This document shows positions 1 through 64,000 of a DNA stretch of 64,000 bases, one piece after another. The notes beneath the pieces are model-generated. The model had not been told where the DNA came from. It made no database searches and worked only from the letters and a program-made list of their open reading frames with translations. The stretch spans positions 4,447,735 to 4,511,734 of the forward strand of contig OY811988.1 of the NCBI GenBank assembly GCA_963681505.1, in the 5' to 3' direction. The position numbers and the translations under genes were made by a program. Numbering within the stretch: position 1 is the stretch's first letter; each line of letters opens with the position of its first letter. The stretch comes from Eunapius fragilis. Lineage: Eukaryota; Porifera; Demospongiae; Spongillida; Spongillidae.

Positions 1-530
1 GATAATCCTGCAAAGCATAATCTCTTAGTCAGAGTGACAGCTCTTAAAAGAGCTGTAATTGGTTCCAGATGATGTACTGCAGAACCCAGGGAAGGATTGC
101 TCCATGTTCAGGTTTGCAGCCACAGTATATGTGTCAAAGTTTAAGACCACATGCTGGGACACCACACATGGAATCATGCAGGAAGTTAGTTAGTCCTGCA
201 AAGCGAGGCAGATAGATAGCTCTTAAGAGAGGTGCATGTAATAGGTTCCAGCTGAAAATTAGAGATCATCATGGTCCTGCATGTTTTAGCAGCCATAGAA
301 GCTATGGCACATACTGGGCCACCAAATATGGTATCCATACAGGAAGGAGGCAGGCATGTGGTTTTATAGACTGTACAGCTGTAAGATAAAATATTGTTTA
401 CACAGAGAACCTAGGGAACATGTTTTAGCAGCCATAGATGCTACATCCTGTATGGCAAGGTTTAAAAGACACATGCTGGGCCACCATACTGTATATGGTA
501 TCCATTGACAGGCATGTGGTTTTATCCTTG
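1..530. repeat. Three diverged ~170-bp direct repeats
   Basis: Three related segments begin near 100, 275 and 420. They share the words TTTAGCAGCCATAGA, CATGCTGGGCCACCA, ATGGTATCCAT and CAGGCATGTGGTTTTA. Divergence is high, so this is an old tandem duplication. No open frame is shared between the copies and no protein is implied. Confidence 0.6.
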
Positions 531-745
531 CAAAAATATACTGAATAGTCAACATTCACAGACATGTAGTGTGAATGTGGTATAAAAATCCCCTCAGAGA
601 GTATCAAAGCTGGCAAGCATATACTCCAATGCAAATTGATCTGGCGTTATTCGTTTTCCTATCTCGCAGACGAACACACGCACACAATACAATACATCGT
701 TCCCATGCGTGTAGGACATATTGCATCCAAACATTGCAAACACTC

Positions 746-1109
746 CTACCTCATAATATTTCTTTTCCTGCAGTATTGGGCCTTAGCGGTCTCCTTCTTA
801 CTTTCCGGATCAAGGCAGTATTGAGCCTTCGCGCTATCCTTCTTACTTTCCGGATCAAGCCAGTATTGGGCCTTAGCGCTCTCTCTCTTACTTTCCGGAT
901 CAAGCCAGTATTGGGCCTTCATGCTATCCTTCTTACTCTCATGATCGGCTTTGTAGCGCTTCCTGTCGCAAGTCTTCTTTTTTTTCATGCGCTTCTTGAA
1001 AACTGTCACGCTCCTCAATATCTTGCGACTCGCCAACACAACAGTCATCATTTAACTTTGCGATCTTCTTTGCACGATTCTTTTCTCTTCGCGATCGACG
1101 TGACGGCAT
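746..1109 (-). pseudogene. Remnant of repetitive basic N-terminus of a Helitron-like ORF
   Basis: Reading leftward from an ATG at 1109 the frame begins MPSRRSRREKNRAKK. After about 45 codons a +1 shift is needed to continue into four repeats of the type KAQYWLDPESKKDSA (about 750-930). Lys/Arg-rich repeats of this KRxSxxxxYxxDPEKK form sit at the N-terminus of transposon polyproteins in sponge and other invertebrate genomes; that family statement is from general knowledge and the link to Helitrons is inference. The frameshift and lack of downstream domains mark it as a fragment. Similar starts occur at 12013 (MPSRQEKKRAKRR) and similar repeats at 10647, both on the plus strand. Confidence 0.5.
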
Positions 1110-1486
1110 TTTGAAGAAAACAAACCAGACACGTCAAGCTTTTGGTATACAACCGTGACAACAATTGAATAGTAACTGTAGCGCATGCACTCTGTATATG
1201 AAATATAGAACGTGTTCAACACACGTTCCCGCCCACTTTTATGTCTTCCAAAGGCCGATAAAATCTGTTGTGGGCTATACTAACAAAACTAAGTTTGCTA
1301 GAGATTGAAATTTGTGTCAAGTATAACTCTCTTTACTAACATAATAAAACAAATCCAACTCGACAATAAGTTTCTAACTTGTTGGTTCTAGTGCTTCCGC
1401 ATAACGGCTAACATTTTACTTCAATCGTGACAAAGATGCAATGCAATAAACCTCTTATCCGAGCAAATCTTATCTTATCAGATCCG
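1110..1486. other. No feature seen
   Basis: AT-rich sequence without a supported gene. It lies directly upstream of the minus-strand transposon remnant, so it may be that element's 5' leader, but no repeat partner is obvious. Confidence 0.3.
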
Positions 1487-1788
1487 GAAGAAGAAGAAGA
1501 AGAAGAAGAAGAAGAAGAAGAAGAAGAAGAAGAAGAAGAAGAAGAAGAAGAAGAAGAAGAAGAAGAAGAAGAAGAAGAAGAAGAAGAAGAAGAAGAAGAA
1601 GAAGAAGAAGAAGAAGAAGAAGAAGAAGAAGAAGAAGAAGAAGAAGAAGAAGAAGAAGAAGAAGAAGAAGAAGAAGAAGAAGAAGAAGAAGAAGAAGAAG
1701 AAGAAGAAGAAGAAGAAGAAGAAGAAGAAGAAGAAGAAGAAGAAGAAGAAGAAGAAGAAGAAGAAGAAGAAGAAGAAGAAGAAGAAGA
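1487..1788. repeat. (GAA)n microsatellite, ~100 units
   Basis: Uninterrupted GAA/AAG trinucleotide tract of about 300 bp. It creates an artificial poly-glutamate frame that should not be annotated as protein. Long GAA:TTC tracts are purine-pyrimidine mirror repeats able to form triplex DNA (established for the human FXN locus). The absence of interruptions implies recent expansion. Confidence 0.97.
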
Positions 1789-2270
1789 TGGAGAAACTTT
1801 TTTTTAGGTTCGAGTGTGGGAACGAGAGAGCGTTATCTCTGTTGTCTGAGCTTTCTAAGCGTCGGCAGTTTGATTACATTGTAGGTAATTGTTGGCTGTA
1901 TCCAAATACGCTCGCTAAAGTCCAACTGATTCTACGGTGCATCGGCAATAGTGGAATCTGGTGTTTTGCTAATCGTATTCATCACACTTCAAATCCTACA
2001 TAGGACCTACTAACGTAGGTCCTGATACATAATTTGGGGGCGTCGAGAGGCACTCGAGATGGTGTGGGTCTGGGTACGGGACACCAAATGCGAAATGTAC
2101 ATACCCAGCGGCGGATCCACTTCTAAGCCATTTGGGTCTCGATGGGTGTAGTATAGCATCCCACACCAGGTAAGGGGTAGTGGGGCTCAGCCCCAGTAGC
2201 TCTGTATAGCTTGAACATTATCTTGAGACGTGCATGCAATTATTATAGCGCTAATGCTGTGCATACATTG
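1789..2270. other. No feature seen
   Basis: Unique-looking non-coding sequence. The only notable item is a GTAGGTCC-type short inverted pair near 2000-2020 (TAGGACCTAC / GTAGGTCCTG). Confidence 0.3.
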
Positions 2271-2440
2271 GGCTGGTATATTGGACTGGTATGGTCCATA
2301 CCAGTTCAATACACCAGCCCAGTACATACATCACACCAGTCAAGTGCATACAACACACCAGTACTAGTCCTGGACATACAACACACCAGTCCAGTATACG
2401 TATATACAAGTTAATACAACACACCAGTCCAGTAGGTATG
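2270..2440. repeat. Degenerate ~22-bp minisatellite (ACCAGTCCAGTACATACAAC)
   Basis: About seven degenerate units of CACACCAGTCCAGTACATACAA. The same motif appears reverse-complemented at 2835-3010 and 3355-3480, so blocks of one minisatellite lie in both orientations within 1.2 kb. Confidence 0.7.
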
Positions 2441-2834
2441 TGCCCAAATTGGAGGTATTATATCCAATGCGGAGGTTTATACAAATACCCAATGCGGAGG
2501 CATAAACACCCAAATTGGAGGATGCGCTGAGGTATGCAGTATAAGAAATTCACAATGCGGTACACATACATGTAGTTGATTTAGCCAGTGTGCATATAGT
2601 GCAGTAGAACTGATATACTTTTGGCAAATATCATATAGTGGTCTCGTACCCAGACCCGATTGAGACCCCCCCCCCCCCCCACCCCATATTTATGTTGTTA
2701 CCAAATATTGCCTCCGTCACACAATCAGCACCGCTATGGAAGTTATTTTGGTGTCCCGTTTCGGAAGTAAGAAAGAAGCTTGTATACAACCAATTGTGTA
2801 TAACTATTGGTTACCCATAACTCCTCCTTTATGC

Positions 2835-3010
2835 ACTGCATGTACTGGACTGGTGTGGTGCATGTACTGGTCTGATGTGTTGCATGTACTGGACTGATGT
2901 GTTGCATGTACTGGACTGGTGTATGGGCTGATGTGCTGCATGTACTGGACTGGTGTATGGGCTGATGTGATGAATGTACTAGACTGGTGTGTTGGACTGG
3001 TGAAGATGTG
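2835..3010. repeat. ~22-bp minisatellite, opposite orientation
   Basis: About eight units of GCATGTACTGGACTGATGTGTT, the reverse complement of the block at 2270-2440. Between the two blocks (2440-2835) I see only a poly-C run near 2667 and no gene. Confidence 0.75.
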
Positions 3011-3222
3011 CTGTTTGTACACATGGGCATACGCAGCATTCAGGAAGAGGGGGGTCGAATTTGGTTAATAGGTAAACGTACAATAACATACAATGCTTGC
3101 ATCATACAGTGTACTTTGTTCATCGCAAAATTGATTAAACTCAATTATGCAGGTGGCTTGCTTTTGTTTTTTTTTGGGGGGAGGGGGGGGGGTCCCCTGC
3201 ATATGCCCATGAGTACTGCAGC

Positions 3223-3250
3223 GGGGGGGGGGGGGGGGGGGGGGGGGGGG
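3223..3250. repeat. Poly-G tract, 28 bp
   Basis: Uninterrupted G28. A shorter G-rich run (3177-3192) lies just upstream. Capable of G-quadruplex formation in principle. Confidence 0.95.
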
Positions 3251-3354
3251 CAATTGATGGGGTCAAACGACCCTCCTGTACTCCATCCACAACTGTGTCT
3301 CTGGAGCCAAGGCTAGGTCTCTCTAAGTAAACTTATTTACATGATCCGACACAC

Positions 3355-3480
3355 CCTGTACTGGACTGGTGTGTTGTAATGTTATGGGCTGGTGTATTGT
3401 ATGTAGTGAATTGGTGTATTGGACTGCTGTGTTTCATGTACTGGACTGCTGCGTTGCATGTACTAGACTGGTGTGTTGCC
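3355..3480. repeat. ~22-bp minisatellite, third block
   Basis: About five degenerate units of TGTACTGGACTGGTGTGTTGCA, in the same orientation as 2835-3010. Confidence 0.65.
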
Positions 3481-3872
3481 AATGGTCATCAGAATATTAG
3501 TGGAGGCTATGAGCAGGACCATGTAGTGAAGGGTATGGGACAGGATCATGTAGAAGAGGTGTTCCATAGTTTAACTGGGACCCTATCAGAACACGACTGA
3601 AATAGCTTTCCTAACAAGCAAAAGCGATGAGCCCTAGCTCTATGTTGTTTATTTGCATTCGAACTGTGAACAGGTGTGCACACTTTACTGCATAACTTCC
3701 TCATTGTGTTACACCACTAAGGAAGATCAGATCAGGTCATGTTTTTTATATAATATACCCAAAGGTGGTTTTGATATATGGCTTTAAAATTATATTATTA
3801 AGTCCTTATGGTGATTGGTAATATGTAGTTTTAATTTCTAGGTTTTTTATGACTAACTTAATTAGGCTTAAG

Positions 3873-3900
3873 TAAAGTGTGAACGCTTGTTCACACTTTA
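3873..3900. repeat. Perfect 12-bp-arm hairpin
   Basis: TAAAGTGTGAAC and GTTCACACTTTA flank a GCTT loop. It abuts the left end of the MITE at 3901. Related palindromes follow at 4227-4256 and 5447-5494. Confidence 0.8.
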
Positions 3901-4073
3901 CAGTCTACCCTCGATAGTGTCCGCTTCGATACAGTCCATCCGCGATAATGTCCGCTATTTTTCTCTTGCCAACCAACCCTTCGTAAGCTAAGCTTCGCAT
4001 CGCTACTATCCGTTTGTCCTACAGTCCGCTATTTGGGGGTTCCCGTAGCCCGGACTATATCGAGGGTAGACTG
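3901..4073. mobile_element. Pogo/Tigger-like MITE with TA target duplication
   Basis: The element starts CAGTCTACCCTCGATAGTGT and ends in the inverted copy ACTATATCGAGGGTAGACTG. A TA dinucleotide flanks each end (3899-3900 and 4074-4075). Terminal CAG..CTG, a 'CCTCGAT' core and TA duplication are features of pogo/Tigger-type Tc1-mariner elements. At 173 bp with no open frame it is non-autonomous. The interior also carries the subterminal GTCCGCTATTT motif twice. Confidence 0.75.
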
Positions 4074-4226
4074 TACTTTTATTGGCATTTTAAATTGAAT
4101 TTTGCATCGGGGGAACATGATATAAAATAGTAAATCACAGTGATGATAGAGGGCATTAAGGCCTATGTACTTCATCTTGGATAATCTTAATTAGATTAGT
4201 GTATACAGAGCACTGATGCTTTTTAG

Positions 4227-4256
4227 GTACAGTGTGCACACCTGTGCACACTGTAC
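4227..4256. repeat. Perfect 14-bp-arm hairpin
   Basis: GTACAGTGTGCACA and its exact inverse TGTGCACACTGTAC are separated by only CC. Confidence 0.85.
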
Positions 4257-4616
4257 TATGTTGTGTGGTACTGATGACTGGTAATTGCTGACAATGTTTA
4301 TCTTAACATTTGTATCAGTGGTTATTATTGTAAATCATTATGTAAGGAAACACCATGTAATAGGACAAAATTGCATAAGCCAAAGAGCACTTGGTTTTTG
4401 CTACTTGCTAATCATTTGCCGCAGATTCGACACTGCTTCTCTTCCACCTCTGCAATGCTGTCTGCCTCTTCTTATTTGCAGGCACATGTACAACAACTTC
4501 CAAGTGAAGTACCAGACACCTAAGCTTTGAAACAGGGAACAGGTACAGTTCAGAAGCTTCCTTCCTTCTGGCTTCCCATGTTCACAAGGGGTTTGGACCA
4601 CACCTCCATCATGTAT

Positions 4617-4925
4617 CCTACCATGCACACATCCTGCAGCGGCTACTGTTACTGATGATTAGTTCATGCTCGACATCACCTTCAGCCTGAATCACCTATG
4701 TAGCCCTGGCTTCAAATTCCTCCTTCTCGTCTGAGTCTAGGCACTCTCCATCACTGGCTTCATTAGAAATTACGTAGTATACGCTCTGTTCAACTGCTTG
4801 TCTTGTCCTTTCTCACTAGACTGGCACATTGTCGCTGGTTACTCACTGTAAATCCCTTGCCACGTCCTCCTTTGTCCGTGCCTGCTGGTACCACTGCTGC
4901 ATTGTTGTGATTGTATGCTCACACC
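4617..4925 (-). pseudogene. Degenerate coding-like segment, family unknown
   Basis: On the minus strand one frame reads QQWYQQARTKEDVARDLQ, then, after several stops in the same frame, SNEASDGECLDSDEKEEFEA. Composition and frame consistency look like old coding DNA with about four nonsense codons. I do not recognise the family. It could be chance; confidence is low. Confidence 0.25.
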
Positions 4926-5162
4926 TGTACATGTAAAGACGTTTTTAAAAAGCCATAGCTATATCCCTACTTCAAAACACTTCCTGTAATACCAGCTGTC
5001 TGCTGAAAATTCTGCATAGATTTCTTAACGTCCTATAGCTTGCCGAGTTTTCAACAATGCTAATCATTAAGCCTGAAGGTCCTGGCTCCTCCTCTATACT
5101 ATAGCTTATAGGTACAGAAGGGTCCTTGATCTGATCCTTGATCCGATCCTGAATCCGATCCT

Positions 5163-5230
5163 GAATGGTTTCAAGTGGATCCCCAATACCTTCATTGAAT
5201 GGTTTCAAGTGGATCCCCAATACCTTCATT
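5163..5230. repeat. 34-bp tandem duplication
   Basis: Two identical copies of a 34-bp unit beginning GAATGGTTTCAAGTGGATCC. Beyond this and the hairpin at 5447, the stretch 4925-6530 holds no feature I can support. Confidence 0.85.
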
Positions 5231-5446
5231 GAATGGTATTGTTTGAAAAGTAACCTAGCATAAATGCATGTATCACGTGTGCGCGAGCTGATTTTGAACC
5301 AACTTTGCGATTAGTAAATTAAATAACCTGTCATTAAATTATTATTTTTACCATTGTCCACCCATCCACAAGTCTTTTTATGCATAATATGTAAAAATCT
5401 AGAACACTGCTCATGTGTATCAAATAATGCAGAGCTAAAAATGAAC

Positions 5447-5494
5447 TGTGAACACCTGAGCACACTATGCGTACAGTGTGCACAGGTGTTCACA
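5447..5494. repeat. Inverted repeat, 12-bp arms
   Basis: TGTGAACACCTG (5447-5458) pairs exactly with CAGGTGTTCACA (5483-5494). The loop contains GTACAGTGTGCACA, the arm of the 4227 hairpin. Confidence 0.75.
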
Positions 5495-6534
5495 CCGGTG
5501 CAAATAGACAATATGGCATCTTTGAGCTACAAACCATAGATCATCACAGAACCTGAAGTCATTTTAAACCTCTCAATTGTGCGCAGTCTGGATTTGAGCT
5601 TATGTAGAGGACGCATGAGATGTCAACATGAGTGTGTAGTGGAGTCGATGGGACTCTTCTGAATGCACTTTAGGTGTGCGTGTGTGCATATGTGCCTAAA
5701 CTAAAAGTGCACATGGCCAAATATCAGTTCCAACAATAATTTATAAATGCATGTAAAGATAATCAGAAATAGTTATGGGATATAATGATAGTGAGTACTA
5801 TGGGACAGTAACATGTAATGGAATATGGGACATGGGTATGTAGTGGGCCGTGGTACATCATGTAGGTATTTGCTCATGTCCCATAATGATCCGGCCTTGG
5901 GGACTTCTCCTTTGACTGTAAAACCGGGAAAGTGTATTCATATATGCATGTATTTTCCCGTGCAATTTTATAATTATATAGATTTTTGAATAGAGCTAGT
6001 TTGCACCAGGGGTGGTTGGGCGTTTTCCGACCTTCGCATTTTGGCCGAAAAGTGAAGATTTGGCTACGCCCAACTACATCTGTGAGTTTAACGTAAACAA
6101 TTGGCCAGTTGGACATGCAGTTCTTTTTTTAGCCTTGTACACAACACTGCCCTGTACACAACACTGCCCTGGTGTAGACTAATTGCAAGTTGTAATCTGA
6201 GCAACACTGGATGAGAAAGTAGAGAGAACGAAGACCCCTTACGCTGGAACAGAATACCTGGTATCTGGAATGGGTCATGCAGCTGAGCACACCATTATGA
6301 CCAAAACACATGTTTGATATTATGATCATGTTCATGTTTACAATATCAGTTCCATTCATCCTAAGGATGAGTAAATTAGACTCCAAAAGCATCCAAATGG
6401 CATACAGCATAGCCCAACTTTAAGTGAACTTCAAGTAAACTGCAGATCCCAGGATCCTCAGACCTCCGTACAAAGTGCATTGATAGAGTAATGTCAAAAT
6501 TCAAATACTCATCAACAACTTTGCCTAATATTAG

Positions 6535-7130
6535 TAACCACACCCATTTTTACACATCTTCTCTGAGAGGGGTGACCTGTAAGTGACCTGCAAGTCTCAA
6601 GGTCCACGAACATTCCTAACGAACACCAGGTTACAAACTACACACTGCCTATTAAAATATGCACCAACTCACATCACGTAACCACACCCACATTGACACA
6701 CACCCAATGAGAGGGGTGACCTGCATGTGACCTGCAAAGTCTCAAGGTCCACAGACATTCCTAACGAACACCAAGTTACAAACTACACACCCCCTATTAA
6801 AATACACACCAACAACTGTTGCTCCTATCACGTAACCACACCCACATTGACACACACCCTATCAGAGGGGTGACCTGCATGTGACCTGCAAAGTCTCAAG
6901 GTCCATGGACATTCCTAACAAACACCAGGTTACAAACTACACACCCTATTGAAATATTCACCCACATCTGTTGCTCACATGACGTAACCACACCCAATTT
7001 GACACACCCCTATGAGGGGTGACCTGTAAGTGACGTGCAATTCTCAAGGTCCACGGACATTCCTAACGAAGTAGCACAAACACCTTCAACTCACAACATC
7101 TAAGCACACCCATTTTTAATGCACATTTCA
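6535..7130. repeat. Four-copy ~150-bp tandem repeat
   Basis: Units begin at AACCACACCCA near 6536, 6680, 6834 and 6986 (spacing 144, 154, 152). Each contains GAGAGGGGTGACCTG, TCTCAAGGTCCACGGACATT and CCTAACGAACACCAGGTTAC. The last unit is truncated. There is no conserved reading frame across units. Confidence 0.85.
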
Positions 7131-7245
7131 CACCCCCTGCACGTTGGAATTTAGCCAGATTACATGATCCGTCATGTGTTTGGAGGAACATACCTTATCA
7201 GACATAAGTTTCTAGGAAATTACAGGTTTAGCCTAGTACCCCCCC

Positions 7246-7257
7246 ACACACACACAA

Positions 7258-7297
<40 letters not shown>
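7246..7297. repeat. (CA)n microsatellite
   Basis: About 25 CA units with one ATA interruption. The sequence 7300-8720 beyond it shows no gene I can support; a 122-aa frame on the minus strand (8405-8773) has no recognisable domain. Confidence 0.9.
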
Positions 7298-7302
<5 letters not shown>

Positions 7303-8721
7303 TGGACAGTGGACAACCTACAGATGCACTATCACGCGCGCGCACAGCCGTACATGCTGCTTACTTCAGTACTTTGACACTAGCTGCATGGTAGATCGGT
7401 ATTTTGAAATTCTCGTACTTTATGTGATGGAGCTGAAAACAATTTTGCTAAAATATTGCTTTTGTTTAAATTAGATTATGATATATTCCTCGTATACGCA
7501 TTGTGTATAACAGTGACAGGAGGTATGAGCTTGTAGTATGCACAAGAATGGTACAACTTAACAGTGCGTATCCTTGTTATAAACATAATATACGCAATTG
7601 TATACAGGCCCGTGTATAACAACGACTTAAAGAGGAGACTCGAAATTTTCCAGATCTAACTAGCTACTGGTGATAGCTCTTACTGCTGATTTGGTGTTCA
7701 TACTGGACAGGCCAGAATTTAGAGATTTTTTGGGATTTATTTTCAAAAGAAGAGGTGGCGCGTGTAACCTGAAAGGCTGGGATAATGAATCTTTCGAAGG
7801 CTAAATTCACAACAGTTGATTTCGCGATATGAATAAAAATATATATATATCGGATATAAATGCCTAACCTTAACCCTAACTTCCTTTGTAAGATAACTGT
7901 AGGTTTGATCTCTGCAGCCATTTTTGCTTTAGAACAAGCCTGGCCTATGCATGACAAGCGAAGCGGCTAGCGCCTTCAATTTAAGTATTACTTTTGCTAT
8001 TATGATCCTAATGTTTTGGAGATCTACATGGCAGGCTCTGTATCGTAAGAGCCATCCCAGCAAGATATTTAGTCAAGCATGGTGATTGACTCAATCATGC
8101 AGTAAAACTTTAATCATACAATGAATAAAAGTAATAGAAACATAGACCCAAAGGATACAGTGAAAATACTTGCAGCTTTTCATTACATTTGTATTACACT
8201 TCGTAATTATTAGACAGGTAGTCTTGAAGTGTCATTTACCAGGATGCGAGAAAGGTATAACTAAATCAGTTACGCGTTTTAAATGATGTCAACAATTGAC
8301 CTCCCCATGCAGTATCGATAGATTTTCATTCCACTTGTTGATATTCATATTTAATGCTAAATTATGCATACAATAAGGTCGTCACTCTCAAATTAACGAG
8401 TATATTAGCAGTGAAATTCCCAACCAGATGGCCAGTTTTGGAACGAATTTTCCATCCACCGACAAAGATTTCTTTGGTTTGGAGCGTTGACCCAGTTCAT
8501 ATGTGCGTCAAAGTCGACGGACGCAGCAGGCCAGAGATCTGCTAGCACATCGATAACTTTGAGTAATCTGATCTCCTCAACCATGCACAATACATCGATG
8601 ACGTCAGTACAGTTGTAAGTGGAGTAAATCTTCTTCATTGTTAGTATGTACATAATGAAATTAAAAATAATCATGAGATTGTCTGGAACAAGCATAAAAA
8701 CTTCATGCACGCTATGTAAGG

Positions 8722-9102
8722 CCATTCCAAATGTGATTGTTGTTTCCCGTCCGGACCTTTTACCAAAACCCATGCGGGCGGGCGGCTATTATCCATTATT
8801 TACATATTATAATTATTTTTAAAATGAATACAATAATTATGATGCAATCTTACATCAATCTTATGCAATCTTACGTCGTGAGCAAAAGGCGGCACAACTG
8901 AAAACGATGGCGCTGTATATCCAGGCCTTTAGCTGTTGATGTCTGAGAAGCAGCACGCAAGCTTTTTCTAATGTGACACGTTTACCAACATCTCAAACAA
9001 ATAAAATTGAAAACGTATTCCGATAATTAGAAAATGGACGTGGTCTATAATGATGCGGGCGGAGCACGGGAAACAACAATCACATTTGGAATGGCATAAG
9101 CC
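8722..9102. repeat. Inverted repeat pair, ~30-bp arms
   Basis: The right arm GGGAAACAACAATCACATTT (continuing GGAATGGC, about 9068-9096) is the inverse of GGCCATTCCAAATGTGATTG at 8720-8750. GCGGGCGG words lie beside each arm. It may be the ends of a degraded element; no TSD is visible. 9100-10200 holds no feature I can support. Confidence 0.55.
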
Positions 9103-10199
9103 TTATTGAATAGTGCGCAACATTACCTGTACATAGTTGCACGCAAGGATCCTCAGAGCTTTGCTATCACCTGTGCCATTACATTGAACCAAATTGTTAT
9201 GGCGAAGCATTGAGCACGCCGTGTGATACTGCGCCAGGCTTGAATCGCTCACAACAAACTAAGAGAGGATTTCAGTTCAATACTATATACAGCGTTGCCA
9301 TTAGACACCTCACCTGCTCTTCCAAAGTGCTGATAGCAAAATATTTGGTTAACAGATCGCTGAGCTTTTCTGACAGGTTCAGAGACGTGCATTGCCCCCT
9401 TACGACTAAAATGCAAAGAATCGTTGCGCAGATAGTAGCGGAGATTCCTCGTCCGTACATGGCTATTGATGCTTTAATGAATGCCTGTTCGTAATCTGTT
9501 GTACATATTTATAATACAATGTATGATTGGTATCGGGTGTCGTATAGGAAAGCTGTCGCTAGGTAATTGTATAGCGGCGAAAATGTTTCCCGGCTAAGGA
9601 AGATCTGTCGCTGTAATTATAAACTTATAGCTCATACAGGCAATCCTGTCACTAGAAAATACTGTCGCGCGCATGAAATATGCATATAATGTCTCAAATT
9701 GCGACATGATTGAGAGTTAATTCACCCACTTGATGCATTCATCAGGACAGTACCATTTATTGGATCTTCTGATGAAGCTATCGCATTGAAACAAATTCTT
9801 GTATCTATTATACAGTGCACCGTCTATCATAGCACATAGGATTTGTCCACACAGCGGAGTCCTGGTCGTCGTTCGGGTGCAACAACCCTTGAATAAATTT
9901 CGGAGTGTAGGAATTGGTGAAGTGTCAGACTAATTATTGCTATGCCATGTCACCAGTGAGGACTTACAGCAAGCACCTTTGTGCGGGTCAGATGGTTTCA
10001 GTGCTGGGATGCCTGTAGGCTATAAGTATCTTATTCATATTGCACCACTGCACGTGTTGGTTGGTCACTGTTGGTGTGTAATTTAAGAGCATATTGAGGA
10101 GGTGGTAAATGGAATGGCAAGTTACATGTTCAAGTGTGGGGGTCACAATCCTCATCTTTCATTCCTACACTCGTACCATTCAATTCCATGCATACATGG

Positions 10200-10560
10200 T
10201 ATATAAGTTTCGCTAGAAACTTCCATATAGAATTTGACCCGACTATGAATCTCATTACAAACACGCGAGCCGTCACTAACAAGACCCCGACGATCGGATC
10301 GCAAAGCTTGTTATAGCAATCTAACTAGAAGAATGAGCATTGTTTTATGTCACAGAACCGCGCGGTTGTAGGGTACTGCCCGCCCTCGTACCCAGTCCCG
10401 GAACATGGTCACCTCCTCCTTCTTTTTCTTGGCAACGCATAACTGAGTCGGGATTAGGAACAGTTTTAAACAATGAAAATTTCACCAAAAGTTTCAGAAT
10501 AGGCTGGAAGAGCCGCTTTCATATAAAATAGCCGATGTTATATTTTGGTTAACAATCGAC
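10200..10560 (+). repeat. Dispersed ~350-bp repeat, copy 1
   Basis: Begins AGTTTCGCTAGAAACTTCCA, runs through GTCACAGAACCGCGCGGTTG and CGTACCCAGTCCCGGAACAT, and ends TATAAAATAGCCGATGTTAT. The same order of blocks recurs at 11510 (direct) and 13385-13745 (inverted). Copies 1 and 2 lie just upstream of KRSA-type peptide or MPSR remnants (10647, 12013), so it may be the 5' leader of that transposon; this is inference. Confidence 0.75.
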
Positions 10561-10646
10561 TATACGGTATATGTAAAACGCATAATTAGATAACATTTTA
10601 GATATCTTAAAGTAAGAATGGCGGTATTAAGCAGACCCAAAAATAG

Positions 10647-10862
10647 AAACGCTCCGCTGAACGCGAGCGGTATCAAGAAGAGAAACGGTCCGCTAAAAGG
10701 CAACGTTATTGGGAGAGTCCTGAATCTGCTCGCTTGCGAAGAGAGTGCGGTACGGGAAGGCTAAGCGTACTAGTACCCTGCAAAACCAAACGAGGCCATC
10801 GAAAGAGTACTACCGATAAAGTTATTCAAAGGTATGTAAATGTAGCTACCTACTCTTACTAA
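10647..10862 (+). pseudogene. KRSAxRxRY repeat peptide remnant
   Basis: After a TAG at 10644 the frame is open for 71 codons. It starts KRSAERERYQEEKRSAKRQR and then YWESPESARLRRE, the same basic repeat type as at 746-1109. After RRE a one-base shift would restore RYGKAKRTSTLQNQTRPSKE, which keeps the Lys/Arg-rich character. No Met start is present. Read as the decayed N-terminus of a transposon protein. Confidence 0.5.
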
Positions 10863-10969
10863 GCTTGGTTTACAATATGACATTGGTGGCTGAACGTTAC
10901 GGATCAATTACGATCATCAACTACATCAAATACACATCGGAATAATGTGCATGAAAAAATGAATGAAAG

Positions 10970-11256
10970 AAGTAAATAAAAAACCTTCTCAATGAGAAAG
11001 TTGGTGGGATATAGGATTTGAAGGCAATGGTGGTGTAAAAAGCAAGGAAACAAGGGTCTGTAATAGTAAGGGAAAATGTCATAGTCCTATATTTAGCACA
11101 CGAACATAGTATATGCTATAAACGGGCCGCTAAATATAGGACTATGACATTTTCCCTTACTATTACAGACCCTTGTTTCCTTGCCTTTTACACCACCATT
11201 GCCTTCAAATCCTATATCCCACCAATTTTCTCATTGAGAAGGTTTTTTATTTACTT
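10970..11256. mobile_element. Near-palindromic MITE, copy 1
   Basis: Almost the whole ~286 bp folds on itself. The left arm runs AAGTAAATAAA, CTTCTCAATGAGAAAG, TTGGTGGGATATAGGATTT, GTGGTGTAAAAAGCAAGGAA and AAATGTCATAGTCCTATATT; the right arm is its inverse. The unpaired centre lies near 11105-11130. No coding capacity. Other copies: 12161, 13072, 25177. Confidence 0.9.
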
Positions 11257-11509
11257 GTACGAATACATAGAGCTCGAAAAACGCTAAACTGTACGTTTTG
11301 TTCCATGGTACCCACGAGATTACCAGGCGGGCGCGGCCGTACCACAGCAACGGAAGCCTTAAAACGCTACATTAATGGCAACCCTATACGGATGCAAGTT
11401 CATGGAAGAGGTGGGAGTATGTTTCTTTTGTGCAGAAATTTCGTGAGAAATATGTGCAGCACACAATGGCTAGCGTATGTCACATGCGTGCAATCTTCAG
11501 CACTTATAT

Positions 11510-11870
11510 GAAGTTTCGCTAGAAACTTCCATACAGGATTTGACCCCGACTATGAACTCATTAAAAATTCTCGAGTCGTCTCTAACAACTCCCGACAATC
11601 GGATCGTTTAGCTGGTTATAGAAATCGAACTAGAAGTCAACCATGATCAGTTTCGTCTTTGTTTTATGTCACAGAACCGCGCGGTTGTAGAGAACAAAAG
11701 GGTACTGACCGTCTTCGTACCCAGTCCTGGAACATGGGGGATAGGAACACTTTTAAACAATGACACCAATAGCTTCAGAATAGGCTGGGACTGGGAGCGC
11801 CGCTTTCATATAAAATAGTCGATGTTATATTTTGGTATACAATCGACTATACGGTCTATGTAAGACGCAT
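11510..11870 (+). repeat. Dispersed ~350-bp repeat, copy 2
   Basis: Same block order as copy 1 (GTTTCGCTAGAAACTTCCAT, CGATCGGATCG-like region, GTCACAGAACCGCGCGGTTG, TATAAAATAGTCGATGTTAT), diverged by point changes and small indels. Confidence 0.75.
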
Positions 11871-12012
11871 AATTAGATAACTTGTAAGACGTAATTTTAG
11901 ATATCTAAAAAATAAATGTTTGTATAAATAGCGAACAACTAGAGTAAACGCTTTGGTGCTTCCAATCGTCGTTTTGTGTAACCTCTTTTGTTAGTGAAGT
12001 TTTTTTCTCAAA

Positions 12013-12083
12013 ATGCCTTCACGTCAGGAAAAGAAACGAGCGAAACGACGGGCGAATACCTTCAAGTTCGAGACGATGTTTTA
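12013..12083 (+). pseudogene. Short MPSRQEKKRAKRR remnant
   Basis: An ATG opens a 23-codon frame MPSRQEKKRAKRRANTFKFE closed by TAG. The start resembles that of the minus-strand remnant at 1109. It follows copy 2 of the dispersed repeat. Interpreted as the start of a truncated transposon ORF. Confidence 0.4.
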
Positions 12084-12160
12084 GAATCGGCACGACATCC
12101 TACAGCGATACATAATATTCACAGTGTCAGTGATTTGGGTATGAACATAAATCAAGGAAA

Positions 12161-12417
12161 CAAGTAACTAAAAGCATTCTCTACGAGAAAGTTGGTAGTA
12201 TATAGGATTTGAAGGCAAAAGCAACGAAACAAGGTCTTATCAGAAGGAAAAATGCTATATTTAACACATTTCTAGGGCATGTGTTGCTTGTGTGCTAAAT
12301 GTAGGACAATTACATTTTCCTTCTGATAAGGCCTTGTTTCCTTGCTTTTTACACCACCAATTGCCTTCAAATCCTATATGCCATCAACTTTCTCGTAGAG
12401 ATTTTTTTAGTTACTTG
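12161..12417. mobile_element. Near-palindromic MITE, copy 2
   Basis: CAAGTAACTAAAAGCATTCT at the left and CTCGTAGAG..TTACTTG at the right. Internal blocks match the other copies (AGTTGGTAGTATATAGGATT, AAACAAGGTCTTATCAGAAG). The central loop includes TTTCTAGGGCATGTGTTGCT, shared with copy 3. Confidence 0.88.
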
Positions 12418-13071
12418 TAGATAATTTTACATTAAAAGCGAGGAGTGCGTTATCGTGTGTATATATGTGGGTGTGTTCTGTGTGTATGTGCGTGATTGGT
12501 GTTTGCATCTGTATGTGTACGTTTGTGCATGTGGTTGTGCGTGCGTGTGGACAGAATATTGTGCACGCGTATTTGCATTGCGAGAAATTTCGGACGCTTA
12601 TTAGCAATTCTGGCCTATTTTGCAAACGTCCGTCACATTTTCCCGCGCACGCATCCATAGAAATGTATGATTTTTCAATAACATAAATCAGGGAAAGCAG
12701 CTAGTTAAGATTTATAGAGGTCCCATGATGGATAACATCATAGCCTATCGCTCTTCCGGGCTGATGTAATTTTCAGCCCCTTCTACTAGCTTCTTCATAA
12801 GGATTAGTACTCTGAAGATAGGAAGGCATTGTTTTCCTCATTTCAGATGATATTAACATGATCAAGGCAACATTCTACCAGGTTCTCATGCCCATAGGAT
12901 TCTTCCCCTGGCTTCCTGGGACACTTTTGGTCATTAGGGTACCTATATTGGTTGAAATCATTTTTTTATTAATTAAAAAACCATCCGAGTGACAATAGAA
13001 ATTAAGGCGTTCAGTTCTGGCCACGCTGGACTGATAGGATTAATGTCTGTTATTTTTAAAAACATGTATAT

Positions 13072-13357
13072 ACAAGTAAATAAAAACATTCTCTACGAGA
13101 AAGTTGGTGGGATATAGGATTTGATTATGACATTGGTGGTGTAAAAAGCAAGGAAACAAGGTCTTATCAGAAGGGAAAATGTCATAGTCCTATATTTAGC
13201 ACATTTCTAGGGCATGTGTTGTTTGTGTGCTAAATATAGGACTATGACATTTTCCCTTCTGATAAGACCTTGTTTCCTTGCTTTTTACACCACCAATGTC
13301 ATAATCAAATCCTATATCCCACCAACTTTCTCGTAGAGAATGTTTTTATTTACTTGT
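13072..13357. mobile_element. Near-palindromic MITE, copy 3 (best preserved)
   Basis: Arms of about 130 bp are nearly perfect inverses, from ACAAGTAAATAAAAACATTC on the left to GAATGTTTTTATTTACTTGT on the right. The loop is about 22 bp (TTTCTAGGGCATGTGTTGTT). The extreme arm identity suggests recent transposition or arm homogenisation. Confidence 0.93.
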
Positions 13358-13384
13358 TTTCTTAATTTTTTTTTCCATATATTA

Positions 13385-13745
13385 TATAAAAGCGAGTCCT
13401 CCAGCCGATTCTGAAGCTATTGGTGAAATTTTCATCGCTTAGAAATGTTCCTGTCCTGAGTTATGCGTTGCCAAGAAGGAGGAGAAGGAGAATAAGAAGA
13501 CGACCCGCCCCTTGTTCCGAGACTGGGTACGAGGACGGGCAGTACACTCTTGTTCTCAACAACCACGCGGTTCAGCGACATGAAACAAAAACGAAACTAC
13601 TCATTTTTGACTTCTAGATCGATTGCTAAAACAAGCTACACGATCCGATCGTCGGGAGTGTTGTTACAGACGGGTCGCGTTTTTTAATGACATTCATAGT
13701 CGGGGTCAAATCCTATATGGAAGTTTCTAACGAAACTTCCGATAT
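13385..13745 (-). repeat. Dispersed ~350-bp repeat, copy 3 (inverted)
   Basis: Reverse-complement order of the blocks in copies 1 and 2: GAGACTGGGTACGAGGACGG, CACGCGGTTC, GATCCGATCGTCGGGAGTGT, GTCGGGGTCAAATCCTATAT and GGAAGTTTCTAACGAAACTT. It starts about 30 bp after MITE copy 3. Confidence 0.75.
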
Positions 13746-14744
13746 ATATATGTCATCACGCTATGGAAGTTGTGTAGTGTACCGTTTGGAACGTATTAAG
13801 AAAGTTGTATACAACCCCGCATTTGTATAGCAATTGGTCTGGGGAGCAGATAAGCGATTAATTTTAAACATGAAATTAATACTGCTCCCCATTGCTCCTC
13901 AGTGGTGCACCCCCCCCCCCCCACCCCCCTCCCCCCCAACCCTGGACTGCAGGTATCTTGTATTTACTTGGTGCGTTGTATGTACAGGCATGTAGTAAAA
14001 GCCATGGGACATGACCACGTACTTACATGTACATGTAAATGGTTAGATTGTTCATATGAATACGGGAGGGGAATCAAAGTGTTAGTATATACACAAACGG
14101 CATTGACAGAGACCACAGAGGGACTACCAGCATGACTACCTATATATTATTAAATTATAAACCAAATCCTGCAACCTGTTGGGTAGCCTTTCGCATTCAT
14201 TTCACTGGTGGTGTATATCCAACACCGTGCCACGCAGATCTTGCAGCTTTATTATTAATGTTAAATCGACGGACCACCTACACGTAGACGAAATCGGTCA
14301 AAATCATCTGCCTGTCGACACTACTTCAGAGCAATTTTCGGATATTAATATCTTCCAAAATATATCTAAACAGGTTAAGCAACACGTGGGTAGGTAGCAT
14401 GTTTAACTTTACTCCATCGATATATACATATATACAATCGTCTACGCGTATAGATGATATGCGTCTATACGCGTATACGGCGATTTAACATTAAACTGAA
14501 TTAATAACTAAATAAACAGATAAGCAAAATAAATATATGGAAGGATAATCAGTGCAATGATATGCCCATGTATGGTGTCGCTTTAGACTTGAGGCGAAGA
14601 TTCATGCATGAGTTAGAACTTTTGTTTACAACATTCTTATACTGTAACTAGGACACTTGTTCGGATTCATGAAGTAGATCACTCTGTACTATAAATAAAA
14701 CAGAATTGCGAGCTAGCATATACTTACTACCTTCGTTCACTAAA
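13746..14744. other. No gene seen
   Basis: Contains a C-rich run (13910-13938) and a small palindromic cluster CTACGCGTATAG / CTATACGCGTATAC (14440-14480). No supported coding sequence. Confidence 0.3.
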
Positions 14745-14924
14745 ATGGGATTGGCTACACGGGTCTTCATGTTTCCTACCTGGTCGGATCCGTCATGACC
14801 CTCGTGCCCCAAATGCGGCAGTCACAGACTGCGCGAGTATCAAGAACAATGCCACCAGCACTGTGAGTCTTGTATGCCGCTCACCCTGGTACCGATGCAT
14901 CAGGACAATAATTATTGTGCCTAA
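14745..14924 (+). pseudogene. Short zinc-ribbon-like ORF with one in-frame TGA
   Basis: From an ATG the frame reads MGLATRVFMFPTWSDPS, then TGA, then PSCPKCGSHRLREYQEQC and HQHCESCMPL to a TAA at 14922. The CPKCG..C..C..C spacing resembles a small zinc-binding motif. With 59 codons, one internal stop and no identifiable partner exon, it is most likely a relic or chance. I do not recognise a family. Confidence 0.25.
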
Positions 14925-15901
14925 TCAGATCAGAATGGTAACATGCCCAACAGAAAGTAGTGAAGAAACTGTTGCATAAGTCGTTGGGCGTAGCCAGACA
15001 GTGCATAGGACGAAAGATCTAGATCTTGACTGCTTTGCAGCTTACCACTGCCGGTAAGGAATGAAGTAATGCAGCTATTATTAAACAGACTTTGTGCATA
15101 GTACAGAATTACGAAAGAACAGAAATTGGATAATGTTTCGGCAAGACAATTAAATGCACGTTGCAGAGATGGTCGTCGATTGAGGACCAGATCGGGATAT
15201 ACATGTAGAGGTTAATAGATCATGATGGCAAATCTTTGGCATGCATGGTTAACTGTTGGTATATACACACGCTAGTTTACCATGCATGCTGCCGAATCCG
15301 GTGTGGGAATCTTGTGCTCAGCTGGTCAATGCATTTATCTTTTTAACTATACAGTTCACTTTGACAGGGTAGTTACATATCAACTCATTGCTGATTTTAA
15401 AGGAGCACAATCAGTCAACAGCATCTCAGTCATGTCTATTTATTCTGAAATCATTCTCTAAGTATATTATATAGTTCAAATTATTTTTGTTGAAATATGT
15501 TGGCTCAATACGCCCAATTGGAATAAATTAACAAAGTCGATCACTCCTATGTTTGTTAGCTACACGGCGTGGTGCAGTATAAAATGCTTTCCTTGGTACG
15601 GAACAGGTCCCTAAAAAGCACCACTTTTTTGTTTAGGCATTGTTGATTATGCTGGTACAAATCGCGCTACAGTGGCGTAGTGTGATTGTTCAGCACCCGG
15701 GGACATATTATGCACTGATGTATGGAACGCCGTATGTTGCAAAACTTTTCACCAGGGAGCGGGCCATGTAGTCAGCAATGAATTATATTTCAGCGCCCCC
15801 TTATGTGCACGTTACGCGCCCCAAAAAGAAACTCAACCTTGGGCTCAATAATACCTACGCGCCCGCCCTGGGGCATCATTAATTCATTACGTGATTTGGA
15901 A

Positions 15902-15946
<45 letters not shown>

Positions 15947-17623
15947 AAGAGGGGTTGGTTGGTTTAAACGATTGATGTGCCACCGTGGTTCTGTGTGTAC
16001 AGGTGTATGTATGTGTGTATTCAGAAGGGGTCGGACAACATGAAAAGTAAAATATAGCAACTCAACAATGTAAATACGACTAATTATGTTTATAATACGT
16101 ACTATATTATGTGTAGTCATCATGTAATTTGAATTTCATCAAAAGTAAAAATGAATTTATATGAGACACTTTACCATTTTAATCATGCATGTCATTGAAT
16201 GTTGATAATGAATTTTCATTGATGGCCCCCAATTAATCTATATCTCAATGATAATATGTAACGATTCTTCCCTAGTGTTCAGGTGTTTTACTCCATGTCT
16301 TCTTCATGTGAGCTTGTCTTCACAAACAATTAATACTTGTTTTAAATTCAAACTGGTAATACCGTTCATTCAATATTTGTTTTCATGAACACTTGCTGCG
16401 CACACTGCGCTAGCAGAGCTCTAACAATGGCTCTTAACTGATTACCTGGGATTTGGAACAACTCAGCTGAGAAGTCAAACATGTTCCAAGCTAGTCGATA
16501 TATATGTTTGCCTACATTGTTTCATATTGGCAACATGCGTAATTCTTGACTGCAATATGCAAGGGTATACAGACCCAACCAATTTCCATGCACTTGGGGT
16601 CACTAACAGCATGTTTCATTGATTAATTCAAGCTGCTGACACAGCTGTAACACTCAATATCAGTATTGAGTAGTGATGTAAAAGTAAGGCAAAGTGCAGC
16701 TGACTTGCTTAGCGACCAATTAGGAATCAGAACCATCACAGCTAGATGGCTGAGCCCGGCTCTTGTCTGATCCCTCGAGCACTCTAATCTCTATACTTTA
16801 CAGCCCACACAGGACTCGGCAATAGTCTGTTAGTGTGGCATGTAACCACATCAGCATCACGCTTGCATGTCAGGAAGCGATGGCAAAGGCCAGTGATCCA
16901 GGGAATGGTTAAAACAATCCAAGCAAGTTGATCCTATATATAACTTCAAAACCACACCCTGCAAAAAATACATACAATTATCTGGGACTTAGTGGGGGGG
17001 GTATAATTACATGTATATGCAGACTGCGTCCCTCTGGGAGGATTAATTGTCCATGAAGACAATAATGCAGGGGATGAAATCTGTTAATGGTACAATATCT
17101 ACTAAGATGTTAGTTCTGTTGAAAACCAGGTATGTTATTGCATTTAATTAAAAAAGTACCTGATTAGGGAATTTTTCAGCAACTTGCTTGTGTTACATTA
17201 CTTCATTGGCAAAAATGAAGGCTTTAATTCAAAAACAGCACAAGTTATGCTTGCATAGCTATTGCAATTAGAAATTTTAACTTGTGGGAAGGTTGGTCAT
17301 TCAAGATGCAAGATACAATCTTTGCAGCTAGGGGTATGGCTGAGTACAGCCCCCCCAACCCCCCCCCCCCCCCCCCCCCCCCCCAACCCCATTGGTTTCT
17401 GGGGCAGAATCGTTGCAATTCTGGTGTTTTGGCATTTAAAATCTAATACAAAACTGCAATGGTATACTACTTATTGGTGGGGTGGGGGGCAGTCCTCCTT
17501 TATCCAGGTATCATTGCCTCTACATATTTAAGTGTACAAAGTATTATTTGGCAGGACACCGGAATTGGTATATGTAAGAGAGATATCCACAATGCTAGAG
17601 ACCATCTTTTGATTACATGGTTA
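14925..17623. other. Non-coding stretch with long homopolymers
   Basis: Holds an uninterrupted G44 at 15902-15945 and C26 at 17359-17384. Frames around these tracts are homopolymer artefacts. No gene is supported. Confidence 0.5.
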
Positions 17624-17777
17624 GGGGCTGTTCATAAATTACATCACACTGAGAGGAGGAGGGAGTATCAGCCAGTGTGATGATGTATACATTAAGTAGA
17701 CACCAGTATGGGATAATATGTGATGATGGGGGGTGGGGGGGTCCATAATGGTCAAAAATAGCGTGATGTAATTTATG
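17624..17777. mobile_element. Possible degraded TIR element
   Basis: GGGGCTGTTCATAAATTACA at the left is partly mirrored by GTGATGTAATTTATG at the right. Ends of the form GGGGCTGTxCATAAATTAC are seen on several invertebrate DNA transposons. The right terminus lacks the matching CAGCCCC, so the copy is damaged or truncated. The family is not assigned. Confidence 0.4.
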
Positions 17778-20062
17778 CCTTACAAGCTAGATTTTGGAAG
17801 AGCGCATCGACATGAGTTTCTGAGCAAAAGTAATTGTAACCATACGTACAATCCTTTATCTCAATGCATTGGTTAAGAGATTTCTGACCTCAGCTGGAAG
17901 CCAAAAACAGAAGCACTCTTAGAAATTGACACAATTGCCAATTATGCCAGTCACACTCTATATACTGCATGCACGATTTTGCAAAGAAAAAAGGTCTGGC
18001 ATCAGTATTCTGCCAGTTTCGTCCAATAGGGTCTAAGATATTCAGTTTCTAATCACACGCATGCATATATGGGTAGCATCATTGTCATTAAATGGGAGAA
18101 GTAATGAATAGAATGTATGAGGGTCAGAATGGTGTTTCTACCCTTTGCCAGTGTTACCGCATATATCCAGAGTCATATGGAGAAAGGTATGAGCATAGCA
18201 TGGGTAGTCATACAGGTCTTCCTGGATATTCATAGCCTCGTGCTAATCTTGTTCCATACAACAGCTAAAATACATCCACAATCATTCAGGAAGTATAAGG
18301 TAAGTGTTAGTTTTTTTTCATCTCCACTGCCTGCTCTTGTTCAGATCAGTGTTTTTCATTATAGATAGTATAGGGATGGAAAAGAATTAATCAACTAGTT
18401 AACACCTCCACTCCACGTTACAGCACTTTTTAGGCTTCCATCGGCTTCAAGGAACCCAGTGGAAAAAAATTCAGATCTGAAGACCGGTTCACACTGCATC
18501 ACCCCCAATTTATTGGAGAGGTTTGCACACTGCTGCATACCACTGCCTGAATTTGGAGTACCCACTGCTGACAGCTTTGGGATAACTTTGGGATAGCATA
18601 GCGATGATAAATGCAACAGTAAATTCACCTGCTGATTTTATCTTTAAGAAGTGGCATGTACTAAAATCTTTAGATTGAGAGTTATTGCCATGGCTAATGA
18701 GTCTTCAGCCATCCAGTCTCCTATGATGCAATGTCCATTGTCCTACAATTCTAAAATTTACATTGTGAAAACTACACTGTCTAAGAATGGGTGAATCAGA
18801 TGCAGCTGCTTTTTGACATAGAATATTTAAATAGAAATGCAAGAGAGTAAGGAGAGTTGTAAAAATTTTCTCAAGATAGACCAATCAATCAGCTGTTAAG
18901 TACACAACCAGCTCACAGGAAAAGTATTTGGCAAAGGAAAGACACTTTGAACTGATCAACCACTTATAGATGGGTGTGACAATTAACAACAGCCGTCCCT
19001 CCCCCACACCCATCCCATGCCCCAAATCGATGAATTTGAAACAAACGAAATTGTTTCATCAGGAGCCTTTAAATAATGCTTTATTTTTTGAATACCAATA
19101 ACAATTATGAAGTAACAATATCTACCATTGGCGTAGCCTAATAAACTGTCAATGTGTATGATAGCATCATAGCATCAACGAACAACTTCCACAACCTGCG
19201 TGAGAAAAAGCTAATGACAGGCATTTTGCAAACTGTCAACTAGCTATTGAGATCTTATACATCTGTATTGTATTCAAAAACAAGCAATTGTGGGGGACTA
19301 TTGCGTGTTTTCAACAGCATTAACAACTTTTCTCACTGTTGGACCCAATCCTCAGCTGTCATGATACATTTTGACCAACCTGAGTTAGCACTTTCTTACC
19401 TGGACCCTTGTGGTTGGTTACAATCTATGATCAAGCACACAGCACCACACCACAATAAAGATATTTCTGTTTATAGTGTATATGCCACATCATTGAACCA
19501 AAATTGTTTCTTCTGCAAAGAATGGTTCTATATTAAGTCCTGTGTTCTGTTTCCTTGAAATCTATTCATAATTGAAAACTGGCATGATAGTTTAATAATG
19601 TATATGGCTATATTCGAATGGTACAGCCTCAAATTTTACTATTGGGGGAGGGAGATGAAAGGTGAAAGGGTTTCATCTCATGAACTGCCACATCAAAAGA
19701 CAAGCTAAACCATACTTATAAAATAAATTCTCCATACTAGATCGTTGCATAAGCGGTCGATTTCTCTACAAATTTCTAGCGCACTAGAAATGTATTGTTA
19801 CAATGGCATAATATTAATTAAGCTAGGATTTAACTGCATCCGTTTATAACTTTGGTACTCCTTGCTTGCAAAATCACCTTTTTAACGGCAACGTTCCTTG
19901 ATGTATATCTGGATTTGTGGAACGTGACAATATTTGCGCATCCAGGTGCATGTTATAGACTCGGCGTGCGAAATCCTATAAATTTGATCGATGCTGGCTA
20001 TCCGCGATTATTGCGCTTCATGCACGCATATATATATATTTTAAATTTCAAAATCGGGCACT
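17778..20062. other. Non-coding, downstream of gene A
   Basis: No supported exon. Frames of 75-103 codons here have no recognisable domain or splice context. The part nearest 20063 is presumably the 3' UTR or downstream region of gene A. Confidence 0.35.
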
Positions 20063-23000
20063 TTAGTGTGATTTAATGTTTACATCTCCACTAATGATCC
20101 TCATTAATCGCAAACGATGCAACCGACTGTCCATCCCCAGTTCAAGTCTCAAGTCATCATCACCCAACAAAGATAATATACCACCATCGATTCTTTCTTG
20201 CTTGAACACTCCCAAGTACTGCTCCAATCCGTTACGCACAAGCATGGACTGCACCTGAATCATAATGAAAACATTAAATGACATGAGTTTAATCGCCACC
20301 AAGCATTTCCAACAGATTTACGTATTGGAATTTGCACACTGCTTAATTACTTGTATGCATGCACGTCTTAAGTAGTCAGGCTCAATTGTCAATGTAGTAT
20401 TATATTATATAAATAATTCTATAATTATTATATATATATCAGTGTACCTGATCTATGCTCAAAGATGCCAAATATTGCTTGTTTTCTTTCCGTATTTCGT
20501 TAACAATGGAGGCTGCATCCGGTTTATTCGGATCTTTTGGATTCATGAACACATAGCTGTAGCCCTCGATATACTCCTCCTCCTCCTCCTCATCCTCCTC
20601 TTCTTCCTTTTCAACCTTCTCTTCCTTCTTTACAGAGGGGGACCAAATATCAGTGCCGGATTGAGGCAACGCTAGGACAGGGTGAATAGGAGCCCCTTTA
20701 GTCAATGTTGTCGCTTTTATCGGTGTGGACCCTTCGTACGGTTTTGGAGGCGGTGGTTTAGCCGTTCTTTTCGCGTCTCGGGGCATAGTGGAGGCTGCGT
20801 GGCGATGTTGTGGCTCTAATGCTACGTCTGTAGGCTTTCCAATCTTTTTCAAGGTGTTGCTGAAAGTGTCGTACAGAGGAGGGGACTCAGAGAGCTCCTG
20901 CGTTTCACTCTGTATATAGAATTAAGTGTATTAAATTCCAATGTCAATTTTTACATCTCCAATGCTGCCCTTATATTTTAAACACGTACTTATGGGAAAG
21001 GATATTGTGTACAATATAACCAAATATTAACGACTTATTGCTACTAAAAACCTGACTTAACAAAATGAGGCAAAATGTTTTATTCCTTTTCAATACAATA
21101 TCGAGAAAATAGTTCCTGTTTGTTAATCATTCTCGATGACCAATGTATATTCTATGACAGTCTCATAGTGTTACAGTATTAGTAATATTATTGTTAGGTA
21201 TTTAATTTTGAGTGCAGTTTACAACGGTACTTACGTTAACTGATAAGTGAAAGCAATGGACTGATATAATATATTACATACTTCTGTGCATATATATATA
21301 CTTACGTGCAGACTGTCTTCAATTCTTTTTAATGGCTCGGTCATCACTCTAGTGGAGCTGAGATCGACCACGCCGCTCTTTTCATCCCTGTGATCGTAGT
21401 GTTCTTTATGTAAACTGAAAGATCCTGTATTGGGGCTAGCGCTCCGTAAGTTTACGTTTTCTGACTTAAGGCACTGCGACCACTTCGTGACGTCTATCAC
21501 CGGTTGCTTTAAACATCCCGTATTGATTGGAATGTTTTCGCTTTTGATCTCTGTGATTTTTGATTTGGTGTTAGGTAGCACATTTGATTCCGTTACAACA
21601 CTGGTTGTTCTTATGAAGCTCACGTCACTTTGACCCCACTTCATATCAATCCCAGTTTTTGTTTGTGCAGAGTTTGGAAAGAGATTATCGGTGCTTGAAG
21701 CATTGCTGTGAAGCTCAGTAGTTGTTGGCATTTTTGCTTCTGGGATGGGAGTTATCTGAAATTTCGAGTAAATATATATGGAAAGTGAATGTAAGTTCAC
21801 ACAGATAGTATATGAATACAATCAGGTACATGTACTTTCTTAATAGATGCAATTTCTGAATTATTGCGTTCTCACTTACATGCTACTACTTTGTTAACCC
21901 AGAAGTAGCTATAAAGACATATATACGTCTGGTAGCAGTAGTAGTAGTTACAAAAGTATAATATTACATTATCTGTTGCACATGAACTATTATTACCTGT
22001 GGTCCGCATGTTGTCTGCTTTGCGAGATTCTTTGCAAGCTCACACGATGGCAAGGGAGTGGATATTTTGACTCCAGTCATTTCAAATCCCGGTCGAACTT
22101 GGGAGTAGAAGAACGTTTGAGCCTCTTGAATACTGGATTCTCTGATGTATGTTAATTTTTCAGATATATACCTCTGCATTATGTCAGCGGCATACGTGCA
22201 CGAACGTTTACTGCTATTTGAATCATCTATGGCGACTTTGACACCTGAACTGTTAACAGGAATGTCTATCAGAGTAGAAACATATCTGCCACTAGCGCAT
22301 AAAAGACTTCGTTCAGTTACCACTTTCAGGAGTGTGATGTCGTTGGGATCAATGTTTGAAATAGTATTACTTCCGGTCATCGCCACCTTGCATGGAAACT
22401 GATCTGCAATGTATTGCACTATGTCGGTCATGAACATGGACACGTGCTCTGGGCATGTGGAAAATGACAATTTGCAATCATCTGTTAGTAACTTGTTCGT
22501 TTTGGCCTTGATGCTAAACACCTTATACTTCTGTGATTCTCTGTCGGTTTCAGTTTGGTCAAACACGAGTATTTCGTCTTTTTCAATTACATTGGTATGA
22601 GAGGTGCAGCTGTCGCTGCTGATTGGCGCACTCGCCTTTACCTTGGCGTCAACGGCTCGCAATGCTGAGCGAGGCTCCGTTACGTACACAACTCTAGGTA
22701 GCACCTTGGCCTTCATGAGGGCACGTGCGTTTGGAAAAAGGCGCCCTTCGAGGGCTTTCTTTACGTTGGAGTCGGGGTTGTATACTACAGAGAAGGGTAC
22801 GCTGCTGTTGAGCGGTATTGAGAAGTTGTGGCAACCGCTGGTTGCGCTGACTACGGTCATCGACTTGACAGCAAGGATGTTCAATACCTCTCCTTTGGAA
22901 AGCGGTAGTTTGCTGTCACAACTCGATACTACTTGGACGGTGAGAGGGAGTGTCGTAGAATCCGATGACGCGATGTCGGAGAGAGACAGTTCAGTTCGCT

Positions 23001-23352
23001 TAGCCATGTGAACGGCTTTGTCGTCGGCCTTGCAAGTTGGCGCAGGCGTTAGGCGACTGCGGAGCTCTTTAGCTATTGAAAGTTTATCTCCAAGAGGAGG
23101 GCAAGGAGGGGGCTGTCGACTGCTGCTAACATTTACGGTTTGGAATTTTGACGCGAATGACGCCACGACGGGTTTAGCTGAGAGAGGTTTGGGTTTCTCC
23201 TTCAAGGCAGGTTTGCACACCGGCTGTACTGTTTTGCCGTCTGCTTCCATTGGAAACACGCATATCGGAGTGGTCTTCAGCTTTGAGCAACAGCTACTGG
23301 CATTAGGAGGCAATGCACCAGGCGCTTTTGGTTGAAACACAGGCGTCATCAT
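20063..23352 (-). CDS. CABIT-SAM protein, gene A (GAREM/THEMIS superfamily)
   Basis: Four coding exons on the minus strand: 23352-21997, 21755-21306, 20909-20448 and 20254-20063. All junctions have GT/AG and all are phase 0, giving 819 residues. Residues ~120-350 form one divergent CABIT domain (SIPLNSSVPFSVVYNPDSN, DEILVFDQTE, DIVQYIADQFPCKV). Residues ~453-756 are low complexity, with a KPPPPKPYEG proline run near 655 and an acidic run near 695-715. Residues 757-819 are a SAM domain (LEQYLGVFKQERIDGG, RLHRLRLMRII). CABIT proteins (THEMIS, GAREM) are signalling scaffolds acting with GRB2 downstream of tyrosine kinases; that role here is inference. A likely acceptor (TTTGCCAG) just upstream of the ATG suggests a non-coding first exon. 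Paralogues: genes B and C. Confidence 0.88.
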
Positions 23353-23639
23353 AATTTCAAGTCAGAGACTGGCAAATATAATATGCAAAAACGTTGTATG
23401 AGTGTGCCATTGCATAGAGGTGGTGACAACTAACCTTCCATTCAGATTTCAAAAGCAACGCGCAAGGTGCCTTGTTTAAAAGAGATGAGTGACAGTTCGA
23501 AAACTTTGGGGTAAGAAAGCATTGTTTATGACATGCATTTCCGCAAGGGCATGCACATGCATGTCACTTGATCTTATATATAAATAGTATACACAAACCG
23601 GTTGTCACGCCTTCCCCCAGATTACACGATTCATACTCT

Positions 23640-23693
23640 CCCCCCCCCCCCCCCCTCCCCCCCCCCCCCCCCCCCCCTCCCCCCCCCCCCCCT
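23640..23693. repeat. Poly-C tract with T interruptions
   Basis: About 54 bp of C broken by three T, located 290 bp upstream of the start codon of gene A. The remaining sequence to 25176 shows no supported gene; AT-rich with a few A and T runs near 23810 and 23870. Confidence 0.9.
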
Positions 23694-25176
23694 CCATCTT
23701 AGGCTCTCTTCGAAACTGAGTTAGCTGAGGTGAGCATTTCTGTCACCGTTCTCCTATTGTTTGCAATCTAGTGAGCGTGCGATGTCCCTCCGTGCAGAAG
23801 AAAAGAAAAAAAAAAAAAAGAAAATTTAAGAAATATACCTGAATGCATGCATACATTGTTTATTATTATTAATTTTTTTTTTTCATGCACATGCTGAAGG
23901 TTAAAATGCGCTAACATCTAAGTAATGAGGGGCTATTGCCTAATAGCCGACAGGCCATCAAAAACAACTCCTGGATTGAGCCAACTTCAAATGCTTATTT
24001 TCTCTCCGCTGATTTAACTATTCATGGGATAGATGTGTATAAATATTTTCATATACTACACAATTTTCGCAATTTATGCTGACACAACCTATCAATGCTG
24101 TCAATACACATAATCTAATTGTTGTAGTGTTAGTTTATCAACATCTTTTGTTACCATCGCTTGATTTCAAAACTCTATACTATAACCAAATAATATCCAA
24201 TTAGCTGATTTTGATGAAGGACTTCTAAAGGGTTGTAGTATCTTGAACTGAAAATGGTAGAAACGATGTTGCACTTCATTACCGCTTTGTATTGAATCGA
24301 TAATGAGTACAATCGATATCACTGTTAGATCAGTCAAGCGCGTGGATGCAGACTATAAATGTGAGAATGAAGCAGAATATACGGGTCCTTATATGGGCCT
24401 TCGATTGTAGATGCAAGATTAAAACCTGCTTCCATGTTGCAACAAGCTGCAGTATTCAAATATTCACTTATTTTGCTGGTATCACGTCACCAGCTAAGAC
24501 AACGGTATATGTGTGTATACTTCGCACACAAATTAACAAAGGAAAACGTATTGTCCAAAAACACAAAATGCATAATAGATTTCTGTAGATTTCATACGAT
24601 TCATAATGGTTTATCCTTTAGACACTATTTTGCTTTTAGATACAAAGTAGAAAGGTAATAGATTTGGGAGAAATATCAGACAACTGATCATATTTGATCC
24701 ACAGGTCATATATACACATAATAAAGTCAACAAGGTTGTACAGTGGATAAATATAAAATGAAGATAAATAGATCATAAATGCACTTGATTACTATAAGTG
24801 TCTGCAGTGTAGAAGGCCAAAGTAATACAGGTTTTGTATATGCTGTACCTGTGCAATGCCCTAATCACTGCTCCAGCAGATACGGAGTTCAAAATTCAAA
24901 GCTGCTGCATTCATTGTACAGGTGTTCAACAAAATATGCAAGTCCAAATATAAATCTAGTAGTTTGATGCTGCTTTTGAAGATGATGTATTAAATTTATT
25001 GATCTCCTGATACGGTTGCAAACAAAGCATGATGAGTAGAGATGAGATTTTTATTAGTTACTGAGATCACTTCATCAGAGGGACGCTCTAAAGCCTGCTT
25101 GCATGCATAGTGCATCCATGAATCATACCAGGCTGGGTGGAATTCAATTGATTTATTCAAAACTATTAATATGCAA

Positions 25177-25415
25177 CAACATTCTCTAAACGAGAAGGTT
25201 GGTTGAATATAGGAATCAAAGGAGATGGTGGTATAAAAAGCAAGGGAACAAGGCTTCTGATTGAAAAGGAAAAATGAAATAGACCTATATTAGCAACATG
25301 TTGTCATATTTAAATGTGTATTTTTCCTTTTCAATCAGAAGCCTTGATCGCTTGCTTTTTATACCACCATTTCCTATATATTCAACAAGCCTCATTTAGA
25401 GAATGTTTTTATTAC
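25177..25415. mobile_element. Near-palindromic MITE, copy 4 (diverged)
   Basis: Left ACATTCTCTAAACGAGAAGG and right CTCATTTAGAGAATGTTTTT match the family ends. Internal GGTGGTATAAAAAGCAAGGG and AAGGCTTCTGATTGAAAAGG pair with their inverses at 25320-25370. It is shorter and more diverged than the copies at 11-13 kb, about 12 kb away on the other side of gene A. Confidence 0.85.
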
Positions 25416-25664
25416 TTATTTCCTAAATTTTTGTGCCAATGTTGTTTTATTTTATGCACGTGTTCTTGAAACATATAGACCCAAATAGCATGCAAGAACT
25501 TGAACTTGTGTGAGAGTCACATGCATGCATGACAGAATTAAATTGCAGAGTATATTAGACCATTGTACCAATTTTCATTTGTGTTGTGTAGGCCATGCTG
25601 CCTTAGCTACTTCAAAACACATGAATATGTATAATACAATAACATTAATTTTATAGAAATGTAT

Positions 25665-26306
25665 TCAAATCAAAAATAAATTATAATTTATTGTACAATT
25701 ATATATATATTGGTGTCCTTGCCCTGGCCTGCCTCCACGCCCCCATCTACCACCACATTCCCAACTGCCACCACGTTCCCGACTGTATAAGGGGAATATC
25801 TCCCGGCAGTGCCTGGCAGTGCTGGAGGAGCAGATACTAGGTGTTGGAGTGACCCTTCCTCCTAATGGCGCTGGAGGAAGAGCAGACACTGGAGGGACCT
25901 GTCCACCACATCCCCATCTACCACCACTCCTTTTGTCTGTATAAGGGGAATATCTTCCGGCAGTGCCTGGCAGTGCTGGAGAATCCGGAGCAGACGCTAG
26001 AGGTGTTGGAGTGACCCATCCTCCTGACAGCGATGGAGGAAGAGCAGACACTGGAGCAACCCGTCCTCCTGACAATGCTGGAGGAGAAAGGGGTGGATGT
26101 GGTAGACGGACTGATAAAGCTCCTGGAGGTGAAGGTGGAGCGATGCGTGGTAGAGGATAATATGGAGCGAAGACTTGAGGTGGTGTGAAGAAATGAGGTA
26201 GAGGAGCGGTTGGGGTGGGAGAAAGTGAAAGTAATTCAGGAGCGGTTGGGGACACCACCTCCATCGCCTGTATCATCTCGTCGTCACTTGACATTCTAAA
26301 CATCAA
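25665..26306 (-). CDS. Proline-rich ORF, doubtful
   Basis: A 213-codon frame from two candidate starts; the second gives MSSDDEMIQAMEVVSPTAPE just after a possible TTTAG acceptor. The body is Pro/Ser/Gly-rich (PTAPLPHFFTPPQVFAPYYP). Two ~140-bp direct repeats (25785-25905 and 25920-26060) are read in the same frame at first (SGGRVTPT-like) and in different frames later (SPALPGTAGRYSPYT versus STARHCREIFPLYS). That loss of register argues against purifying selection on the C-terminal half. No domain recognised. It could be a low-complexity protein or non-coding repeat. Confidence 0.3.
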   Translation of the reverse strand: MMFRMSSDDEMIQAMEVVSPTAPELLSLSPTPTAPLPHFFTPPQVFAPYYPLPRIAPPSPPGALSVRLPHPPLSPPALSGGRVAPVSALPPSLSGGWVTPTPLASAPDSPALPGTAGRYSPYTDKRSGGRWGCGGQVPPVSALPPAPLGGRVTPTPSICSSSTARHCREIFPLYSRERGGSWECGGRWGRGGRPGQGHQYIYNCTINYNLFLI

Positions 26307-26529
26307 AGCATTTTATAAATATGAGATCATTATCAAATATACCACATACTTTCCATGGCTTGCGACGATCACTGTGTTGTAAGCACGATGCACATAAGGT
26401 GGGTAGGGTGAGAGATATGATGCATAGGTTTTAAAGGTGGTGCTAAGGCCAGCCTCCATGGATTCACAAAAGTGTGAAGTGTATTTGCTGTGAATGCATG
26501 GAGGCCGCGGCCTTCACATCACCTACAGT

Positions 26530-27265
26530 GCAAAAGTGCAAAGGTTTCCTGTTTAGTGGTATGAACTCAGATAGCAATAGAAGTTCATGGTATGCTAAGT
26601 GGATTCCTAAATACCATACATGGAGTCAACCTATGTGTGATCAACTAGAATTACTATTTGCCATGGGAGCAGGTCCCCTACATATGTCTGTTTGGTTTGT
26701 GGGATATATGTATTATCCACACAACGGTGGGGGTGTCATGAGCCCCAGTTCACTCATTGTAGACTGCTTTTGACATATACCAAGCATGTTTTCATAGCAC
26801 AGAAAGAAATAAACAGAGATATACATGTATATGGGGGACCTCCTCCCGTGGTAAATAGTAACTCGAGCTGCTCACACATAGGTTGACTCCATATATGGTA
26901 TTTAGGATCATACTATGAACTTCTATTGCTATCCCCTGAGTTCATACCACTAAACAGGAAACCTTTACACTTTTGTGAATGCATGGAGGCTGGCCGATGT
27001 CAGCAAATACACTTCACACATTTGTATATCTTGTGAATCATGGAGGCCTGCCTTAGCATCACCTTTACAACTTATGTATCATATCACTCACCCCACCCAC
27101 CTTTTTCTCATATATTACTATTTGCCATGGGAGCAGGTCCCCCATATATCTCTGTTTGGTTTTTGAGATATATGTATTATCCACTCAACGGTGGGGGGGT
27201 CATGAGCCCCAGCTCACTCATTGTAGACTGCTTTTGACGTATACAAAGCATGTTTTCATCATAGC
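26530..27265. repeat. Complex repeat: direct and inverted blocks
   Basis: A direct repeat of about 140 bp occurs at 26650-26790 and 27115-27260 (TTTGCCATGGGAGCAGGTCC, CATGAGCCCCAG, CATTGTAGACTGCTTTTGAC). An inverted repeat of about 110 bp pairs 26530-26640 with 26870-26975 (ATAGGTTGACTCCATATATG, CACTAAACAGGAAACCTTT). GCATGGAGGC words recur near 26500, 26985 and 27040. This is probably a rearranged non-autonomous element; no TSD identified. Confidence 0.7.
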
Positions 27266-27689
27266 GCAGAAACACATTTACATGCACACAATGTTGTATA
27301 ACTTCAGCTGGGCCAATGTATTATATTGATTGTGCAGGAGACAATCCCACAGTACTGGTGCTATGCACAATGATTAATTTCTATAGTCACTTGCAATAAA
27401 AAAATCCTTTGTCTTAGTATTTCACAAATACAGCACACATAATGCACACAGAACATGGGCTGTGTGTTAACAGCCTTGGTCTGCTTGTTGTAGCTTGACC
27501 AGTCTATACTCTGACAAATGTAGACAACGGTTTTTATTTGAGCGTTGTGACCATCAACATTTTAAATTAATGCACATACCTTCCACACCCACCCACCAGT
27601 AATAGGGACTGTCCACATTGCACTGACCAAATACACATGGTGCCTCAGCATGTCATTGGGGAATCTAACCATGCATAATTTATTCCAAA

Positions 27690-29690
27690 TGAGAGGTAAC
27701 AACCTCAAAATGATTTCCATTTCTCCAGTATATATACATGGATTTTCTTTCAACAATGTATTTTGGGGTCAATTGCACCGGGGTTTGCCATGAAGCTCCA
27801 GCTAAAAGCAAGGTCTGCATCAAAAGAGTAAATATTGCACAACAGCAGGTGTGACAATGTGACCATTTCATTACTTGTACCATAGCTACCCAACACATCC
27901 ATTTTAGTGTCAGATATATATGCCTCTATATCCTCCCCCACTTCAGTGTGCATTGAACCAATCAGAAGGTGTGATATTTGGCGCATATGTCTAATTATGC
28001 GCATTCTCACATCATAATAGTGATCAGGTGAACCAGTGATTATATGTGAAAAACACCTGAAGAGACAATTTCCATCACCTATTTCTTTCAGTATATTGTG
28101 TGTGCATTATAGGGCGATTTAAATACACACCAGGGCCACCAATTTCTAAGTTGTTTGAATTGTGAAACTGAAGCCCCAATTGTGCACACTTCTCCTGTTG
28201 CCATACTTCATCTGTTTGGTAATATCTTAAACATGGCCATGTGGTTTGCATTTCTGCCCGAGGTAACCTTCCATCACCCTTAGCCTTAGTAAGATCTACA
28301 GTAGATGAGCTGGGTGTGCATGGCTTTGCTGGGTGCTTTGTAAACTTCTTTTCATTTACTGACTTCTTAGGTAGTACATTTTGTTGGGGATTTATGCTGT
28401 CACATGTTAAACCAGTAAGCTTAGGTTTACTATTGGGTTCTTTAGGAACCCCTGACAGCTCTATGCATGGAATGTCACTTCTAAAATGTTTTCTTAACCT
28501 GTTAACTTCTTCAGTACACTCCCTGCTGACCTTGATAGATTTACGATCAAATGATAAAAGATACAGACCAGCTAATAGTGTTCTCACATGTGACATGGCA
28601 ACATAGGCCATTCCTGTTGCAAATGCATCCCAACAATTGCACAGTCTAATGATAAACATTGGCATTTATGGATTGTAATAGCAAATGCCAGTATGAAAGG
28701 AAATAGTTTTCTATACACATAGAAACGATGCAGTATTTGAAACTTACTACGTACAAGTTCAATTTTAAACAGTGATTTTGGAGTGTGATCAAATGTAACC
28801 TGAATGCGGTCCTTGCTGATTGCAGAAATAGTACCCAGTCCCCCGTTAACCAACCTTTGGGCTATGTCCAGATTGCATCTTAACATGACCCATACACCTA
28901 CAGCCACTTTTAAATCTGCCTCTAAACCAGCAGTCATATTACAGTCTTCACTTAACTTTTCTAGTTTCAGATGATGCCCTTTTTGTCCACTTCACTTTCC
29001 CTGCTGTTTCATCAAACTCATCTATGCAGGGCATGTGTACAATATGTGATCCCACTTTGGAAAGCATGTCTGCGTTAAATTGGTCACAAGACTTTCTTGT
29101 GGCTAACAGACACACAGGTGACAGGTGTTGATCTAGAAGTTCCTGGAATTTTCAATAGGTGTGCATTTTATAACAGCTTTGTTTAGCAGAGCGATAGTTG
29201 CATCTGATATACAATTCACCCTGACCTCATTTAAAAGCTGACCAAATTCTGGATCTCGTTTTTGCCTTTCACTAATGGTGAGCTCATCATACACTTCAGA
29301 TTCCCTCCAAATGTTTACTGCTGTCACACAGCCTAGCCTTGCTGCAATGACTTTATTAGTAATATATTTGGAAAACCATTCAACCATTTACAGGAGGTAG
29401 CTGCAACAAATCCCCAAAAAAGAGGATATTCATAAACCCAAACCATTGATCACCTCTTCAAGCCTCAGATGGTCACCAAGCAATAAGTCACTGGCGTCGT
29501 AGAGGCCACACTCTCTAGAACGCAAGGACCATACGCCAAAGGACCAGAGCTTGCTGTAAATACTGCTGTTAGAATTGACCTCTTGCCACACATCCTGCAT
29601 ATTACTTTTCTCTGCTTTGGTAATGTAACCTGTTACATAATGAGCTAGGGTCAATGAAGCCGCGATCATTTCCTGTTGTTTATAAGACAT
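27690..29690 (-). pseudogene. Decayed Helitron-type protein: Rep tail, Pif1 helicase, OTU protease
   Basis: In minus-strand order: a Rep/helicase-linker segment (HYVTGYITKAEKSNMQDVWQ, then LRSRECGLYDASDLLLGDHL); helicase blocks VYDELTISERQKRDPEFGQL, SPVCLLATRKSCDQFNADML and LVNGGLGTISAI; motif V-like TIHKCQCLSLD and motif VI-like YVAMSHVRTLLAGLYLLSFD; then an OTU domain with IGDGNCLFRCFSHIITGSPD (catalytic Asp/Cys) and NHFEVV (catalytic His). Several frameshifts separate the blocks (for example between 28075 and 28010 and near 27760), and the HKCQG glycine and the YVALSRVR arginine are replaced. The Rep nuclease motifs and N-terminus are missing, so it is 5'-truncated and inactive. The Rep-Pif1-OTU combination is known from animal Helitrons/Helentrons. 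Confidence 0.88.
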
Positions 29691-30741
29691 CGGGCATGCT
29701 AATGCTTAGTTATCACCAGCTGCGTACAAACGTCACATCATTTCGTGATATGCCTGCATGGTCGCGATCCGACGTGGCATGGCTGATTAGACATGTCCAG
29801 CATATTCAGCGCATTGCGTTACGCATTGTTGGGCACACACCAGCCAGCCTGTCGTCTCCGCCTACGCCCCGGGAACCATTCATTGAAAGTCGTTTTGCCG
29901 GTGTGTACTATCGGGCCCCACGTTGAGTGTCTCAGATGAAATAGGTAGGTATATATCTGTGTATGATTAGACGGGGCATGCATTAAGTAGAAACAGTGCT
30001 GGGAGCGCAATGGTAATTGCCTAACCCTGGTCCTAACACGAACTGTGCATGGAATGGTTGATATGGAAGATGGCTCGCGGGCAGCAATATACATAGGGGA
30101 ATTTTCAGCACGATGGGCCACAGGCATGTATATGGACTCGCTCGTAGGATATCTCTTAAATTCAAGAGTGATATGCGACGTTATGGGCACTAAATCCACT
30201 CCGAGGTTCTTTAAAACCTTTAGCTATATCTACCTAAAATTTCGGTTCTCACGTGCCCTAGCCAGATACGACGTTTTTGGTTTAGATTTTTTTTTTTTTT
30301 TTCTTGGCCAGGGAGGGGAGCATTATTTGAAAGATTTGTATGCTAATCCATATTCGATATTCAACTCGGTCAATGCCTTGGCTATAACATGTGAAGTAAG
30401 TTATTTATAGTATCAGTCATGCACGGATTCCCTGATATTTTAACCACGCAGCTATACCACGCATGCAGACGCAGATTGGTTACCAGATTGGTTATCAGTC
30501 AGCTTCTTGTTTCGCATTGCTATTCCGTTTGTCTAAAGGCCATGTTATGGCGCATACGGAAGTATGTTTGAAGGGCATGCATTGATTCACGCAATTAAAT
30601 TCGTGTAAACATACGTGCATCTCGGTTCATTTATGGTGACAGACAATCGTGTCCTATATCAATGCGACTATTATTTTCGTTCTGAGTGATTTTGCTTGCA
30701 TTCACGATATGCTCCATCATCATTCACAGAAGTATTACTCG
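29691..30741. other. No gene seen
   Basis: Sequence beyond the truncated Helitron-type protein. A T18 tract lies at 30285-30302. No frame has recognisable content. Confidence 0.3.
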
Positions 30742-30774
30742 CTGGGTTCGTGCCAACAATATTGCACGAACCCA
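30742..30774. repeat. Perfect 11-bp-arm hairpin
   Basis: TGGGTTCGTGC and GCACGAACCCA flank a 10-nt loop (CAACAATATT). Confidence 0.8.
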
Positions 30775-30960
30775 TGCATGCATTATATTATATGTGCTAA
30801 CTGATACATAGATCACGTCGGGCGGGGTGGGACTGAGGTCTGTTGGCCGGTAACACGTACTTTAATCGGAAAATGAGTTTAAACCGGCCAAGGTTCCAAA
30901 TATAAATATAATTAGTTGTAAGTTGATACATGAAATTGCTAGTTGCAATGTTATGACTTT

Positions 30961-31215
30961 CCCAGCAAAAAGTTCTTGGGCAAGATTCTTGCCAAGAAGA
31001 GCAAGATCTTGGCAGGAGGCCAAGATCTTGCCAGGAGGTTGAGATCTTGCCATATCTTAGGTAAGATCTTGGCCAAGATCTTGGCCAGAACTTGGCCGGC
31101 ATAATCTTGGCACCTTGGGCAAGATCTTGGGCAAGTCTTGGGCAAGTTGGGAAAGACCTTGGGCAAGTTGGTCAAGATCTTGGGCAGGAATCTTGTCCAA
31201 GAACTTTTTGCTGGG
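30961..31215. mobile_element. Foldback element built of CAAGATCTTGGC motifs
   Basis: Terminal inverted repeats of about 33 bp: CCCAGCAAAAAGTTCTTGGG at the left and CCAAGAACTTTTTGCTGGG at the right. The interior is an irregular series of CAAGATCTTGGC / GGCAAGATCTTG words, themselves palindromic around AGATCT. No coding potential: frames across it are translations of the repeat. Target-site duplication is not clear (possibly TTT). Confidence 0.8.
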
Positions 31216-33000
31216 TTTATCGGAACCTGCGGTGCACGGTTGTTTGCTGCTGGAAACTAGTTTTATAATTAGAACATGTCTAAATAATTGTGAAGAAACT
31301 CCTCATTACAGACACCTTATGTTTCAAAGCTCACCTGTAAAATATATATACTTATGAGTAGATACAACGCAATGCTTCAACCTCTTTTAGTTATAATGAA
31401 CACTCATTCTTTGAATTGTGCAGCAACTTTATGCGCAAGCAGCAGTGCTTACATCGCCACGGGGCACTTATTTTGGAAGGGTGGGTACAAGATCCGATAT
31501 TGCAGCCCTCCTGCACAATAGCTGGAGGTAAGACTAGTCTTTTCGTACGTCAAAGGCATGCCAAATATAGAATTGACGAACCACTTTTGTCGCCGAATTT
31601 TCTGTCTTCATAAAACCCAAGTGTATATCTTGTAAATAATCCATGCGTCTTGTGGCCATTGCGTGAACATGTGTACATGAACATAGGTTACAAGAATGGG
31701 CTATCACACCAAACAACATCTGCTATTTGTATACAAGGAGAGCATTTGCTGCTGATCTGCATATTGCTTTTTCCATCAACACTCATACCAATAATTTTCA
31801 AGTGCACCCTGAACATTTCTGCCATTGCATGCTGTCATCATTCAATACAGAATTATTAGTCTCAGGACAGAAAGAGTACCATTTGTATGGGAGGTACAAG
31901 GGTGTAGGGACATAGTACATGCTTTTATGCAACATCATTAATATACAGAATCATATCACAGGTGTGTGAGCAGTGCAAGAGGTCATGTCAGGAAGCATAG
32001 TTGGCAGAGGTTGTCAAGCAGGCCTCACACAACATGTTCATTGCACACCTTTAGAAATTGCCCCTCCTCCAACCTTCTCACGTGAGCCATACCCACCACT
32101 GGCAAGCCATAATAGTGTCAGTGTCCTGAACGAGTTGTAGTAGTGTATGGTGTGTTCAAGCATTCTGACACAACCCTAGAACTGCCATGTTGCAAGCTGG
32201 CCTGTACCAGTTCTGGTGTGGAGTGGGTTAGCAGCATCATCCCCAGGAGCAAGGCATAATACAATTGCCTACAGGAGGAACAGTTAAATGGATTCAGTGT
32301 CACATATATTGTTATGTCATCCTAAGGAGCGTAGGAACATAAACAGGATTTGGGGGAGCCAGAGGGTGTGTCCATGTGTCCAATGTAAATTCAGTATATT
32401 ATATATAATGCCCAAGGCGGCCCCCCCCCCCCCCCCCCCTCCCCCCAGTTCTTACATCAATGACTAAACCTCATACTTTGTAGCCAATGACATTCATGCA
32501 TGTAACAAACATCTGGCCTCAGCTGCTTGTTCAGCTTATTATTTTAATTTGTTAAAATCCACTATGCCTCTTTAATAATAAGGTGTGCTACATATAGAGA
32601 TACTTTTAAGATTGAGTGATATGAAACCAAAAATACACTACACTAGTCCTACGTGACATGACTATTTCTACTGGATTGGGCACTTCACAACACAGATTTA
32701 CTAATTTGAAGCTTTACAGTAGCAATTTAGAAGTGCGCTGAGCTACAACGCACGTCCTATTGGATACCCTTTGGGAATCAGTGGGGAATTGTGGTCACTA
32801 TTAAGCATACAGGTTTAGCTAAACGCAGAGAGCAAATAGCCCATCTCTTTGATCCTGCCATTTAATGCCAAAAGGAAATACACCAATAAGTCCAAGTATG
32901 TGTTCTTGAGGGGAACACGTACGGATGGGGGTGGGTGAAAATTTACCATCTAGGGGGTCTAGGAGAACTCTGTCAGGTACGTGTAGTTAAAACCAGGAGC
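31216..33000. other. No gene supported
   Basis: One splice-flanked open segment (31425-31528, between GTGCAG and GTAAGA) is mentioned under findings. A poly-C run lies at 32420-32438. Otherwise nothing. Confidence 0.3.
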
Positions 33001-33650
33001 AGGAGCAGGAATTGCTATCTGGACCCTCTACATGTACTTAGGATGCATATGTGTGCAACGCACTCTGGATATATGCAAAACCCTCCAGAATGTGTGCACA
33101 TGTACTTAGGAGTTAGGATGTGTGTAAGGCCCTCTACATGTACCTAGGATGTGTGCAAGACCCTCTACAAGTAGTTAGGATGTGTGTGCAAGGCCCTCTA
33201 CATGTACTTAGGATGTGTGCAAGACCATGTACATGTACTTAGGATGTGTGCAAGACCATCTATATGTACTTAGGATGTGCGTAAAGCAATCTACTTGTAC
33301 TTAGGATGTGTGCAAGGCACTTTACAAGTAGTTAGGATGTGTGCAAGACACTTCACATGTACTTAGGATGTGTGCAAGACCCTCTACATGTACTTAGGAT
33401 GTGTTCAAGACCTTCTACATGTACTTAGGATGTGTTCAAGACCTTCTACATGTACTTAGGATGTGTGCAAAGCCCTCTACATGTACTTAGAATGTGTGCA
33501 AGGCACTTTACTATTAGTTAGGATGCGTGCAAGACACTTCACATGTACTTAGGATGTGTGCAAGAGATGTACTTAGGATGTGTGCAAGGCACTTTACAAG
33601 TAGTTAGGATGTGTGCAAGACACTTCACATGTACTTAGGATGTGCAAGAC
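33000..33650. repeat. ~31-bp minisatellite
   Basis: About 20 units of CTACATGTACTTAGGATGTG + TGCAAGACCCT, with variants (CAAGTAGTTAGG, TTCAAGACC). The unit length is not a multiple of three and no open frame crosses the array. Confidence 0.93.
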
Positions 33651-34184
33651 CCAGTTGATAGTGAAATTTTTGTCTGATGTGCTGAAACTGTGCAGCCAGT
33701 CTTAGAGTCATCATATTTGATTGATGTGGATATCCAGTTGGTGTTTTCATGAAGTTGCGGCACACAACCCATACTTTGGCCTTTTGTGAACCACTCAGTA
33801 TTTTAAGATTCATAAATGAAATACTCATTCCAATGCCACAATTGATCCTAGTACAGCAATTGTTTGATGATTGTGATTGATAGGGCATACAGCACACCCA
33901 GATGTTTTATATTGGTGTAGATATTAAATTTTAAAAAAACCAACAGGATTGAATAGTTGGCTGTCAAGAAATAAAAGTAATCAACATAACTAACAAATCT
34001 CATTGTTGTCTTGTTAGTATTCATTCCTCTATTCATTGGTATCCAGTTGTTTTTTTTAACCTCCAAATTCGATTCTTTCTTCTTTCTTGGGGGGGGCCAT
34101 AGAGAGGTTAAAGATACTAATTTCATATTGGATCAAACAAAGCTTGTCAGGCTTTTCTTCAATCAATGGGAAGGGGACAGGTGT

Positions 34185-34463
34185 AACACTGGTGTGTGAG
34201 GGGTAGGTGTAATAGTAATACTGGTGGGTGAGGGGGTAGGTGTAATAGTAACACTGGTGTGTGAGGGGGTAGGTGTAATAGTAATACTGGTGGGTGAGGG
34301 GGTAGGTGTAATAGTAACACTGGTGGGTGAGGGGGTAGGTGTAATAGTAACACTGGTGTGTGAGGGGGTAGGTGTAATAGTAATACTGGTGTGGGAGGGG
34401 TTGGTGTAATAGTGGTAATGGACAGGTGTGGGAGGGGTAGGTGTAATTGTAATACTGGTGTGG
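34185..34463. repeat. 33-bp minisatellite, left part
   Basis: Eight or so units of AGGTGTAATAGTAACACTGG + TGTGTGAGGGGGT. The 33-bp period yields an 11-residue peptide repeat in several frames; this is an artefact of unit length. The array continues after the inserted LTR at 34775. Confidence 0.92.
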
Positions 34464-34468
34464 GAGGG

Positions 34469-34772
34469 TGTCACGGCCACCAGGGATAACTCAGCATCCT
34501 ACGCGCTTGCGACTCCTTAGTACCGCAATCACCAGGCAAAGTCAACCCCACAACACTCGGGACAACCGTTCTTTAATGATCAGAGCACCCCCCACCAGGC
34601 CACCACACACATTAGAGAGGGAGAGAGTGAGTGTCCAAAATTCCCCGCCCGCCCCCTATATCATCTCCCTAGCTATTGTCTCTGTACAATGTGTCCCTAC
34701 GGCTCCCGCAGCAGCCCCAGTCCAGACATGAGGTCATCTCTGTCAACAGGGTTGGGTTACCAGACCCTAACA
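34469..34772. mobile_element. Solo LTR inserted in the minisatellite
   Basis: The block starts TGTCACGGCCACCAGGGATA and ends CCAGACCCTAACA, so it has TG..CA termini. It is flanked by GAGGG on both sides (34464-34468 and 34773-34777), a 5-bp duplication typical of LTR-retrotransposon integration. The minisatellite resumes at once on the right. At 304 bp with no coding content it fits a solo LTR. TGTCACG starts are common among Gypsy-type LTRs, but the family is not assigned. Because GAGGG occurs in every minisatellite unit, the duplication alone is weaker evidence than usual. Confidence 0.75.
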
Positions 34773-34774
34773 GA

Positions 34775-34885
34775 GGGGTAGGTGTAATAGTGGTACTGGT
34801 GTGGAGAGGTAGGTGTAATAGTAACACTGGGGTAGGTGTAATAGTAACACTGGGGTAGGTATAAAAGTAATACTGGTGTGGGAGT
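34775..34885. repeat. 33-bp minisatellite, right part
   Basis: Three or four shorter units of the same GGTAGGTGTAATAGTAACAC repeat, continuing the array interrupted by the LTR. 34885-36460 then holds no supported gene (poly-C at 35459-35472; T9 at 35587). Confidence 0.85.
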
Positions 34886-36462
34886 AACACTGATATGATC
34901 TTAGCACAATGGCAATGGTTCAAGCAACCACTGAGGTAAACCATATCCACAATATTCTCATCCAGCGTCAGACTGCTTTATCATGTATGCTTAGTGTGGA
35001 GAGGTTAGAAGGGCATTCCTATTTGAGTCTAGAAAAAATTAGCAGCAGCTATTCATATTTGTAATAACAATGTACAGAACATGTGCAGGGATCAGCTGCA
35101 AGCAATAAATAATACATGCACACATACACATCACACATACACATGCACACAAACTCATTCACTCACACATAGATTACAATTCCTGCTTCTGGTTTTAGCT
35201 ATTCCCGAACTCTGTCTTCCAACATGGCCTGGTATGAAGACCAGAGCCGATTTCAGCCTCACTACTAACTTTTGCCGAAACAAAACCACAATCGACTGCA
35301 ATGTCCACCTTTTTTCTACTGATAGTAGTACGTCATATCGAAACCTACGAGAGTAGGTTCCATATAGGAATCCTGCAGGATGATGAATAGATAATTTTAA
35401 TGTCTAATCTCCTTGAAGAAGGTTCAAGTGTGGCTGGACACAAGAAGTATTCTGGGACCCCCCCCCCCCCCCTCCCCCCAAGGAAATTGGTTATTAGAGG
35501 TTAGGAAGTTATAATCAAGAGCCTCATAAATCAACATATTCAAACTTCTATGTGTACCAGTCGTGTACAACTTTACACCAAATGCGTTTTTTTTTTAATA
35601 ACTACTGTATAGGTAACCTGAATGAAAAAGATTTTTGTATCATAAGAAACTAACCCATGCAATGTATACTCATACTCCTGCAGCATGTACGCATGGTTAT
35701 TGTTACCTAATGAAACTGTAACTCCACTGATACTATGGCAGAAAAAATATGGGAAAACAAGAACTCACGTGCATGGATATAATTGAATGAGACAAAATGT
35801 TAAATTGTTCAACATTTTCTCATGTCACTGTTAGATCACTGTGCTGTGAACATGCATTTTAATTAGCAACCATGAAATGCCTAATGAAGGAATTTTCAAT
35901 GTCAATTTCTGATATTGGTGGCAAACCATGTAGTGGAACTTTCTGACCACTTAAAAGAATACCCAGCAGAAAGATCATTCAAAACCACTTGTTCAGCTTC
36001 ATCAGTAAGAGTTGTAGGGCCATCCCAATCAATACCATACACTTCAAAATCAAACTAAAAGTGAAGGAGATTTATAAATCATTTAATGATCAATAAATAT
36101 ACTTGAACTCAAATCTTATAACAATAATACATTTGTACAAGAATATGTATCATGAAGTTTAAAGCATGCCTTTGAATTAATCCATCATATTTTACCTAAG
36201 ACACATAGAATATCTGTGTATACAGCACTATTAAATTTGATGTAGTAAAAATAAATACAATACTAAAATCTCACCTCAAATAGACCATTTTCAACCACAG
36301 TACTTGATTGTGATGATCCATTGTGCAAAGACCCATGATCCACAGTTGCAGTAGTGTTCTGTTGCCTTCAGTTCTAATCGAATGGTACTTGAAGCAAATT
36401 CATGTTACATTGTGCAGAGCATACAAATCAAAAGTTGGGATTTAGAATGTTGATGTCTTCCA

Positions 36463-36815
36463 TTAAGTAAAACAGGTGGTAAAAAAGCTGACACAGCCTG
36501 TGAATAAATCACTCCACAAGCGTTCTATTCTATGCATGGTTGTGACACTTCTCTGTAAAAGTGTACTGTTTCGGCCAGCCCCATGTTGTTCAACCATGTA
36601 CTGTGCATGACACCTGAATTTTCTCTCCTCTCGCACTCTTGATGTTTGACCTGCATAGTATTTTGAATAGCTGACAATACCGTTGCAGTACGGTTATTTG
36701 TTGCTGCTTTTAGGTACCGTTGATGCCTCCATGGATATCTATCTTCCATCAATATGCCACAATGCATTTGGTGAGTGTACCGATAGACCCTTTGGTTCAA
36801 TATATAGGATCGATT
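36463..36815 (-). pseudogene. Integrase-core (DDE) gene fragment, frameshifted
   Basis: The first frame reads NQRVYRYTHQMHCGILMED and RYLKAATNNRTATVLSAIQN. A frameshift near 36650 leads into SRVREERKFRCHAQYMVEQH, then GAGRNSTLLQRSVTTMHRIE and RLWSDLFTGCVSFF. This order (RVYxV..N.LWH, NNRxxTVL, SRVRxDxGGEN, YMxE..G, GRSVHNQRIERLWxDxF) is that of an integrase-core family common in cnidarian, fish and sponge genomes. Here the Asp of SRVRSD and the GGEN glycines are lost (REERKF), so it is inactive. Confidence 0.72.
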
Positions 36816-36836
36816 CTCAACATTAGCAAAACCGTT

Positions 36837-37070
36837 TCAATTTTTCTTGGACTCTTTCCAGGCAAAGGGCTCCTGCCAGCTATCCTGCTCGGGTAGAACC
36901 TTTACCCCCAGGGCCATGAGCTCTTCTCCTTGGTTTTTCAGGCCAAGGAGCTGAGCATCAGAATCTCTTCCATAAACCTTCCTCTGAAGGTTATGCTTCT
37001 TAAAATTAGTCCAGACTTCTAACCTAAAACGTAATGCTGAAGCTAACCTAGCAGCAAACTTGTGGTCTCG
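36837..37070 (-). pseudogene. 77-codon open segment, no start codon, family unknown
   Basis: Between a TGA at 37071-37073 and a TGA at 36837-36839 the minus strand encodes AARLASALRFRLEVWTNFKK, HNLQRKVYGRDSDAQLLGLK, NQGEELMALGVKVLPEQDSW and QEPFAWKESKKN. The composition is convincingly protein-like, with charged amphipathic stretches. It sits 22 bp upstream (minus sense) of the integrase fragment. No Met in a start position and no clear splice acceptor are seen. I do not recognise it; it may be part of the same element or a captured exon. Confidence 0.4.
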
Positions 37071-37841
37071 TCACTCTCTCCTATATGAATGTTCATAGTT
37101 TTGGGTTTAGACTGTGAGCTTATTGCTCCACCATTGTTCTAAAGGGGTTCAATCACTCCATTATTTTCTTTATTCCTGCTCGCATTTGTCTATAATGCAT
37201 GCTCTCTCATGTATTATGAGTGTAGAGGTTTTGCCCCTATGGCAATATTTGACCGATATGCGTGTCCCTTTTTAAATGCTTCCATAGCCAAGGTCCTCAT
37301 ATAAAGTAGACCATTTAGTCATTTTTCATCTCTAATCAAGCCTTTATACAGTATAGGCATTATTATTCAATACAGGTTAAGTAATATGACTAACTTGTTT
37401 CATGGTCTTCTCAGATGGGATGTATGATTATAAATCATACGGCCCTTCCTTAATGGCTTTTCTTTTTTCGGCTATATCATGCTGTCTTACATAGGGTTAT
37501 CCGTCATTCTTTTCCCTTTATTAGGGTTCAGTTTGTGGCTTAATAAACCATTACAGGTTGTGGATTTGTTCCTTTCACTCCGTATGGAAAGCAACTTAGG
37601 CACGTTACTTTTTTAAATCAATGCATAACCACGCAACGAAAGGCCTTGACATAGAAGAAACTTCATTGCACACAGCCGCCTCAGAAACCCCATTCGTTTT
37701 TGAGTCTGAACTTAAGCAAATTCAGCACACTCAATTTTTGCACTAAAGTTTAGAGAGCAGGTCTGAGCATGGTTGACCCAGGATACAGTAGGACGATGAA
37801 AATCTTAGTTACGTTTCTCGTAGAAACTGCAGGTTTTTAAC

Positions 37842-38150
37842 TTGTTTGGGTGCAGCGTGCATACAATAGAGCGACGATTGAGGGATCCCTCCATCAGTTT
37901 AAAGGCCTACAGCAGAATTGGTGATGAGAAGCTTGATTTTGGTAGTTTCACAGATAACCAGCTCAATCCAAGCTGTGGAAAGAAATCTGTCACTGGTAGG
38001 GATAGTATTGTTGCTAGAGAGATTATATGAATCGACTGATTCTATTGGAGTTGCCACACATTTCCCAGCAGTTTTGCACCAGGGTCTATTCGTACACTCA
38101 CCAAATGTATTGGGGCATATTGGTGGATACCTTAATTGTCACTCATGAGG
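37842..38150 (+). pseudogene. Integrase-core family N-terminal fragment, opposite strand
   Basis: FGCSVHTIERRLRDPSISLK and AYSRIGDEKLD match the helix-turn-helix and linker that precede the integrase core (GxSxxTxxRRL..YS.I.D.ELD). After frameshifts comes STDSIGVATHFPAVLHQGLF and VHSPNVLGHIGGYL, equivalent to the R-x-Y-S-V-x-SPN-LWHIDG start of the core. Its tail (38080-38135) is the inverted counterpart of 36745-36800, so two pieces of the same family face each other 1 kb apart. Confidence 0.65.
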
Positions 38151-38264
38151 TACACATATCACCCCTGAACCATACATGTCACTCATGAGGTAAACATTTC
38201 ACCCATGAGGTAAACATGTCACCCATAAGGTACAAAACTGTCCGTATCCACCATTTTGGCATAC

Positions 38265-38369
38265 CAGCTTTCTTCATCCACTGTCGATAGTTCTGGGTGT
38301 CTTCATCATCCCTCTGCTTCTCCTTGCTCTTCCTCATGTTGCCCTGCTCCTCCTCACGCTCACTCACAC
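38265..38369 (-). pseudogene. Exon-like fragment: Cav channel I-II linker
   Basis: Minus-strand segment between a possible TTCCAAG acceptor and an AAAGCTG|GTATGC donor. It encodes VSEREEEQGNMRKSKEKQRD and DEDTQNYRQWMKKA. This matches the start of the cytoplasmic loop after IS6 in voltage-gated calcium channel alpha-1 subunits (GEFAKEREK...RRQQQIERELxGYxxWIxKAE), including the start of the beta-subunit interaction region. Together with 38751-38986 it suggests a calcium channel gene or a copy of part of one. The intervening S6 exon is not found. Confidence 0.5.
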
Positions 38370-38469
38370 CTTGGAACACACCATTGGCACAACAAGAGGG
38401 CATGATGCATTAATGCACCTTCTTACACAGCAGTTTGCCAGCCTGAACAATGGACCCTTGTATGTGGAC

Positions 38470-38735
38470 TGGATATGTGCAACTTACAGGATCATACATG
38501 TGTACACAACACATATACACATACAAACGCATACACATGTACACACACATACACATGTACACACACATACACCTGCAACCCACATTCATGCACCGACACG
38601 TATGTACACTTTAAATACGGTCTACACCAAAGCTTCCACTTGCCACACCTCACATCCTCTCCACACCCACCTACCCCACAGCCTCCTATCTCACCCCACA
38701 CTTGCACACTCCCATCCCATCCCATCCCACACCCT
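38470..38735. repeat. CA-rich simple sequence
   Basis: Imperfect ACACATACAC repeats followed by CCCATCCCATCC stretches. They separate the two calcium-channel fragments. Confidence 0.75.
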
Positions 38736-38750
38736 TCCATCATCACTCAC

Positions 38751-38986
38751 AAAGAAAAACACAGCTGTCCACCCCTCAATGGTCATGACCACAAAGACGG
38801 TGATGAGGGCAGAGAAGATGTTGTCAAAGGAGACAGTGCCGTAGGAAGACCCGTCATCCTACTGACGACATGTGCTCTCTCCCTGGCAGAGGTAGGCACC
38901 TGAGGGGGCCTGGGAACTCGAGGAGGTCTGGGAACCCGAGGGATTCCAGCAGGCATACGTGCTATTGGGGTAACTCTGCAGGCTGT
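38751..38986 (-). pseudogene. Exon-like fragment: Cav channel repeat I pore loop with TAG
   Basis: Minus-strand segment bounded by CTCCATAG at the right and TTCTTT|GTGAGT at the left. It encodes DSLQSYPNSTYACWNPSGSQ (turret), CQGESTCRQ, then an in-frame TAG, then DDGSSYGTVSFDNIFSALIT and VFVVMTIEGWTAVFFF. FDNxxxAxxTxFxxxTxEGWT is the repeat-I selectivity filter of voltage-gated calcium channels, with Glu at the filter position. The TAG and the missing S6 exon suggest a pseudogene or partial duplication. A sequencing error or a separate small intron at the TAG cannot be excluded. Confidence 0.6.
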
Positions 38987-39789
38987 CTATGGAGGTGAGG
39001 TCAGAGGTCAGAGATCCCATAGACGTTGATTTTAAAAATGCACATCTACATGTACGCAATGTAAATCATATACATGTATCCCAGGACTCCACACATGAAC
39101 CTTAGGACTTCAGACATGGTACCCCAGGACTCTGCACATGAACCCTAGGACTTCAGACATGTACCCCAGGACTCCACACAAAATTGGTTCTTATAACCAA
39201 TTGTCTGGGTGGAAGGGGGGTTCCCCAGGACTTACAAGAGTACTTCTCGTGTCCGGCCGGGCCATCCACACTTGAAACATTTCCAAGGAGATTAAACATT
39301 TTAAAAATTATCTATATGTTATTTCGGTAAGAGTTAATAGCTAGGCTGAAATCCCTCTGGTCTTCATCCCAGGCCCCCGTTGGAAAACAGAGTTTTCCTA
39401 AACACTCTAGATATTAAGGTTTCACCCACCCCCATCCGTACGTGTTCCCCTCGGTTCCTCATTGTGAGGGGTTTACCTCCAGTTGGAGTTGTTAAGAGAT
39501 GCTTCGTAGGAGTTGTGGGGGTGTGTGTTTCGTGTAACAGAAGATAGGGGCAAAGTTAATTGTGTCGCGACGTCCGAATTAGCCGCTTCGCGCCTACGGT
39601 TGTTGACCTGACAGGCTGACAATATAGCAAGATTATACCGTATTCCTTAGTATTCCCTCCGTAAAGCGGATATTATATATATTTATTAATTATTTATTTA
39701 TATTTTTACACGAAATTTTTATTTAACCGTAATAATTTTTGGCGGCATCCGCGTTGCATACATTACAATATGTGAAAATCCATTTTGTG
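38987..39789. other. No further exon seen
   Basis: Contains a short tandem CCCAGGACT(C/T)..ACATG repeat (39075-39180). I find no upstream calcium-channel exons. Confidence 0.3.
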
Positions 39790-40060
39790 TCTTACTCATG
39801 TGGAGTATACCGATGTTACAAGGTCAGATACCCCTTAGGGTACAAAACGGCCACATCTTAAGGTACGAGCGTCCAAATCGGTTCAAATTCGGTGCTTACG
39901 TGGTCCTGTCGCTATTGATTTGTTTAGTTCGTTTATTTTTACTTTATCCGTTACGTAGATATATAGCTGTGCAAAGTGCGTGCACGGTTTCCCGCTCGAT
40001 TCGCGCCAGTGAATTCGACATTCAAATCAATTTTGCATATAGATGTTGTGTTAGAACCCG
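39790..40060 (+). repeat. Dispersed repeat upstream of gene B
   Basis: ATACCGATGTTAC, AGATACCCCTTAGGGTA, CAAATCGGTTCAAATTCGG, GGTCCTGTCGCTATTGATTT, TATCCGTTACGTAGATATAT and CGATTCGCGCCA recur in the same order at 47660-47710 plus 48700-48880, and inverted at 48938-49095. It lies about 370 bp before the gene B start. Whether it contributes to the promoter is unknown; the repeat nature points to a transposon. Confidence 0.75.
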
Positions 40061-40424
40061 ATAGCATTAATATTTCGGAAGATATTTTTATGTTATAAAC
40101 ATAAATTCACAAGACCCATTTTCCCATAGAACTTCCATACATAGTTTTAAAAAATTGTAGATATTAAAGCCATAATTATCTGCAACAGTAATATGCTTTT
40201 ATCTTGATTTTGGTGTGACACTGCTTGATTTTTGCATTGTGAGTTGTGAAGTTTATTTTGGACAAGTTCATTTAGAAATAATAACATAAGATGTTATAAC
40301 AGATGCTATTCACGCAACGCGTATTATGTTCCTTTGTACAACTGTGAGATGGGCTGTGAAATGCGCATCACGTAATGAGTGTAGTGTATATATATATATA
40401 TAACATCATTATTCCATATATATC

Positions 40425-43400
40425 ATGCAGTTGTACAAAGGAATGGAAACAAGGAAGAAGCCCCGCGACAAGCTCAACCTTAGTGAACTCACTACACTAA
40501 ATTCCAATGCCATCAAGCAGCTCAGCAAATCGCAGACCTCACTGTACAGGGTTTCACCGCTACTCACCCACGAGGAGGCTGTGCTCCACCGCGGTCATTC
40601 GCACAGTGACATAAACAAGTTGAACACGGGTGTGCGGGGACCACGCGCATCGTCTGCGACAGAAAGGGTCCTTCGCAGTGAGATCAGAAAATCTTCTACT
40701 CCCTCCTCCGAGTTGCTTACAAAATTATTGTCAGGGCAACGTTCCTTTCCTCGAGCTCTCGGTGATGAGGGAAACCTAACCGCTTCCATGCCTTCTTTAT
40801 TTCTCAAAGACGCGGAGAAGTCTCCAACTCAATCGCCAAAGCGACGCGGACACCGATACTCGAAACAGCGTAAGTCACTCAAGACACAGTCCGTGCATAC
40901 ACTGATAGACTGCAGGGAAACCTCTCTAGCCGATTTTGTGTCTAGGTACAGCGATTCTCTGCCTGTTCAGGTTGAAATACAAAATGGATACTACTCTCAG
41001 AGCAACCCCATATGCTTATCACGTGGCGACACGTGCAATGTGTACTTCTTGCATCATATCGACGCGGTAACCGGAACCATACAGGGCATTAGTATCTCTG
41101 TACCCCTACACACAGACCTCCAGGTCTGTCTCGTTCACAATCCAGATTGCAACGCAGAGCGCGCCCTAATGGGCTATGAGTACGAGACCATTCAAGACAT
41201 CATAGCTAGCAGTCCCCGTCCGAAGTTGATTCGTTCGCTTTCACTCAGCAAACATGGTCACGTGACTATCGACCGTGACGAGTTATTGGTTATAGTTGGC
41301 ACCATACTTCTCCCAAGAGATGATACGGTATGGTTGGAAGCCTTCAGCCTCAATTCACACAAAACGTTGCACCTACATCCGAAATGCAGTGGAAAATTTA
41401 CAACACGCCCCCAATTACTGCCTCTCGCTTTGTCCGATGTCGCCGAATATGTTCCAGAACCTTTTCCGTGTACCGTTCTAACATACGCCTACCAAACTGC
41501 AGATACCTCAGAAGCCAAAGTAATTGATCTTCATAGCCGAAGTGTTGAATCGCTTATTGTCTGCTCGTCAACCACGTCCAGCGAGCCGCTTTTCGTCTTG
41601 CCCGCCAACTGTGCGGTTACAGTGACTCTTCTCCCGATGAAGAGCAGCGATGAGGGCCTATCACTTCGCGAACAAACTAGGAATGTCTTGGAGAACTTTA
41701 ACCCAGCGCGCTGCGACTACCTCGTGGACATAGCAAGTAGTAGCCTGTACGAGTTTCAAATATGGCTGTACAGAACAATGAAACGTGAGACGGCAGCGGA
41801 TAGTATGCTCGCACCCTCTTTATTCGATGCACTATCTCCTCGCCACAGCAACACTTTTTTCAAAACGCCAGGGTACAACTCCGCCAAAGGCGACCTGTGT
41901 GCTCATGCGTCTCAAGTCCGGAAAATTAGTTGCGAGCCTCAAATGAGGCCAGAATGCATCGTCTACTTGGCGCAGAATTCTTTGGAAACAGTATCTTCAC
42001 CCTCGTCCCTATCGGACGGCTCGGCAAAATCATCGAGCGAGCCTACCCCGCCCACACCACCCCGCCCATTGCGACTGTGCATGTCCGCGCAGGACGACAT
42101 GCTTGTTTTGCCGTTCGGGTCTGAAGAATCTCTCTACCTGTCCCCGCTGTGTTCGCAGGTACCAAAAGTTTTGAATCTCTTCTCATTCGCGAAGCGTTAC
42201 AGCAATCACTTCCCCGTCGTGGCGGACGTGAAGGATGGGTATGTGTTCCAGGATGGGATACAGATTTCTAGGGGGGACGTGCTTACTGTGCATGGCATTG
42301 CATACACCGAAGGTGTATCAGTCAAAGACGACCAGGGCAAAGTATACATCTTACCCATGGACGCCACGTCAGAGTTTGGAGTTTTACAGGATGACTCGTT
42401 CCGACAGCTCTTTGGTGACGAAGCCGAGTTCGACACAATCGGAGAAATAATCTCCAATGAAAATGTTCCGAAGATTTTGTGCGCGCGCAGCCAGTACAAT
42501 ACCGGTAATCAGCGGAGCTCCGTTGAAGCTAACGAGGTTCTGGTTGTGAGGAAAGTGAAGAAGCTATCCAAGATCCTCAAAGTGTATAGTGTCACGCACG
42601 AAATGAAAAAGAACCTGGCCGCAAAGTGTGCAGGTCATTTTACCACGGCTCCTAGAGCAGTGAAGCTCGTCATATCCAAGCTGCTGCAATTCTTCCCGAC
42701 GTTTCTGCCGGGAAAGGCTGTGGCCTTTCCCGACACGTACTGCAGCGAACTCCCAGCACAACTGGAATTCAGTATCGTAACCCTGTCCTCCATTCACCCA
42801 GCCAACTCACTAGTTTTCAGCTGCTCGCCTCAAGACGTGGTGAGCGGGGAGCTCCAACTGTTCAGCGTGTCCCTTGATCACTACCTCCACCTTCAGCCAC
42901 ATGAGGGTAAACCAAACGTGTCGGCTACGCTACCCGCCATCAACTACTCGCGATCAATGAGCGTACCACAGATAAATGTATCTTGCACTTTTCCACGGTT
43001 AGAAAGGAGTAGCTTACGTGAGAGTCCTGAATGGAAAGTGGACAATGTGAAATTCCTTTCTACGCTGAATGAAAACAACGTAAGTGATGTTTCCCTTTTT
43101 AATTAGTGCATATGCATATACTATTATTGAGAACATAAAGAATAGAAATGAAGTTTGTTACACGTTAAAGTTACGGATATAAACAGTATGATACGTTTTC
43201 ATATTTTCCAGGACAAGGATATAACGAAAAGTAACCGGCTCGCATTGAAATGATAAATTCGGTGCATGCCTTGTTATTGTAGAACTGCGGCGTACAGTTC
43301 AATTCTTGATGCATGGATAACAATTATTTGATGGAAAAAAAGTGCTTACAGTTTTCAGCATGTGAAAAAAAATGAAAACAAGCTAAGGGTGATAATCTCC

Positions 43401-44394
43401 CAATTAGAAGACGTGTAAGGGAGACCGGGCCGGTTGTCAAAGAGGTTGGTTGTCACAAATTTTATATCTTTGCCACGATGAATGATAGCAATTAATAATG
43501 TACATGTACATGAGAAATATAGATAATGATTGCGTCAAGCAGAATCACCAAGTGTAGCTACAATCCTAACTGTTGTGTTTCTTACCATGTCGAGTAATTC
43601 TGTGTTCTTCAGTATTAACTATTACATGCAATCAAATAATGGCAAAAACTTGAGTTGTGCACATACAAATAATGAGTAGTATATTAAAAACTATACTAGA
43701 GCGTAGTTGTAAAGCTAGTGTTTTGTAGTATGCATTTGGTACAGCCACACATACATCGAAGAATTATTTGTCTATAAAATACGCTATTTCAATACATGCA
43801 TGAATGTAGGTTCAAGTTCAATTATGGTCAAATCAGCTTCAAGCATAGGATAGTTCAGTAAGGGAATTTTCTCTTAAATAAAACTAAGCTGTTAATGCAT
43901 CCCCTTGAAACCTTGAAATTAGTGAGTGTTTAACACTGCACCTGCATGTTGTGTGCGGACTCTTACTTACATCCTGTTATACACTGCTATCACTGAGGAG
44001 CCATTTCACACTGCACACTATGTATGCCTACATACTCAAGCCTCAAGCCTCAATGCAACAAAAATTTCATCCTTTCATGCATGGTAGAATTTGATTTCAT
44101 TGCAAAATGAATATTTTCATGTTGTGCCCATACTATCCTTGTGTTAACTTGATTGGGCATTTTATCACTTTGCTTTTTTCCTCCATGCAGATTTTGCAAT
44201 TGTTAGAGGCAATGCATTTAAAAAAATACAAAAAGGCATTTAAAGACGAGAAGATAAATGGGCATATATTCTGCATGTTTGATGAGAAAATATTGGAAGA
44301 AGACCTAGGAGTCGAAAGCAGACTGCATCGCATCAGGCTCATGCAGATTGTCAACGGAGAAGCCGATGCTAGGGCGTACCTGTCGAAGAAATAA
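40425..44394 (+). CDS. Two-CABIT plus SAM protein, gene B
   Basis: Coding exons 40425-43079 and 44191-44394 join in phase 0 (AACAAC|GTAAGT...TCCATGCAG|ATT), giving 952 residues. The first Met precedes a CAG that could be a splice acceptor; the alternative start METRKKPRDKLNLSEL is at 40443. CABIT 1 spans ~165-400 (SLADFVSRYSDSLPVQVEIQ, KCSGKFTTRPQLLPLALSD). A SH3-type PPTPPR motif lies near 540-548. CABIT 2 spans ~578-790 (FSFAKRYSNHFPVVADVKDG, PMDATSEFG, CAGHFTTAPRAVKL, FPDTYCSELP). SAM spans 886-952 (LLEAMHLKKYKKAFKDEKIN). Vertebrate THEMIS has two CABITs without SAM; GAREM has one CABIT with SAM. Gene B combines both plans. A receptor-proximal scaffold role is inferred from the family. Confidence 0.92.
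43212..43253 (+). other. Candidate alternative terminal exon of gene B
   Basis: Within the 1.1-kb intron a TATTTTCCAG acceptor is followed by GACAAGGATATAACGAAAAG..., encoding DKDITKSNRLALK and TGA. It joins exon 1 in the correct phase and would give an ~898-residue isoform lacking the SAM domain. Purely sequence-based; may be fortuitous. Confidence 0.35.
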
Positions 44395-44539
44395 TGCTAT
44401 CGGTGACCTGCTGTGTGTGAATCCTTATAATTGAACATCATTTTTATGGCTGCACTAGAGGACATTTTATATAGATACCAGATGCATCGATTCTTCTATC
44501 AGGTGTAGCCTGGGTGAGCCTCGTAGCCAGCCACAAATT

Positions 44540-44594
44540 AACGATGACCATCGCTAGCAGTTTGATGTTATAACTGCAATCGATGGTCATCGTT
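44540..44594. repeat. Inverted repeat, 14-bp arms
   Basis: AACGATGACCATCG and CGATGGTCATCGTT pair perfectly around a 27-nt loop, 150 bp after the gene B stop codon. It could be a structured 3' UTR element or a small foldback element. Confidence 0.7.
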
Positions 44595-45199
44595 ACGTGC
44601 ATTAGGGTCTAGGCTGTAGGTCGCTATGATTTTCATTGAAGCGATAGATTTAGAACGCACAGCAGTGTGCATGCAGCCGTTGCATGCGCATTTACGGCAA
44701 GTCCGCTGTAATAGCATGCATGTATACATCATCTACACCTGTGTATCGCTTCCATCGTACCATAAATGATATCCCATGAGATTGGCCTTATCTGCTATTC
44801 CATTTTTCCTTGCATATGCAATTTTGAGAGTTGACATTTAGTTATTTTTCTAATAAGAAGATTGCTCATGTTCACAACATTTTATTGTTGGACTTTCCGT
44901 ATAGTCCTGCAATTACTGACCGTTAGAGCTGATACTTCTTAATAACTGATTATTCTCATTGCTGCCATACAGATGCATTACTCCCATGACTGCATGCGTG
45001 CATGCATGGCTGGAAATGTAGTGCTGCATGAAGAGAGCATGCAATCCAAACGTTCAAGTGCACACTGACCTTACACCCAATAGCCATGCACAACATATTT
45101 TCAACCATGCAAATGTGAATAGAAATGTTATCAATCTTGCAACTGATCATGCATGAAATAAGGACAGGACAACATAAATTCGTGGTTCTCATGTGAGGC

Positions 45200-47394
45200 T
45201 CATTGACCTACAAAATGCATTCTAACGTTTGTCTTCCCTGTAATCACCTCCATTAATCTAATGCGATGTAAGTACTTCTTTACTCCTAGCTCCGTTTCAA
45301 GCGTTTTCTCATCAAGACGACACATCATGTACCCGTTGACCTTTTCCTTCTTGAATGTTCTCTTGTATGCTGATAAGTCAAGTTTTTCAAGAAGCTTTTG
45401 TACCTTAAGAGAATGAGATTTGATGTAATCTCCATTGAGCATGCATGCTTAAAGATGTGAGTAAATATGCAAGTATCATTTTAAAAATCCGGCTATGTTA
45501 AGACTGCACGTTATGATATACATGCACATGCACATGCACAGTTGAGATTACATATAAATCATGGAAATCAACTCCACCCCTCATGTTATCCATGAAAGAA
45601 AGCAATTCACTATAACTCAGGATTTTGAAATTAATTAACTACTTGATTTCTTTACCATATGTTGCAGTAGTTAGCCAAATACTAACAATCCAATTGGATT
45701 ATTGTAAAACATCGGTTAAGTAATTGTATCAAAATTATGAAAGTTATTCAAGATTACGGTTAGAGATAATTGATTTTAATAACTACTAGTAAGTGCATAC
45801 TAACCCAGTGTATCTCATAGATATACCTAGAAGGTTGAGAGCTAGCTGGGTCTGGTCATCACAGAAGACTCCAGCACCCCACATGCAGCCTACACAGATT
45901 TTATTCCACCTCCCCATCCTCCTGGGTCACTATGTACGATGCAATGGCGTCATAATGCTCCCTGGTGTGTTCTCCACATCCTGCCATATCCTTCTCCCCT
46001 CCACTATTTTACGCTGTGCATATATGGGGGTACATGCATGCATTATGCAAACTATAAAGTGTACATGCAATGAGGTAGCTCGTTGCAAGGCCAATCGTCT
46101 ATGCCTGTTATATAATATTCGAATGGTTTGCCTTTCTTTATTTTTTCATCATTACCATGCTGCATGCGTTAAGTTAGACATACATTTAGAGCAAGGGTGT
46201 AGTTTTCTCACGTACCATTGTATCATCAAGTGAGGATAAGAATTCGATGTTGGCTTTTCTATCAGCAATACCGATGCTGTCCGGAATGTCAATATTAGCG
46301 TACTCGTTGTCTGCTTGGTTCAATCCAGTAGTCCTTGCTGGTGATGGAGGCGGACTAGTCCCGCTTAAAGATTTCTCCCTCTTTGATAAACTGCCCCGCG
46401 GGTAATCGTAACCCGGGGAAGTGGCAGCATCAGCCGCAGTCGTCACCGGGGGAGTACCCGCTCCCGCGTAAGGCGCTTGACCCACCTGGGACGGCGCTTG
46501 CGGGAAGGAGAGTAACGTGCTTGTGCTAAATTGCTTGGGCTCGGACGATACGAGTAATTTCTTGCGCATTTCGTCCCCTGTGTACTCGTACACAGGCTTA
46601 ATAAACTTATGATCGTAAAAGGGCATTACGTAGATATCCAAAGGAGTGCTCACTGGTAGGCTAAACACAATCTTCTCCTGCTGTCTGTTGTAGCTGGCGA
46701 TGATGCTGCCCTTCTCGTGAATTTGGAGCAGGGTCACCTCGCAGAGCTCCAGTTCCGAAGGTAGCTCGCTGCAGTAGGCGTCAGGGAACGCGACCACTTT
46801 GACGGGCATTATTGTGGGGAAATAATGGAGAAGTTTGAACAGCGGGAGCTTCACGCTCGTTGACGCCGTAGTGAATCGGGCCGCGCACTTAGAGGGGACG
46901 CGCTTCTCCTTCAGCGTTGTGAGGCTGTACACGTCCAGATGATTCGGCGACGCGTTGACTACAATCAACACTTCCCCGGCCTCGATGGCCGACTTAGGGT
47001 CGTCGCCCCAATTCTTCAGAGCGCAGACGATCTTTGGCGTGGGAAGAGACGCCGCGACGTCCCCTGCTGTTCTGAATTCAACCGCCTGTCCGGCATAGGC
47101 TCTGTCGTGCACTAGGCCAAACTCAGAGGTAGCGTCTAGCGGTATTGCGTAGACCATACCTTTGGTGTCTTGCATCGATACCATGTCCGACTTGGCGGCG
47201 GCGTGTATGGTGAAGATGCTTCCTTCTGAGAGGTCGACCTGCTTGCTGCGCATCGTTCCCTTGCGTATCTGAACGGCGCGCGGGAGATAGTGGGAGGAGT
47301 ACTTGTCCACGAATGCTGCTAAGTTGAGACACACCCCTCCACCGAGTTGCTGGTCGGATCCGGAGACAGTCCGCGATAGCCTCTTTTCCTCCAT
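45200..47394 (-). CDS. CABIT-SAM protein, gene C
   Basis: Two coding exons, 47394-46216 and 45403-45200, joined in phase 0 (ACAATG|GTACGT...CTCTTAAG|GTA), give 460 residues. The single CABIT (~20-265; LAAFVDKYSSHYLPRAVQIR, PLDATSEFG, KCAARFTTASTSVKLPLFKL, FPDAYCSELP) is closest to CABIT 2 of gene B. A linker carries PPSPAR (PxxPxR, SH3-type) near 347 and EYANI (pYxN, GRB2-SH2-type) near 365. The SAM domain is 394-460 (LLEKLDLSAYKRTFKKEKVN, YLHRIRLMEVI). GAREM proteins bind GRB2 through both motif types; the same is inferred here. A CCTGCAG acceptor 12 bp upstream of the ATG implies a non-coding first exon. It converges with gene B, the stops being 806 bp apart. Confidence 0.92.
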
Positions 47395-47710
47395 CTCACA
47401 CCTGCAGGAGAAATGAGACGATTTGTTTTAAATGGCATCCATTGTGGGTATATCTACCGTTCCAAAAAAAACGAATGGTACTCGTGAGCGCCAATTTGTT
47501 ACACAGTCACGTTAGGAGCATGCAATTAGAAACTTATTATATTATACTGGAACGTTCTACGAGATTTTCCCCCTTAATTGTGGCATCATATCCAAATCAA
47601 ATCTTCTGAACCATTGATGCTATCGACTTCCTATTTCCAATACTGCATACAATTTTGGTGTCTTGCACAAGCAGGGTACCGACGTTAAGAAGTCCGATAC
47701 CCCAAGGGTC

Positions 47711-48701
47711 TGTCACGGCAAAAGTGGTCCTACCTAAAAGTGGTCCGGCGGACCACTTTTGGTCGCCAAAATTGGTCCGGCCGGATCACTTTTGGTCGCC
47801 AAAAATGGTCCGGCCGGACTATATTTGTCCGCCAAATGTGGACGGTCCGCTATTCGATCACTGAGTAAAAATACATGCAAAGTGTGTCCAAGCTTTTTTT
47901 TTCAGCTGGCTACTTACAACGTTATAATTGTAAGTTTCTTTCGAGGCGCCACGTACACATGCAAGTAAAAAATGGAGAGTGATGAATTATATAACGCTTG
48001 CGTGCTAGGGTAGCGTCAGGTATAGTGGGGGAGTGTGGGGGGGGGGGGGGGGGGGGGAGTGTTCGCGACATTTCCTTTCAAACGGTTAACTTGGTTAAGC
48101 AATGTTGTGTTACAATCCACCTAACATACGCTACGTAACAACGAAATACAAGGGGGTGGGGAACACTGCAACCATACTTACGTGGCGAAAGACCAACCGC
48201 ACTGGCGACTATACCAGAAATCTGCTTAATTGGATAAAACAGTCGTTCTCCCTCGTACGGAGCATGTTTTTGAATAAACAAAGCGGTATTAGTATAGAGT
48301 GAGGGCTGGCAATCTCTTGGAATCAGGTATGTTTATATAATTATCCCTCCAGTTTGCTGTATATTCAAGACAACCGACATCGGTACTCGCGGGTGGCGAA
48401 CACTATACCTACGCTACTCTACGCTTGCACACACAGGGTACACATTTCTTACCAAGTACTCATATGCTTCTTCTACTAGGTTCCCATTTTTGGCATCTCC
48501 CTCTCACGTACTTGAATAATCCATTTTCACATAGAATAAGACTAATCTCCACGTGTACGAGGTATTTATGTGCCCGGACCAATTTTGGATTAACCGGCCA
48601 AATTTTTGGCGTCATATTCGGTCCGGCCGGACCACTTTTGGTCGCCTAAATTGGTCCGGCCGAACCGATTTCCCCCCCGGACCAAATTTTTCGTGACAGG
48701 T
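47711..48701. mobile_element. ~990-bp TIR element inserted in a dispersed repeat
   Basis: Ends CTGTCACGGCAAAAGTGGTC and GGACCAAATTTTTCGTGACAG are ~21-bp inverted repeats. Subterminal arrays of GGTCCGGCCGGACCACTTTT and GGTCGCCAAAA follow inside each end. The sequence on either side, when joined, is collinear with the repeat at 39790-40060, which lacks the insert: this supports true insertion. No open frame of note; G21 at 48037-48057. TSD unclear (GGTCT occurs close to both ends). Confidence 0.75.
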
Positions 48702-49110
48702 CTCCAACCAGCCACATGCATCTTCAATATCGCTTTTAATTCGGTAAGTACGTAGAATTAAGGGTCCTGGCCCGTCGATATTGATTTGTTATGATTGATT
48801 GTTTAATTCTTACTTATGGAGATATAGCTGCGCAAAATGCGCTGCACGGCATCCTGTTCGATTCGCACCAATAATTTAGGCATTCAATGTGCATGTATAT
48901 GGAAGGCGGGTACCTAAATCATTGGCAACCTTGCACACACGGCTATAGCCGTGTATCTCCGTATACGTAACGGATGAAGTAATCAATAGCGACAGGACAC
49001 CTCACATACACCCCAAATTTGAAGCGATTTGAACGCTCCTACCAGCAGATGCATGTGGCGGTTTTGAATCGGACCTCGTAACGTATAGGTACCCTCTTTA
49101 TTATACAGAA
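48702..49110. repeat. Two inverted arms of the gene-B-upstream repeat
   Basis: 48702-48880 matches 39845-40030 in direct orientation (TCGATATTGATTTG, GAGATATAGCTGCGCAAAAT, CGATTCGCACCA). 48938-49095 matches 39820-39970 in inverse (AATCAATAGCGACAGGACA, TTTGAAGCGATTTGAACGCT). The arms are separated by about 60 bp and could form a large foldback. Confidence 0.7.
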
Positions 49111-49206
49111 TAGTGTAGTTTGAAGTGTTGAATAGGAACTCGATAGCGTAACAGTTCATGCAGAAGGTATAGCAATTTGATTTGGATGCTATATAATTGG
49201 GAGTTT

Positions 49207-49208
<2 letters not shown>

Positions 49209-49266
<58 letters not shown>

Positions 49267-49345
49267 CACACACACACGCACAAACACACACACGCATACG
49301 CATGCACACACACACACATGCACACACACATGCACACACACATAA
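49209..49345. repeat. (CA)n microsatellite with GCA variants
   Basis: A pure CA run at 49210-49264 followed by CACACGCA/CACATGCA variants. Frames on either strand are Thr-His or Cys-Val artefacts. Confidence 0.93.
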
Positions 49346-51619
49346 CGCATAAACACGCCATTGATTACAGTAACTGCATTTGAGACTGCATATGCAAAGC
49401 ATTTTTTGCCGTTATAGAGGGGAGGGGGTAGGAGCTAGTGGGAGGGAGGAGAGAGGAAGGGAGGATCGAGGAGAGGGGAGGGAAAGGTGGGGTGACGGCG
49501 GGGGTGGGAGGAATCAGAAATTAATGATATGGGAATTAAGGCGCCTGCATGACATAAATAATAATAATCCTAATTGCAGAGGATTCGAGAGTATATGTTA
49601 TATACCGCGCGTTATGTTGTTTTATGAATTATCATTATGCACCATTCCTCCCCTCTCCACCCTCCCCTCCAGTTCCGCTACCCTTCCGTGGACGGTGCAT
49701 GGAGACAATTAACCAGGCAACACAGCCAGAGCTGCTTGTAAAAGCAATTATACGCTCCCAATGCATATCCCAATGGAGGAGCTTGCATGCAGCTCTCCCT
49801 CATTGAAATCCCCCCAAAGATCACAGAGTGGCCTTAGGAGACACTCAGTGACACATTACCCCGGTTCTGCTCCCCCACCTCCCACCCTCCGTCCTATCTC
49901 CAAGCTCCTCTCTTACCTCCCCACACTTCACTACCACATCCCCACTTATATACCACCTCCACCACCTCCCCTCCCTCCCCTCCTCAGGCATGGTATCCAT
50001 ACACTCATGGCCGCGCAATGTTTGTGCATGCAGCGTACGACGCAATACATTCCATCAAGGCATCAACCGTGTGGGGGCCGGAACCAAACAAACAGGAGGT
50101 GGGGGTTGCTGTTTAGTAACTTGGGGGGGGGGGGGGGGGGGGGGGGGGGTGGGGGGGGGGGGGCTGAAGTAGTCCGTGGCGGAAGACTAAGCCTACCCCT
50201 CTCAATGAAGATGACATGCAGGCACCAAAGGAGATGGGAGGGGGGGGGGGGCGTGGCGCATATACTCGTACATTGCGACTAGTACAACTAAAAGTGATCG
50301 CACACAGGCAAAATGCGTAACTCTTCGTTTCCTAGTTAATTTACAGCAGTATTACCACATACCACAAGGAGCCAGTGTCTTACCTCTAAGGTTAACGAGT
50401 AGTAACGGACTGGTATTGCGTTGTCAAGGCACGCCTCCTTAAAAATTACTGGTCAATATTGCCCGAAAGACAGGTAAGATCGCCGGCCCACCACTGCCGT
50501 TGCTATATAGTACGTGCCGTTCAGCAATCGAGTACTATTAAGTCTGTGTTGATGAACGTATATATACGGTATCTGCATACCTCGAGTTCAAATACCGAGA
50601 CAGTTTTATGTGCTTAAAGCGTAAACAAAATAGATCAAACGATGGTACCGGGTGCTATATTATATAATCGCGCATGTCGTGTACGCATGTTCTGTGTGAC
50701 AATAAACTATACATTACAGTAAGCCGGCTTGATTACAAGTTTATCACGTGACACCCTCTTTGAAACCCAGGCATGCGCAAGTGCTGTACACTGGGCATAT
50801 CCCCGAAAGCCGGACTGACATTTCATCAGAGACAATATTGAAAAGGAAAGGTGAACTCTTAAAGTACAGAATTGAGAGGGGGGTGGGGGGGGGATGATAA
50901 CATTGTCCTGCATTACGTAGCCCAAAACAGGACGCGCACCCTTGCAAGGCGTGTAAACACGAGTCAAATTCTTTGCATTCTTTCCCGTGCCGTGCCTTGT
51001 AAATACATGCATGTATATTATGTTATAATAAACACTGAATCGCAACCATGAATTATATACATGTACTTACTTACATACATGCATGGGGCCGCGAAAAAGG
51101 TTTTATTTATTTTTCCCCCGTCAAGCTATCAAATTATCTAGAGATACCCAAGTTCTCTACGGCTCTTTATAACTCAATCGAAATGGTTCAATTACAATGC
51201 CCTGAATTCTTATTTTGAGTATATCGCCTTAGGTCCCTTATAGCGATAATTGTATGACACTCGTGTATATACATATGTATAAGGGGAGAAAGACAATCTT
51301 TTGCGATTGCTGTAACGGCCCCCAAGGCAGCAGGTATCATGTTATTCGTCATGAAACATATCCACCCTGTGTGATGAGTTAAGTTACATAGAAGCGTGTG
51401 ACATGCACCGTAATTACAATTACTGTACATTACTCACATGTGATTATTGAGAAAGCCTACACCCCTACACATATTACCACTGAAGTCATCAATTATCATA
51501 GTAACTGAGTGACGTATACTGACAAGGGAGGGAGGTTCATCTGGCTCCCAAACACATGACACAATCCACAAGCACAACAAACGAAGCACAGAACATGCAA
51601 CAGGTTTAAAAAGGAAAAT
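49346..51619. other. Intergenic, between gene C and MON1 3' end
   Basis: GA-rich stretch 49418-49510, C-rich stretch 49640-49985, G27-T-G13 at 50123-50163. No supported exon. An AATAAATAAA on the minus strand near 51105 is a possible distant polyadenylation signal for MON1. Confidence 0.4.
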
Positions 51620-54510
51620 CTAGAAGGTGTTCACTAAACTAAAAACGAGCTTTTCTTCGTCCTTCTGTTGGAGAAAATTATGAAAGCAGTAAATGCATGA
51701 GCCACTGGCGTGTACAGGTGTATGGGGAGCCACTGCCATGATGTACTTGATACATAACCCAAAATGTATGTAGCTCCCATACACCGGCCTGTGCAAGCAT
51801 GCATGTACATAATCTAACAGGACAAGTCATTATCAAGTACACCGGCTAGACAAAAATGCTAATTTGCTATATGCATTTGCAACATACATGTAACATGTAC
51901 ACGTAGGGAACACACTGAAATTGAAATACAAACTTACACGAATCCATCTGATTAGCTTGTTGCCTAGTGCAATGGCCTGCATCTTGGCTATGAGTGGGTC
52001 AAACACTATGTACAGGTCAAAGTCTGCTGTTTTCTGTGAGGAATTCAAGATGGTAATATTTGCAGCAACGAGGATGATAAAATAGGTGGTGATAAGTTGA
52101 TTGTGAATGGCCATTATATCTTGTATGGTGTAAAGCCTTCCTACACAAGTTAACCATGTATGTGTAGTGAGTAGTGAAGTACGTATGTGCCTACATGTCT
52201 GGGCACTCTTAGCGTATATATTAACAAAATTCACGTTCTCTCCGTTTTGCAGCAAATGTTTGGAGTAGTTGTAACGAATAAAACAGGGAGCCAGGTCTAA
52301 CTATTTTCTAATGCTTACATGTACAGCAACTACACAGATTGTAACCCCACCACTCAATGTTTTTCTTAAAAGGTGAAGTACATGACTGTATCCCTAAAGT
52401 ATTAACACTTTTTTTAATACAGTAGGGTGAAAATTGTAAATGCATACATGCCACATAGTTAACATGTACAGGTGCATACATGTATGCAACAATAAAAGGA
52501 AGCATACCCATGCCATGACGGCTTCACTGTTTCCCAGGTGGTAATAGATCTTGATTGGCCAGGCATCAGAATATATTTTTTGCTGCATGAGCATGTATAG
52601 CTCAAAAAGCCTTTGAGAAAAATGCTTACATCACCAACATGTACACAAACATGTACATACATGTATGCATATGCGTACCAACATACATTTATACAATAGC
52701 TGAAGTGATTCGCGCAATCTGATTGGTCAGTTGCAGGTATCTAAACTCGGTAGAAACCTCGTTAACCTAATCGTGTCCTCTAAATGCCAGCGGGCGGGTA
52801 TTCTACCATAAAATACCCCACCCGCTGGCACTTAGAATACCCGCAGTCTGGGGAGCAGACTGATTTGTATAGTAACTGGCTTGAACATATGGAAAAATTC
52901 ATCCACATATATAATTTAAAATAATGCAATACATAGGCCTACAATCGATATACTAATACATGTACATGCGCATGAGTTTTCGACAACGAATAATGTGCTA
53001 CGCTGTGTTGATAGGTCCGTAATGGACATTGAAGACTACGGATGAACAAAAGTTAAGAATATTTCTTTGAACTGCAAATGCTCGGGTATGTATAGGTAAG
53101 GTAAGTCTTCGCTATGCTGCTTGTCATGCTCTTCGACGAGCCAGTCCAATAGGTCAGCACTCAGCATATCCATTCCGAAAAGATCCTGTTGCTTACACAA
53201 AAACTGCGCTTGTGCAATGGATAATTAAAACGGCATTGGATACTATAACATACGCGTTGCTATTGTCTAAATCAGTTAGATACTGGAACCGAGGGATCTA
53301 CGTGATTTAGAATACCCTCGGGCCCTTAGTAGCACCCTCACTACGCTCGGGACGCTACAGCCCAGGGCCCTCGGGTATTCTACATGTAAATCACATAGAT
53401 CCATTGGTTCCAGTATCTAACTATTATGTATGTGTGTACATGTACAAGTACACACATACACAAAGCAAAATCTTTGTATCATGGACAACCAAACTGGCCC
53501 CGCCTACCAGTTCAATTCATACACAAGAATACCTTGCACCCAGTCTACAGTGCGCAGGTGCTGAGTGGTATGTAACCGAACACTGACCTGTCCATGTGCA
53601 CATCTTTAGGGATCAGGTACATTGGAGGTATGGCTGGCCATGTCACAGACGATGACTTTTTTAATTTGTACACAAAATGTCTGATCTCAGGAGACTGAAG
53701 GTGATCTGTACAGAGATAAAGCAATACTGTACCATTACATTAATGTAACATTAATGTTGGTCATCATACAAAATAACTTGTTTGGTTGATTGTTGAATAA
53801 TGATTAATTGATTGTTTGATGATCAATTGATTTAATTCTCAATGCATCAACACACACTACAAAATGGCATGCATGGTTTAGGTATTATTTAAATAATATT
53901 GTCTAACCCTGTATTTAAAATGGATACAATATAGCAAGAGATCTACTATAGGAAAGTTAGGATTTGAATTGATAAACACCTTTCGCAGTTATAGCTGCAT
54001 GCATTGCATATAGAGCTCGTAACTGCTAACCAACTATATTAGCAGGCAACTTAATATTTGTGTCAGTGGAAAATGCAAGGTGTGCTACTTGCACATGACC
54101 ATGAACATAGAAATAAAAACAAGCCTGAATCGAGCTACACCTTGTACATTTCTTTTCACAGAGGAGCTAGTAGCCTTATATGGAAACATACATGCATGTA
54201 CATTGAAATCCAAGTTTACTACATGCATAACATCACAGTATACACATAGATCATGCACATGTAAACATGGACGTGCACCGAACAAGACAATTTTTGTTCT
54301 TGTGCCATCTCTACATGACTAACCCCCCCCCCCCCCCCCCCCCCCCCACTCCTGTCCCCACATGCAGAAAAATAGTTGCCCCATTTGGAAAGTGAAACAT
54401 ACATGTACCTTTTGCTATATAGAAATACATGCATGTGTGCATGCATGTACATGTATGTACGTACATACGTATGAATGTATGAATGTATGAATGTATGTTT
54501 GATCTAAACC

Positions 54511-54546
<36 letters not shown>

Positions 54547-56475
54547 TAAGGGTGTACCTATGCTGTAGTCTGACTCCTGAACTGCTTGCTTGATGGCTCC
54601 CAAGCAACCCTGTTTATCCAGACGCTGCAATATTGAGGGGGTGGTACAGAATGAACCGGCTAGTCATGTAAACATGAAGCCACTTGACGCATGCACATGG
54701 GTAGGTGAATGTAAGGTACAATACAATTACAATAATGTACGCAGTACATTAAAGAATCACGAAATATAAATGATTTTTATTCTCCACTGAATGCATGTAC
54801 ATGTATATGTACCGTAAAGGATAGCATATAAGCTCCCCTGCCTCCGCTCCCATCGAAGGAAAAAAAAAAAAAAAAGACCTGCATTTAAATATGCATATCT
54901 CTATACTCTTGAATGCTGACATCATGGGGAGTAACATTGATTCTAATTAGATAGATTCTAATCGGAAAAAGTGAGCGATACGATGGTCTAAACATGAAGC
55001 ATTATTTTTTTATGGGTCAGGGGATGGGGGTGGGTGGAGTATGTGATACTTTATAATAAGTTCATACACAGATGCCAATAAAACACTCTAACCAAAAAAT
55101 TAATTTAGAAATACCAACTCTAATAACTCAATTAACTCCAATCAACAGTGGAAGTAAACCAGGTGGGTGGGTCTTGTTTATACACGTACATGTAGGTACA
55201 ACACTGAAGGTATGCATACTTGTACCTACATGCACTATATACAACAGTACCTACTTGGTCATGTCTAAAACATACATGTACACAATGACATGTGCACTCG
55301 TACTGCTTAATCAAGAATTCGTTTACATGAATGCTTACAGCACACACATCAACAGCCAACAGTGTGTATGTATCAGAACATAAGGATCCCCCCCCCCCCC
55401 CCCCCCCCCCCCCAACCCAATTGGAATAAAACAGCTTGTAACTGCGAAAACGTCCGCAAACTTTAAAAAAAAACCTTTTCAGGAAATAAAATGGTCCTAT
55501 ATGATTTTGAAATTAAGGTACGCAGAAGCACTTGTGGTTATGGAAATACATGTGCACATGTTTAACATGAGCCATTTTTTGGCAGGGAGCTAATACGCGA
55601 TACATTACGGTACTGTACTGCACAGCTAAATAGAAGAAACACAGATCTCATCCATGCACTGTACTGCTGCCATGGTTACACACGTACCTCTAGGATCTTC
55701 TCCTGGCATTCCTGCAGGGCAAAGAACTTCTCCTTGTCAGTTGAGATGAGGAGGAGGCAGGCGGGGGAGTCATCGGGGAGGAAGGACACATGGGCGTGGA
55801 GGAACCCTGTCTCGTTGAATCGGGGGAGGCAGATGGGTGTCCAATTGACGGCCGACTTGAAACTGGTTGAGGCGTCAACCAGATTCATGATGAGATGAAT
55901 GTCTGTGGGGGTATGTGTGGGTATGCGTGTTAGTATTTGTGTGTGCATGTACATGTATATACACATACATGTACATTGTAAATGTGTTACATGCAGGTAT
56001 AAGTACTTGTACATGTACAATGAATAATGTCATACGCAAACATACATGTACATACATTTAGTACAATGATATTTCAATTGGACAAGCTTCAATGCACATG
56101 TATCTATCATGTCAGTGACGTAGCCATGAAAATATTTATGGTAGTGCAAGCGACCATGAATTAATTGCCGACAACTGAGATGAGGTGCTGACACAACCTT
56201 GCGCCAGTGTTATGATTAATTACCAATCACTTTGGCCTGATAGGGCCTAGGCCCTACATGAACCAGGCCGCACCGTAGCTACACCACTGATCATGTGCAA
56301 TATAGCTACATGACCTTCTGTACCTATGAAATGCAGGTTGTATTCCTTGGGCTTCACATAGGTTATTAGATGGTTCTTGGCAATCAAAATGCTAAACAGA
56401 ACATCCTACAAGGAAGTACAAAATAAATAGTACAATTCCACAAACAACCCCTCCTCTCCCTCTCTCTCTCCCTCT

Positions 56476-56548
<73 letters not shown>

Positions 56549-56684
56549 TTCGCTCTGCACTGCTGTAAGATGGTAGTGATGGTTTGTCTCATGGTGGACA
56601 TCATTGGAAGACAACGTACCTGTGTAAGTAAGGTCTCCTCTGTCAAGGCATCCACATCCCTTAGAGAGTAACGGTGCACGCATG

Positions 56685-56762
<78 letters not shown>

Positions 56763-59700
56763 AAAACCAAATTGGAAAAGAGGCTTGTGTTTAAATACGC
56801 ATATCGCTGTAGCTGTGAACGCTTCAGCTTTTCAACATTTAATGCTTTCCCCCCTAGAATGCTCCCTGGGATGAATGAACATCTTTTTTGCAAATTCCAA
56901 GTACAAGCTTAAGTTATATACTGTGCATAGGGGGAGGTGGGTGGGGTGACTGGCACACTGCAGTGGCTGATGACTGAGTGCACCCTACCTTAGTCTCCCT
57001 TATACATGTATTACGTATGGAGCCTGGTACTAGATCACAAAAAAAGTTTTGGTAGTTAGGTTTTGGTTGGGGTTTTAACACTGCCCTTTCGAGGTCAGAG
57101 GGGGTAGGAATAGTACATGTACATGTATGCTTGGGCTGTGTCAGATGTTTATTAGCAGTCAGGTGGATGTTAATGGAAGGCAGCATTCCCACAATGTACA
57201 TTGTGTGGTACCTAACATAAAACTTTCAGGAAATAAAAATGGTACTTTTACAAGATTTAGAAAGATTAAAAAAAGTAAGCAGAAACATTCACGGTTACGG
57301 AGATACAAAGAATGAAGTAATGCATGAATGTGACCTGTACAGTTGCTGGGAGCAAAGGTACAGTAGCAGAGACAGAACCTGTACTTTATGGTTTAAACCC
57401 AAACTACTACAAATACAAGCATTTTAATGGGGGCAGAGGAGTTTTAAACTATGCATATTTTTATGCTATACTTTATGGTTTAAACACAAATCCCAACCAG
57501 TGGCAACCAATAATACGACAATGCCACCCTAGTTTGTGTGAAGGTCATACTGTAGAAGTAAAGAACAGAAGCATGTCCTTGCATGGGAATATACATACAT
57601 GTATCATACACGTACACACAGTCATCATCATCATGACTTACGCCTCCCAGAAGCAAGGATGGATCTTCATCACACATTTTAAGAATATTGTCAATGAATT
57701 TTTCAGACCCTTGCAGCAGTGACCTCATGTCGAACCTCGGGTCCCTGTCAAAGATGTGAGTAAGCTGGGTGTTGGTAAGCACACTCAGGATCTGGTAGTA
57801 GGCATAGTTCAACTGCGTAGTCAGCTGGGTGGGTGGGTGGGTGGGTGGTGGTGAATAACATGAAACCACAATGCTGGGGTATCTTTCCTACAGTGATTTA
57901 CTTGTATGTGTTGCAAATACATGTAGTATTACCCTCCGTACTCTTACCAACCTCTTATCCCACCCCCTATTCCTACCTACCTCTACCCCACCCCTTATTC
58001 CTACCTACCTCTGCCCCACCCCCTATTCCTACCTACCTCTGCCCCACCCCTTATTCCTACCTACCTCTGCCCCACCCCCTATTCCTACCTACCTCTGCCC
58101 CACCCCCTATTCCCACCTACTTCTGCCCCACCCCCTATTCCTACCTACCTCTGCCCCACCCCCTATTCCTACCTACCTCTGCCCCACCCCCTATTCCTAC
58201 CTACCTCTGCCCCACCCCTTATTCCTACCTACCTCTGCCCCACCCCCTATTCCTACCTACCTCTGCCCCACCCCCTATTCCTACCTACCTCTGCCCCACC
58301 CCCTATTCCTACCTACCTCTGCCCCACCCCTTATTCCTACCTACCTCTGCCCCACCCCCTATTCCTACCTACCTCTGCCCCACCCCCTATTCCCACCTAC
58401 TTCTGCCCCACCCCCTATTCCTACCTACCTCTGCCCCACCCCCTATTCCTACCTACCTCTGCCCCACCCCCTATTCCTACCTACCTCTGCCCCACCCCCT
58501 ATTCCCACCTACTTCTGCCCCACCCCCTATTCCTACCTACCTCTGCCCCACCCCCTATTCCTACCTACCTCTGCCCCACCCCCTATTCCTACCTACCTCT
58601 GCCCCACCCCTTATTCCTACCTACCTCTGCCCCACCCCCTATTCCTACCTACCTCTGCCCCACCCCCTATTCCCACCTACTTCTGCCCCACCCCCTATTC
58701 CTACCTACCTCTGCCCCACCCCCTATTCCTACCTACCTCTGCCCCACCCCCTATTCCTACCTACCTCTGCCCCACCCCCTATTCCTACCTACCTCTGCCC
58801 CACCCCCTATTCCTACCTACCTCTGCCCCATCCCCTATTCCTACCTACCTCTGCCCCACCCCCTATTCCTACCTACCTCTGCCCCACCCCCTATTCCTAC
58901 CTACCTCTGCCCCACCCCCTACCCCTAGGAGTAGGGGGTGGGGCAGAGGTACATGTAGGTACAATACCCTGACTTGAATGTACACATTGTTAATTATTAG
59001 TCCTACAGGTGGGGGTAGGGGTGGTGGGGGTAGGGGGTAGATGTAAGTTTTATGGTTTCAAATAATTACTTAATTAAAACCTTATCACATCTACCGTTCT
59101 ACCTACACTTCCACCAGTGACGCCAACTTCCCATACTAGTACTACCGATAAGCAGCCCACACCACACCCACCCTTACAACTACATCACCACATTTCAACC
59201 TATACTTCCCATCCTGCTGCAGTGCATTAATGAGATGCTTATTAGAATTAAAACATTAATCAAGGCCCCCTTTTCAAGACATCACATCCCTCCCAAATAA
59301 ATACACAGTCACCATCCCAAATTCCATCACACCTTCCTCCTCCTCCTCCTGCTCCGTGCACACACAGTCACCATTATAACTCCACCTCCTTTGAGGTCTC
59401 ATCCCTACCTGCGCCTCTGACTGTCTTGTTCTTGACACAGTCACAAACATCAGCGGTCCCTTGCACAGGAACACAAAATTGTGCTTACCAGCCACCACAT
59501 ACCTGTATGCATATAAACATACGGCGTACACTTATCACGGTGCATGTATACATGCACCTGCATGGATATGACGCGTGTATACATACATATGTATACATGT
59601 ACATACATGTACGTATATGTATACATACATACATACATGTGAAGGAAACACACGTACATGTACATGTATGCACACATCAGAGGAAAACACAATGTGAACC

Positions 59701-61553
59701 CATACATACATACATACATACATCATTGAAGGTCCAGACTGTGCAATGCTGACACGAGTCACAACATGAGAATGCACATGTATGCACACATACATGTACA
59801 TGTACATAAGGCAAGTTTATGGAAGTCAATGCATCAGGGCATTTTTTCAAATATATTTGCCTTAGTGGTAATGAGTAGTACATGTGGGTCTGTAGTAACA
59901 GATTTCAGAACATGCTGACTATTATGCAACAGCGTGCAAGTCACTCATGGAACTGTTTCCATAATTGAGATTTCCAATTATGAGAACAGATATGCACATG
60001 GAATGTCTAGTTGTTCTGGGTACTGTCTTCTGAGCACCCCCCCCCCCACCCCCCATCCCCCCCCCCCCCCTTCCCACTGTACAGATACGTATCTATCTGT
60101 TTGGGGGGGGGGATATATACAAACATATACATGTACACGCCAACCTGAGAACATCCTTGTCATCCTGGACGAAAGAGATTAGTGCTTGCATGATTCCAAA
60201 GAGGTTGACTAATTTGTCTTCTTGTCCATACCTGGGAGCAAAGGTATAGCAGAGACAGAACCTATACTGACAACAGACAAACTCCCTCTCCTTTCCCGCA
60301 CCCTAGCTGGGAGGCCACTGACTTCAGACCAGCCATAGAAAGTTTACTACATGCATTTTTAAACTGATCCAATACCAGTATAGTTACATGTGCCAGTAGA
60401 GCTATCCGCACTTTTTTTTTTAACCGCATGTGGAGCATAATGGATAGCTTTACTTGCACAGTTTGTGTTACAAGTAAAGCATTTTCTCATCCTAAAAGAA
60501 CTTGTGTTACATGCCACTAACCATTAAATGTAAATGTACACGTTGTGTAAACGGCTGAACAGCTCAAAAACTTTTTTTTGTTTGTTCGTGTACTTGTACA
60601 TGCTGGTGTACTTGTACATGCTGGTGTGATGCAGAACACAAGGCACACATGTAAATACGACCGGGCCAATAAACAGTGCTGCGCACAAGTAACGTTCACC
60701 TGAAGAAGCAATCTACATTAGCAGGATGAATTGACTGAAAAATCAATGCCACGCTACATTATATACACATAACCTGTACACCGACGTGTACATGTGCAGG
60801 TTGACTATACATACATGTGAAGGTGTAACTGCATCTTGACTATGCATACTGCATCCATGTAGATATTACATGTTTGTATTACCATATATAGTACTTCATT
60901 CTACAGTAACACATACATGTACCATGTACATGTATGCATTACCACATACATGTATTACTTCATTCTACAGTACACACATACATGTACATGTATGTGATGT
61001 TACTGTAATACATCCAATACACCTGTATCAACATGCAGTAGCGGAGGTAAAGGAGATGAAGAGGGGATAGTGAAGAGGGCCCTATGGTATGGTAAAGGAG
61101 ATGAAGAGGGGATAGTGAAGAGGGTCCTATGGTATGGTAAAGGAGATGAAGAGGGGATAGTGAAGAGGGTCCTATGGTAATGGAGATGGAGAGGGGATAG
61201 TGAAGAGGGCCCTATGGTATGGTAAAGGAGATGAAGAGGGGATAGTGAAGAGGGTCCTATGGTAATGGAGATGGAGAGGGGATAGTGAAGAGGGCCCTAT
61301 GGTATGGTAAAGGAGATGAAGAGGGGATAGTGAAGAGGGTCCTATGGTAATGGAGATGGAGAGGGGATAGTGAAGAGGGTCCTATGGTAAAGGAGATGAA
61401 GAGGGGATAGTGAAGAGGGTCCTATGGTAAAGGAGATGAAGAGGGGATAGTGAAGAGGGTCCTGTGGAGCTAACCTGCTATAAATTGGCTTCCCAGAAAA
61501 GCTGATGATGAAGACGTGCTTCTTGTGTTGAACCCACAGAGGTGAGTCCACAT
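51620..61553 (-). CDS. MON1: Vacuolar fusion protein MON1 homologue (12 exons, 5' incomplete)
   Basis: Minus-strand exons: 61553-61475, 60231-60145, 59502-59409, 57824-57642, 56619-56548, 56405-56324, 55902-55688, 54624-54558, 53705-53588, 52610-52508, 52033-51938, 51664-51620. Every junction is GT/AG and in phase; together they encode ~412 residues ending KDEEKLVFSLVNTF. Diagnostic stretches: [112 protein letters not shown]. These cover the three longin domains. MON1 with CCZ1 is the Rab7 guanine-nucleotide exchange factor driving Rab5-to-Rab7 conversion on late endosomes. Human MON1 proteins are about 550 residues; the missing ~140 N-terminal residues are normally acidic and poorly conserved, and lie upstream, perhaps beyond the satellite at the window end. 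No breaks within the conserved core. Confidence 0.95.
53275..53421. mobile_element. 147-bp foldback MITE in a MON1 intron
   Basis: GTTAGATACTGGAACCGAGG at the left and GGTTCCAGTATCTAAC at the right; pairing continues through GATCTACGTGATTT and GAATACCCTCGGGCCCTT almost to the centre. No TSD evident. A separate hairpin CCAGCGGGCGGGTATTCTA / ACCCGCTGG lies at 52788-52832. Confidence 0.8.
54323..54347. repeat. Poly-C tract, 25 bp
   Basis: Uninterrupted C25 in a MON1 intron (G25 on the transcribed-sense strand). Confidence 0.95.
54511..54542. repeat. (CA)n microsatellite
   Basis: About 15 CA units, only 16 bp downstream (minus sense) of the donor of MON1 exon 54624-54558. Confidence 0.9.
55388..55413. 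repeat. Poly-C tract, 26 bp
   Basis: Uninterrupted C26 in a MON1 intron. Confidence 0.95.
56458..56545. repeat. (CT)n tract abutting a MON1 splice donor
   Basis: On the minus (sense) strand the donor AAG|GTGAGAGAGAG runs straight into the (GA)n tract, so the repeat starts within the extended donor site of exon 56619-56548. Confidence 0.93.
56688..56761. repeat. (CA)n microsatellite
   Basis: About 36 CA units, reading (TG)n on the sense strand, ending about 70 bp upstream of the acceptor of MON1 exon 56619-56548. Confidence 0.95.
57953..58925. repeat. 28-bp satellite array inside a MON1 intron
   Basis: About 35 units of CCTATTCCTACCTACCTCTG + CCCCACCC. Variant units (TTCCCACCTACTTCTG) recur at intervals of about 10, 4 and 6 units, indicating block duplication. 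Because 28 is not a multiple of three, all three frames stay open as a 28-residue peptide repeat: the ~370-codon frames here are artefacts, not genes. Confidence 0.97.
58895..58965. repeat. Terminal inversion of the satellite array
   Basis: The last unit, ACCTCTGCCCCACCCCCTAC, is followed within 14 bp by its inverse GGTGGGGCAGAGGT..GTAGGTAC. The array therefore ends in a hairpin with a ~20-bp stem. Confidence 0.8.
59560..59820. repeat. ACATACATGTACATG simple sequence
   Basis: Irregular (ACAT)n/(ACATGT)n tracts in a MON1 intron. Cys/His/Tyr-rich frames crossing this block are artefacts. Confidence 0.8.
61040..61465. repeat. ~45/38-bp minisatellite next to a MON1 exon
   Basis: About ten units of GGAGATGAAGAGGGGATAGT + GAAGAGGG(C/T)CCTATGGTA, in two length classes depending on an extra TGGTAAA. 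It ends about 10 bp from the exon boundary at 61475, on the intron side. Confidence 0.93.
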
Positions 61554-61732
61554 CTGCAGAGAAAGTTGGAGGGGGAAGTCAGGTGGATGTCCATGAGATT
61601 GCACAGCAAAGTTCATGTGTGCATGGATACATGTATACGCACACCCATGTGAGGAATGAGGCACGACACAACATGAACTATTGCAGTACTTACATGTATA
61701 CGCAGAGAATACCTGTCGAGCTGTCATGTACT

Positions 61733-61995
61733 ACCAAGGTGACCCACACCCTGAGGTACTACCAAGGTGACCCACACCCTGCTCAGGGTACTACCAAGGT
61801 GACTCACACCCTGCTCAGGGTACTACCAAGGTGACCCACACCCTGCTCAGGGTACTACCAAGGTGACCCACACCCTGAGGTACTACCAAGGTGACCCACA
61901 CCCTGAGGTACTACCAAGGTGACCCACACCCTGAGGTACTACCAAGGTGACCCACACCCTGAGGTACTACCAAGGTGATCCACACCCTGAGGTAT
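61733..61995. repeat. ~28-33-bp minisatellite (CAAGGTGACCCACACCCTGA)
   Basis: About nine units of GTACTACCAAGGTGACCCAC + ACCCTGAG, three of which carry an extra CTCAG. Lies just upstream (minus sense) of the first MON1 exon seen. Confidence 0.92.
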
Positions 61996-62464
61996 ATGTA
62001 CATGTAAGACCACTCCCCTCTGCCCCAATAAAAAATGGCTCATCTCTGTAACCGTTACACAGGCAGTTTCTGCAACCTCTTTATGGTATTCCAACATGAT
62101 TTTGTAAAAAGGTACACAGAAGTGTTTGCAGTTATGAGCCTTTTTTTTTTTTTCCCAGGAAGGGGCGAATTACCAAAGACAGCCATCAAGGTCCAGAACC
62201 AGCAACTAGTTCATCCTGTGGTTGTAGATATTTACATAACATGTACCTTTTATCCTTGTGTACACCAACTGTACATTGTACAAGGTTTGCACTGCAACAG
62301 TAAATATAATTACGTGGTTTGTTCATCTGTAGAAATTGGGTTCCACATCCTCAATTGATTAAGCAAGACACAATCACTCACAGATAAAGGGTAACATTGA
62401 AGTTTGCAGCTACATGTAGAACAACAGAATCTAGTTCCTGGTTCCCTCCTTGCCAAACCCTGAC

Positions 62465-64000
62465 AATACACATGTACTTCACTTGCCTTCCTCCTCCACC
62501 ATACACATGTACTTCACTTGCCTTCCTCCTCCACCCCCCTGACAATACACATGTACTTCACTTGCCTTCCTCCTCCACCCCCTGACAATACACATGTACT
62601 TCACTTGCCTTCCTCCTCCACCCCCTGACAATACACATGTACTTCACTTGCCTTCCTCCTCCACCATACACATGTACTTCACTTGCCTTCCTCCTCCACC
62701 CCCTGACAATACACATGTACTTCACTTGCCTTCCTCCTCCACCCCCTGACAATACACATGTACTTCACTTGCCTTCCTCCTCCACCCCCTGACAATACAC
62801 ATGTACTTCACCTGCCTTCCTCCTCCACCCCCTGACAATACACATATACTTCACTTGCCTTCCTCCTCCACCCCCCTGACAATACACATGTACTTCACTT
62901 GCCTTCCTCCTCCACCCCCCTGACAATACACATGTACTTCACCTGCCTTCCTCCTCCACCCCCTGACAATACACATGTACTTCACTTGCCTTCCTCCTCC
63001 ACCCCCTGACAATACACATGTACTTCACTTGCCTTCCTCCTCCACCCCCTGACAATACACATGTACTTCACTTGCCTTCCTCCTCCACCCCCTGACAATA
63101 CACATGTACTTCACTTGCCTTCCTCCTCCACCCCTGACAATACACATGTACTTCACTTGCCTTCCTCCTCCACCCCCTGACAATACACATGTACTTCACT
63201 TGCTTTCCTCCTCCACCCCCTGACAATACACATGTACTTCACTTGCCTTCCTCCTCCACCATACACATGTACTTCACTTGCCTTCCTCCTCCACCCCCTG
63301 ACAATACACATGTACTTCACTTGCCTTCCTCCTCCACCCCCTGACAATACACATGTACTTCACTTGCCTTCCTCCTCCACCCCCTGACAATACACATGTA
63401 CTTCACCTGCCTTCCTCCTCCACCCCCTGACAATACACATATACTTCACTTGCCTTCCTCCTCCACCCCCCTGACAATACACATGTACTTCACTTGCCTT
63501 CCTCCTCCACCCCCCTGACAATACACATGTACTTCACCTGCCTTCCTCCTCCACCCCCTGACAATACACATGTACTTCACTTGCCTTCCTCCTCCACCCC
63601 CTGACAATACACATGTACTTCACTTGCCTTCCTCCTCCACCCCCTGACAATACACATGTACTTCACTTGCCTTCCTCCTCCACCCCCTGACAATACACAT
63701 GTACTTCACTTGCCTTCCTCCTCCACCCCTGACAATACACATGTACTTCACTTGCCTTCCTCCTCCACCCCCTGACAATACACATGTACTTCACTTGCTT
63801 TCCTCCTCCACCCCCTGACAATACACATGTACTTCACTTGCCTTCCTCCTCCACCCCCCTGACAATACACATGTACTTCACTTGCCTTCCTCCTCCACCC
63901 CCCTGACAATACACATGTACTTCACTTGCCTTCCTCCTCCACCCCCCTGACAATACACATGTACTTCACTTGCCTTCCTCCTCCACCCCCCTGACAATAC
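62465..64000. repeat. 43-bp satellite with 595-bp higher-order repeat, runs off window
   Basis: About 36 units of TGACAATACACATGTACTTC + ACTTGCCTTCCTCCTCCACCCCC (42-44 bp). Rare variants repeat at a fixed spacing: CACATATACTTC at 62841 and 63436, the shortened CCACCATACACATG unit at ~62662 and ~63257, and TTGCTTTCC at ~63200 and ~63795. All are 595 bp apart, so ~14 monomers form a higher-order unit that has been duplicated. Confidence 0.96.

Follow-up and report, generated by a model that had tools for sequence, protein, structure and literature searches.

The three genes A, B and C at positions 20063-47394 of the analysed 64,000-nucleotide stretch of the freshwater sponge Eunapius fragilis (the window; contig OY811988.1) are probably members of a single family of CABIT-SAM adaptors, which comprises about 55 gene-like groups in this sponge and would have grown through repeated rounds of local duplication, with CABITs gained and lost and some interchromosomal movement. 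Their frames are open and their splice sites clean, and each of the three combines CABIT with a C-terminal SAM domain. The gene models (Table 1) encode 819 (A), 952 (B) and 460 (C) residues in four, two and two exons, respectively, and all introns are GT-AG introns of phase 0. Gene B contains two CABITs (here B1 and B2), genes A and C one each. As described in the first-pass annotation, B and C are convergent, with 805 bp between them, and the stop of gene A (20063) and the start of gene C (47394) are the ends given there.

Table 1. Features of the three CABIT-SAM genes; positions refer to the window.
Feature	Positions	Strand	Evidence and remarks
Gene A exon 1: start codon, N-terminal part, CABIT	21997..23352	-	donor GT after ...CGPQ, phase 0; further upstream exon possible
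Gene A CABIT	22216..22992	-	147 bits to paralogue profile; Pfam CABIT 28.6 bits scanned alone
Gene A exon 2	21306..21755	-	gene model; no domain found (Pfam, E 1)
Gene A exon 3: proline- and acid-rich, C-terminal end ...NKQYLASLSIDQ	20448..20909	-	gene model
Gene A exon 4: SAM at about 20081-20239, stop 20063	20063..20254	-	Pfam SAM_1 36.0 bits
Gene B exon 1: start codon, two CABITs in a single open frame, proline-rich linker	40425..43079	+	gene model
Gene B CABIT 1 (B1)	40917..41642	+	151 bits to paralogue profile; Pfam CABIT 23.7 bits alone
Gene B proline motifs of PxxPxR type (PPTPPRPLR), between both CABITs	42048..42074	+	gene model
Gene B CABIT 2 (B2)	42168..42911	+	192 bits to paralogue profile; best Pfam stretch of the whole B frame
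Gene B exon 2: SAM at about 44206-44364	44191..44394	+	Pfam SAM_2 32.4, SAM_1 31.2 bits
Gene C exon 1: start codon 47394, CABIT, proline-rich tail, EYANI motif	46216..47394	-	gene model
Gene C CABIT, sister of B2	46615..47331	-	164 bits to paralogue profile; trees; 40% identity to B2
Gene C exon 2: SAM at about 45230-45388, stop 45200	45200..45403	-	Pfam SAM_1 39.6 bits

Membership in the CABIT/THEMIS family (PF12736) is direct for genes B and A, and for gene C it follows from a paralogue profile and from kinship with B2. The Pfam CABIT model (cut-off 24 bits) matched the whole frame of gene B with 41.1 bits (1.8e-10) and the CABIT of gene A, scanned alone, at 1.2e-6; the whole CABIT exon frame of gene A gave nothing at E 1. 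B1 alone scored slightly below the cut-off, and B2 alone and the CABIT of C alone gave no Pfam CABIT match even at E 10. Since a direct Pfam match is lacking, C is assigned by the family profile together with its identity to B2. As seeds for the profile, seven CABIT domains were taken from five loci that lie outside the window and each contain a Pfam CABIT match above the curated cut-off; five of the seven seed domains are the Pfam match itself, and the remaining two are second domains in the same loci, chosen by eye. It matched 3 of the 822 window frames, with four domains scoring at least 147 bits (Table 1). A chance call was rejected, as 20 shuffles of the window frames yielded a single match, at 12.7 bits. 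The combination of CABIT and C-terminal SAM proposed for all three genes is confirmed.

Cysteine C154 (B2 numbering), assumed to be the defining cysteine of CABIT, is invariant in all four window CABITs and at least 90% conserved in its column across 31 family domains (an alignment of 31 out of 37 CABIT domains, six close copies being omitted). For B2, a structure of 17 strands and 4 helices was predicted (pLDDT 80.9, pTM 0.70; four-sequence alignment, with two of five models poor), and this predicted fold, consisting mostly of strands, would agree with the all-beta character of CABIT. It is extremely improbable that convergence or a wrong call has made some other beta domain pass for a CABIT. 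Such a reading could invoke the missing Pfam matches of B2 and C, and also that no solved CABIT for comparison was found by sequence, as the PDB searches returned only a weak match to cytochrome P450 with gene B (E 0.0072, taken as chance) and, with the 31-domain profile, an RNA polymerase II subunit as best match (E 0.72). It is opposed by the 18 of 31 family domains for which CABIT is the sole Pfam match at E 0.01, by the A domain above the cut-off, by the profile that joins all four window domains, and by the conserved cysteine and the all-beta model, which accord with the definition of CABIT.

The C-terminal exons of A, B and C all pass the Pfam SAM_1 cut-off of 23 bits (Table 1), and all three genes lie above the cut-offs of both SAM families (PF00536/PF07647). 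In each of 13 SAM exons examined, drawn from 15 SAM matches by excluding the two weakest, a phase-0 acceptor AG lies 15-24 bases upstream of the SAM profile start, and it falls into the same column in all 11 exons with a given profile start. With the SAM of C as query, 36 matches were found in the genome (E 0.001), located on contigs C18, C5 and C7; set against 55 CABIT groups, SAM is unconfirmed at this threshold for about a third. One SAM match, at 5293133 on C18, has no CABIT match within 14 kb. The solved structures closest in sequence to the SAM of C are SARM1 SAM domains (E 1.1e-6); this is the only domain that gene C shares with SARM1, other SARM1 domains not being found here. The SAM of B is 55% identical to two other SAMs vs 51% to that of C, and the pairing of B and C seen in the CABIT tree is not clearly repeated by the SAM exons.

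In the CABIT trees, the domain of C and B2 are sisters, as expected from the earlier observation that C matches the second CABIT of B. Support was 98 in a first tree (54 of 57 profile rows, after removal of short or weak ones) and 98/88 in a second (42 of these 54 rows, close copies and partial rows removed by hand; bootstrap not fully settled). The one-CABIT layout of C looks secondary, because its CABIT is of the second-CABIT type of tandem genes. Most likely, C would have arisen from a B-like gene via local duplication with inversion, followed by loss of the first CABIT. Local duplication with inversion, as first proposed for the cluster, thus fits B and C, but no inverted repeats of at least 20 bases pairing gene B with gene C were found, and at 40% identity between B2 and C the event would be an old one. 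Alternatively, C may derive from another two-CABIT gene, e.g. that at 3.91 Mb or 2.93 Mb on C18, and have come to lie beside B only later. Four closely related second CABITs at three sites on C18, a SAM in C that is no nearer to B's than to others and the missing inverted DNA repeat would suit such an origin, whereas the B2-C pair is nested in that very four-row set (98/88), and we consider this origin rather unlikely.

The first-pass annotation had further predicted A, B and C to form one clade. This holds for B2 and C, but not for A in their company: a clade of A, B2 and C was rejected (p-AU 0.0025). Rejection of a clade of all four window domains (p 1.4e-5) is expected, as B's two CABITs would give this result if they are old paralogues. 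Uniting A with B1 was neither supported nor rejected (absent from the tree, p 0.33), and neither tree supports this tie. Similarly, a clade of the first CABITs of B and of the genes at 3.911 Mb and 2.933 Mb is not present in the second tree when free and was not rejected as a constraint (p 0.37). The best genome matches of A's CABIT are on C5 and elsewhere on C18; in its list of 75 rows, B1 ranks 13th and B2 and C are absent. An isolated cluster formed from one gene by copying on the spot, in which C would have retained a B-like second CABIT and A the first, seems an unlikely origin of the trio. Such a history would be in line with the location of all three genes within 27 kb, with the sister relation of B2 and C and with the tolerated union of A and B1. 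Against it stand the rejected clade, the unsupported tie of A to B1 and the nearest matches of A elsewhere; furthermore, closeness is the rule in this family, as a neighbour lies no more than 50 kb away for 25 of the 28 groups on C18 (48 of 55 in the genome). Within the larger family that we favour, A is probably an older, separate branch, and its nearness to B and C would be part of the general crowding of the family on C18.

In the genome, we counted CABITs at 73 disjoint places, corresponding to about 55 gene-like groups on C18, C7, C5 and C2. An expansion of these genes, suggested beforehand, thus exists and is large. The 73 places result from merging overlapping rows of the genome searches by hand, and groups were defined by a rule of thumb (same strand, less than 2.5 kb). 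The group count is approximate, because equal-scoring pairs on C5 and C18 may be assembly duplicates; some groups hold two genes, as indicated by a SAM match between two domains at 5.322-5.325 Mb on C18. Three of the CABIT places carry stops, and the domain at 3809757 on C18 is partial. The number of CABITs per group varies from one to four, with four in one open frame on C7. The best Pfam CABIT score (72.1 bits) belongs to a gene at 5.18 Mb on C18, which also has a SAM domain. A search artefact confining matches to few contigs was ruled out by a contrast search for SH2, which gave 70 matches over 17 contigs. The cluster of A, B and C is a small part of this larger family.

Could much of the expansion be assembly duplication, i.e. 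haplotypes kept as separate copies? Equal-scoring pairs at a fixed distance (3978825/4105581 with 3983569/4110325 and 4088998/4118396 on C5, 3569624/3606883 on C18) and the published BUSCO completeness of the assembly of 60% point in this direction. However, the domains are mostly very divergent (median end branch of 0.96 changes per column in the 42-row tree, near-copies left out), published BUSCO duplication is 1.2%, and the six compared C5 copies differ in indels and tails, which makes assembly duplication a very unlikely source of most copies. Overall, the family appears to have some 50 copies in Eunapius fragilis, compared with five in mammals.

The CABIT of the recent C5 array is under purifying selection. 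Among the six copies (15 pairs), mean dN/dS was 0.32 for CABIT vs 0.74 in both flanks, the value for the C-terminal tail including read-through beyond the last donor site. Outside CABIT, PxxPx[RK] motifs are enriched (21 vs 9.4 expected, a number reached in 0 of 300 shuffles), as are YxN motifs (15 vs 8.8; 9 of 300). For [RK]xxPxxP there is only a slight rise (31 of 300 shuffles reach the observed number), and YxxP and PPxY are not enriched outside CABIT (289 and 135 of 300, respectively). In this test, the C5 array was represented by one copy, and the frames include some intron read-through. Motif enrichment is modest overall; gene A has no YxN motif, and the single one of gene B is located inside B2.

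Mammalian CABIT proteins adjust the signalling of T-cell and other receptors. Precedents for CABIT adaptors in mammals are described in PMC4082722, PMC10987373, PMC2903609 and PMC4339124; according to PMC10987373, the literature is divided on the effect of THEMIS on receptor signalling, which is described as either strengthening or weakening. Like the window genes, THEMIS1, THEMIS2 and THEMIS3 of mammals have CABITs with a conserved cysteine. In the THEMIS layout given in PMC4082722, two CABITs are combined with a proline-rich part, and gene B is alike in both respects, a likeness of layout alone; its PxxPxR motifs sit between its CABITs, and its C-terminal SAM is not listed for THEMIS in that source. 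Genes A and C differ from THEMIS in having one CABIT each, and the C7 frame in having four. The layout of GAREM1 and GAREM2, i.e. one CABIT, proline-rich part and C-terminal SAM, is common to A, C and the 5.18 Mb gene on C18, again by layout alone, whereas gene B differs by its two CABITs. Gene B thus unites the two-CABIT layout of THEMIS with the CABIT-proline-SAM layout of GAREM. Among the matches listed, no report on sponge CABIT, THEMIS or GAREM genes was found in the open-licence PubMed Central literature.

Judging from layout and motifs, the family most likely consists of cytoplasmic adaptors of phosphotyrosine signalling; the label "tyrosine-kinase scaffold" used in the first-pass annotation is an inference. 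By analogy with THEMIS and GAREM, a protein-tyrosine phosphatase or another partner would be held by the CABIT domain or domains of each putative cytoplasmic adaptor, and SH3 domains of GRB2-like adaptors would be bound by its proline-rich part. Tail tyrosines would, when phosphorylated, serve as docking sites for SH2 domains, and clustering of the complex would fall to the C-terminal SAM. More speculatively, and with considerable doubt, a tandem CABIT-proline-SAM adaptor might have existed before the sponge lineage separated from other animals and have given rise, by loss of parts, both to THEMIS (which has two CABITs but no SAM) and to GAREM (one CABIT and a SAM). Freshwater sponges would then have expanded it to about 50 divergent members carrying between one and four CABITs; with constrained CABIT cores and freer tails, these might connect a single signalling step to many different receptors or phosphatases.

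With a sponge as the source, the CABIT family would have an earlier origin and, in this animal, about ten times the size that it has in mammals. Dozens of natural variants, including tandem-CABIT-SAM forms, would make the ancestral layout and the conserved domain surface readable from sequence. This raises the question of what use an animal without T cells makes of fifty such adaptors.

The first-pass annotation had placed a local cluster of three CABIT-SAM paralogues, here genes A (minus strand), B (plus) and C (minus), at positions 20063-47394 of the window, and this is borne out, as a CABIT profile built from paralogues matches all three and their C-terminal exons score above both Pfam SAM cut-offs. 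Pfam CABIT recognizes the 900-residue open frame of B, which carries two CABITs (B1 and B2), with an E-value of 1.8e-10; for A and C, the frame of the main exon gave nothing in Pfam at E 1. When single domains were submitted, the CABIT of A reached 28.6 bits and B1 23.7 bits (cut-off 24), and B2 and the CABIT of C remained without a CABIT match. The independent profile comprises seven domains from five loci, all outside the window; Pfam CABIT exceeds its cut-off at each locus, and the set includes two second domains chosen by eye. Among 822 window frames, its matches are confined to B (151 and 192 bits), C (164 bits) and A (147 bits), with a single match of 12.7 bits in 20 rounds of shuffled frames.

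The predicted introns of A, B and C are GT-AG and in phase 0, and each model may have an additional 5' exon. The exons preceding SAM end in a common pattern (NKQYLASLSIDQ in A, NVKFLSTLNENN in B and NIEFLSSLDDTM in C). In all 13 family SAM exons examined (13 of 15 SAM matches, two weak ones being omitted), a phase-0 acceptor AG lies 15-24 bases 5' of the SAM profile start, at an identical column in the 11 exons with a recorded profile start. Because the predicted intron before SAM is shared, these gene structures argue for a CABIT-SAM fusion that was inherited rather than re-invented.

Predicted gene models and other features of the window
Feature	Position	Strand	Remark
Gene A	23352-21997, 21755-21306, 20909-20448, 20254-20063	-	predicted exon model, 819 aa
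Gene B	40425-43079, 44191-44394	+	predicted exon model, 952 aa
Gene C	47394-46216, 45403-45200	-	predicted exon model, 460 aa
(GAA) array	1487-1788		perfect, about 100 copies
OTU-like frame and adjoining frame	27750-28991	-	OTU-like 24.3 bits (cut-off 23.3); Pif1 2B-domain match 19.4 bits (under cut-off 23.9)
Tandem repeat	47736-47849		33-bp unit, in part self-complementary, immediately upstream of gene C
FUZ/MON1/HPS1 longin frames	51833-57887	-	first domain 45.7 bits; third domain 23.9 bits (marginally below cut-off)
Long minisatellite	57959-58921		28-bp unit x 34
Long minisatellite	62458-64000		43-bp unit x 35, continues past the window end

The OTU-like and Pif1 2B frames look like a Helitron remnant, and the longin frames perhaps belong to a single ordinary trafficking gene that lies upstream of C. 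The two minisatellites may account for the pronounced GC skew of the window between 56 and 64 kb. Elsewhere in the assembly, contig C24 (28,504 bases) carries a COX1 with nine in-frame TGA, as a mitochondrion would show; a nuclear region (G000:C9:9625139-9675257) contains two disrupted COX1-like segments that are probably mitochondrial inserts.

B2 and the CABIT of C are sisters in both trees (support 98 in one and 98/88 in the second, whose bootstrap is not fully settled), and together with the second CABITs of two further genes of contig C18, at 3.91 and 2.93 Mb, they form a set with support of 100 and 98/99. Neither A nor B1 has a starred partner, and both have long branches. Forcing A, B2 and C into one group was 47.8 log units worse (p 0.0025), and uniting all four window domains 69.0 log units worse (p 1.4e-5); both groupings were rejected. 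Holding A and B1 together cost just 3.6 log units (p 0.33). Judged by these constraints, derivation of A from a second CABIT is unlikely, and A may descend from a B1-like first CABIT. A genome search with A's CABIT returned copies on contig C5 at the top, followed by C18 copies outside the window; B1 ranked 13th of 75 rows, and B2 and C were missing. SAM identities do not single out the B-C pair. By the trees, constraints and search, B and C have a common history in the second CABIT, and A is probably a more remote family member located close to them.

Across the genome (218,937,333 bases, 24 contigs), in which the window spans C18:4447735-4511734, a search with B scored 51 of its 75 candidates and gave at least 53 matches; searches with single CABITs of contigs C7, C5 and C18 gave 72, 76 and 71 (every candidate scored). 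Merged by hand, these correspond to 73 disjoint CABIT places (33 on C18, 22 on C7, 17 on C5 and one on C2), three of them with stops. Grouping by strand and distance yielded 55 gene-like groups, 48 of which have a neighbour within 50 kb (500 random placements: mean 1.3, maximum 8); for C18 only, the proportion is 25 of 28 (1000 random placements: mean 9.8, maximum 19). By contrast, SH2 gave 70 matches over 17 contigs. C's SAM detected 36 places (C18 26, C5 6, C7 4), fewer than the CABIT groups, so SAM is seen for only part of them.

A single CABIT is present in 41 of the 55 groups. Two are found in B, in the 3.91 Mb gene (with a SAM 3' of it), in the 2.93 Mb gene (no SAM in the stretch examined), in C7 frames of 900-935 residues and probably at 5.97 Mb; one 1461-residue open frame contains four (C7:6348900-6353700; L035, L060). 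The array on C5 is young: besides the query, it contains 11 copies that span no fewer than 227 of the 241 residues and are 88-97% identical to it. Mean dN/dS among six C5 copies is 0.32 in the CABIT (purifying selection) and a looser 0.74 in the flanks. Since broken copies adjoin intact ones, gene birth and death is suggested for the family. Equal-score CABIT copies occur at a fixed spacing of 126,756 bases on C5 (3978825/4105581 and 3983569/4110325), as well as at C5 4088998/4118396 (29,398 bases apart) and C18 3569624/3606883 (37,259 apart), reflecting either recent segmental duplication or assembly duplication.

The CABIT adaptor family as such is already known: it is traced as far as cnidarians, with five mammalian members, THEMIS combining two CABITs with a proline-rich region and GAREM one CABIT, a proline-rich region and SAM (PMC4082722). 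B unites the two CABITs of THEMIS with the SAM of GAREM, and the four-CABIT frame falls outside the layouts given for either in that article. Among the matches listed, the open-licence literature contained no published record of CABIT genes in sponges. What is new, to our knowledge, is that CABIT genes occur in a sponge, that the family is of this size and that it includes tandem-CABIT-SAM and four-CABIT layouts.

The THEMIS CABIT is reported to bind the SHP-1 catalytic domain and stabilise the oxidised state of the phosphatase's catalytic cysteine, other studies seeing THEMIS as a damper (PMC10987373); GRB2 links THEMIS to SHP1 (PMC4339124), and the THEMIS2 complex requires a proline-rich motif and a tyrosine (PMC2903609). 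In family segments outside the CABIT (46 frames, 7741 residues, 300 shuffles), PxxPx[RK] occurred 21 times (9.4 expected; reached in no shuffle), Yxx[ILVM] 72 times (44.5; none) and YxN 15 times (8.8; nine shuffles), an excess that is support, short of proof, because the shuffles span whole segments and break local proline clusters and the frames contain some intron read-through. [RK]xxPxxP was only slightly raised (31/300 shuffles reach the observed count), and YxxP and PPxY were without excess (289/300 and 135/300). The tail of C has a PxxPxR and an EYANI site, and PPTPPRPLR is located between B1 and B2. One cysteine is invariant in the alignment of the four window CABITs, and the structure predicted for B2 consists mainly of strands (pLDDT 80.9). 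From the THEMIS precedents, the motifs, the cysteine and the B2 model, we therefore infer that the CABIT-SAM genes of this sponge encode phosphotyrosine-pathway adaptors.
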